From a virus: a stretch of 31,027 nt of DNA. Numbering within the stretch: the first letter of the stretch is position 1; each line of letters begins with the position of its first letter. The stretch spans positions 1 through 31,027 of the IMG/VR virus record IMGVR_UViG_3300005613_000278. One strand, given 5' to 3'. This document shows, piece by piece, positions 1 through 31,027 of the stretch. The notes below the pieces were generated by a model. The model was not told the DNA's origin. It ran no database searches and was given only the letters and a program-made list of their open reading frames with translations. Position numbers and translations under genes: made by a program.

Positions 1-296
1 TAAGGGAAGACTATGGAGACTGGCTTAGTATCATCGTCACTTTTGATTTGCTCCTCGTAGTCTTTTAACGGGATGTAAGTTGTGAGTGTTCGATCTATTT
101 CACGCCAGTAAGGGAAGCGCTTGGAGATTTCATGCCGAGATTCGCTAGCCCGTTGCCAGATCTTGTCACGTAACTCATTGTGAAAGTCTGAGTTAGGTTT
201 AAGGTCAAGGTTGTTTGGGTAGTTGTATGGATAAGAGTCTTTTTCAGAGTAAGATTCTTTCCATGAAGATGGTTCACCTTTTACGATGTAAGGCAT
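1..296 (-). CDS. Portal protein, N-terminal part (cut by left edge)
   Basis: An open frame of 98 codons runs from ATG at 296 to the window edge with no stop. The protein contains a motif RASESR at about residues 55-60, then WREIDRTLTTYI near 69-80, and ends with DDDTKPVSIVFP. This pattern (a basic helix, a Trp, then a conserved KPVSIVxP strand) is what I recall from N-termini of phage portal (head-tail connector) proteins, the dodecamer through which DNA enters the capsid. The start overlaps the stop of the upstream gene as TAATG, and AGGAG lies about 9 nt upstream. Position after the large terminase fits a portal. Only the first part is visible, so the assignment is by motif memory and context. 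Confidence 0.65.
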   Translation of the reverse strand, partial: MPYIVKGEPSSWKESYSEKDSYPYNYPNNLDLKPNSDFHNELRDKIWQRASESRHEISKRFPYWREIDRTLTTYIPLKDYEEQIKSDDDTKPVSIVFP

Positions 297-1078
297 TATG
301 AGGCTTCTCCTAACTTATCCATTAAGAACTCGAAATGTACTTGAACTAACTCAGCATCTGCAGCCATTGTGTCAGCACTTACGTCTCGGTAGAGTCTGAC
401 TCCAAGTACGTCATGAGCTACTGCACCTGTGATTCCAGTGTCGAAGACTGTTCTTACTAATTGACCAGAGGTATGACCACCAGCTGAGACTTTGGTAGTG
501 GTAGTGGTTCCACCTACAAGTGCTTCACCAGAGGTTATGTTTTTATACTCAACTCCCCAACATACAGTTCCTGCATCAGCACCACCAGTGTAGCACCAGT
601 CTACGTGAATGGCTATTTCAGACCCAGCAGCCATTCTGTAAGGTATGATTAGGGAGTAGAGGACCTCATCATCAGATGCTGCATCGAAAGCTAAGGTTGG
701 GAAAATACCTACTATGTTAGCAGTAGGTCCAGCGGCTCCAGGTGACCAAGATGGAGCTGCAACTCTTATATGTCTGTAAACACGAGCTGTGGTTAGAAGT
801 GCAAGTTGTCCTGCATCACTTATGGTTATTAGTGAGTTTTGTATTTCAAGCCCAGAAACTCCATTCCACCTTGCTATTGCATTGTCAGTAGATACTCCAG
901 GACCTGAAACATTACCTACTAATGTACCAACATCGTCTAAGCGTAAGACATCTTCAACTGCCACAGGAGCTTGGTGAGCTTTTATGCAGTCATCTGTCTC
1001 GACCCCACCATCGAAGTCGCCGTCGTCGAAGAGGTGAATGTTTTGTAAACTACCTATGCGTACGTATTTTCTGGCCAT
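296..1078 (-). CDS. Fibre-like or decoration structural protein
   Basis: A 260-residue protein. Residues about 55-92 hold the stretch SGPGVSTDNAIARWNG followed by LEIQNSLITISDAGQL, a repeat-like segment common in phage tail fibre and other adhesin-type virion proteins (typically GPxSSTDNAIxRxDGTTGxxIQNS). The C-terminal half is rich in Gly, Thr, Ala and alternating hydrophobics, which suggests a beta-sandwich; it ends in VHFEFLMDKLG. No signal peptide or membrane segment. It lies between the large terminase/lysis genes and the portal gene and overlaps the portal start. Unusually, no Shine-Dalgarno sequence precedes the ATG: the 25-bp palindrome copy at 1082-1106 ends four bases before it. The role as fibre, neck or capsid decoration is inferred. 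Confidence 0.6.
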   Translation of the reverse strand: MARKYVRIGSLQNIHLFDDGDFDGGVETDDCIKAHQAPVAVEDVLRLDDVGTLVGNVSGPGVSTDNAIARWNGVSGLEIQNSLITISDAGQLALLTTARVYRHIRVAAPSWSPGAAGPTANIVGIFPTLAFDAASDDEVLYSLIIPYRMAAGSEIAIHVDWCYTGGADAGTVCWGVEYKNITSGEALVGGTTTTTKVSAGGHTSGQLVRTVFDTGITGAVAHDVLGVRLYRDVSADTMAADAELVQVHFEFLMDKLGEAS

Positions 1079-1081
1079 TTT

Positions 1082-1106
1082 AGATCGTCAAATTTTTACA
1101 CGGTCT
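1082..1106. repeat. 25-bp dispersed palindrome, copy 1
   Basis: Left arm AGATCGTCAAA, right arm TACACGGTCT-type. It fills the gap between the stop of the 73-residue membrane protein (1096-1098, inside the copy) and the ATG at 1078. On the minus strand it supplies the last codons K-T-V-stop of the upstream gene. Confidence 0.8.
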
Positions 1107-1317
1107 TGCATTTAACTTTAGCAATGTCATCTTTTAGATCATTAACAGTTACTATAAGGTTGTCTATTTTCTCGGTTACTAAGGTGAGGTAAGCTTCACG
1201 CCTCTCATCACATTGGTTGTTAGAGACTTTGTTGTTTCCACCAATTAGTTTTCCCACTGCACCTGATATTACTGCCACTGTTATCCCACCTAAAACAATA
1301 GTTGCTGGTTCCGGCAT
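1096..1317 (-). CDS. Small membrane / coiled-coil protein, possible lysis (spanin- or holin-like) protein
   Basis: A 73-residue protein. Residues about 6-30 form a Gly-rich hydrophobic segment (TIVLGGITVAVISGAVGKLI), followed by a polar region and a predicted coiled coil (ending VTEKIDNLIVTVNDLKDDIAKVK). The chosen start is the ATG at 1317, which overlaps the terminase stop as TAATG and has GGAG about 9 nt upstream; an in-frame ATG at 1332 would add five residues. One N-terminal membrane anchor plus a coiled coil resembles an inner-membrane spanin in outline, though it is short. It sits beside other lysis-type genes. Function is inferred from architecture only. Confidence 0.6.
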   Translation of the reverse strand: MPEPATIVLGGITVAVISGAVGKLIGGNNKVSNNQCDERREAYLTLVTEKIDNLIVTVNDLKDDIAKVKCKTV

Positions 1318-2858
1318 TAGATAGCTCTCCAATCTTCCATTGGCTTATCGTAGTCAAGTTCTGCATATTCAGCCTCGGAATTGTCTATTTGGTTAGATGG
1401 GCTAAAGTAACGTTCACCAAGTTCAAGCATCTCAATTATGTATGCGAAGCAGTCCATTACGTCCCAGAGTTTGGAGCGAGGGAACATTAGGAGTTGCTGC
1501 TCGAGCTTTTTGATGCTGGCACAAGATGCATTGTGGTAGATGTAACCACCACGATAGTAAGGTACTAGTTCTTTGACTCGATGTTCTTTCTTCATCCCAC
1601 CTCTGGCTTTGAGCCAGATAAGTTCAAAAAATGATCCACGACGGAACATCTCGTTTTTAATAGGCTGTTTAATAAATTCGTTTAAGGATGTTTCCTCGAT
1701 CCCTAGGACCTTAGCATCAAGCATCTGACCCATTGAGAACATAGCGTCGTAGATTTCGTCTGGATACATTTTCTCAGATATGATGTCTCGGACGTAGATT
1801 CGGGCACTGTTTAGGTCTATGCCAACGCCTACGATAGCAGATTCGGCAGAGTGGATTTTGACTGTCTTAGCAGGGTCGAGGAGGACTACTGTTTCGATGT
1901 TTTTGTCTTGTTGGACTTGTGAGTCGAAAGTTTTGAGGTCACCTTCTTTACGTGATCTGTCTGGGGCTAAGTTGTAGTAATGAAAGTATTCTTGTCGAAA
2001 GGCAGAGTCTTTGGTCGAGATAGGGAGGTTTCGAAGCTCACGGAAGAAGACGTCAGTTTGTCCTGCATCTACGTGCTGTTGCCACTCAGCTTGAATATCT
2101 TCGTCTGAGATGAATTGGGGAGCTGTGGATTTGAAGTCATCATCACAGGCCTCGAGACGGATAGACTTCCACTCGGGAGATTCGAGGAGTTTTTGAAGCA
2201 CTGAGTCTTCATGTTTGAGAGTGTCGATGTAGACAACTTTGGCTTTCTTAGCTGCTTCACCCATTCGAGGAAGGGCTTTGATTACGTCTGCGTAAAGCCA
2301 CTCGTACCAACTTTTTCTAATCTCGTCATTAGTTATTTTCTGTGGGTCTTCAAGGTCATCTATTATGATCAAGCCAGGTCGGTCATTTTTGAAAAGTACG
2401 CCTCGAACTTGCTGACCAGCTCCACGGGGCCAGACTAGGGTGTCATAAGCAACCCAGGCTTTTTTGGAGAAGACTTCCTCGAATTCTGACTTAGCTACGT
2501 CACGTTGTTTGAAGTCTCCGAAGAAGTGTTTGATGAGACGATTAGAGACAAGCTCACGGCGGAGGTTCTCGGTTTGAAGGGATGCAGCGTCGTGAGACTT
2601 GTTTATGTAGCAGATAAACCCAGTGTGACGAAACATGATGTAGCGAGCCATTAAGGCTAAGGCTACGATTGAAGTCTTGCCCCACCCACGAGGTGCAGCG
2701 ATTGCTACTTTGTTATCGTCCGAGTCGATTAGGTCAAAGATCTTCCCGTGGATGTCTTCAGCGAAGGGTAAGTAGAAACGTTCAGGGAAGAAGACTTTAG
2801 CAGTCATCTGTGTGCTGAAGGAACAGGAAGATAGAATTTCTTTAGTTTGTTTATCCAT
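1317..2858 (-). CDS. Terminase large subunit
   Basis: A 513-residue DNA-packaging motor with ATPase and nuclease domains. The Walker A motif is PRGWGKTS at 56-63 (Lys61) and the Walker B is LIIIDDLED at 163-171. The C-terminal RNase H-like nuclease domain shows the expected acidic residues: Asp328 in VVLLDPAKT, Glu388/389 in GIEET, and Asp466/469 in WDVMDC. Length is typical for podovirus- or siphovirus-type large terminases. It hydrolyses ATP to drive DNA into the prohead and cuts the concatemer. The ATG at 2858 has no Shine-Dalgarno sequence; the whole gap to the upstream gene (2859-2883) is occupied by a copy of the 25-bp palindrome. The small subunit lies upstream at 3784-4383. Confidence 0.95.
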   Translation of the reverse strand: MDKQTKEILSSCSFSTQMTAKVFFPERFYLPFAEDIHGKIFDLIDSDDNKVAIAAPRGWGKTSIVALALMARYIMFRHTGFICYINKSHDAASLQTENLRRELVSNRLIKHFFGDFKQRDVAKSEFEEVFSKKAWVAYDTLVWPRGAGQQVRGVLFKNDRPGLIIIDDLEDPQKITNDEIRKSWYEWLYADVIKALPRMGEAAKKAKVVYIDTLKHEDSVLQKLLESPEWKSIRLEACDDDFKSTAPQFISDEDIQAEWQQHVDAGQTDVFFRELRNLPISTKDSAFRQEYFHYYNLAPDRSRKEGDLKTFDSQVQQDKNIETVVLLDPAKTVKIHSAESAIVGVGIDLNSARIYVRDIISEKMYPDEIYDAMFSMGQMLDAKVLGIEETSLNEFIKQPIKNEMFRRGSFFELIWLKARGGMKKEHRVKELVPYYRGGYIYHNASCASIKKLEQQLLMFPRSKLWDVMDCFAYIIEMLELGERYFSPSNQIDNSEAEYAELDYDKPMEDWRAI

Positions 2859-2860
2859 TT

Positions 2861-2885
2861 AGTTTGTAAAATTTTTTAACGAACT
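2861..2885. repeat. 25-bp dispersed palindrome, copy 2
   Basis: Arms AGTTTGTAAAA and TTAACGAACT. It spans from the stop codon of the holin-like gene (2884-2886) to two bases before the large terminase ATG, so it is the entire intergenic space. Confidence 0.85.
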
Positions 2886-3048
2886 ATTTCTTGGCAATAG
2901 CTGATCGAAGTCCGATGCCACCAAGTGCAACGCCGATAGCGATTAGGACGTCACCTATTGGATCGAAAATAGGGTTAACACTTGACAAGGCCTTAGCTGC
3001 AGCACCGAGTGCGGCGACTATGGTTCCAACGATAGTTTTCCAGCCCAT
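2884..3048 (-). CDS. Holin-like small membrane protein
   Basis: A 54-residue protein with two hydrophobic stretches, roughly residues 5-20 (Ala/Gly-rich, VGTIVAALGAAAKAL) and 29-47 (DVLIAIGVALGGIGL), ending in a basic tail SAIAKK. Start chosen at ATG 3048 because GGAGG lies 8 nt upstream; an in-frame ATG at 3123 would add a 25-residue extension without a good ribosome site. Two membrane segments, small size and proximity to an M15-type endolysin fit a holin that permeabilises the host membrane at lysis. This is inference from architecture and position. Confidence 0.6.
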   Translation of the reverse strand: MGWKTIVGTIVAALGAAAKALSSVNPIFDPIGDVLIAIGVALGGIGLRSAIAKK

Positions 3049-3112
3049 GTTAAAGTCCTCCGGTTTAAGGTTAGTGATTTTGTTCCAAAGGTTGATTAAT
3101 AACCAGATGAGT

Positions 3113-3286
3113 TTAAGAGTCATAAAATTGATCTAGCCTCTTACGATTCCAGTAGGCTTTAGACCTACTCATTAGGTTAGATAGTTTACGTGACTTGAAA
3201 AATTTGAGAATGTTTAGTATGTTAAATTTAAGTTCTTTTCTATTATGGTTTCTTCGGACCAAGTCATCTTCATATTGGTTAGCCAT
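3113..3286 (-). CDS. Hypothetical small basic protein
   Basis: An open frame of 57 residues from ATG 3286 (or 61 from ATG 3298), starting inside the end of the endolysin gene. It is strongly basic (many Lys/Arg, e.g. RRNHNRKELKFN and SRKLSNLMSRSKAYWNRKR). No clear Shine-Dalgarno sequence precedes either ATG. It fills a 230-bp space that would otherwise be empty in a gene-dense operon, which is the main argument for it. No recognised domain. Confidence 0.4.
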   Translation of the reverse strand: MANQYEDDLVRRNHNRKELKFNILNILKFFKSRKLSNLMSRSKAYWNRKRLDQFYDS

Positions 3287-3590
3287 TGAACTGAACATGT
3301 AAGTGGTCCGTTTCGAGTAAGGTGAAGTAACATGAACCGAGTGCGTTTTGGATCCTGGTTTTCCAAGTTTCTAAACTGTACTCATCAACTGGAAAGTCAC
3401 GAATCCGGAAGTCGAATGCTTTACCTTTGTAGTGTGAACTGTTAGGCTTGTGGGTTCCGTCACAAGCGCTGGTTATTGTTACTTGGTAACCAGTAGGTGC
3501 CATCTTCTGCACCATGTAGATGATTCGTAAAGCGTCTGGCCAAAGGAAAGTTATGTGGTGAAACTGAACGCCAGGTTTAATTTTGATCAC
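3279..3590 (-). CDS. Endolysin, peptidase M15 (D-Ala-D-Ala carboxypeptidase-like)
   Basis: A 103-residue protein with the zinc-binding pattern of the M15 family: SSHYKGKAFDFR at 51-62 (His53 and Asp60) and TDHLHVQF at 94-101 (His98, with acidic residues 93/95 before it). M15 enzymes cleave peptide crosslinks of peptidoglycan; in phages they are endolysins. The start is GTG at 3590 with AAGGA about 8 nt upstream. The length is short but typical for single-domain VanX/VanY-type phage lysins. It lies directly between the small terminase and a holin-like gene, giving a lysis cassette embedded in the packaging genes. Confidence 0.8.
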   Translation of the reverse strand: MIKIKPGVQFHHITFLWPDALRIIYMVQKMAPTGYQVTITSACDGTHKPNSSHYKGKAFDFRIRDFPVDEYSLETWKTRIQNALGSCYFTLLETDHLHVQFNG

Positions 3591-3794
3591 TTACAAATTC
3601 CTTCTATTATCTATAAACGAACCATCGAGAGCTGAGTGGTGTTTAGGTTTAGACTTTTTACGTTTAGGACCAACTACAATAGGTCCACCTTTTCCAACTT
3701 GTGTACCTTTACGCTCTCCATGAAACCATTCTTTGTAAAGCCTTTCTTGTTCTGGAGTTATCTTTAAATCTTTAAGCTTTCCTTTAGGCATCAT
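3591..3794 (-). CDS. Hypothetical small basic protein
   Basis: A 67-residue basic protein (start ATG 3794, GAGGG about 8 nt upstream; GTG at 3803 is a weaker alternative). Its centre contains KGGPIVVGPKRKKSKPKHH, followed by the acidic/polar end LDGSFIDNRRNL. It overlaps the end of the small terminase gene and abuts the endolysin start. No family recognised. Confidence 0.6.
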   Translation of the reverse strand: MMPKGKLKDLKITPEQERLYKEWFHGERKGTQVGKGGPIVVGPKRKKSKPKHHSALDGSFIDNRRNL

Positions 3795-4383
3795 TTTCTT
3801 CACCCTCAGTCTCAGGTTCTACGTCTATAACTATTCCAGACTCTTGTGCAGCTTTAGTTCCACGGTTTTTGAAAGACTCGATTTCGTCCTTGGTTAAGGT
3901 TGTGTGGACGGAGTGACTTTGGACTTTCGTGGGAACTCGGAGGCCACTAAGTTCAAGCACTACTGTGTCAGCGACAGACTTTTGATCCTTAAGTGTTGCT
4001 TGCCCACCTTCATTGTCAAAGATCTCATGGTAGACATTAAGGGCCTTGTTTGTTAGCACCCTGATCTTTTCAACTGTCTTCTTCGCTTCAATGTCCCTGT
4101 CACCACGGATTTCGGATAGTTTGTGTTGGCCAAGCTTTCCGTTGAGAGTGTTGGAAACAGTGACTGGTGAGATGTTTAGGATCTGTGCTATTTCTTTGTT
4201 TTTGTAACCACTAGCACTTAAGTTAACTATCTCATGTGAACGCTGCCAGAGTTGCTTGATCTCGTATTTAAGTGGCTTCGCTTCACCTTCTTCATCATAT
4301 TGATCTTCCCTACGCCTATGATCAGGCTCAAGGTAATCAAACCCATAGAGGTTGTTTCTGGTCTGTAGTTCGACTTCTGGCAC
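3784..4383 (-). CDS. Terminase small subunit (HTH DNA-binding protein)
   Basis: A 199-residue protein with a LuxR/sigma-like helix-turn-helix at about 51-80 (SASGYKNKEIAQILNISPVT is the core), followed by a helical region and an acidic tail ending DVEPETEGEENDA. Small terminases bind the phage packaging site and regulate the large subunit. The start is GTG at 4383 with AGGAG 8 nt upstream, and it is the first gene after the minus-strand consensus promoter at 4415-4443. Its place at the head of the operon that contains the large terminase supports the call; a transcription regulator is the alternative. Confidence 0.7.
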   Translation of the reverse strand: MPEVELQTRNNLYGFDYLEPDHRRREDQYDEEGEAKPLKYEIKQLWQRSHEIVNLSASGYKNKEIAQILNISPVTVSNTLNGKLGQHKLSEIRGDRDIEAKKTVEKIRVLTNKALNVYHEIFDNEGGQATLKDQKSVADTVVLELSGLRVPTKVQSHSVHTTLTKDEIESFKNRGTKAAQESGIVIDVEPETEGEENDA

Positions 4384-4414
4384 TTAGTAATCTCCTTTCT
4401 TATTAATCACCCAC

Positions 4415-4443
4415 ATTATAACACATGTCAATGTCTTTGTCAA
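4415..4443 (-). promoter_or_regulatory. Consensus sigma70-type promoter for the packaging/lysis operon
   Basis: On the minus strand: TTGACA (4443-4438), a spacer of exactly 17 bases, then TATAAT (4420-4415). Both hexamers are perfect. It is about 30 bases upstream of the small terminase GTG, so the transcript leader would be short. Confidence 0.9.
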
Positions 4444-4483
4444 GGTAATTTTCGGTACAATTAACCAACTATTAACCTGCCAA

Positions 4484-4508
4484 AGTTTGTAAAATTTTTT
4501 AACGGTCT
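4484..4508. repeat. 25-bp dispersed palindrome, copy 3
   Basis: Arms AGTTTGTAAAA and TTAACGGTCT. It lies about 40 bp upstream of the minus-strand -35 element (4438-4443), a position typical for an upstream regulator site. Confidence 0.85.
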
Positions 4509-4560
4509 TCACATCATGCTTTGCGCTGTGCGTGACGCTGTGTGCTGTGCGTGATTGTAC

Positions 4561-4573
4561 AATGTTGAACATT
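4561..4573. promoter_or_regulatory. Perfect palindrome AATGTTGAACATT, candidate operator
   Basis: Six-base arms AATGTT/AACATT around one base. The same half-sites recur in the larger inverted repeat at 4676-4709 over the plus-strand promoter, suggesting one protein binds both. Confidence 0.5.
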
Positions 4574-4668
4574 TATTAAAACTTGAACCAAAATGTGAGA
4601 GAAGCAACCCGCCCAGTGTCGGGCCTATAATCCCCCTTCGACCATCATGTTTTGAATTACATGACGAC

Positions 4669-4697
4669 TTGACAAAATGTTGAATCTATGGTATGAT
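4669..4697 (+). promoter_or_regulatory. Sigma70-type early promoter
   Basis: TTGACA (4669-4674), 17-base spacer, TATGAT (4692-4697). It reads into the 4866-5594 genes, which are closed by a terminator at 5603-5641. Confidence 0.85.
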
Positions 4698-4709
4698 GGA
4701 ATCAACATT
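4676..4709. promoter_or_regulatory. Inverted repeat over the -10 region, candidate operator
   Basis: Left arm AATGTTGAATC (4676-4686) and right arm GAATCAACATT (4699-4709) match as inverted repeats at 10 of 11 positions with a 12-base spacer. They bracket the -10 hexamer and likely start site, as a repressor site would. Confidence 0.6.
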
Positions 4710-4865
4710 GGATAAGGTTATATGCCAACCACACCTTGGGTGGAACGGTGGCAGGCAATTGTGCCTAAACCCACTAATGGGCCAACAGTTCTCTGACAAC
4801 TGAATATGAACACGAACGTCACCTTGTGTGGTCCTATGGTCACACCTAATGAAAGGGGTATGACT
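4698..4865 (+). promoter_or_regulatory. Structured 5' leader
   Basis: About 160 nt between the promoter and the first gene. Several stem-loops are visible, e.g. AGGCA-ATTG-TGCCT at 4753-4766 and GTGTG/CACAC around 4826-4845. It may stabilise the mRNA or control translation. No known riboswitch class is recognised. Confidence 0.35.
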
Positions 4866-5216
4866 ATGGAAAACACAAAGGTAAACGGGACTTGGAATAT
4901 CAGTGGTTCTATGAAAGCCGATGGAGAATCGACCGAGAGTAAAAAGTTTACACTTAAGGTCAAGTTCGACAACGTGCCACTGGAACAGGTGGTTCAAAAG
5001 GCCTTGGAACCTACGAAAATCCAGTGGGTAAACAATGTAGGTAGGAAGAACTACGAGACCTACAAGGATAATCAGATGATTGACGTTGACTTCAAATCAC
5101 CTGGACGTAGGCCTGAAATAGATCCTGAGGTAGCGGTGGCCACAAAGTTGGCTACTATGACGCCTGAGGAACAACAGGAATATTTTAAGGGACTGTTGGC
5201 AAAGGCTAAAGGATAA
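4866..5216 (+). CDS. Hypothetical early protein, first gene of a self-contained unit
   Basis: A 116-residue soluble protein. The start chosen is ATG 4866 (MENTKVNG...), with AAAGGGG about 7 nt upstream; in-frame ATGs at 4860 and 4806 are less well placed. The N-terminal half alternates polar and hydrophobic residues (TWNISGSMKADG, then KKFTLKVKFDNVPLEQVVQ), suggesting beta strands then a helix; the C-terminus MTPEEQQEYFKGLLAKAKG is a helix. Codon use is more C/G-rich than in the neighbouring small genes. It is read from the promoter at 4669. The tail resembles that of the 131-residue protein at 9006-9401 (see there). Function unknown; likely abundant and early. Confidence 0.8.
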   Translation: MENTKVNGTWNISGSMKADGESTESKKFTLKVKFDNVPLEQVVQKALEPTKIQWVNNVGRKNYETYKDNQMIDVDFKSPGRRPEIDPEVAVATKLATMTPEEQQEYFKGLLAKAKG

Positions 5217-5283
5217 CACTAACCGACCATAGGACCGCATAAGGTGATGTTTGTGACTAAATGATGGAAGGGGGTGAAATAGA

Positions 5284-5481
5284 ATGAAAGAGGAATTTAG
5301 ACGTCTTATGAGTGAGTATCAGGAACATAAGTACGAAATGAGACGACTCCAGAATGACATGGCTAACATAGTCATACAGTTTGATGGTAGTCTCAAGGAT
5401 GCTCTGGCAGAAGGATTAGTGAGATTAAACTTTCCTGCTCCTCCTGGGTTTAACAAGTGGATACATAGTGAGGATCATTAA
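5284..5481 (+). CDS. Hypothetical small protein
   Basis: A 65-residue protein with an N-terminal charged helix (EFRRLMSEYQEHKYEMRRLQ) followed by a hydrophobic/Pro segment. GGGGGTG lies about 8 nt before the ATG. Second gene of the 4669-5641 unit. No family recognised. Confidence 0.7.
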   Translation: MKEEFRRLMSEYQEHKYEMRRLQNDMANIVIQFDGSLKDALAEGLVRLNFPAPPGFNKWIHSEDH

Positions 5482-5495
5482 AGGAGGTGAACTAA

Positions 5496-5594
5496 ATGTC
5501 ATTCTTGGTCTACTTCGGTTTCATGTGCCTTGCAGGGTTAACTATCGCAGGTGCGTTACTATGCATTGACCTGCTAATTCTAACGCAAGGATAA
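5496..5594 (+). CDS. Tiny single-span membrane protein (32 aa)
   Basis: A 32-residue ORF with a perfect AAAGGAGGTGA site 6 nt before ATG 5496. Nearly the whole product is hydrophobic (FLVYFGFMCLAGLTIAGAL then CIDLLILTQG), i.e. one membrane helix. It is the last gene before the terminator at 5603. Small early membrane peptides in phages can act in superinfection exclusion or membrane remodelling, but no function can be assigned. Confidence 0.65.
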   Translation: MSFLVYFGFMCLAGLTIAGALLCIDLLILTQG

Positions 5595-5602
5595 TAAGCA
5601 CT

Positions 5603-5641
5603 AAAGGACATACTTTGTACGTTAAGGTATGTCCTTTTTTT
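5603..5641 (+). terminator. Rho-independent terminator
   Basis: An 11-bp perfect stem AAAGGACATAC (5603-5613) with GTATGTCCTTT (5627-5637), 13-nt loop, followed by a T run to 5641. It closes the unit that starts at the 4669 promoter. Confidence 0.9.
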
Positions 5642-5647
5642 ATGCCC

Positions 5648-5672
5648 AGATCGTAAATATATTTTACGGACT
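5648..5672. repeat. 25-bp dispersed palindrome, copy 4
   Basis: Arms AGATCGTAAAT and ATTTTACGGACT; an almost full-length match located just after the terminator at 5603-5641. Confidence 0.85.
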
Positions 5673-5708
5673 TTGGCCATAGTGGCCTTAAATGTACCAA
5701 ATAATGCC

Positions 5709-5737
5709 TTGACAATGTGCGTTAGTTATGTTATTGT
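5709..5737 (+). promoter_or_regulatory. Sigma70-type promoter
   Basis: TTGACA (5709-5714), 17-base spacer, TATTGT (5732-5737). The -10 is the first of three tandem TATTGTCA units, so a binding protein could block it. Reads toward 5961. Confidence 0.65.
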
Positions 5738-5755
5738 CATATTGTCATATTGTCG
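5732..5755. repeat. Three tandem 8-bp repeats (TATTGTCA)
   Basis: TATTGTCA, TATTGTCA and TATTGTCG directly head to tail, overlapping the promoter -10. Possible operator or iteron array. Confidence 0.7.
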
Positions 5756-5914
5756 TAATGCTGTTAGTAGCAAGCGACGGACATTTGGATATGCATATAC
5801 GATCTAATGACATATAAGAAATAAAAAATATATATAATAGTATAATATAATAATATTATTAGTAAGTGTGAAAGATCGTAAAATGGGTTTTGTGTGGGTG
5901 CGGGGAGGTACTAA

Positions 5915-5946
5915 CAGCATTAAAGCAATACAGCATTAAAGCAATA
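5915..5946. repeat. Perfect tandem 16-bp repeat
   Basis: CAGCATTAAAGCAATA occurs twice without a gap (5915-5930, 5931-5946), ending just before the ribosome site of the 5961 gene. Could be a recent duplication, an iteron pair, or a leader element. Confidence 0.85.
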
Positions 5947-5960
5947 AAGGGAGGTTAGTT

Positions 5961-6263
5961 ATGAAGATTAGTAGAGGAGATAGGAGGAAGGTAGAAGTAG
6001 GGAGGAAAACTGTGGAGGTGGATGAAGTGGACAGAGTACTTGCAGAGTTCATGCCTTACGTTGGAGATGCTGATTTGATATTAGATGTTATGGAGAGGGT
6101 TTATAGCTGGGAAGGGGATAAGAAAGCCTTGATTACATTGAGTAATAGACTTAAGGCTATTAAGGCAGGGCTTAGGGATTTGGGTTATAGTGATATACCA
6201 TTTAAGAGGTATACTGAACTTACTGACATTAGAGATAGGAAGGAGAAAGGTTATGAGGGATAG
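5961..6263 (+). CDS. Hypothetical protein, purine-rich gene
   Basis: A 100-residue charged protein; GGGAGG lies 6 nt upstream of the ATG. Sequence features: basic N-terminus (ISRGDRRKVEVGRK), a middle helical segment (LILDVMERVYSW), and RLKAIKAGLRDLG. The coding strand is very poor in C and uses AGG/AGA for Arg and TTA/TTG-type codons, unlike 9006-9401. It overlaps the next gene by 11 bp. No family recognised. Confidence 0.7.
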   Translation: MKISRGDRRKVEVGRKTVEVDEVDRVLAEFMPYVGDADLILDVMERVYSWEGDKKALITLSNRLKAIKAGLRDLGYSDIPFKRYTELTDIRDRKEKGYEG

Positions 6264-6912
6264 GGATTATAGAGGTAAATATAAAACAGGTAGGGCTACT
6301 GATCCGGTTTATAAGAAGGATAGTACAAAGGGAAAGAGCTTGTTAATAGATCCTCAAACATTTAAAGGAGATGCACTGGTGCAAGTGTGGGTGGATAGTA
6401 GGATCTTGGCCACCTTAAGCAATTGGTTAGATGCTTACAATCATACAAGGTTTATGAGTGAAGTAGTTAAGGATACTTTAAGGGCTACAGTTGAATTGCT
6501 GGTTGAGCAAGGAGAAGTTGAGTTTGTTAATGATACGTTAGAAGCTAGGAAGTTGTTAGAGATGAAGTATAGAGTTAACCTTAATCCACGAGGTAAAGGT
6601 ATGAAGAATGTGATGCATAATAAGTTACTGTCTGATAAGAATAAGTTTATGAGGAGTAAGCTTAATGTTAGACAAGGGATGAGTGTAGCAGGTAACTACA
6701 GTGGTCATGATGTTAGTAGTGAGGATGTAGAAATGGTTAATAGGATGGTTGAGTTTAATAGACAGAAGAAAGCTGCTGGGTCAGGGCTTAGGGAAGATAT
6801 GAGTAGGGAGGAGCTTAAGGCTTATGAAGAGGAAAGGGAAAAGAAGGTTAGGGAGGAAGAGAATGCACCTATTGATATTGAGGAGATGAAGAGGTTAGGT
6901 CAGATTCGTTAA
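6253..6912 (+). CDS. Hypothetical protein, possible DNA-binding
   Basis: A 219-residue protein; start ATG 6253 with AGGAGAAAGG about 4-8 nt upstream (a longer in-frame start at 6190 lacks a site). The region around residues 42-75 (VQVWVDSRILATLSNWLDAY, then FMSEVVKDTLRATVELL) has a strand followed by two helices, as in ribbon-helix-helix proteins, but the match is loose. The C-terminal third is highly charged and probably coiled coil (EELKAYEEEREKKVREEE). Same C-poor, purine-rich base use as 5961-6263, so the two genes likely travel together. It may act on the repeat region just upstream, which is speculation. Confidence 0.7.
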   Translation: MRDRDYRGKYKTGRATDPVYKKDSTKGKSLLIDPQTFKGDALVQVWVDSRILATLSNWLDAYNHTRFMSEVVKDTLRATVELLVEQGEVEFVNDTLEARKLLEMKYRVNLNPRGKGMKNVMHNKLLSDKNKFMRSKLNVRQGMSVAGNYSGHDVSSEDVEMVNRMVEFNRQKKAAGSGLREDMSREELKAYEEEREKKVREEENAPIDIEEMKRLGQIR

Positions 6913-6936
6913 GTTCGTTAAATTATTTTACGAACT
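6912..6936. repeat. 25-bp dispersed palindrome, copy 5
   Basis: Arms AGTTCGTTAAA and ATTTTACGAACT. It begins at the last base of the stop codon of the 6253-6912 gene. Confidence 0.85.
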
Positions 6937-7017
6937 GAGGCGTTAGCCATAGTGAACAGCCAAAAGTAACGTTCATTCTGAAAATGCAAACTTATGTTGT
7001 TTCAGCGGTAAATCTTA

Positions 7018-7046
7018 TTGCAAAGTTTGATTAAATGTGTTATGAT
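7018..7046 (+). promoter_or_regulatory. Sigma70-type promoter
   Basis: TTGCAA (7018-7023), 17-base spacer, TATGAT (7041-7046), about 54 bases before the gene at 7100. Likely drives the cluster of small genes 7100-8827. Confidence 0.7.
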
Positions 7047-7099
7047 AAATCATTCCACGGAGTGTTAGGTTAACCTTAAACGATAGGAGGTGAACAAAG

Positions 7100-7291
7100 A
7101 TGATAAATATAGAAAGGGCAAAAGAGTCACTAAAGGACTTCTATGAAAATGTAGATCCTGGAAACCCTGATACAGCATGGTTAGAAGGCTGGATATGTGG
7201 TTATACTGACGAAGACCATGAAATCGAAAACTCCGATGAAGTCCATGACAAGCTGTTTGATTATTTGGAGACTTTAAAAAGTCGATCATGA
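7100..7291 (+). CDS. Hypothetical small acidic protein
   Basis: 63 residues, strongly acidic (DEDHEIENSDEVHDKLFDYLE), with TAGGAGGTGA 7 nt before ATG 7100. First gene after the promoter at 7018. Small acidic early phage proteins often bind host enzymes, but nothing here identifies a target. Confidence 0.7.
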   Translation: MINIERAKESLKDFYENVDPGNPDTAWLEGWICGYTDEDHEIENSDEVHDKLFDYLETLKSRS

Positions 7292-7329
7292 AGTTTGATG
7301 TTAATAACTAATGGAGGGAGGTGATTTAG

Positions 7330-7515
7330 ATGACATTGGAAACTGTAGGTGACTTGATTGACAGGTTGGAAAAGTTGGGAAGGGATAAGTTGTTGATAGT
7401 AGATGTAGATGGTAACACTTATAACTTGGACAGTGAATTTGTAGACCTATGGGATGAGAATGATGAAGGAAGTCCTGTAGCAATCTATGCACAAAGTTTC
7501 TGTGATGAGTGGTAG
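7330..7515 (+). CDS. Hypothetical small acidic protein
   Basis: 61 residues, preceded by GGAGGGAGGTGA. A helix (VGDLIDRLEKLG) is followed by beta-like strands (DKLLIVDVDGNTYNL) and an acidic end (WDENDEGSPVAIYAQ). The pattern resembles many short phage early proteins; no family assigned. Confidence 0.7.
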   Translation: MTLETVGDLIDRLEKLGRDKLLIVDVDGNTYNLDSEFVDLWDENDEGSPVAIYAQSFCDEW

Positions 7516-7531
7516 GGAGGAGGAACTTAAA

Positions 7532-7813
7532 ATGTCTGTGACAATCTTAGGTGAGAACATTAGGTTGATAAGACCTGAAAAGGTCAAGAAGCCTGTCAAG
7601 TGCAAGGTATGGAAGTCTGCGAAGTGCAGGTGTAAGACTATTAAGGAGCATTGTGGGAAAGTAGTCAGCATCTGCGTTAAACTTATCAATGAGGAAGTGT
7701 TTGAAGTAGAGAAAGGAACTCATGCTGACGTGCTTATCAAGTATGACATATCACCTTGGTATGTGAAAAACACTGGATGGAGACTTGATAACGGGAACTA
7801 TGTTTGGAGATAG
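7532..7813 (+). CDS. Cysteine-rich hypothetical protein
   Basis: 93 residues from ATG 7532, which has GGAGGAGG about 8 nt upstream; an in-frame ATG at 7487 lies inside the previous gene. Residues about 22-41 contain four Cys and one His (CKVWKSAKCRCKTIKEHC), with another Cys later, suggesting metal binding. The C-terminus (WYVKNTGWRLDNGNYVW) is aromatic and probably beta. Function unknown. Confidence 0.65.
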   Translation: MSVTILGENIRLIRPEKVKKPVKCKVWKSAKCRCKTIKEHCGKVVSICVKLINEEVFEVEKGTHADVLIKYDISPWYVKNTGWRLDNGNYVWR

Positions 7814-7816
7814 AAA

Positions 7817-8026
7817 ATGTATGAACTAAAAGGAAGGTACAAAGGGTTGGAAATAGCTATAAGGTCATCTGACATAGCAAAAGGTACAATGAAGAATGAA
7901 GTTAGGGAACTGGCAAAGGGCCTTGGGATGAACAAAGTTCGAGGCCTAAATGTATGGAAGGGAAAGAGTGGTTACATTATAGTAACGGAAGGAATAACTG
8001 ATGAAGATGAAACCTTGGATTATTAA
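7817..8026 (+). CDS. Hypothetical small basic protein
   Basis: 69 residues; GGAG 7 nt before the ATG. Contains KGTMKNEVRELAKGLGMNKV (helical) and ends in an acidic tail. A 31-residue ORF overlaps its end in another frame (8001-8096). No family recognised. Confidence 0.65.
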   Translation: MYELKGRYKGLEIAIRSSDIAKGTMKNEVRELAKGLGMNKVRGLNVWKGKSGYIIVTEGITDEDETLDY

Positions 8027-8096
8027 GTTCACAATCTTCCTCACCGGAGTAGCATTTGGTTACTTTTGGTGCTGGAAGGCATTGACAAGTTCGTAA
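8001..8096 (+). CDS. Tiny membrane protein (31 aa) overlapping the previous gene
   Basis: ATG 8001 has AAGGA about 7 nt upstream. The product is one hydrophobic helix (WIIKFTIFLTGVAFGYFWCW) with a basic N-terminus. Its stop codon TAA is formed by the 25-bp palindrome copy at 8088-8112. Too short for certainty; the good ribosome site and membrane character support it. Confidence 0.5.
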   Translation: MKMKPWIIKFTIFLTGVAFGYFWCWKALTSS

Positions 8097-8112
8097 AATA
8101 ATTTTACGGTCT
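8088..8112. repeat. 25-bp dispersed palindrome, copy 6
   Basis: Arms AGTTCGTAAAA and TTTTACGGTCT, the closest copy to the consensus. Directly after a TTGACA (8082-8087), but no -10 follows at the right distance. It lies about 28 bp upstream of the 8140 start. Confidence 0.9.
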
Positions 8113-8139
8113 TGGATCTCAAAACGAAAGGAGAATAAG

Positions 8140-8460
8140 ATGGAAGAACTAAAGGAAAGGAAAAGGTATTGTTGTAGTAAGTGTACTGAATACTACGAAA
8201 AGTATCAAGAAGCCAAACAGCTCATGATAGAACTTCGCACAGCGTGGGAAAGTTGGAGAGATGAGTTTGAAGAAGCGGATAGGAAACTCGCCGAGCTCGA
8301 CGGAAGGCTGAAGAAGATTCCTTTGGGCGCTAAGAAAGTCACCAAGAAAAAACCTGATGTATTAACTCTCGACCAAATCAAGGAGCTTGCTAAGAAGTTC
8401 GGTGTAGCCTTGGATCTGGAAAACAAAGGGTGTAAAAAGGAGTGTGATTTTAATGAATAA
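8140..8460 (+). CDS. Coiled-coil protein with terminal Cys pairs
   Basis: 106 residues; AAAGGAG 7 nt before the ATG. N-terminal CCSKC at 11-15, a long charged helix at about 17-58 (YQEAKQLMIELRTAWESW, then FEEADRKLAELDGRLKK), a basic linker, a second helix (LDQIKELAKKFGVAL) and a C-terminal CKKEC. The Cys groups at both ends could bind one metal ion or form disulfides. Overlaps the next gene. Function unknown. Confidence 0.65.
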   Translation: MEELKERKRYCCSKCTEYYEKYQEAKQLMIELRTAWESWRDEFEEADRKLAELDGRLKKIPLGAKKVTKKKPDVLTLDQIKELAKKFGVALDLENKGCKKECDFNE

Positions 8461-8602
8461 GATATTCGAGTCTTACTGTCCTTACTGTGAAAAGTGGACA
8501 GCGCACGTTATAGTAATTACAAAGCCTGGATGTAAGTCTATCGGGCTTCTTGGTGAGGCACAGTTCGAGTGTCAAAAGTGTCTTAGAAGATATTGGGTAT
8601 AG
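8453..8602 (+). CDS. Small zinc-ribbon protein (49 aa)
   Basis: ATG 8453 overlaps the end of the previous gene and has AAAAGGAG upstream. The product has two CxxC knuckles, CPYC at 9-12 and CQKC at 40-43, the pattern of a zinc ribbon, with hydrophobic strands between. Role unknown; zinc ribbons of this size bind nucleic acids or proteins. Confidence 0.7.
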   Translation: MNKIFESYCPYCEKWTAHVIVITKPGCKSIGLLGEAQFECQKCLRRYWV

Positions 8603-8611
8603 GAGGTTAAG

Positions 8612-8827
8612 ATGGCTACGGACAAAAGATGGATGGGTGAAGTACCAGAAACCTGCGATGTGTGTGATACGCCACTTAGCAAGTTTACTTGGTGGGTAGA
8701 TGGTCGCACAGTTCACGGACCTCGGGCTAACATGTGTCCAGATTGTTTTGAGGAATTAGGAACTGGCCTTGGCACAGGTTATGGTCAGAAGTATGACACT
8801 GACACACTTAAGAAGTTAGAAGGTTAA
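8612..8827 (+). CDS. Zinc-ribbon phage protein
   Basis: 71 residues; TAGGAGG about 6 nt before the ATG. CDVC at 15-18 and CPDC at 42-45 form a zinc ribbon; the middle DGRTVHGPRANMCPDC and the Gly-rich GTGLGTGYGQKY are, as I recall, conserved in a family of small phage proteins of unknown function. Last gene before the promoter at 8861. Confidence 0.75.
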   Translation: MATDKRWMGEVPETCDVCDTPLSKFTWWVDGRTVHGPRANMCPDCFEELGTGLGTGYGQKYDTDTLKKLEG

Positions 8828-8860
8828 CAATGACTGGGAGTAATTGTACCAAAAAACACC

Positions 8861-8889
8861 TTGACAAACCCTCGTAGTATATGTATAAT
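8861..8889 (+). promoter_or_regulatory. Perfect consensus sigma70-type promoter
   Basis: TTGACA (8861-8866), 17-base spacer, TATAAT (8884-8889), both hexamers exact. It drives 9006-9401, followed by a terminator, so this is an isolated strong unit. The roughly 110-nt leader contains a well-placed ribosome site before a two-codon frame ATG-AAG-TAA at 8935. Confidence 0.92.
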
Positions 8890-9005
8890 TAAATTTCAAA
8901 CATTCACTGAAGACCATGAAAGAGAGGTGATGCCATGAAGTAAACCTATCTGATCCATTCGTAGTAAATCCCTAACATTAACATCTAAGAAAAGGAGTAA
9001 AAGTT

Positions 9006-9401
9006 ATGCCTAAGAATTTAGCAGTTGCTGCAAAAGTACCGGCGAACAAAGAGAAGGGAACACCTGAACTCGGTCCTGTAACCATTGAGGTTAAGACTGG
9101 CGAGACTGCCAAGGAAATGATCGAGATGTTTGGTGACGAGGCTGTCAAGACCAATGCTCAGGCAAACTGGATCGTTACACTTCAGGGAAACATCAGGTCA
9201 GGTCTCCGCAAGGGTGAGGACCAAGCAGCTATGCAGGCCAGACTCGGCGATGCCAAGATGGGCGTGAGCACTAAGGGCGTTACAGTGGACGCTACCAAAG
9301 CGTACGAAGCCAAGTTCCTGCAGGCCTCTCCTGAGGATCAGGTCAAGATGATCAAGGAACTCCAAAAGCGTGCAGAGGAACTGAGAAAGGCGAGTAAGTA
9401 A
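9006..9401 (+). CDS. Hypothetical, probably highly expressed early protein
   Basis: 131 residues; AAAAGGAG about 9 nt before the ATG. Codon use is distinctly richer in C/G-ending codons (GCC, AAG, CTC) than the surrounding small genes, as expected for an abundant protein. N-terminus MPKNLAVAAKVPANKEKG, a central segment VKTNAQANWIVTLQGNIRSG, and a C-terminal helix ASPEDQVKMIKELQKRAEE. The end resembles MTPEEQQEYFKGLLAKA of the protein at 4866-5216, and both sit alone behind consensus promoters, so they may be distant paralogs. Candidate DNA-binding or host-takeover protein; function not known. Confidence 0.8.
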   Translation: MPKNLAVAAKVPANKEKGTPELGPVTIEVKTGETAKEMIEMFGDEAVKTNAQANWIVTLQGNIRSGLRKGEDQAAMQARLGDAKMGVSTKGVTVDATKAYEAKFLQASPEDQVKMIKELQKRAEELRKASK

Positions 9402-9421
9402 GTTCTATTCCTCCTCAACCG

Positions 9422-9460
9422 GCCCTGGTTGGGAAACTAATCCTAGCCAGGGCATTTTTT
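9422..9460 (+). terminator. Rho-independent terminator
   Basis: Stem GCCCTGG (9422-9428) with CCAGGGC (9447-9453), then ATTTTTT. An alternative stem CAACC/GGTTG (9416-9420 with 9426-9430) overlaps its left arm. Confidence 0.85.
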
Positions 9461-9494
9461 AACTCAAGGAATGTACCATGAAGTAAGGTAACAA

Positions 9495-9519
9495 AGTCCG
9501 TAAAATTATTTAACGGTCT
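9495..9519. repeat. 25-bp dispersed palindrome, copy 7
   Basis: Arms AGTCCGTAAAA and TTAACGGTCT. It lies 20 bp upstream of ATG 9539, between a terminator and the next gene. Confidence 0.9.
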
Positions 9520-9538
9520 AATACGAAAGGGGAATAAG

Positions 9539-9778
9539 ATGAAAATGCACTATATGTCAGTATTTGTAGATGACAAAGAATTAGATGAAAGTCCTCAAAT
9601 TAGCGTATCAGAACCTACCGAAGACTATGGCTGGCCACTTACATTAGATCTATTTACACAGAGAGATTCCCGAGTAATCTCCATCCACCTTAGGTCCGAA
9701 TCCCAACTCATTCAATTTGTCAACTCTGTCAAGGCTTCTTATGATGCTTATAGGAGGTTAAAAGGTTATGACAGGTAA
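9539..9778 (+). CDS. Hypothetical small protein
   Basis: 79 residues; AAAGGGG 7 nt upstream. Beta-like N-terminus (HYMSVFVDDKELDESPQISV), then strands (VISIHLRSES) and a C-terminal helix (LIQFVNSVKASYDAYRRLKG). It overlaps the ligase start by 11 bp, so the two are translationally coupled. No family recognised. Confidence 0.7.
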   Translation: MKMHYMSVFVDDKELDESPQISVSEPTEDYGWPLTLDLFTQRDSRVISIHLRSESQLIQFVNSVKASYDAYRRLKGYDR

Positions 9779-10640
9779 GTGGCAAAGATGGAAAGGGATA
9801 ATGAAGTGTTATCCTTTCGAGGAAAAGAGGTTGGCCAAGTGGAACCCACCTTACATAGTCCAACCTAAGTATGATGGAGTTAGGTGTAGGTCAATTCCTG
9901 TTACTACAGGACTTCAGGAAAATGAAACCTTGCTTCTAAGTTCGGAGGAAAACATTATCTATGGAGTCCCACATCTTAACATCCAGCTACGTGGGATAAC
10001 TGCAGAGTTAGATGGTGAGCTTTACTGTCACGGGATGAGTTTTGAGGAGATAGTAAGCATCACCTCACGCACAGTTAACCTTCATGAGAATCACAAAGAT
10101 ATTCAATTCCATGTCTTTGACATAGTTAATGACCAACCACAGATGAGGAGGACTTTGATACTTGAGAACCTCCGAGGAGCTAACCCTTGGTTAAAGGTCT
10201 CACCTTTCTGGATGTGTGAGTCACTTGACGATGTAATGAGGGCTTATGATAACTTAATCGAACTTGGTTATGAAGGCATTATTGTTAGGCACGTAAATGC
10301 ACCTTACGAACGAAAACGTTCTACGTTTGTGATGAAGTTTAAGCCAAAGAAGGAGGACACTTATGAAATTGTCGGCTTCGTCGAGGAGGTTTCTATTAGT
10401 GGTGGGCCAAAGTGCTCTCTCGGTTCCCTTGTTTGTAATAGTAATGACGGTAATACTTTTAATGTCGGCACTGGCTTTACCGCTGATCAGCGTAGTGGCC
10501 TCTGGACTAATCGTGAGACGCTTATTGGAAAGGTAGCTAAGGTTCAATACCAACACTTAACAGCAGGGAAGAAGGTTCCTAGATTTCCAGTGTTTGTAGA
10601 CATTGTAGATAAGGAGGAAATAATTGAAGATAAAGAATGA
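9768..10640 (+). CDS. ATP-dependent DNA ligase
   Basis: A 290-residue ligase of the small viral type (similar in size to Chlorella virus ligase). Nucleotidyltransferase motif I is KYDGVR with Lys34 as the adenylated residue. Motif III is FHVFDIV, motif IV is EGIIVRH, and motif V is FVMKFKPKKED. After about residue 200 comes an OB-fold region. The enzyme seals nicks during replication and repair: it forms enzyme-AMP, transfers AMP to the 5' phosphate, and joins the strand. The start overlaps the preceding gene and has AGGAGG further upstream. Part of the plus-strand replication module. Confidence 0.93.
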   Translation: MTGKWQRWKGIMKCYPFEEKRLAKWNPPYIVQPKYDGVRCRSIPVTTGLQENETLLLSSEENIIYGVPHLNIQLRGITAELDGELYCHGMSFEEIVSITSRTVNLHENHKDIQFHVFDIVNDQPQMRRTLILENLRGANPWLKVSPFWMCESLDDVMRAYDNLIELGYEGIIVRHVNAPYERKRSTFVMKFKPKKEDTYEIVGFVEEVSISGGPKCSLGSLVCNSNDGNTFNVGTGFTADQRSGLWTNRETLIGKVAKVQYQHLTAGKKVPRFPVFVDIVDKEEIIEDKE

Positions 10641-10833
10641 TAAGTGTGAGTTCTATCCGGAAGAGGGTTCTGTCTGTTATGCAGGGTCAGATGTAGCAGG
10701 ACCCTTTAAATGCACTCACGAATATTCACTAGTTTGCACTTGGGCAAATGAGAGAAGAATAAAAGTTGAAGTATTTGGCAGAAAGGTTACAAGGCAGATT
10801 AAACTAACAAGGGAGAAAGTAAGTGGCCAATAA
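10624..10833 (+). CDS. Hypothetical Cys-containing small protein
   Basis: 69 residues beginning at a TTG codon (10624) inside the ligase end, with AAGGAGG 6 nt upstream. Cys at 8, 18, 30 and 38 (around KCEFYP, VCYAG, FKCTHEYSLVCTW) could bind a metal ion. The C-terminal half is basic (RRIKVEVFGRKVTRQIK). No family recognised. Confidence 0.6.
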   Translation: MKIKNDKCEFYPEEGSVCYAGSDVAGPFKCTHEYSLVCTWANERRIKVEVFGRKVTRQIKLTREKVSGQ

Positions 10834-11011
10834 TAGAATGTACTTAGTAAGGGGAGATAAGAAGGTATTATTAGCAAAGTATTATCCAGGGTCTGGTTGG
10901 TATGTGTATGATAGTGAAAGGTTAACTGTCTGGTTATACGAGAACTCAGACTATACCTTATTTGGTAACACAGACTTTAAACTAGATTTCGAGATTGATG
11001 AGGAGGGGTAA
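10823..11011 (+). CDS. Hypothetical small protein
   Basis: 62 residues from a GTG start overlapping the previous gene by 11 bp, GGGAG about 8 nt upstream. Aromatic and beta-rich (YYPGSGWYVYDSERLTVWLY), acidic at the end (DFEIDEEG). No family recognised. Confidence 0.6.
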   Translation: MANNRMYLVRGDKKVLLAKYYPGSGWYVYDSERLTVWLYENSDYTLFGNTDFKLDFEIDEEG

Positions 11012-11092
11012 TTGAAGATGCATCCATTCCTAGTTAGGCACCAAAGATACGAAAGGAATAGAGTTAGAAAAATTAAGAAAGGAGGAGATCAA

Positions 11093-11461
11093 ATGAGTGA
11101 TACATCTGACAACATAGTAATGGAAGACACACATGAGACACTGCTTAAGTTCTACATCGCAGGAGTAAAGTTTCACCAGTACAAATCAGTTATAAGTGAC
11201 ATCACTGAGGGTGATAATCTATCACTTGAACCTGAGCTCGACCCAGATATATTAAAGTATGATCCTAATGCAGTACGGATCTACTTTGATAATTCTGATA
11301 AGAGAGCTTGGATAGGTTTTGTGCCTAAAAAATTCTCCAGTGAAGTAAGTGGCTGGATCGAGATTGGCATGAACCTTGAATGTGTCTTAACAACTTTCAT
11401 TCCATCTGCCCAGCCTTGGGAGATGTTTGAAGTTGAAGTAAGGGAGATAGAAGATGAGTAA
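11093..11461 (+). CDS. HIRAN-domain protein
   Basis: 122 residues from ATG 11093, which has a full AAAGGAGG site 7 nt upstream. The same frame is open from TTG 11012 (SD GGAGG 5 nt before it), which would give 149 residues with a basic N-terminal extension, so two nested products are possible. The domain shows IAGVKFHQY, then GDNLSLEPEL, then YDPNAVRIYFDN and WIGFVPKKFSSEV, matching the HIRAN pattern (aGv.f, Gd.l.L..E, yDpnAv.v, iGyvP). In HLTF/Rad5 proteins HIRAN binds DNA 3' ends. Being next to ligase and recombination genes fits a role at DNA ends; the stand-alone function is not established. Confidence 0.7.
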   Translation: MSDTSDNIVMEDTHETLLKFYIAGVKFHQYKSVISDITEGDNLSLEPELDPDILKYDPNAVRIYFDNSDKRAWIGFVPKKFSSEVSGWIEIGMNLECVLTTFIPSAQPWEMFEVEVREIEDE

Positions 11462-11813
11462 ACTATATTACTGTGCTAACTGTGGGAAACGTCTTAGCGT
11501 GTATAGGAAACCAATGCCTGCTTATGGTAGGATCTTGGAACTCGTCATCCCTCATGAATGTAGTGAGGAACCTGTCGAGTTTGACTTATCACCTATTGAC
11601 GTACCAGTTCAAGCACCCACCGAGACGGATAACAAGTTTGTAAAAAAATTAAACGAACTTTCGCCACCTTCATTCCCGAGTCAGAACTTAGACCTACGAG
11701 ATCGAAGGCCACCTGAACAGGTGAAGTCCTCAGCCCCTGAGTCATTGTTAACTCATGTAAAAAATGCTTTGCCAACCTCACCTGCTCACGATGCGAAAGA
11801 TGAACCTGAATGA
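11454..11813 (+). CDS. Hypothetical protein with N-terminal zinc-binding motif
   Basis: 119 residues; GGGAG 7 nt upstream. N-terminal CANC at 8-11 and HEC near 34-36 suggest a zinc knuckle. The rest is Pro-rich and probably disordered. A copy of the 25-bp palindrome lies inside the gene and is translated as KFVKKLNEL. Function unknown. Confidence 0.65.
   Translation: MSKLYYCANCGKRLSVYRKPMPAYGRILELVIPHECSEEPVEFDLSPIDVPVQAPTETDNKFVKKLNELSPPSFPSQNLDLRDRRPPEQVKSSAPESLLTHVKNALPTSPAHDAKDEPE
11635..11659. repeat. 25-bp dispersed palindrome, copy 8 (inside a gene)
   Basis: Arms AGTTTGTAAAA and TAAACGAACT. Read in frame within 11454-11813 in the same frame as the copy at 12834. Confidence 0.8.
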
Positions 11814-11821
11814 GGTAAGAT

Positions 11822-12124
11822 ATGGAAAAGGAAAATGATAGAGTTTATATAGTCAACAAATCATCTCATGATTTTAGTGCTGCAGAGAAGTTTGGGAAGA
11901 TAACCTTCCTTAGTGAAGGACCTGTTAATCGCTATTCAACCAATTCTATGTACAGGAAATTCTATGATATTTTAAAGGATTCAAGCAGGGGAGATTACAT
12001 AGTTCCCTGTGCACTAAACGTAATGAACTCAATGGCCTGTGCTATTTTCGCACATCTTCATGGTAGCTTGAACTTATTACTTTACAAAAATGGAGATTAC
12101 ATTGAAAGGAATCACGTCTTTTAG
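11822..12124 (+). CDS. Conserved phage protein of unknown function
   Basis: 100 residues; GAGG 6 nt upstream. The run VYIVNKSSHDFSAAEKFGKI, then FLSEGPVNRYSTNSMYRKF, and the end LHGSLNLLLYKNGDYIERN match a pattern I recall as conserved among unrelated phages without an assigned function. An alpha/beta fold is likely. It overlaps the next gene. Confidence 0.75.
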   Translation: MEKENDRVYIVNKSSHDFSAAEKFGKITFLSEGPVNRYSTNSMYRKFYDILKDSSRGDYIVPCALNVMNSMACAIFAHLHGSLNLLLYKNGDYIERNHVF

Positions 12125-12353
12125 AATTTGTCTGTTTCTAATGTGGTTCATAGCTTTGTTATCTATTTACCTAATCCTTCACTGGGTTAAATCTTACAAC
12201 CCACCTAAGTATGTGGGTGAAGTATGCTCAGATGAGGTTAAGAAAGCTATGAACAAGATGGGACCTAAGTATGACTATGTGATGAAAGGAGAGAAGTTGT
12301 ATGTGGATAAGGGAGATGGGAAGTTGTTAAGACTTAAATATGAAAGGAGGTAA
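12102..12353 (+). CDS. Small membrane-anchored protein
   Basis: 83 residues from TTG 12102, which has GGAG 6 nt upstream; the in-frame ATG at 12090 has no ribosome site and would give 87 residues. A hydrophobic segment (FRICLFLMWFIALLSIYLIL) near the N-terminus is followed by a charged soluble domain (DEVKKAMNKMGPKYDYVMKG). Single-span membrane protein; function unknown. Confidence 0.65.
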   Translation: MKGITSFRICLFLMWFIALLSIYLILHWVKSYNPPKYVGEVCSDEVKKAMNKMGPKYDYVMKGEKLYVDKGDGKLLRLKYERR

Positions 12354-12356
12354 AAA

Positions 12357-12740
12357 ATGTTCTTTGGGTTTCCAACTAAGAAGTTAGATCACAGGTTCAT
12401 CGAAAAACCTGACTGCTATCTGGATCAAGAGACTGGACTTGAGTGGTCGAAAGATAACTATGGTCCCTATACTTGGGATCAGTTAATGTCATTTGACAAA
12501 GGTTCAATTTGGCGAGTTCCGACTATCAAAGAACTTCTAACATTAGTAGACTACGAAAAATATGGTCCTGCAGCAAGTTTACCAGAAATAGAGCTATCCA
12601 ATTACTGGTCGTCTACTCCCTATGCAGACGATACCAACTACGCATGGTACACCTATTTCTACGACGGCTACAGCTACGTCAGCAGAAAGTCAAATAGCCA
12701 CTATGTGCGTGCTGTGCGTGACGAAAGGAGAACAAGATGA
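12357..12740 (+). CDS. DUF1566 (C-type-lectin-like) domain protein
   Basis: 127 residues; AAAGGAGG 6 nt upstream. The DUF1566 pattern is complete: DQETGLEWSKD near 24-34, YTWDQLM, WRVPTIKELLTLVD near 52-65, NYWSSTPYADD, AWYTYFYDG, and HYVRAVRD at the end. This is an FGE/C-type-lectin-like fold, used as a ligand-binding domain and as the target domain of several diversity-generating retroelements. The C-terminal part is dominated by Tyr, Asp, Asn and Ser encoded by TAC, GAC, AAC and AGC, as in variable regions. No reverse transcriptase or template repeat is visible in the window. Unusual to find it among early replication genes. Confidence 0.8.
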   Translation: MFFGFPTKKLDHRFIEKPDCYLDQETGLEWSKDNYGPYTWDQLMSFDKGSIWRVPTIKELLTLVDYEKYGPAASLPEIELSNYWSSTPYADDTNYAWYTYFYDGYSYVSRKSNSHYVRAVRDERRTR

Positions 12741-12928
12741 TTACTGAACGTACACTTAGAAAGTGGAGGCAAGAGGCGTTAGCTATTAACGATAGAATAT
12801 CCCACATAGGCCTTGATGATATGGCAGAGGAAAAGACCGTAAAATTATTGAACGATCTAATCGATCGTAACCTTCGAATGACTCAGGAACTTCTTGACCA
12901 ACACTTACTTCTGAGGACTTACATATGA
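12737..12928 (+). CDS. Hypothetical helical protein
   Basis: 63 residues; ATGA overlap with the previous stop, AAAGGAG about 8 nt upstream. Entirely helical in character (RTLRKWRQEALAINDRI, then NRNLRMTQELLDQHLLLR-like). A palindrome copy lies within it and is translated as KTVKLLNDL. Function unknown. Confidence 0.65.
   Translation: MITERTLRKWRQEALAINDRISHIGLDDMAEEKTVKLLNDLIDRNLRMTQELLDQHLLLRTYI
12834..12858. repeat. 25-bp dispersed palindrome, copy 9 (inside a gene)
   Basis: Arms AGACCGTAAAA and TGAACGATCT. In-frame within 12737-12928. Confidence 0.85.
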
Positions 12929-13107
12929 ACCTACACCTTAAAGCTACTCGCAATAACAAAAGGTTTATTCACTTCAAAGTCTTCATTGACAAAATCCCTT
13001 GTGGCGAACTTTGTATGAAAAGGGAAGATGCATTTTACTTCACCAACATGTTAAGACTTTGCGCTGAGGAAACTAAATTCACAGGAAACTGGGGGGAACC
13101 AAGATGA
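12925..13107 (+). CDS. Hypothetical small protein
   Basis: 60 residues; overlaps both neighbours by 4 bp; GAGG 7 nt upstream. Strand-rich N-terminus (KRFIHFKVFIDKIPCGEL) followed by a helix. No family recognised. Confidence 0.65.
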   Translation: MNLHLKATRNNKRFIHFKVFIDKIPCGELCMKREDAFYFTNMLRLCAEETKFTGNWGEPR

Positions 13108-14099
13108 CCTTACCTATTACCGAACACCCTACCTGGCACATTCGTGACTCGTCTAAGCTCGACGATTACCTATCATGTCCGAGACAGTATTTCTTCTCTC
13201 ACGTGTTAGGTTGGAAACTTGACTTGCCAGCACATGATCTATGGTTCGGCACCTGCTGGCATGAAGCTCGTGAGTATCAGCTACTTAACGGTTACGAAGA
13301 TGTGGCTGGAGCTTATGAAAAGTTCATCAACAGATATCGAGAAGTCTTTGATCCTGAAACAGATGCAATCTACACACCTAAGGACCCACTCGGTGCTGTT
13401 GAAGCGTTGGTTAAGTTTAAGGAAGAACGTTCACTTGACTTGGTCGAGAATGAAGTGGTTGAGATAGATGGGAAGAAGATGACTGAAATTTCCGGCACTG
13501 TACCTGTCTCCGACACTCAGGTCCTTTACTACCGAATGGACTCGATCATGAGACGTAAGGAAGATGGAATGATCTTCTCCTGGGATCATAAGACCACTAA
13601 CGGACGCTACATAAATGGACCTCAGTGGGCAGAAGCATTTCACTTGGGCATACAGAATGGCACTTACACCCACTGTCTTTACTGCCTCTTCCCTATTGAC
13701 CAAGTGTTAGGTGTTGAGTTTTGTGGGACTGGTTTCGTTCACCTAAAGCGTGGATCTGCTGCTCGTCCTGCTGGCTACCATGCTACGTTACGTAGGGTTC
13801 CAGCGTTCAAAACTCCTGAGCAAATGAACGTCTGGTTATGGGGAGTCTTAGACATCCTTGAGGACATTGACAGGGATATGGATCGTCTAATGCATTGCTC
13901 AGACTCACACTCCGTAATGTCTGCTTTCAACATGAACCCTAAGTCTTGCACCAACTACCGAGGCTGCCCTTACCATGACTTCTGCTTATCATGGAGTAAC
14001 CCTTTACAAAGGTGTGAAGCTCCACCTTTAGGGTTTAGGGAAGAGTTCTGGGATCCTTCGGCTATGGAGACTACAAACAAAATGAACTTGGAGTTTTAG
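13104..14099 (+). CDS. PD-(D/E)XK nuclease, Cas4/RecB-like, with Fe-S cysteines
   Basis: A 331-residue nuclease. SCPRQYFF with Cys25, GTCWHEAREY with His53, then YRMDSI with Asp146 and WDHKTT with Asp161 and Lys163 give the RecB/Cas4 catalytic pattern (H, D, D-x-K). Near the C-terminus Cys282, Cys288 and Cys294 (SCTNYRGC, PYHDFC) together with Cys25 match the four ligands of a 4Fe-4S cluster in Cas4 and AddB. The likely role is DNA-end resection or exonuclease activity feeding the Sak4-like ATPase encoded just downstream. Start ATG overlaps the preceding gene by 4 bp with GGGGG upstream. Confidence 0.85.
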   Translation: MTLPITEHPTWHIRDSSKLDDYLSCPRQYFFSHVLGWKLDLPAHDLWFGTCWHEAREYQLLNGYEDVAGAYEKFINRYREVFDPETDAIYTPKDPLGAVEALVKFKEERSLDLVENEVVEIDGKKMTEISGTVPVSDTQVLYYRMDSIMRRKEDGMIFSWDHKTTNGRYINGPQWAEAFHLGIQNGTYTHCLYCLFPIDQVLGVEFCGTGFVHLKRGSAARPAGYHATLRRVPAFKTPEQMNVWLWGVLDILEDIDRDMDRLMHCSDSHSVMSAFNMNPKSCTNYRGCPYHDFCLSWSNPLQRCEAPPLGFREEFWDPSAMETTNKMNLEF

Positions 14100-14270
14100 A
14101 TGGAGGACATAGGAGAACAAATCCGAGATGTTACAATCGAGGCTAAGGAAATTTCAAAGGAACTTGAAAGGTTATGGAACTTATATTATAACCTAAAGTT
14201 TGGCAAACCAACTACCCAACACCTAACCTGTGACTCATGCAAGGAGAAAAAGAATGATATACAAGTTTGA
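14100..14270 (+). CDS. Hypothetical small protein (56 aa)
   Basis: ATG 14100 follows the nuclease stop directly and has GGAG 6 nt upstream. An N-terminal amphipathic helix (DIGEQIRDVTIEAKEISKEL) and a CDSC pair near the end. It overlaps the next gene by 17 bp. No family recognised. Confidence 0.6.
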   Translation: MEDIGEQIRDVTIEAKEISKELERLWNLYYNLKFGKPTTQHLTCDSCKEKKNDIQV

Positions 14271-14484
14271 ACCTTGGAACATGAAGCATGATGTTATTAA
14301 GCCTAACTTTCTAAATATAGAAAACCCTCCATGTAAACATTGTAAGTACTGGAGCCCACAAGCCACATACTCTCAAACTGTAAATGGCCTTGAGTTTGAC
14401 AGTGTAAGACTATGTTGGGCATCAGACTTTGACGGACATATGGAGGCAGACTTTTCATGCTACACACCAAAGGAGTATAACTAA
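14254..14484 (+). CDS. Cys-containing hypothetical protein
   Basis: 76 residues from ATG 14254 (AAGGAG about 7 nt upstream; an in-frame ATG at 14230 lies deeper in the previous gene). CKHC in the middle plus Cys in RLCWAS and FSCYTP suggest a four-Cys zinc site. Its stop overlaps the next start as TAATG. Function unknown. Confidence 0.65.
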   Translation: MIYKFEPWNMKHDVIKPNFLNIENPPCKHCKYWSPQATYSQTVNGLEFDSVRLCWASDFDGHMEADFSCYTPKEYN

Positions 14485-15317
14485 TGGCTTATGATTACAC
14501 TAATGAACTACAAAAGGTTCGTGATTACTATGAAGGTGACCCTTTACAAAAGCGCTTCAGTGCACTTGTAACAGGGGAAACTAACGCTGGGAAAACTTAC
14601 TTACTCCGTACTGCACGTAAACCTATTCACATAGACTCATTCGATCCAGGTGGTACGAAGTGCCTACGTGACCTTATTAAAAAAGGTGATGTAGTTGCTG
14701 ACACTTCATGGGAAGATGAAGATCCCTTTTCACCAAGTACGTTTGCAAAGTGGATGAAGACTACCGACATACGCTTCACCATAGGTTACTTTGACCACTT
14801 TGGAACCTACTGCCTTGACAGTGCAACTACCTGGGGCACAGCAGTTATGAACTATCAACTCGGTAGCGTCGGTAGGGCTGGTGAAGCTCCTCGACATCGG
14901 CATGACTATATGCCACAGAAAGTTAACATGACTAACTACATCCGCAAGCTAATGCGTCTTACCTGCGACTTCATCTTAACAGGTCACCTTCGAGAGATTG
15001 AAGAGGTCCTACGAATAGACAGTAACACAGGGATAGTTACTAAGGACATAAAATATAGGTTCTTCACAACTGGCGATGCAGTCATGACCATTCCACTTCT
15101 ATTCGATGAACTCTACGTGCTCCTCGGAGAAGATGGACGTGGTAGAGACCCGAAGCGTAAACTGTTAATTGACTCACTTGGCAAGTATGTAGCAAGGTCG
15201 AGGTTAAAGTTAGATGGGTTATTAGATGCCACTGAACCACCTGATATTAAAGCAATATTGAAGAAGGCTAAGTTTAGCATAGATGATAAACCTAAACTGG
15301 AGCAAGACAATGGCTAG
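14484..15317 (+). CDS. Sak4-like AAA/RecA-type ATPase
   Basis: A 277-residue P-loop ATPase. Walker A is GETNAGKT at 31-38, Walker B is YCLDSATT with Asp112, and LTGHLRE near 165-171 fits the polar sensor strand of RecA-like folds. The overall pattern (ALVTGxxxxGKT, then IDSFDPGG and HIDSFD) matches phage Sak4-type recombination ATPases, which promote single-strand annealing. The adjacent nuclease and SSB-like genes support this. It could be any phage nucleotide-binding protein of that family. Confidence 0.8.
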   Translation: MAYDYTNELQKVRDYYEGDPLQKRFSALVTGETNAGKTYLLRTARKPIHIDSFDPGGTKCLRDLIKKGDVVADTSWEDEDPFSPSTFAKWMKTTDIRFTIGYFDHFGTYCLDSATTWGTAVMNYQLGSVGRAGEAPRHRHDYMPQKVNMTNYIRKLMRLTCDFILTGHLREIEEVLRIDSNTGIVTKDIKYRFFTTGDAVMTIPLLFDELYVLLGEDGRGRDPKRKLLIDSLGKYVARSRLKLDGLLDATEPPDIKAILKKAKFSIDDKPKLEQDNG

Positions 15318-15600
15318 TTTCTGCAAAGCTTGTTCAATAGAACTCCACGGTAAGGACTTTGGTGACCTTGCAGGAATCACTACTTCCAAAAACGAATCTA
15401 ATGGAGTAGCTGCAATAGTGATCTGCGAAGGGTGTGGCGTGATTCAAGTTGATTCGAAAGGCAACTGTATCTCACCTGACTGCTTGAAGCAAGGTCAGCC
15501 TGGCCATGGAGTACCTTACAACTGGAAAGGGGGTGGTAGATCTAACGACAGAGGAAAAGGTAAGTTATTCAATCGTAAACCTAACTTGAGAAAGGAGTAA
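15310..15600 (+). CDS. Zinc-ribbon phage protein
   Basis: 96 residues from ATG 15310 (GGAG 7 nt upstream). FCKACSIELHGKDFGDLAG, then ICEGCGVIQVD, then CISPDC form Cys pairs of one or two zinc sites; the C-terminus is basic and Gly-rich (KGGGRSNDRGKGK). I recall this as a recurrent phage family of unknown function. Lies between the ATPase and the SSB-like gene, suggesting a replication or recombination accessory role. Confidence 0.7.
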   Translation: MASFCKACSIELHGKDFGDLAGITTSKNESNGVAAIVICEGCGVIQVDSKGNCISPDCLKQGQPGHGVPYNWKGGGRSNDRGKGKLFNRKPNLRKE

Positions 15601-15604
15601 ACTA

Positions 15605-16015
15605 ATGGCATTAGCAGACTACAGCGACATCGAACAGGAGATCAAAGACGCACCGGAACCTAAGATCCTCCCTCGTGGGAGCGAAGTAAAAGCTAGAATC
15701 ATCGGTCACAATGAGGGTGAAGGTGACTACGGAACCTGGCATCAGTTTGTCTTTGACGTTCCAAGTGATCCACTGGTCAAGGAGTTTAGGAAGTTCGTCA
15801 GTGATCCTCTGCAGGCAAAAGATGCTGAAGAGAGGATAAAGCAAGGGATATATAGAGGATTCAACCAGTTCACTACATGCTTTGGCATAGATATCTCTCG
15901 CCCAGTAGATTGGGATGAGTGGGTTGGTCTTGAGGGCTGGGTCATTCTTGGTGTGAGGAAAGATGATGAGTATGGGGATCAGAATACGGTTTCCAAGTAT
16001 GTAACTGGGAAGTAA
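15605..16015 (+). CDS. Probable SSB-like protein
   Basis: 136 residues; AAAGGAG about 8 nt upstream. Strands such as ILPRGSEVKARIIGH, GTWHQFVFDVP and LEGWVILGVRKDDEYGDQNTV fit an OB-like phage single-strand-binding protein (DUF669-like). Its place right after the Sak4-like ATPase is where such proteins are found. No acidic C-terminal tail of the bacterial SSB type is present (it ends KYVTGK). Moderate certainty. Confidence 0.6.
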   Translation: MALADYSDIEQEIKDAPEPKILPRGSEVKARIIGHNEGEGDYGTWHQFVFDVPSDPLVKEFRKFVSDPLQAKDAEERIKQGIYRGFNQFTTCFGIDISRPVDWDEWVGLEGWVILGVRKDDEYGDQNTVSKYVTGK

Positions 16016-16023
16016 TGTAGTGC

Positions 16024-16221
16024 GTGGCAAGTGGCGGAATTGACAAGCTGAGGGATACTCAGTCGATACAATTTCGACAAGCTTGTTATTGGTAGACGCA
16101 CAGTTAGCCAAGCATCAGGCTTTCCCGCTTGAAGTAGCTAGGCTGAGGATAGGACAGCAACCGAATCCTAATGACTGTATCTCAATGCTGTGAGATCCAG
16201 GTTCGAATCCTGGCTTGCCAC
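16024..16221 (+). tRNA. tRNA-Leu-like RNA with large insertions in the D loop and anticodon loop
   Basis: Acceptor arm TGGCAAG (16025-16031) pairs perfectly with CTTGCCA (16214-16220), extended by G16024-C16221. TG then GCGGAATT (16034-16041) and GGTAGACGC (16091-16099) are the two halves of a typical tRNA-Leu D arm, but 49 nt (16042-16090) separate them. The insert folds as a 7-bp stem (16043-16049 with 16080-16086) enclosing two hairpins. Stem ACAGTTA (16100-16106) pairs with TGACTGT (16172-16178), enclosing about 65 nt instead of a 7-nt loop. Then follow a class II variable arm (ATCTCA 16179-16184 with TGAGAT 16191-16196) and a perfect T arm (CCAGG-TTCGAAT-CCTGG, 16197-16213). No encoded CCA. 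No anticodon can be assigned. It may be an intron-bearing tRNA or a tRNA-derived structural RNA. Group I core motifs are not evident. Confidence 0.65.
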
Positions 16222-16224
16222 GAA

Positions 16225-16249
16225 AGACCGTAAAATTTTTATACCAACT
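16225..16249. repeat. 25-bp dispersed palindrome, copy 10 (degenerate right arm)
   Basis: Left arm AGACCGTAAAA intact, right side ATACCAACT decayed. It begins four bases after the tRNA-like RNA and ends 17 bp before the 16267 start. Confidence 0.65.
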
Positions 16250-16266
16250 AAATGAAAGGAGCTACC

Positions 16267-16578
16267 ATGAACCAACAAGATTTTGACATCGAACTGGAAA
16301 AATCCTACCTCCGTAGTAAGAGGTTATTATCAAAAAAAGCTGGTGAGTATGCACTTGGTAAGGATCGCCTTGAACAGTTCCACCGAATAGCTGCGGCTAC
16401 CACCACTAACCCTGCCGAAGCATTGGTTAACTTATCAATGAAGCATGTAACCTCAATTGCAGATATGAGTAAATGTCCCAAAGCGTACAATTTAAGAAAG
16501 TGGCGGGAAAAGATAACCGATCTTCGCAATTACACTTTCCTCCTCGACGCTTTGTTGATAGACCTGGAGGTTAAGTGA
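16267..16578 (+). CDS. Conserved phage protein, DUF1599/Nmad1-like
   Basis: 103 residues from ATG 16267 (AAAGGAG 5 nt upstream). The pattern YLRSKRLLSKKAGEYALGKD, DRLEQFHRIAA, KHVTSIADM and WREKITDLRNYTFLLDALL resembles the helical DUF1599 / nucleotide-modification-associated family, in which a KxxDYG-like motif and a final D..NY helix are conserved. Position next to dCMP deaminase is consistent with nucleotide metabolism. Function not established. Confidence 0.6.
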   Translation: MNQQDFDIELEKSYLRSKRLLSKKAGEYALGKDRLEQFHRIAAATTTNPAEALVNLSMKHVTSIADMSKCPKAYNLRKWREKITDLRNYTFLLDALLIDLEVK

Positions 16579-17096
16579 TGGATAGATGGGACGCTTACTT
16601 CCTCGACATCTGCTGTTCCGTCTCGTCTAAGTCACCTTGCCTATCACGTAAAATAGGTGCCATCCTGGTACGAGACAAATCAATAATCTCGACAGGTTAC
16701 AACGGCCCTCCTCGTGGAATCCCACACTGCGGTCATGATAGATTCATGGCTGACAAAATACTAAACCGCTTATCACAAGAATCTAACATTGACCCTAAGG
16801 AATTCCTCAATGTCTGTCCTCGTCGTGTCCTTGGTTACGAATCTGGAACCCACATGGAACTTTGCCCTGCCCAGCATGCGGAGGAAAACTGTGTCTCAAA
16901 TGCAGCCAGGTTAGGTGTCTCAACCATAGGTGCTACGCTCTACATGAACTCAGTTATTCCATGTCAGAAGTGTTTCGGCACTTTAATCAACGCAGGGATT
17001 GTGGAGATAGTGGTTAGTAAGGCCAAGGTCTATGATGAGTATACTAAGTTTTACCTAACCAACTCTAACATCTTAATTAGGGAGTTTAAAGTATGA
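16578..17096 (+). CDS. Deoxycytidylate (dCMP) deaminase
   Basis: 172 residues; ATG 16578 overlaps the previous stop, GGAGG 7 nt upstream. The zinc-dependent cytidine deaminase motifs are present: HAEEN (His100, catalytic Glu102) and PCQKC (Cys129, Cys132). GYNGPPRGIPHC near 40-51 is typical of the ComEB/dCMP deaminase subfamily and includes an extra Cys/His for a second zinc. The enzyme converts dCMP to dUMP, raising the pool for dTMP synthesis. Its product is notable because the polymerase gene carries a UDG-like domain. Confidence 0.92.
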   Translation: MDRWDAYFLDICCSVSSKSPCLSRKIGAILVRDKSIISTGYNGPPRGIPHCGHDRFMADKILNRLSQESNIDPKEFLNVCPRRVLGYESGTHMELCPAQHAEENCVSNAARLGVSTIGATLYMNSVIPCQKCFGTLINAGIVEIVVSKAKVYDEYTKFYLTNSNILIREFKV

Positions 17097-17392
17097 AAAT
17101 AGTAATTGAAGAAGGATCAATTATCCCTCATTATCCTTGGTACCTCCCAGCATATGACGAGTTTAGGTTAAATACTGATAAAGCATGTGTTATATGTTAT
17201 CCTATAGGTATTAACATAATAGTTAAATTATTTAGGCGGTTTGTACACTGGTCGCATTGGAGACTTAGATATTTAACACTTTATGATGAGTTAGACTATG
17301 CTAATAGTAGAATAGAAACCTTGACAAGAGAAAACATGAAACTACGTACACATTTGGAGATTCTAACTATGAATAAGGAGTTACATAAATGA
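17093..17392 (+). CDS. Hypothetical protein
   Basis: 99 residues; overlaps the deaminase end by 4 bp, GGGAG 8 nt upstream. An N-terminal part rich in Tyr/Pro (IIPHYPWYLPAYDEFR) is followed by a hydrophobic stretch (INIIVKLFRRFVHW) and a C-terminal coiled coil (ANSRIETLTRENMKLRTHLE). Possibly membrane-associated. No family recognised. Confidence 0.65.
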   Translation: MKIVIEEGSIIPHYPWYLPAYDEFRLNTDKACVICYPIGINIIVKLFRRFVHWSHWRLRYLTLYDELDYANSRIETLTRENMKLRTHLEILTMNKELHK

Positions 17393-17643
17393 CCGACACT
17401 GACTACCGACCTCGCTTTTCGTTTGAGATATCTGAGGACCAAAAGCAGCGTGCGAATAAGTTGCTCCTAAACTATGGACTCCGCAAAGCTTTGTTCTCAG
17501 TTATCTTAGACGACGTACTTGATCTCATTGAAGATGCAGGTGGAGTTGCAATAGGCATTATCATGTCTGGCCAATGCAAACCTCGTGACATTTTACCTTC
17601 AATGAAGAATGCTAAATTAGCTGCTGATAAAATAGGAGATTAA
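17389..17643 (+). CDS. Hypothetical conserved phage protein
   Basis: 84 residues; AGGAG 8 nt upstream. RFSFEISEDQKQRANKLL, then YGLRKALFSVILDDVLDLIE and CKPRDILPSM are a strand followed by helices, a pattern that could be ribbon-helix-helix. I recall similar proteins in other phages, with no function. Overlaps the upstream gene by 4 bp. Confidence 0.65.
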   Translation: MTDTDYRPRFSFEISEDQKQRANKLLLNYGLRKALFSVILDDVLDLIEDAGGVAIGIIMSGQCKPRDILPSMKNAKLAADKIGD

Positions 17644-17644
17644 A

Positions 17645-17857
17645 ATGGCTGACTTAGAAACCTTAGATTACAAATCCATCTCCGACATGTCTACCGATGA
17701 GGCACTTGAAGCCCTACGTCAGATTCGTCTGTCTCGTCGGGTACCTACTAAACCAACCAAGACCACACGAAAGGCTAAGAAAAAGGAAGTTAAGGTAGAC
17801 CCATCTTCAATGTCTGCAAATCAGATTGAAGAACTTTTAAAGAAATTAGGAGGATAA
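17645..17857 (+). CDS. Hypothetical small basic protein
   Basis: 70 residues; TAGGAG 6 nt upstream. A helix (STDEALEALRQIRLSRR), then a Lys/Thr-rich linker (KPTKTTRKAKKKEVKVD) and a short C-terminal helix (SANQIEELLKKLGG). Possibly a nucleic-acid-binding tail. Function unknown. Confidence 0.65.
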   Translation: MADLETLDYKSISDMSTDEALEALRQIRLSRRVPTKPTKTTRKAKKKEVKVDPSSMSANQIEELLKKLGG

Positions 17858-17861
17858 CTAA

Positions 17862-19202
17862 ATGACAATCGACGTAGGCCGTGTGGAAATGGTACCTATT
17901 GATAAGATCACTATCTCAGACCGTGCTCGTGAGGTTATGGGAGACATTGATGGTCTTGAGGAGTCAATGAAGGAGTCTGGATTGACTACACCTTTAACCT
18001 TTAGACTCATGGGAGACGGAACTTACAACCTCCTCGCTGGTGAGCGTAGGTTTACAGTTCTAAAACGTAATGAAGTTGCAGAAATCCCAGGTCGAATCTA
18101 CGATCGTGAGCTTTCTGAGCTTGAGATAAAGATCATTGAGAAGGCTGAAAATTTCTATCGTAAGGACTGGGAATACTGGGAACTTGATAAGCTAACCTTA
18201 GACATAACCAAGATGCAACAGGAACTTCATGGAGTAAAAGCACCAGGACCTAACGCTGACGGATGGGGACTTGCTGACACAGGTGAGATGTTAGGTGGCA
18301 CTACTAAAGCTGCCGTGTCTCAATCTATCAAACGTGCTGAGGCTCGTGAGGTGTTCCCTGAGTTATTCGAGAACTGCCGAACTGCCTCCGATGCATCTAA
18401 GGTGCTTAAGAAAGTAAACGAAGCTATGGTGCGTGGAGCTATTGCTGAGAAACTTGAAACGTCCAAGACAAAGACCACCCTTCATGAGCTTTCAAAGTGT
18501 TATGTGGTTAAGAGTTTCTTTGAAGGTGTGGAGGAAATCCCTGACAGTGCGATCCACTTGGTGGAGATTGACCCACCTTATGCAATCGACCTACACCAGG
18601 CTAAGAAGACAGAAGGTGAATCTAACTACCAACTCGAAGAATATAATGAGATACCTATCAATGACTACATGAACGGTAGCCAAGATGGCAAGTGGAAAGG
18701 CATGAACGAAGTGTTCAGACAATGCCATCGAGTAATGGCTAATCACTCCTGGCTCCTCTGCTGGTTCGCTCCTGAGCCTTGGTTTCATGAGGTTTATCAA
18801 GCTATCACCAGTGCAGGGTTCGAAACCACTCGCATGTGCCCTGTGTGGACTAAACCTTCAGGCCAGTCTAAACGTCCAGAAATGCACTTGCCTAACTCTT
18901 ACGAAATGTTCTTCTACGCATGGAAAGGTCGGCCTGCTATAGCTAAGGCTCGAAGTGGTAATCAATTTAACTACTCACCAGTTCCTGCCCAACAAAAGAC
19001 TCACCCAACAGAACGTCCGATAGACTTAATGACTGACATTTACGAGACCTTTGCCTTCCCAGGCTCACGTGTTCTAATCCCATTCCTTGGGTCAGGTGTA
19101 GGTATTTTAGCTGCACATAAACTTGGAATGTCACCTATTGGGTTTGACCTTTCAAAGAGTAACAAAGACTCGTTCCTAATCAAAGCTAATGCACTTGCAT
19201 AA
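17862..19202 (+). CDS. ParB-like N domain fused to DNA methyltransferase
   Basis: 446 residues; TAGGAGG about 8 nt upstream. Residues 1-110 are a ParB/Srx-like domain: [17 protein letters not shown], then [15 protein letters not shown], and the conserved LLAGERRF at 57-64. The C-terminal part is an N4-cytosine/N6-adenine methyltransferase with DPPY at 237-240 (catalytic) and FLGSG at 408-412 (AdoMet binding), an order IV-then-I typical of beta-class enzymes; HPTERP near 385-390 is also characteristic. No restriction partner is adjacent, so it is an orphan methylase likely protecting phage DNA or marking it. The ParB-type domain probably helps DNA targeting. Confidence 0.88.
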
Positions 19203-19335
19203 ATGTATTATATATAAACTAGGAACATATTCAAGGTTAGTAAGATACCTATATCATAAACTAACTGGCAAGTGGCTGTGGGGAATTATAGGCTGGATAA
19301 GAGATGATCAGAAATTAGTCCGTAAAAAATTTTAA
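19189..19335 (+). CDS. Possible small basic membrane-associated protein (48 aa)
   Basis: An open frame from ATG 19189, overlapping the methyltransferase end by 14 bp, to a TAA at 19333-19335 that lies in a palindrome copy. Composition is protein-like ([16 protein letters not shown], then [11 protein letters not shown]). There is no good ribosome site, which lowers confidence. Otherwise this 150-bp stretch is empty. Confidence 0.35.
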
Positions 19336-19341
19336 CGGTCT
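19317..19341. repeat. 25-bp dispersed palindrome, copy 11
   Basis: Arms AGTCCGTAAAA and TTTAACGGTCT. It is followed immediately by the GGAGG of the 19355 gene. Confidence 0.9.
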
Positions 19342-19354
19342 TGGAGGTAAGACT

Positions 19355-19531
19355 ATGCATGCAACAGGTATAAAGACTATATCAGTTACATTAGAACTTG
19401 ATGACTTAGAAGCCACTTGGTTAAAGAGTGTTATGCAAAACTCTTTAACACAAGATGAAAGTGAGACTGATAAGACTATGAGAAAATCCTTTTGGAAAGC
19501 TCTCGATGAGGCAGGAGTGAAAACGGTATGA
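19355..19531 (+). CDS. Hypothetical small protein (58 aa)
   Basis: ATG 19355 with GGAGG 7 nt upstream; ends with an ATGA overlap onto the polymerase gene. Strand (KTISVTLELDDLEATWLK) then acidic helix. Translational coupling with the polymerase suggests co-regulation. No family recognised. Confidence 0.6.
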   Translation: MHATGIKTISVTLELDDLEATWLKSVMQNSLTQDESETDKTMRKSFWKALDEAGVKTV

Positions 19532-22038
19532 AAAAACTCTACGTTCCACCTTCCGGTAACACAGACGCCAAACTCGCAGGCTGTGGTGAGCAACCAGGAA
19601 CTCACGAAATCCGTGCTCGACCACCTAAGCCCTTCGTAGGTCCTGCTGGTCAAGGCCTCGACCAATGCTTGCTAATGACCAAGATAATTCGTCGAGACCT
19701 TTACCTAACCAATGTGATTAAGGACCTGGACCGACCACTTAAACACTACATAAACATAGGTCGTGGCACTCCCTCAGTCTCACCTGAAGGTCACCAGTAC
19801 CTTCGTGAGCTGAAGGAAGAACTAACCAACCTAAACCTTAATTGCATAGTAGCTTTCGGCAACATACCTTTGTTTGCCTTAACTGATAGGGTGGGAATAA
19901 CCAAGTGGCGTGGCAGTGTAATCGAATCTACTCTCGTGCCTGGTTTGAAAGTCGTACCAACCTTTCATCCTGCCACTTTCATCCCTCCAAAGTTTAACTT
20001 CCTAAACAAACCTTTAATTTGTGAGGACTTACTAAGGGCCAAATATGAAAGCACATTTAAGGAAATTCGACGGACTACACGCAACATCTTTATTAAACCA
20101 ACTTTCGAAGAGTCCATCGCTTACCTCAACCATTGTTTCGAGGTCGGCTGTAGGGGCCAAACCATTGCTATCGACATTGAAGTTATTAATGAAGAACTCG
20201 ACTGCATCTCATTTGGTCACTCACCAACAAGAAGCATCTCAATCCCGTTCAGGGATCACAAAGGTGACTACTTCACACCAGACCAAGAACACGAAGTAAT
20301 GCTCCTAATTGCTAAGATCATTCAATCAAGGAGGATTTCCAAAGTTGGTGCAAACTTCATCTTCGATATGCAATTCTTATTTCGCAAGTATGGCATCATC
20401 CCTCGTGGGCCACTTCACTGTACACAGATAGCTCAGAAGATTGCCTTCCCTGATTTCCCTGCTGGCCTCGACTTCGTAACCACTATGCACACCGACGTAC
20501 CTTACTACAAACAAGATGGTAAGAAGTGGATGAAGATGGGAGCTGGCACTTGGGATCAGTGGTGGATCTACAACGGCATGGACTCGATAGTGCCAGTCGA
20601 AGCTCTCCCCAAACAACTTGCAATCCTCAAGCAACAGGAAAATGAAGCAACCTATGAACGTCAGCGTAAGTTAATCAAACCACTCATCTACATGTCTGAG
20701 CGAGGGATTAAAGTTGACGTCCAAGGTATGTTGACCTACAAAGAAGAACAACAATCTAAACTCGACGACTTAGCACTTGAACTTAACGAGGAAGTAGGCT
20801 ATGCAATCAACTACAACTCACCAGCTCAGCTTAAGAAATACTTCTACGAAGAACTAAAACATCAACCTTATAAGAAGAAAGGTGCAGGTGGAAAGTACAC
20901 AGTAACCACTGATGTGGATGCACTTAAGCGCCTGGCCCGTAAAGGTGTGCATGCTGCGAAACTAATGCTTGACATTAGGTCACTTTCTAAACGTATCTCA
21001 ACGTACCTTAACATAGGAAAGGTGGATAAAGATGGAAGATATAGAAGTAGTTATAAACCTGTCGGGGCCGAAACAGGTAGGCTCTCATCAGGTGAAACGA
21101 TATTCGGTACTGGTGGAAATCAACAGAACTGGCCACATGATCTTCTCAGATTCTTTCTGTTTGACGAGGGATACATTGGGTATTCTCTCGACCTTAGTCA
21201 AATCGAAAATAGAATTGTTGCTTACGTTGGAGGAGTCCTTCCCCAAATTGAAGCTTTCGAGCAAGGAATAGACCTTCACCGCTTGACTGCTTCAGTAATC
21301 TTCGGCAAACCTTACGATCAGATCTCCGGCGAAGATGGTTCCTCAACCCTTGGTGATGGTAGACAATCAGAAAGGTTCTGGGGAAAGAAAGGTAACCATG
21401 CAACTAACTACGATGTTGGATATAAGACCTTCGCACTTAAAAACGAGATGGGTGAGAGTGAGGCTAAGGCTACTATAGAACGTATCCATAAAGGTTACCC
21501 ACAAATTCGAGGAGGTTTCCACGTTCTAATCCAAAACATGCTTAAGCGTAATAGGACTGTGACAAACCTCTTCGGACGCACTCGATTATTCCTCGGTCCT
21601 ATCATCCCTTCTTACCCATTCGTTCCTGCAGGTGCTTGTGCTAACACTTACCGTGAAGCCTACGCACAACTTCCACAAAGCACTTGTGCGGATAAGATCA
21701 ACGAACAAGGCCTTGAGTATATTTACTATAACCAGCACATATTTAAGCATGTAGAGCTTCTAACCCAAGTGCATGACTCAGTAGTGTTCCAAATCCCACT
21801 ATCCCTTCCTTGGGAAGAACATGCAAGGTTAGTTTTACTAATCAAGGACTCACTCGAAACCCCACTTGTCTGGCATGGGAAGGAAATCAAGACACCTTGC
21901 GATGTGGAGATAGGTCTTAATATGTATAAGAAGTCTATGGTAGAACTTAAAAGCAAGGAAGTTCCAAGTAACCCTGGTTTATTAGCTACTAAACTAAAGG
22001 AGATTTATGAAAAACTTACCAATAGAGTTCTTACGTGA
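19528..22038 (+). CDS. UDG-like domain fused to family A DNA polymerase
   Basis: 836 residues, replicative polymerase. Residues about 15-175 resemble family 4/5 uracil-DNA glycosylases: GCGEQPG at 18-24, PFVGPAGQGLD at 35-45, and FHPAT at 146-150. The 3'-5' exonuclease domain shows AIDIE (Asp216, Glu218), NFIFD (Asp280) and NGMDS (Asp352), so proofreading looks intact. The polymerase domain has motif A SLDLSQIE (Asp555), motif B at 616-635 (RFWGKKGNHATNY and on) and motif C TQVHDS (Asp750; Ser in place of the usual Glu). There is no 5' nuclease domain, as in T7 polymerase. Start overlaps the previous gene as ATGA. Because motif C ends in Ser, catalysis may rely on a different second acid; this deserves attention. 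Confidence 0.92.
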   Translation: MKKLYVPPSGNTDAKLAGCGEQPGTHEIRARPPKPFVGPAGQGLDQCLLMTKIIRRDLYLTNVIKDLDRPLKHYINIGRGTPSVSPEGHQYLRELKEELTNLNLNCIVAFGNIPLFALTDRVGITKWRGSVIESTLVPGLKVVPTFHPATFIPPKFNFLNKPLICEDLLRAKYESTFKEIRRTTRNIFIKPTFEESIAYLNHCFEVGCRGQTIAIDIEVINEELDCISFGHSPTRSISIPFRDHKGDYFTPDQEHEVMLLIAKIIQSRRISKVGANFIFDMQFLFRKYGIIPRGPLHCTQIAQKIAFPDFPAGLDFVTTMHTDVPYYKQDGKKWMKMGAGTWDQWWIYNGMDSIVPVEALPKQLAILKQQENEATYERQRKLIKPLIYMSERGIKVDVQGMLTYKEEQQSKLDDLALELNEEVGYAINYNSPAQLKKYFYEELKHQPYKKKGAGGKYTVTTDVDALKRLARKGVHAAKLMLDIRSLSKRISTYLNIGKVDKDGRYRSSYKPVGAETGRLSSGETIFGTGGNQQNWPHDLLRFFLFDEGYIGYSLDLSQIENRIVAYVGGVLPQIEAFEQGIDLHRLTASVIFGKPYDQISGEDGSSTLGDGRQSERFWGKKGNHATNYDVGYKTFALKNEMGESEAKATIERIHKGYPQIRGGFHVLIQNMLKRNRTVTNLFGRTRLFLGPIIPSYPFVPAGACANTYREAYAQLPQSTCADKINEQGLEYIYYNQHIFKHVELLTQVHDSVVFQIPLSLPWEEHARLVLLIKDSLETPLVWHGKEIKTPCDVEIGLNMYKKSMVELKSKEVPSNPGLLATKLKEIYEKLTNRVLT

Positions 22039-22258
22039 TATAGTACTAGCATGCCTATTTGGTAAAGCAGAGGATCATACAGAGCTAAACTTCATAGGGC
22101 ACCCAGATTTAGAATATGAAGCTAAGTGGGATGATCTAATAAAGGTAAGGGAACATATAGTCACTAACCTACGTACTTCAGATGATGGTAATTTTATAAG
22201 AATATCATATATATTAAAGGAGATCTATGATGAACTCAATTCAAGAAAGTTACCTTAA
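22007..22258 (+). CDS. Hypothetical small acidic protein
   Basis: 83 residues starting inside the polymerase end (32-bp overlap); AAAGGAG 4 nt upstream. Largely helical (EFLRDIVLACLFGKAEDH, DDLIKVREHIVTNLR). No family recognised. The C-terminus LKEIYDEL mirrors LKEIYEKL at the polymerase end because both are encoded by a ribosome site of the next gene. Confidence 0.6.
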   Translation: MKNLPIEFLRDIVLACLFGKAEDHTELNFIGHPDLEYEAKWDDLIKVREHIVTNLRTSDDGNFIRISYILKEIYDELNSRKLP

Positions 22259-22412
22259 AGCACTCAGACCAACCACTGCTATAAAGATAGAAAGCTTAGA
22301 CAACAAACCAGTTAATGCTATAATAAAGTTAATCCACAGCACTCTATCCTACAAATACAATACCTTCTTCGACGAAGATAACAAGGTAATCTATGTTGGA
22401 AAAAAGGTCTAA
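22227..22412 (+). CDS. Hypothetical small protein
   Basis: 61 residues; two adjacent ATGs (22227, 22230) after AAAGGAG, the second better spaced. Overlaps the previous gene by 32 bp. Strand/helix mix (TAIKIESLDNKPVNAIIKLI). No family recognised. Confidence 0.6.
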   Translation: MMNSIQESYLKALRPTTAIKIESLDNKPVNAIIKLIHSTLSYKYNTFFDEDNKVIYVGKKV

Positions 22413-22415
22413 AAT

Positions 22416-23612
22416 ATGCCTGATGATGAGCGGAACATTCCAGATTGGATCGACGGCTTTATGTTGCTTACTGAAGACTCGGAACCTCCAGTCCTATTTA
22501 GAAAATGGACTGCTGTCTCCACCATTGCTTCTGCTTTGCAACGTAAGTGTCGTGTAACAATAGGTATTTCATTAACCTTCTACCCAAACTTCTACATCGT
22601 CTTAGTCGGACCAAGTGCAACTGGCAAGGGAACTGCAATGAAATATGCTTATGATATAATAGAGCAGATTCCAGCTATTAAACTAAGTTCCCAAGCCACT
22701 TCCCTCCAAGCCTTAATTCGCAGGATGAAGGACACTAACTTAACCGACATAGACATGGTTACAGGTGAGCAACTTTACCATTCATCTTTAACAATATTCA
22801 GTAATGAATTTACAGTGTTCCTAGGCTACCATAATCGTGAGTTAATAGCTGCCTTATGTGACTGGTATGACTGTCATAATAGATGGTCTTACGACACTAT
22901 CAAACGTGATAAGGAAGAAGTAATCGGAGTGTGGGTTAATGTCTTGGCTGGCACTACACCTGACAATATCCAAAGTAGTCTCCCAATGGAAGCTATTGGA
23001 GGTGGTCTAACTTCCCGCATCATCTTCGTTAATGAGGAAAAGAAATCTAAACTCGTAGTCTTCCCTTCAACCACAGACCGTGAGCTACAGTTACAACAAC
23101 ACTTAATTCACGACCTTGAACAAATCACTTTGATGTCTGGGAAGTTTGAATTCACTGAAGATGCTATGTCTTTTTACTCAACCTGGTGTCACTTGGCCGA
23201 TGCTAACCCTCCATTTTATAGTCCAAAGTTTGACGGTTACTGTGGACGTAGGCGTAACCACTTACTCTCTCTCGCTATGGTGTGTAGTGCTAGTAGGTCA
23301 AACGAGATGATAATTACTAAAGATGACCTGGAGCGTTCATCTATAATGCTAGCCGAGGTTGAGGTGAAGATGGGAACTGTCTTCCGAGGCATCGGGACGT
23401 CTGAGATCTCTGCCTTAATAAACGATGCAATAGTGTTTATTGAAAATAGCTCTACACCTGACATTCCTTTGTGGCAGTTTGCTAGACAGTTCGAAGGTAA
23501 TATGGATAAGATGGTACTTGACCGAGTGTTGTTTACACTTGAGACTGCTAAATATATTAGGATCGAAAGAAAACCTAGCGCTGACACAATGATTAGGATT
23601 TTAGATAGATGA
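22416..23612 (+). CDS. DUF3987-like P-loop ATPase, probable replicative helicase/primase
   Basis: 398 residues. The N-terminal DWIDGFMLLTEDSEPP then a Walker A loop GPSATGKGT at 65-73 (Lys71) preceded by NFYIVLV. TIFSNEFTVFLG near 125-136 fits the Walker B region, and VLAGTTPDNIQ near 172-182 the sensor. This is the arrangement of DUF3987/helicase-like proteins found in phages without DnaB. The C-terminal segment (DIPLWQFARQF, VLDRVLFTLETAKYI) looks like a winged helix. Position after DNA polymerase supports a replication role. A primase domain is not visible in the window. Confidence 0.75.
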   Translation: MPDDERNIPDWIDGFMLLTEDSEPPVLFRKWTAVSTIASALQRKCRVTIGISLTFYPNFYIVLVGPSATGKGTAMKYAYDIIEQIPAIKLSSQATSLQALIRRMKDTNLTDIDMVTGEQLYHSSLTIFSNEFTVFLGYHNRELIAALCDWYDCHNRWSYDTIKRDKEEVIGVWVNVLAGTTPDNIQSSLPMEAIGGGLTSRIIFVNEEKKSKLVVFPSTTDRELQLQQHLIHDLEQITLMSGKFEFTEDAMSFYSTWCHLADANPPFYSPKFDGYCGRRRNHLLSLAMVCSASRSNEMIITKDDLERSSIMLAEVEVKMGTVFRGIGTSEISALINDAIVFIENSSTPDIPLWQFARQFEGNMDKMVLDRVLFTLETAKYIRIERKPSADTMIRILDR

Positions 23613-23623
23613 AAGGAGACAAT

Positions 23624-23803
23624 ATGAAGCTAAAGGAAAAGTTTATTGAAAAAGACATAATCGTTAACGAGGTTAGTCATGGAATAAGTAATACATATGT
23701 AACAAAAAAGATGATGCGAATGGTAGTGATAAAGTTCAATCATGAATCTAAGAAAGGCAAGGCTATTGGTCAAATCTTAGATGGTGTAAAGAGATTACTA
23801 TAG
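23624..23803 (+). CDS. Hypothetical small basic protein
   Basis: 59 residues from ATG 23624 (AAGGAG 5 nt upstream). Lys-rich (MKLKEKFIEKDIIVNEV, MMRMVVIKFNHESKKGK). No family recognised. Confidence 0.6.
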   Translation: MKLKEKFIEKDIIVNEVSHGISNTYVTKKMMRMVVIKFNHESKKGKAIGQILDGVKRLL

Positions 23804-23830
23804 GAAAAGTGATGGAAAGGAGGTGATGCC

Positions 23831-23977
23831 ATGATGGGTATCCTGCGGGTCATCTTGCTCCTGGCGGTATTATCCTTAACAATGAGTGAGTGTAGGGGAA
23901 GGACTCTACATCCTTCTCCTACATTGAACCAGACCGTCAAATTTTTTAATCATCTTTGGAGGAAGTCAAATGCATAA
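23831..23977 (+). CDS. Tiny membrane or secreted peptide (48 aa)
   Basis: ATG 23831 preceded by AAAGGAGGTGA. A hydrophobic N-terminal segment (ILRVILLLAVLSLTMSEC) resembles a signal or lipoprotein leader, though the residue before Cys is Glu, so it is not a standard lipobox. A palindrome copy is read in frame as QTVKFFNHL. Candidate small lysis-associated or surface peptide; uncertain. Confidence 0.5.
   Translation: MMGILRVILLLAVLSLTMSECRGRTLHPSPTLNQTVKFFNHLWRKSNA
23931..23955. repeat. 25-bp dispersed palindrome, copy 12 (inside a gene)
   Basis: Left arm AGACCGTCAAA, right side TTAATCATCT weaker. In-frame within 23831-23977 and in the same frame as copies 8 and 9. Confidence 0.7.
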
Positions 23978-24146
23978 TATAATGGTAACTAGTAGAATAT
24001 ACAGAAAACAAGGTTATACAATAATAAAGATAGCTCCATCTATGTATCACAGTTGGATAATGTGGCTATTAATTGAAGGGGATAGTCGCGACTTGTGGCG
24101 TAGAGCTACTCACAAGAATAGTCCGTCAAAAAATTTTACGGTCTAA
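23970..24146 (+). CDS. Hypothetical small protein (58 aa) at the convergent end
   Basis: ATG 23970 with GGAGG 7 nt upstream, overlapping the previous ORF by 8 bp. Basic and partly hydrophobic (YRKQGYTIIKIAPSMYHSW, WLLIEGDSRD). Its last codons and stop lie in a palindrome copy. It ends 4 bp into the convergent minus-strand gene. Confidence 0.5.
   Translation: MHNIMVTSRIYRKQGYTIIKIAPSMYHSWIMWLLIEGDSRDLWRRATHKNSPSKNFTV
24120..24144. repeat. 25-bp dispersed palindrome, copy 13, at the convergent gene junction
   Basis: Arms AGTCCGTCAAA and TTTTACGGTCT. It spans the point where the plus- and minus-strand modules meet. There is no following T run, so it is not a standard terminator. Confidence 0.85.
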
Positions 24147-27100
24147 TCAGAACCTTCTAACCTCCTCATTTCCTCCATAAACCTACTATATCCTTCGTTA
24201 CTTAAATACCTAGCCCTCATCAATTCACTAAGCATTTCTCTACCATTGTCAAGTGACCCATAGATCTCGTAAAAGTGTTTAGCTTTAGCTTTAGGAGTTG
24301 TGTGAAACATACTTACCCATGCATCTCTGTGTGGCATATCTTTAACATTTCTAATAAACACTTCCTTGGTCATTAGACTATTCATTATGTTAGGATCTTT
24401 AAAGCTTCTAACATAGTCTATTATGTCTTCTCTTTTCCCATATCCATGCCAGTAGTAATTCTCAGCAAGGAGATTCATCTTACCATTTCTTACTACTGAA
24501 TTAACTCTTTCTTCTTCAACTGGTTCACGACCTGCTTCCCTAATCTCATACCCAGGTCTGGTAACACCTATGATTCTATTTATACCTGGGAGTTCAGCTA
24601 AACTAATCATCCAATGCTTTGACTTTAGATCCTCAGGTACATCACTAAATGCCCACTCATATGCTCCAGATAACATCTGTACGAATTCATTATTCCTTGG
24701 TATAATATTACCTACAGCACCTTGTAATCTTACTGGAGAAAGTTTTGTAACTTTGCTAACATCTACTGCCATTTGAGATAGTCTAGGATCCCTCATGGCA
24801 CCTTTCCCATAAATACCTTCCTGTGCACTCTTAGGCCAGTCTAAAGTTTTCCCACCCATGTCTGTGTACATGTCCCTGTCTTTCCACCAGCTATAATTTG
24901 AAGTGTACTCTGCATAACCTTGCAGTGCTGGTGGGAGGCTAAGTCCATAAGGTCCTAGTTGTTTAAGTGTTTGGATGAGCTTCTTAAAGTCTGGTTCTTT
25001 TTCTATAATCCCTTTATCATGTAGGTAAGTTCTAGCCAGTGCATCTGACAACTTATACACAAAAGCCGCACCAGGGTCTAACCTTAGCTTAGCATAAAAG
25101 TAAACTTTCTCCCCATTCTCATCTACAGCACTTACATGGTCTGGGAATAAAGGTATGATTAGGTTTTTCTCATTCCCTTCCTCCGGAATATCCTTCATTA
25201 CATGGGGCCAGAGTACCCATCCAACTGTTGCTAACCCAGCAGCGGTACCACCTATCTGCATAGTCTTCATTGTAAAGTCTACTGGGTTATCCTTAGCTTG
25301 TCTCCAAAAAGTTCTAAATCCCAAAGTACCTGCGTTAAGGAATATGAAACCAAGTTGGTCAAGTCCCTTAACAAACCACCCACCTTGGTTATAGTCCATT
25401 CTGTCTCTTGCTGCATGCGTAGCCTCATACATTACATCTTTGTTCTTCCTTGCTTCCTCAAGACTAATACCTTCCCTTTTAGCTATTGCTTTAGTTGCTC
25501 TATTCGTCGTAGCTTCCCTAACCCACAGTTCCATACTAAGTCCATGGTATGAGATAAGGTCTAGAAACTTTCCCCAGTTCCCTCTTTGCTTAATACCTTT
25601 TGTATACCTACCTTCACGCATAGCAAGGAACGGCATAACTCCACCATGCTTTACATAGTCTTGATAAAGCTTCCCTCTGGTAACTGCATCTGGTAAAGTC
25701 TTAATCATATCTATCCCAATCTGCACAGGTGCAACTCCAGGAATTGGACTATACAATGCCTTAGGTTTACCAGTAACTGGATCGAAGGTTCTAGCAGTAA
25801 GCATAGAATGGGTTAAATCCATAGGTACACCAATGAAAGTGCCCCACATTGGACTTAAGCCAACTGCTAATGACCTAGTAACAGGTGCAAGCATGGCACC
25901 TCTTATAACCTTAGTCATTCTTGCACTAAGATCATGACTCTTTGTTACTAAGTACTTAGCCGCATCTGGATGGAAGTATAGATTCTTTCTCTTGCCTTCA
26001 ACAAAGTAAGGCATTGGACTCCAGCCTCTTACCTTTTTATTACTAACTATCCCATTCTCTGGATGTTTGTCAGCTAAGGTTTTCCACGCTAGTTTAGCTT
26101 CCTGATTAGCTATAGCACCCTGAGACCTAGCAAACATCTCATGAGCTGATGGCCAAGGATCTGGTTCGATTATCTTATGGCTTCCCAGTCCAAGGCTTTC
26201 AACACCTGAGCTGGTAGACTTAATGGTTTCATTTCTTAGCTTTGAATTGTAAGTAAAGTCATAGAGTTTTTGAACTGTCATGGATCCAAACTTTCTAAAG
26301 TCATGTGATTTTAACTTCTCACCTTCTTCAGGAGTCTTCATACCAGCTTCAACAAGGTCATCTACAATCCTTCTCATCCACTCAAAGTATTTCTCACTTG
26401 CATCTGCGGCTTCCTTAACTTGCTTTGCAGTAAGCTTACCAAATATCTTCTCAATCTCCGGAATAGATACCTTCGCAGCTTTCCATGCTTGTTCTGGAAT
26501 ATCTTTAGCCATGTCAGCTAATGATGTAATAGATATTACTTGGTCAGGTCCATACCCAGGTTGGGCTTTGTACTTTGGTTTGTAACTATAAATGGATTTA
26601 AGTCTTCTAGCAAGTACGTCTTTCTCAAAGAGTTTTTTCTGGTCCTTGTTTAACCCTTTAAGTACCTCACGTTTACACTGGTCATAAAGTATCGCTCCGT
26701 AACCTTTACCAGCAACTGCTGAACGCTGCCTTGGAATTATATAGTGTGCTTCCTTTGGGAACTTTTTCCTCACTTGCTTAAGGAGTGTTTCCATCTGGTC
26801 CACTGATGACCTAACAACGTCAGACTTTACTTGCTTAGTTGCATAGCCGAGTTTGAACTTTTTCATTTCAGCAGATTCGTCAAAGGATTTGGCAAACTTA
26901 TAAGCCTCAGAAGCCATAGACTTAAGTAACTTAGTACCCTCGGAAGTTATTGCACCACCTAAGGAATAAAGAGTAGTTCCTGCTCCTCTATGAATACCTT
27001 CTTTGACTTCAAGCATCTTATCAAGTGTTTCCCAAGGTGGCTCTCTTCTCCGTTGTGTAGGTGAAAGCTTAGCCCTTTCTTCAGTCAGCCTTGCCAGCAT

Positions 27101-29800
27101 TTCGCCTGGGTCACCTAAATAGTTCATACTGGCGTCTTTTTGCATGGTATCTCGAAGAAGGTCGTCAGTCTTCCAGTAGTCATCTGATTGGCCTTTTAAT
27201 TTATTTTTTATACTGTATATAACAAAGTCAACCCTATCTTCCATTCTAGGATTATCTAATACTTCAGAATGTACAATATCTATTTGCCTCTTAGCTACTT
27301 CACTAATATCTAACTTATAAAGCTTATCAAATAAATCATCAATTATCTTAGCCTCTTCAGCTCTTACATTAGTCCCTTTAAACTTAGTTCCTACTGCTTC
27401 CTCAATCCCGTGGGCTAGCTCATGTCTTAATGAACTCTTATCTCCCATCCTTCTAATAGCTATAATATTAGGTGGAATAAACTTACCTAAAGAATCTAAA
27501 GTCTGATCAAATATGATAGTAAAATCCTTAAGCTCAGGAACCATTTCGTAAAGTTCTGGGTAATCTACTACATCTGTAAGTCTAACAAACTGCCCACCCT
27601 TTTCCAATGTATTAAGCCCAGGTGTAAAGTAAGCATCCCTTATTTCCTTAGGTAAAGGTCTTAGCTTTAACTTATCTGGATCTACCTCAAGCCTCCAATT
27701 TCCATCCTTGTCAAGCCAGTAACCAGTTTCCTTCCAGATCTTCTTATTGCGATAGAGCCTAGACAATGAATGTTCAGCACTTAACTCCCCAGTCATTCCT
27801 TCTGACCTAGCTTCAATCTCATCAATTAAACCTTCAAGGTATAGCTTGGTTATATTCTTAGGTCCTTTAAATCCACTATTCTCTACAGTTAACTTTTTAA
27901 CATGTCCTCTTACTAACTCAATTGCTTTCATAACAGCTTTAGGTAATTTACTAAATTCTATAGGCACCATCATGTTAAGTTGCACAGATGGTTCAATTTT
28001 TTTACGGTCTGCACCCCTAGCCCACTCAGCCGCTGCCCTTGTGTAATTTTGGAAGTTAGCAACTTCACTATCAGTTCCAAAGGCATCTAATAATCTATCA
28101 TAATTAGCAGGGTCCATTACCTGGGCTGCAAGGTTACTAAGTGAGTCCTTCACTGATGTAGTAAGCTTCCCTTCATCTAACTCCCTATTAGCGTCGTTTA
28201 GAAATTTAGCAGCTATCTGCACTGGGTTATCCTGCCAGTTAGTATTCTCATCAAACCACTTACTCATAAACGCAGTCCGTTCAGGCTCTGCACGGAAGGA
28301 GCTTTCAACTTCTGGTTTCCTCTCCAATGTTTCAAGTTCTGCATCAAGCTTAGGCATTGGAACGTCACTTTCTTTATCTACCTTATCCCAGAAGTCTATA
28401 AATTTTTGATAGTTATCTATGGTGAGTTTTTCTCCAGTGACCTTCTCATAGGCAGGTATGAGTTCAGGATCAAGTTCAGCAAGTTCCTTAGCTTCTTTAT
28501 TAGAAATACCTTTTGACTTGTAAAACTCAACGATTGAAGCTTTGGTAATTTCTGGTTCAGGTTCCTCAGTCCGTTCAATTTTTTTACGGACTTTTGGTTC
28601 CTCAACCTTCCTAACCTCTTCCGACAACCCAGGTACTTCTTCCTTCTCAACAGTCTTAATTTTAACTGGTTTCTTCTTAGCCTTAATCTCAGCTTGCTTC
28701 CCTGCTCTTTTAGTTGCTACGTGTACTACGTGATCTAAGTCTTCTCTCTTTAACAGCTTTGGTTTACCTGGTAACCTTCCCTTTTGTAATGTATAATCTT
28801 CCTCGATCATCTTACCATAATCAAGTTTACTCTGTATCTCAGCCGTTTCTGCCTCAAGCCTCCTCTTTTGATCATCTAAGACTTTCTGCTGAGCTTCTTT
28901 AATAACATCATCAGTTATCTGATCAACCTCTTTTTGTACTTTATCTATAGCCTTAGCCTTCTCCAATATAGGCTCTGCAATTTTTGTAACTTCCTCTGGT
29001 CCACCTTTCATAATCCTTCCCATAAAAGCCAAACCAAGTCCATCAGCAAAGAACTTAATAGCACCTTTACAGTTAGGCCAGTCTTTATAAGTGTCACTAT
29101 CTGCAAGTGCATGAAGTGGTCCTGCCACAGCTGTGTAAGGAGCCATGAAGATTTCACCCACAACATCTTCATCAGACTTATGTTCTTTTACTTCCTCTCC
29201 ACCAAAGATAGCTTTAGAAAGTTCAGCCCCGCCTCTCCTTGGCATTTCAAGAAGCTTTCCCAGTGGACCTGTAACACCTTCCTGCCATAGATTCATAACT
29301 GTAGATAGTTGTTTCTCTGAAGCTTCATATAGATCAAGGATAGTAAATGGTTCATCTTTAATAACCTTCTTACCTATTTCCAGTGGGAGGTTTACAATAG
29401 CTGAACCAAGACCTGCTGTAAAGCCTGGAAGAGCAGATAAGAAAGTAGCAGTTCCCTTCACCATATCATATGGGTTCTTAGCCATGTTCCAGATACTACT
29501 AAGCGAGTGCATGAAGCCAGCTTTGGTTTCTTCAGATATAATAGGCGCTGGCTTTATAACATCATATTCTTCAATACTTGGCGTAAGTACCTGAGCCATA
29601 GACATACCTTGGAGAGTTTTATCTCCTATCCCTTTTTCACGTAGAGACTCAGTTTGTATCTGGTGAGCTATCCCACTTACGTCGGGAGTTTCTTGGGTAG
29701 GTTCTTGAAATCTTTTATTAGGTATGAGGTTTAGAAGGGAATCATCAGGTTGATTACCTTGGACATTTTTATCAGGTATAAGATCAAGTAAGTTATCCAT
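24143..29800 (-). CDS. Giant polyvalent-type virion protein with metallopeptidase motif
   Basis: 1885 residues, the largest gene in the window. The N-terminus has two related units (NLLDLIPDK, SLLNLIPNK). A hydrophobic stretch follows (FLSALPGFTAGLGSAIVNL), then a coiled-coil, Lys/Glu-rich region at about 270-470. At 792-801 is RHELAHGIEE, an HExxH zinc-metallopeptidase site (His793, Glu794, His797). The region about 1290-1560 (TKVIRGAMLAPVTRSLAVGL, then AARDRMDYNQGG and GTLGFRTFWRQA) resembles the LPD38-type domain of large polyvalent proteins. Such proteins are packaged in the virion and injected with DNA. Start overlaps the upstream stop as TAATG. Two palindrome copies lie inside. Domain names beyond HExxH are from memory. 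Confidence 0.8.
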   Translation of the reverse strand: MDNLLDLIPDKNVQGNQPDDSLLNLIPNKRFQEPTQETPDVSGIAHQIQTESLREKGIGDKTLQGMSMAQVLTPSIEEYDVIKPAPIISEETKAGFMHSLSSIWNMAKNPYDMVKGTATFLSALPGFTAGLGSAIVNLPLEIGKKVIKDEPFTILDLYEASEKQLSTVMNLWQEGVTGPLGKLLEMPRRGGAELSKAIFGGEEVKEHKSDEDVVGEIFMAPYTAVAGPLHALADSDTYKDWPNCKGAIKFFADGLGLAFMGRIMKGGPEEVTKIAEPILEKAKAIDKVQKEVDQITDDVIKEAQQKVLDDQKRRLEAETAEIQSKLDYGKMIEEDYTLQKGRLPGKPKLLKREDLDHVVHVATKRAGKQAEIKAKKKPVKIKTVEKEEVPGLSEEVRKVEEPKVRKKIERTEEPEPEITKASIVEFYKSKGISNKEAKELAELDPELIPAYEKVTGEKLTIDNYQKFIDFWDKVDKESDVPMPKLDAELETLERKPEVESSFRAEPERTAFMSKWFDENTNWQDNPVQIAAKFLNDANRELDEGKLTTSVKDSLSNLAAQVMDPANYDRLLDAFGTDSEVANFQNYTRAAAEWARGADRKKIEPSVQLNMMVPIEFSKLPKAVMKAIELVRGHVKKLTVENSGFKGPKNITKLYLEGLIDEIEARSEGMTGELSAEHSLSRLYRNKKIWKETGYWLDKDGNWRLEVDPDKLKLRPLPKEIRDAYFTPGLNTLEKGGQFVRLTDVVDYPELYEMVPELKDFTIIFDQTLDSLGKFIPPNIIAIRRMGDKSSLRHELAHGIEEAVGTKFKGTNVRAEEAKIIDDLFDKLYKLDISEVAKRQIDIVHSEVLDNPRMEDRVDFVIYSIKNKLKGQSDDYWKTDDLLRDTMQKDASMNYLGDPGEMLARLTEERAKLSPTQRRREPPWETLDKMLEVKEGIHRGAGTTLYSLGGAITSEGTKLLKSMASEAYKFAKSFDESAEMKKFKLGYATKQVKSDVVRSSVDQMETLLKQVRKKFPKEAHYIIPRQRSAVAGKGYGAILYDQCKREVLKGLNKDQKKLFEKDVLARRLKSIYSYKPKYKAQPGYGPDQVISITSLADMAKDIPEQAWKAAKVSIPEIEKIFGKLTAKQVKEAADASEKYFEWMRRIVDDLVEAGMKTPEEGEKLKSHDFRKFGSMTVQKLYDFTYNSKLRNETIKSTSSGVESLGLGSHKIIEPDPWPSAHEMFARSQGAIANQEAKLAWKTLADKHPENGIVSNKKVRGWSPMPYFVEGKRKNLYFHPDAAKYLVTKSHDLSARMTKVIRGAMLAPVTRSLAVGLSPMWGTFIGVPMDLTHSMLTARTFDPVTGKPKALYSPIPGVAPVQIGIDMIKTLPDAVTRGKLYQDYVKHGGVMPFLAMREGRYTKGIKQRGNWGKFLDLISYHGLSMELWVREATTNRATKAIAKREGISLEEARKNKDVMYEATHAARDRMDYNQGGWFVKGLDQLGFIFLNAGTLGFRTFWRQAKDNPVDFTMKTMQIGGTAAGLATVGWVLWPHVMKDIPEEGNEKNLIIPLFPDHVSAVDENGEKVYFYAKLRLDPGAAFVYKLSDALARTYLHDKGIIEKEPDFKKLIQTLKQLGPYGLSLPPALQGYAEYTSNYSWWKDRDMYTDMGGKTLDWPKSAQEGIYGKGAMRDPRLSQMAVDVSKVTKLSPVRLQGAVGNIIPRNNEFVQMLSGAYEWAFSDVPEDLKSKHWMISLAELPGINRIIGVTRPGYEIREAGREPVEEERVNSVVRNGKMNLLAENYYWHGYGKREDIIDYVRSFKDPNIMNSLMTKEVFIRNVKDMPHRDAWVSMFHTTPKAKAKHFYEIYGSLDNGREMLSELMRARYLSNEGYSRFMEEMRRLEGSD
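27986..28010. repeat. 25-bp dispersed palindrome, copy 14 (inside the giant gene, degenerate)
   Basis: Right arm TTTTACGGTCT intact; left arm decayed. On the minus strand it encodes DRKKIEPS. Confidence 0.55.
28568..28592. repeat. 25-bp dispersed palindrome, copy 15 (inside the giant gene)
   Basis: Arms AGTCCGTTCAA and TTTTACGGACT. On the minus strand it encodes VRKKIERT in the coiled-coil region, the same reading frame as copy 14. Confidence 0.8.
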
Positions 29801-30735
29801 TAGTATCTCATGAACTCCTCTCCATTAACCTTCCAAACATACTCATTAGTAGCTTTATCAATATCAACTTCAACACTCTCTTTGCCAAAGGCATTTTTAA
29901 GCTGTCTATTGTAAGTCTCTGCTATGTAGTGCCTCTCTGCCATTCTATCTAGGTCTGCACCTTCATAACCTTTAAGTCCTATTTTATACTTATATGGTGC
30001 AAGTGTTTCATACTTAAGAGCTATGTTTTTGTTTAGCTTACCAGCCATTGTAGTTAGATAACGAGGATCACTTAACTCCACTTCCTGCTTAGCCTTACCA
30101 ACAGCTTTTGTTTTAGCAACTGTGTCTTCGAGATTTAGCCCACCACCAAGAGCAGTATACTGCTTCAAAAACCTTTCAAATCCCTCAGATGAAGGACTCT
30201 CATTTAGGTCTAAAGTCCTCATATATAGTCTATACTGAACAGGATCTTTCATGTAATTAGCGTAGTCTTTTTGACTGAGGTTAATGATTTGGCCTCCGAT
30301 ATTAACAGGGACCCTCTCATCACGCTCCCTCTGAATGTTTAGCTGATTCATCAAAAGCTGCCTATTCCTATCACCACTCTGCCGCTCATAACTTTTAAGC
30401 AATCCTGCTTTGTAAAGTGCTTCATAAGCATTGGATAGGCCCCTTTGATTAACCGCTCTTTGTTCAAGCATAGTCTTCATAATGTTAGACATATGCTCAG
30501 GGGTAAGACCAGCTGTGTCGGCTAAGGACATGTTTTGAATAGCTTGGTTCTGAGAAAGCATATTCTTCATCATGTTTACGTAGCTTTGATTCTGAACCCA
30601 CTGGTGAGCCATCTTTCCCATATCGCCTACAGGGCCTTGTTGAGCCCCACTTAGCACAGCCATGAGGTCGAGTAGCTGTGGGTTTATACCTTGAGGTTGT
30701 GTAGGTTGTGCAGACTGATTATTACCATTGCTCAT
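29800..30735 (-). CDS. Virion-associated protein, paralog A
   Basis: 311 residues from ATG 30735 (AGGAGT about 8 nt upstream); an ATG at 30789 would extend it into the preceding gene and lacks a site. After a Gln/Pro-rich N-terminus comes NPQLLDLMAVL, then MAHQWVQNQSYVNMMKNMLS, which is shared with the gene at 30746-31027. The remainder is mostly helical with long polar stretches. It directly precedes the giant polyvalent gene, so it is probably an internal or ejected virion protein. Function inferred from position. Confidence 0.65.
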   Translation of the reverse strand: MSNGNNQSAQPTQPQGINPQLLDLMAVLSGAQQGPVGDMGKMAHQWVQNQSYVNMMKNMLSQNQAIQNMSLADTAGLTPEHMSNIMKTMLEQRAVNQRGLSNAYEALYKAGLLKSYERQSGDRNRQLLMNQLNIQRERDERVPVNIGGQIINLSQKDYANYMKDPVQYRLYMRTLDLNESPSSEGFERFLKQYTALGGGLNLEDTVAKTKAVGKAKQEVELSDPRYLTTMAGKLNKNIALKYETLAPYKYKIGLKGYEGADLDRMAERHYIAETYNRQLKNAFGKESVEVDIDKATNEYVWKVNGEEFMRY

Positions 30736-30745
30736 GATTAGACTC

Positions 30746-31027
30746 CTATCCAATATCCCATGTACTCCACTTAGATATATCTCCAGCATTGCTTAGATTA
30801 AAGGTGTTCTTTTCACCTTCAGTCTTAAGTGCTGTGGTTGGAAACTTCATACTAACAGTATCCTTATCAACCGTGGCCTTCCCACCGCCTGCTAAAATTT
30901 TCTTCATCATGTCTAAGTAACTCTTATTCTGAATCCATTGGTTAGCAAGCCCGCCTAATGCTCCAGCAGGGCCTTCAGGGTCTAAGCTAGCACCCATCCT
31001 TGCCATCATTTGTAGGACGAGAGGGTT
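30746..31027 (-). CDS. Virion-associated protein, paralog B (cut by right edge)
   Basis: The frame is open through the right edge (six codons before the first internal ATG at 31009 read N-P-L-V-L-Q), so the true start is outside. The segment NPLVLQMMARM, then LANQWIQNKSYLDMMKKIL aligns with NPQLLDLMAVL and MAHQWVQNQSYVNMMKNML of the next gene: a tandem duplication. The C-terminus (DISKWSTWDIG) is unrelated. Probably a small structural protein; partial. Confidence 0.6.
   Translation of the reverse strand, partial: NPLVLQMMARMGASLDPEGPAGALGGLANQWIQNKSYLDMMKKILAGGGKATVDKDTVSMKFPTTALKTEGEKNTFNLSNAGDISKWSTWDIG

Follow-up and report, generated by a model that had tools for sequence, protein, structure and literature searches.

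A fragment of an uncultured phage, 31,027 nucleotides long and hereafter called the window, carries a palindrome of 25 bp at fifteen dispersed positions, which raises the question of what reads these sites and for what purpose. The answer that we regard as probable is that they are parS-like loading sites, from which a ParB-methyltransferase clamp acts throughout the DNA of the phage itself.

Palindromic sites in the window and in related phages

The fifteen copies listed in the initial annotation were all found at exactly their coordinates. A pattern search allowing at most three mismatches recovered 14 of the 15, with 0 expected from 100 dinucleotide shuffles. By a symmetric weight matrix the 15 sites scored 26.1-36.6 bits, whereas the next best place in the 31 kb reached 1.95 bits; the best score per shuffle, in 20 shuffles, was mostly below 10 bits with a maximum of 19.2. 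De novo palindrome discovery without a prior site list returned the same 15 sites and the reversed control returned 0. The consensus is AGWYYGTNAAA-WWW-TTTNACRRWCT (25 bp), and the distance between sites ranges from 0.19 to 4.6 kb.

Site 1 (AGATCGTCAAATTTTTACACGGTCT) occupies 1082..1106. Site 2 (AGTTTGTAAAATTTTTTAACGAACT, 2861..2885) separates the terminase large subunit gene from the next gene, and site 3 (AGTTTGTAAAATTTTTTAACGGTCT, 4484..4508) is located in the divergent region between the minus-strand arm and the plus-strand arm. Sites 4 (AGATCGTAAATATATTTTACGGACT, 5648..5672), 6 (AGTTCGTAAAATAATTTTACGGTCT, 8088..8112), 7 (AGTCCGTAAAATTATTTAACGGTCT, 9495..9519), 10 (AGACCGTAAAATTTTTATACCAACT, 16225..16249) and 12 (AGACCGTCAAATTTTTTAATCATCT, 23931..23955) are further copies. 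Site 5 (AGTTCGTTAAATTATTTTACGAACT, 6912..6936) lies at the stop codon of an RHH-like gene and has an equivalent location in L010, L019 and L050. Site 11 (AGTCCGTAAAAAATTTTAACGGTCT, 19317..19341) directly follows a ParB-methyltransferase gene and precedes a GGAGG; the same gap holds a site in 21 of 37 genomes. Sites 8 (AGTTTGTAAAAAAATTAAACGAACT, 11635..11659) and 9 (AGACCGTAAAATTATTGAACGATCT, 12834..12858) are within ORFs, whereas a 5.6-kb gene has site 13 (AGTCCGTCAAAAAATTTTACGGTCT, 24120..24144) at its 3′ end and sites 14 (AGATGGTTCAATTTTTTTACGGTCT, 27986..28010) and 15 (AGTCCGTTCAATTTTTTTACGGACT, 28568..28592) in its interior. Approximately 10 of the 15 are in or bordering gene gaps and the rest within ORFs (11635, 12834, 27986 and 28568).

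A search of the phage collection for near-DNA relatives of the window found none. The initial annotation had held that its case would fall if relatives lacked the motif; they carry it, with diverged sequence. Almost every relative with enough sequence displayed dispersed palindromes of 25 bp (in one genome, 26 bp), each lineage having its own half-site, in 10-22 copies per genome spread along its whole length. The spacing was more even than random, also when restricted to gene gaps (CV 0.49 vs 0.85; 22 genomes). Coding sequence makes up 93% of the total, yet 165 of 267 sites were outside called ORFs, often with a called start or ribosome site 10-20 bp downstream. No motif was detected in L157, L172 and the short L158 and L159, where there is too little sequence or no family was found.

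The distant relative Desulfofustis phage LS06-2018-MD01 (OP947158; 46% in TerL, 38% in the ParB-methyltransferase) contains 10 copies of a palindrome of its own, GCTATGTCCCAAATTGGGACATAGC, which differs from that of the window in half-site and outer bases; the protein is annotated only as 'ParB-like partition protein'. Nothing on methylation of phage MD01 was found in the available text of the pink-berry papers. A dispersed family of 24-27 bp was sought in the more distant ParB-methyltransferase phages L162-L167 (22-36% identity) and was absent, so the rule linking residue and site described below is not universal for ParB-methyltransferase fusions. A longer, imperfect palindrome occurs three times in L163 and three times in L164, and L166 has a tandem array.

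A ParB-methyltransferase fusion as the candidate binder

The initial annotation saw no candidate binder in the window, which was mistaken: positions 17862..19202 (+) encode a ParB-HTH-DNA methyltransferase fusion of 446 aa. Pfam identified ParB_N and N6_N4_Mtase in the product, and its AF2 model gave PDB matches to Noc/ParB and to beta-class methyltransferases; the matches to TIGR04285 and TIGR00180 were partial and below cut-off. The ParB N-terminal (nucleotide-clamp) domain (residues 11-91; 17892..18134, +) has conserved GERR and ENxxRKD boxes, and the nucleotide-box residues A59, G60, R62, R63, E96 and N97 are invariant in 44 sequences. The AF2 model, alignments and co-variation with the site place the helix-turn-helix at residues 137-164 (18270..18353, +) and its recognition helix at 149-164. 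An N6_N4 methyltransferase (residues 231-435; 18552..19166, +) stands at the C-terminus in place of the ParB dimerisation domain, with Z 24.5 against M.BceJIV. Its DPPY and FLGSG motifs are retained, D237, P238, P239, Y240, G410, S411 and G412 being invariant in the alignment. As modelled, the fusion has the fold and the catalytic motifs (DPPY, FxGSG) of a beta-class N6A/N4C DNA methyltransferase. The VIA-align rows covered mostly the methylase half, and the ParB half was supported by Foldseek and profile matches.

Among 2327 alignment columns from seven proteins in 40 dereplicated genomes, the one that best tracked the motif was residue 149 of the fusion, the first of the recognition helix (codon 18306-18308, +), with r=0.51 against 0.43 for the next after correction for overall divergence. 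K149 pairs with G6T7 (22 genomes), D149 or G149 mostly with A6T7, and R149 with G7 (one genome). Q149 pairs with A7 in 4 of 4 genomes, compared to 0 of 36 others, and this pairing had four independent origins in a tree from which the DNA-binding domain was left out. A PGP loop before the helix-turn-helix (residues 127-131) was accompanied by AG ends in 36 of 36 genomes and its absence by other ends in 4 of 4, so that it tracked the outer bases in 40 of 40. Further genomes followed the rule (K 2/2, Q 1/1, ends 6/6), which had been fixed before they were inspected except for the motifs of L153, L155 and L156, already seen. Taken singly, the tree-based sign tests lack power (4/4, p=0.125), and columns of other proteins also track the motif, with r up to 0.43.

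Arg173 of ParB reads G1, and the Gln of Noc at the equivalent residue reads A1 (PMC7383237). Because the HMMER profile alignment to Noc is out of register around the helix-turn-helix, the equivalence of residue 149 to CcParB 173 and Noc 158 was taken from local alignments and helix position. From these sequence comparisons we infer that, as in the ParB/Noc family, the helix-turn-helix recognises the palindrome by means of the residue that opens the recognition helix, and the fusion is very probably the binder. One helix-turn-helix of the dimer would sit on each half-site, position 149 would read bases 6-7, and the preceding loop would read the outer AG or enable its reading.

Other accounts of the palindromes themselves fit less well. 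An inverted repeat that lies close to gene boundaries and whose 3′ arm is T-rich may recall an RNA hairpin, cruciform or terminator. However, the arms of 319 sites were paired at 2842 symmetric positions, below the 2950 +/- 17 obtained from re-paired half-sites. The arms are thus no more symmetric than re-paired half-sites, and this absence of arm-arm compensation refutes the hairpin, cruciform or terminator reading, to which the lack of an Rfam match and the co-variation with the HTH residue leave practically no probability. Arms without mutual compensation, in symmetric half-sites, point instead to a dimer's DNA site, which favours the homodimer site proposed in the initial annotation. Its suggestion of a spreading palindromic element (MITE/REP-like) could draw on the multiple dispersed copies and is just as negligible: the unit is only 25 bp, flanks are not shared, positions are conserved (as 3′ of the ParB-methyltransferase gene) and evenly spaced, and the copies have changed together with the recognition helix. 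It is also very unlikely that another protein is the binder, be it the RHH protein (6190-6912), the terminase small subunit or a host regulator, since the motif differs among close phages in step with residue 149. In several genomes a site marks the end of the RHH gene, but one motif is common to two RHH subfamilies that differ in the strands reading the DNA, on which ground this candidate was rejected. Against a host regulator stands the absence of sites from co-binned bacterial contigs: L155 has 22 sites, all on the phage contig of a 1.9 Mb bin, and L153 has about 20, likewise confined to the phage contig of a 1.2 Mb bin.

What the bound protein may do

If ParB, Noc and KorB are a guide, the bound dimer would close as a nucleotide-dependent clamp and slide off its site. 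That it is such a sliding clamp is likely, and its NTP-binding boxes are conserved; a ParB-fold SAM-methyltransferase fusion tested in a survey bound ATP rather than CTP, according to the available text (PMC12704722). With loading sites spread evenly, every kilobase of the phage would be near a clamp, and the attached methylase would thereby modify phage DNA in cis. The restriction of sites to the phage contigs in the L153 and L155 bins fits an action on phage DNA alone. Such methylation would mark the DNA as self, probably against host restriction. As the purpose of the predicted methylase, self-marking is a balanced proposition with doubt slightly ahead, and the role could instead be regulatory, or local to the sites. 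The ParA ATPase (PF13614) had 0 matches in the window, OP947158 and the records of 11 relatives, with the control positive in 14 of 14 genomes; because ParA was not found, the system is not read as partition.

The same binder and sites might serve transcription, as a KorB- or stoperator-like silencer or roadblock in which clamps at gene gaps repress or time operons and the methylase is a switch or side activity. This has a smaller yet appreciable probability. The 165 sites outside called ORFs, commonly just upstream of a start or ribosome site, agree with it, and KorB on RK2 operates thus from distal sites (PMC11790492). On the other hand, the near-perfect sigma70-like promoters of the window at 4443 (-), 4669 (+) and 8861 (+) do not overlap any site, sites also occur deep within the 5.6-kb gene, the spacing is more even than gene gaps account for, and no role is left for the invariant methyltransferase motifs. 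A structural purpose, in which the fusion as a Noc/ParB-like organiser would condense, bridge or shield the DNA of the phage and so aid replication, packaging or exclusion of host factors, is less probable still. The even spacing over the whole genome and the Noc-like N-terminal domain and helix-turn-helix are in its favour, but ParA was not found and the conserved DPPY and FLGSG of the methylase domain would be left unexplained.

Relation to known systems and significance

The phage system has in common with ParB/parS and Noc/NBS the N-terminal ParB domain, the GERR and ENxxRKD boxes, the type of helix-turn-helix, the palindromic site and, as far as sequences tell, the code by which the first recognition-helix residue specifies a base (Arg-G, Gln-A); the NBS sites of Noc are likewise dispersed. 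It differs in lacking ParA, in its C-terminal DNA methyltransferase, in a site that includes outer bases and measures 25 bp, or 26 bp in one genome, as opposed to 16 bp for parS/NBS, in a specificity that diverges among close relatives, and in its lytic-phage context with sites evenly spaced genome-wide. Of the options in the initial annotation, a ParB-like organiser is favoured by the co-varying ParB-methyltransferase in the window. KorB with its OB sites on plasmid RK2 is also of the ParB family, on a mobile element, not solely a partition factor and able to act at a distance. KorB is, however, a promoter silencer with KorA and has no methylase, whereas the phage sites do not overlap the strongest sigma70-like promoters and no KorA-like partner was identified. 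The repressor/stoperator system of mycobacteriophage L5, also raised in the initial annotation, similarly has many dispersed copies of one protein's site that diverge with the binder. It is disfavoured: the available text describes L5-type sites as asymmetric and their reader, in temperate phages, as a monomeric repressor (PMC9283540), whereas the phage sites are two-fold symmetric, their inferred binder is a ParB-methylase and none of 13 records, which include fragments, had an integrase match (PF00589).

The identical domain combination is reported to be frequent in phages by the survey of ParB-fold/N6_N4-methyltransferase fusions (PMC12704722, PNAS 2025), which gives, in the text available, neither DNA sites nor an established function. 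The present analysis adds predicted sites, a predicted specificity code and their genome-wide layout. With the binding site readable directly from genomes, a code that links residue to base and natural protein/site pairs by the dozen, the role of ParB-methylases becomes testable at once. Our tentative proposal, held with somewhat more doubt than belief, is that a lytic phage family self-marks by a sliding methylase that is loaded at private, evenly spaced palindromes and modifies DNA in cis. Methylation specificity would then be set by the loading site and not by the enzyme's own target, and each lineage would have re-keyed the lock and its 10-22 sites jointly. This suggests viral discrimination of self from non-self DNA by loading sites. 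The repeated joint change of a single recognition residue and some 15 sites in the genome also amounts to an evolution experiment run in nature.

Palindromic sites of the phage and its relatives

The record is a 31 kb fragment of an uncultured tailed-phage genome. The initial annotation had placed 15 dispersed 25-bp palindromes in it (at 1082, 2861, 4484, 5648, 6912, 8088, 9495, 11635, 12834, 16225, 19317, 23931, 24120, 27986 and 28568), and pattern, matrix and de novo discovery agreed that these are real and their coordinates exact. The pattern search, allowing up to 3 mismatches, matched 14 sites where 0 were expected, and from-scratch discovery recovered the same 15. With a symmetric matrix the 15 sites scored 26-37 bits, compared to at most 2 bits elsewhere in the window and at most 19 bits in shuffled sequences, the control which the annotation had proposed. 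Their consensus is AGWYYGTNAAA-WWW-TTTNACRRWCT.

Encoded on the minus strand are the large terminase subunit at 1317-2858, an HTH protein resembling a small terminase (3784-4383) and, at 24143-29800, a protein of 1885 aa. The plus-strand replication arm holds DNA ligase, exonuclease, Sak4, dCMP deaminase, a ParB-methyltransferase (ParB-MTase, 17862-19202), a DNA polymerase A carrying a fused uracil-DNA-glycosylase domain (19528-22038; Pfam UDG, DNA_pol_A and exo1) and a DUF3987 protein. The nearest named relative found was Desulfofustis phage LS06-2018-MD01 (OP947158), in which a homologue of the small protein at 9006-9401 (+) is present. The C-terminus of this protein is by eye similar to that of the one at 4806-5216 (+), and the two are possibly paralogues. 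An RHH-like DNA-binding protein (6190-6912, +) forms two subfamilies among relatives, and its stop codon coincides exactly with a palindrome in several genomes. Near-perfect sigma70-like promoters (TTGACA-17-TATAAT or TATGAT) at 4443 (-), 4669 (+) and 8861 (+) do not overlap palindromes.

Searches with ParB-MTase and TerL gave 57 and 75 related stretches, respectively (L-numbers). Nearly every relative with enough sequence carried dispersed 25-bp palindromes with varying half-sites: AGAYCGTTTAA (L050), AGWYCCATTAA (L028), AGTCCGGTTAA (L053), AGWTRTTTAAA (L075), AGATAWATAAA (L072), [CG]CTTTGATGATT (L155) and rCTATGTCCCAA (Desulfofustis phage). The length was almost constant, with a 26-bp version in L156. 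Three phages with distant ParB-methyltransferases displayed other repeats. L166 (400-1330) has a tandem array of about 9 units of 33 bp (AGAGAGTACCA...TGTGAACCA), reminiscent of iterons or a centromere; a longer, imperfect palindrome (GGCATATACAATACAGTCACTGTATAGCATATGCC type) is dispersed at 3 positions each in L163 (1686, 7684, 16242) and L164 (917, 6819, 16263).

A hairpin was rejected, as 319 sites from 32 genomes showed no compensation between arms in a re-pairing test: the arms agreed at 2842 positions, versus 2950 +/- 17 after within-genome re-pairing. The site therefore consists of two half-sites, each read independently. Symmetry was slightly below the re-paired expectation, as if perfect palindromes were avoided.

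Co-variation of half-sites and ParB-MTase

ParB-MTase was singled out because its HTH changes with the motif. In a 40-genome test corrected for general divergence, residue 149, where the recognition helix begins in the predicted structure, tracked the motif best among 395 ParB-MTase columns and among 2327 columns across seven proteins. In the half-site, K149 pairs with G6T7, D/G149 mostly with A6T7 and R149 with G7 (one genome). Q149 accompanied A7 in 4 of 4 genomes, and A7 occurred in 0 of 36 with other residues. A tree that left the DNA-binding domain out gave Q149 four separate origins, A7 accompanying each; no contrary independent pairs existed for K, Q or D/G, each sign test alone being underpowered. 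A proline-glycine loop just ahead of the HTH went with AG ends in 36/36 genomes; all 4 genomes without it had other ends.

The residue and loop rule was fixed in writing ahead of three more scans. L161, L170 and L174 were fully new; for L153, L155 and L156, from an earlier scan, the sites had been seen and only the residue was unseen. The K prediction (G6T7) held in L153 and L170, the Q prediction (A7) in L155, and the loop rule in all six, each of which has a motif. For C, A and P the rule made no prediction. Together these data strongly support the ParB-MTase dimer as the binder of the palindromes.

Arg173 of Caulobacter ParB bonds to guanine 1 of parS, and the equivalent Gln of Noc reads NBS adenine 1 (PMC7383237). 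The Noc residue aligns opposite 149 in local alignments with L050 and L151; the window sequence alone aligned poorly, and its equivalence goes via the family alignment. The phage family therefore shows both pairings, Arg-G and Gln-A, again. The parS half as published, TGTTTCAC, also resembles the inner GTTAAWW of the phage sites. The ParB-MTase model matched the N-domain plus HTH of Noc/ParB, as well as N6A/N4C methyltransferases of the beta class (M.BceJIV, Z 24.5), and ParB boxes and methyltransferase motifs were invariant in 44 sequences. Neither ParA nor integrase was found in 13 phage records, several of them fragments.

Layout and proposed role of the sites

Sites were spaced more evenly than if placed at random (combined p 7e-11 over 26 genomes) or by random choice among gene gaps (CV 0.49 versus 0.85; 22 genomes, approximate gene calls). 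Of 37 genomes, 21 have a site within 150 bp after the ParB-MTase gene, against an expected 5.6% per genome. Where the very long gene on the minus strand leaves no gap, sites lie inside its coding sequence, at 27986 and 28568 in the window and likewise in the late part of L044, L050, L056, L153 and L028. In two metagenome bins every match was on the phage contig (22 sites in L155, about 20 in L153) and none in the remaining 1.2-1.9 Mb, bin membership being no proof of host.

Sites, architecture, co-variation and spacing are observed, and binding of the palindromes by the ParB-MTase dimer has strong support. Family analogy suggests that the dimer closes as a nucleotide-dependent clamp and slides. 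In the proposed mechanism the clamp would carry the attached methylase across the phage genome, with the even spread of sites securing coverage and confining the methylase to phage DNA. Less probable alternatives are silencing in the manner of KorB, which has precedent (PMC11790492), and a role as organiser. ParB-fold/methyltransferase fusions are a known domain combination in phages, given with neither sites nor function in the accessible part of the source (PMC12704722), and no report of dispersed sites for any such fusion was found in the open-access literature. We regard the system as recognition of the ParB/parS type put to a new use, in which sites across the whole genome form a network serving a methylase.

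Follow-up and report, generated by a model that had tools for sequence, protein, structure and literature searches.

The virus-derived DNA analysed here (IMG/VR record IMGVR_UViG_3300005613_000278; 31,027 nucleotides, hereafter the window) carries at positions 16023..16222 of the + strand a 200-nt class II tRNA-Leu shell that harbors a structured insert in its D loop and has no anticodon. The element is real, recurrent, covarying and apparently undescribed. It retains the acceptor/T helix, the D stem and the elbow contacts of a tRNA, and the structured modules found in its anticodon loop and on one side of its D loop are exchanged between phages. We propose, with a probability of about one half, that it is a non-decoding, tRNA-Leu-derived scaffold RNA lying behind the gene of a ssDNA-binding-like protein, carrying swappable payloads, and either cut from the mRNA or protecting it. 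The original prediction had suggested, among other possibilities, a tRNA mimic with a role outside decoding, which our data support; the fixed place of the element behind the stop codon of one gene, the other structured RNAs that replace it in relatives and the extent of its family go beyond that prediction.

A tRNA-Leu shell with two structured inserts

All arms of a class II tRNA-Leu had been predicted between positions 16024 and 16221, and the shell search, the fold energy and the comparison with shuffled sequences confirmed both the arms and their location, but moved the ends outwards to 16023-16222. The closing stem pairs 16023..16031 with 16214..16222 and, with 9 bp, exceeds a normal acceptor by two pairs. 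The equivalents of U8-G9 are present, and the D stem is formed by GCG (16034..16036) and CGC (16097..16099). The D loop reads GAAT, then a 48-nt insert (16041..16088), and then TTGGTAGA (16089..16096, assigned from sequence and fold), which provides the equivalents of G18-G19 at 16091-16092. In the predicted fold the insert is a three-way junction, i.e. a 9-bp stem (TGACAAGCT/AGCTTGTTA, also supported by covariation) bearing two hairpins (16050-16060 and 16062-16078), so that the predicted three-way-junction-like D-loop insert is real and structured, and only its length of 49 nt had to be corrected. The stem standing at the anticodon position (CAGTT, 16101..16105; GACTG, 16173..16177) encloses 67 nt (16106..16172), not about 65, which replace the anticodon loop, are predicted to form two hairpins (16106-16144 and 16146-16169) and contain no canonical anticodon. 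They are followed by a long variable arm, ATCTCA-ATGCTG-TGAGAT (16179..16196; stem 16179-84 with 16191-96), the final T of which is position 48, and by the T arm CCAGG-TTCGAAT-CCTGG (16197..16213).

The minimum energy was −73.1 kcal/mol both when the shell was enforced and when the RNA was allowed to fold freely, showing that the tRNA arms come at no energy cost, and the corresponding z-score was −3.8 as compared to dinucleotide shuffles, none of which (0/200) folded as well. A strict shell search gave one match in the window and none in 300 shuffled windows, and a loose one gave one match in the window versus four in 300 shuffles. When compared with a functional tRNA-Leu, the element has the acceptor (9 bp rather than 7), the D stem, the T arm and the long variable arm, but neither the 5-bp anticodon stem with a 7-nt loop, U33 and a Leu anticodon (the loop is of 67 nt), nor the unpaired discriminator A73, the corresponding base being a C that is paired with G-1 and followed by GAA. 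It displays all features shared by the tRNA-shell family described below, namely a paired acceptor, TGGCG..AAT, GG..GACGC, T48 and the T arm.

ARAGORN called no tRNA or tmRNA at the element, which had no match in Rfam at gathering thresholds, and which the Rfam tRNA model under lax filters scored at 14.6 bits (E = 4). No described family was recognised in the window element or its relatives by Rfam with either gathering or lax settings, and no ribozyme family was among the matches, which lends no support to the small ribozyme that had been envisaged, nor did any result support the suggested evasion of anticodon nucleases; around the relatives, Rfam picked up ordinary tRNAs and, close to an array, a single freshwater-1 RNA. 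In a BLAST search of phages, the element gave weak partial matches only, mostly to tRNA T arms, and a scan for sigma-70 promoters and intrinsic terminators around the element gave results at chance level.

Relatives in other phages

The tRNA shell with a D-loop insert was found at about 30 further viral loci. The IMG/VR pattern TGGCGNAATTG-N30..60-TTGGTAGACGC yielded 18 loci, nearly all of which have the same shell with different acceptors, inserts and cores, and two other patterns gave the extra loci. Among the D-insert shells the acceptor sequences vary and their pairing is maintained, the closing stem is of 9-11 bp in many members, and the discriminator of the window element and many others is C, G or T, or is base-paired. 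Covariation in homologous loci had been put forward as a check, and compensatory changes were indeed found: in the ten members with a long insert stem, 100% of the cells are paired with three compensatory pairs, a covariation score that was reached by none of 500 shuffles. Similarly, the 17 unique inserts showed 90% pairing in register, versus 21-48% when the strands were slid. A search of 84,980 cellular genomes with the first pattern produced 45 matches and a single clear case (L040), a short contig of a Desulfobacterales assembly; the rest consisted of tRNA-Leu genes, whether ordinary, duplicated or nested, together with a few unrelated sequences. In six cellular loci, mostly from candidate phyla (L036, L039, L042, L049, L059 and L066), a whole tRNA-Leu gene is nested in the D arm or the anticodon region of another one. 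L211 (in the element at 4346, − strand) and L255 have extra small hairpins, CACC-GAAA-GGTG and TGGCG-GAAT-CGCCA, after the T arm and ahead of the 3' acceptor strand, which makes a third insertion site.

A larger group, of more than 100 further phage elements, possesses the shell without a D-loop insert and nearly always without a canonical anticodon arm. The second IMG/VR pattern, AGTCAGGTGGCGNAAT, provided at least 148 unique shells for counting, with a normal D loop and, among the matches listed, a hypervariable core of 24-140 nt; among these same matches, a canonical anticodon arm occurs in 6/148 unique shells, two of them being plain tRNA-Leu genes, and the discriminator is A in 124/148. 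Position 48, the partner of A15 in tRNAs, is T in 103/113 relatives among the matches listed. This base was absent from every search pattern, hence its conservation indicates that the tRNA elbow itself is retained. The cores are mostly unrelated to each other (110/141 are singletons among the matches listed) and slightly more structured than shuffles, with a mean z of −0.7 from which it follows that some inserts may be passengers. An anticodon stem enforced across the cores scored barely above shuffles, and the search for a shared core motif revealed only a weak enrichment in GAGA/ACTC. In one core family of five members, which includes the assembled phage ctfjg026 with its different acceptor, the stem at the anticodon position shows two compensatory pairs. 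The same core also occurs with and without the D-loop insert (L020/L074).

Tandem arrays of shells having one acceptor (AGTCAGG/CCTGACT) and unrelated cores occur in L028 (10600-11800) and L086; a gene for a GIY-YIG homing endonuclease lies behind the L028 array. Unannotated shells are present in Bacteroides phage BS-TP2, Vibrio phage 2.275.O and a 735-kb phage. ARAGORN made no call on the elements of the isolates examined, and mis-called other shells as odd tRNAs. A conserved hairpin, GCYYGGAAAGACRRGC, with compensatory changes, stands just ahead of the shells of L016, L028, L165 and BS-TP2 (L280, about 400-420). Together, we are highly confident that this non-decoding tRNA-shell family is real, and the group is apparently undescribed: our literature searches, which had most subscription journals outside their reach, found no description of such elements. 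Rfam holds no family for the window element, and this widespread family of non-decoding tRNA-like phage RNAs was apparently missed by annotation.

The site behind the OB-like gene

The 31 kb of the window are part of a tailed phage genome and encode a terminase, a Sak4-like ATPase, a DNA polymerase and a primase. Its DNA polymerase is nearest to that of Desulfofustis phage LS06-2018-MD01 (48% identity), the closest sequenced relative by this protein, which makes a desulfobacterial host likely. An Lcl_C (DUF1566-like) domain protein, of a fold that often serves as a variable protein, is encoded at 12357-12740, and we noticed no reverse transcriptase in the rest of the window. The ORF preceding the RNA (15605..16015, + strand), which has the Sak4-like gene as a neighbour, codes for a 136-aa protein with a predicted OB-like fold; its stop codon lies 7 nt ahead of the first paired base of the RNA. 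The structure model (pLDDT 85.5) is a beta barrel with a helix, for which Foldseek gave weak matches (E 0.006-0.3) to RPA, RadD, LEF-3, PRD1 P12 and SSB, and Pfam no match. We regard this protein as a probable ssDNA-binding protein, with a weak assignment to the OB fold that derives from the model. The ORF downstream of the RNA (16252..16578, + strand) belongs to phrog_6802, of unknown function, and contains an ATG at 16267 preceded by GGAG, which resembles a ribosome-binding site.

In the window, L002, L003, L194, L201, L210 and L212, the shell occurs about 9 nt (8-11) past the stop of the same 136-146-aa gene, and in most relatives the closing stem begins 6-10 nt after the stop. A profile search for the OB-like gene collected 62 loci, and the slot behind it was usually occupied by a stem-closed RNA, 29/42 unique slots beating all shuffles. 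On the same contigs this was the case for 17/27 slots versus 5/36 other gaps (Fisher p = 1.2e-4). The slot is reserved for stem-closed RNAs, which are of several types: the tRNA shell, either complete or missing its D or T arm, a plain hairpin, and two undescribed motifs that we call M1 and M2. L002, L003 and L263, for instance, have the closing stem and no canonical T loop. On the OB-like gene tree, the tRNA-like state underwent no fewer than nine changes. Motif M1 (TGGGGCATGGGAGCYGGTAAT ... GGAGC.GGTG, inside the closing stem) fills the slots of L231, L238, L248, L252, L253 and L259; its hairpin and inner stem apparently covary, as judged by eye, and it has no match in Rfam. Motif M2 (TGTCC..AACTATCGGA..GGTGAAA..TTCCGAG) is pseudoknot-like, and is free in the slot of L234 and lodged inside a tRNA D loop in the slot of L255 and in L200 (3870-3945), meaning that modules are exchanged. 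Likewise, the neighbours L002 and L003 have a common core and unrelated D-loop inserts borne by the same TGGCAAG/CTTGCCA stem. These inserts, the placement of M2 and the changing slot types show that, at this one fixed position, both modules and complete RNA types are exchanged. In the lineage of the window, the role of the RNA is probably tied to its position 3' of the gene. Many relatives (L215-L264) have an AT-rich palindrome like GTTTAAAATTTAAACAATCT next to the RNA slot, before the following gene; this palindrome is possibly an operator or a phage promoter.

Proposed role and alternative explanations

As concerns processing and payload function, we infer that the shell RNA would be co-transcribed with the upstream gene, and that its tRNA-like fold may mark it for the host RNase P or RNase Z, or at least stop exonucleases, to punctuate and shield the mRNA and to leave a stable small RNA. 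The inserts may be payloads, either protein-binding or base-pairing, or merely tolerated diversity; for the insert modules to have functions of their own, we consider the odds to be even. Excision by RNase P/Z is a little more doubtful. The closing stem being of 9-11 bp in many D-insert members, the usual sites of both enzymes would fall within a helix there, and the persistence of the closing stem in L002, L003 and L263, devoid of a canonical T loop, implies that recognition by tRNA enzymes is not essential everywhere, so canonical RNase P/Z processing can be a partial account at most. The AGTCAGG elements occur in tRNA-like arrays located elsewhere than at the OB-like gene, and consequently a purely cis role fails to cover the whole family; these tandem arrays suggest that shells also serve as free RNAs. 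The safest functional statement is that selection acts on a structured element behind the OB-like gene, and that the tRNA shell is one way to build such an element.

Introns, decoding, an attP site and decay are all disfavoured, given the lack of a canonical anticodon, the lack of an integrase in the proteins tested, and the covariation. One earlier suggestion was a tRNA interrupted by two small introns of a novel type, which would be spliced to a working tRNA-Leu. Deleting the 48-nt insert does give a perfect tRNA-Leu D loop, GAATTGGTAGA, and a 5-bp stem exists at the anticodon position, but removal of the second insert restores no canonical anticodon loop, with no U33 on either side; the base following the 7-bp acceptor is paired and is not A, and most family members are devoid of a canonical anticodon arm, making this proposal very improbable. 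Hardly better is the idea of a decayed tRNA-Leu gene with random insertions, which accounts for the clear tRNA-Leu origin and for the unrelated cores, but was contradicted by the compensatory changes in homologs, along with the perfect stems, the retention of T48, and the recurrence in unrelated phages with one clear cellular case in the pattern search. The least probable explanation is an attP site made of host tRNA-Leu sequence, as may be evoked by the tRNA-Leu-like sequence next to the integrase of the Synechococcus phages S-TIP37 and S-TIP28; attP sites normally hold a colinear tRNA segment rather than a full shell with inserts, and the window proteins that were tested (a subset of the ORFs) include no integrase. 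A leucylated, tmRNA-like RNA that uses LeuRS, an enzyme which does not read the anticodon, agrees with the tRNA-Leu D arm and the frequent discriminator A of the larger group. It is improbable in view of the discriminators and extended acceptors of the window element and many D-insert members, and of the scant space that cores of 24-140 nt leave for a tag ORF.

The remaining alternative is a trans-acting RNA, the shell of which would be a stabilising scaffold and the inserts of which would work as decoys, sponges, antisense RNAs or protein ligands against host functions or defences. It is consistent with the constant shell and its two hypervariable sites, the movement of modules between positions, the many different cores in one shell of the L028 arrays, the compensatory changes within core families, and the precedent of T4 RNA C as a stable tRNA-like RNA. 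We nevertheless find it rather unlikely: no target was found, the cores have no common motif beyond the weak GAGA/ACTC enrichment, and a place right after the stop of one gene is unnecessary for a role in trans. A wider version of the scaffold proposal, which we offer as a tentative one, is that phages possess a natural tRNA-scaffold system, in which a constant shell recognised by tRNA enzymes would have two ports for swapped modules, be disposed in arrays or behind replication genes, and supply many diverse stable RNAs in the course of infection, perhaps as an anti-host arsenal that diversifies rapidly; T4 RNA C would then be its long-known example.

T4 RNA C (species 1 RNA, rnaC) appears, from likeness judged by eye and fold, to be the nearest known thing. 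It is a phage-encoded small RNA with the T arm CCGGG-TTCGAAT-CCCGG, a long hairpin at the position of the variable arm and no anticodon arm seen, and the window element has the same tRNA-like 3' half (variable-arm hairpin and T arm) devoid of an anticodon arm. In contrast with the shells, its acceptor pairing reads as imperfect and no tRNA-Leu D arm was seen, and, unlike the window element, it lies in a tRNA cluster and not behind a ssDNA-binding-like gene. T4 RNA C is of the late class, was detected by northern blotting (PMC9697503), and has an unknown biological role (PMC3014915).

The tmRNA (ssrA) also keeps the acceptor and the T arm and has other structured RNA in place of the anticodon arm, but it is tRNA-Ala-like, with a stemless, reduced D arm, a tag ORF and pseudoknots, whereas the window shell has a tRNA-Leu D arm and a hypervariable core in which no tag ORF was found; ARAGORN and Rfam detected no tRNA-Ala-like domain with a tag frame in the window. 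Group I introns of tRNA-Leu similarly sit in the anticodon region. The window element is far smaller than these introns, has the extra D-loop insert and restores no anticodon, and its 67 nt lack the catalytic core (P3-P9) and have no Rfam match. In the man-made tRNA scaffold for recombinant RNA, the payload occupies the anticodon region of a protecting tRNA shell; the architecture is the same, but the window element is natural and has the D loop as a further insertion site. T7 has RNase III sites, which are structured intergenic RNAs that set mRNA ends. Such processing hairpins resemble the plain hairpins found in the same slot of relatives, and differ from the tRNA-like fold with inserts of the window element. 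If the shell RNAs of this family are made and processed, they would be a natural case of the tRNA fold carrying other RNAs, and would offer a basis of comparison for T4 RNAs C and D, themselves unexplained. The finding is testable now, since such elements are present in isolated phages of Bacteroides and Vibrio.
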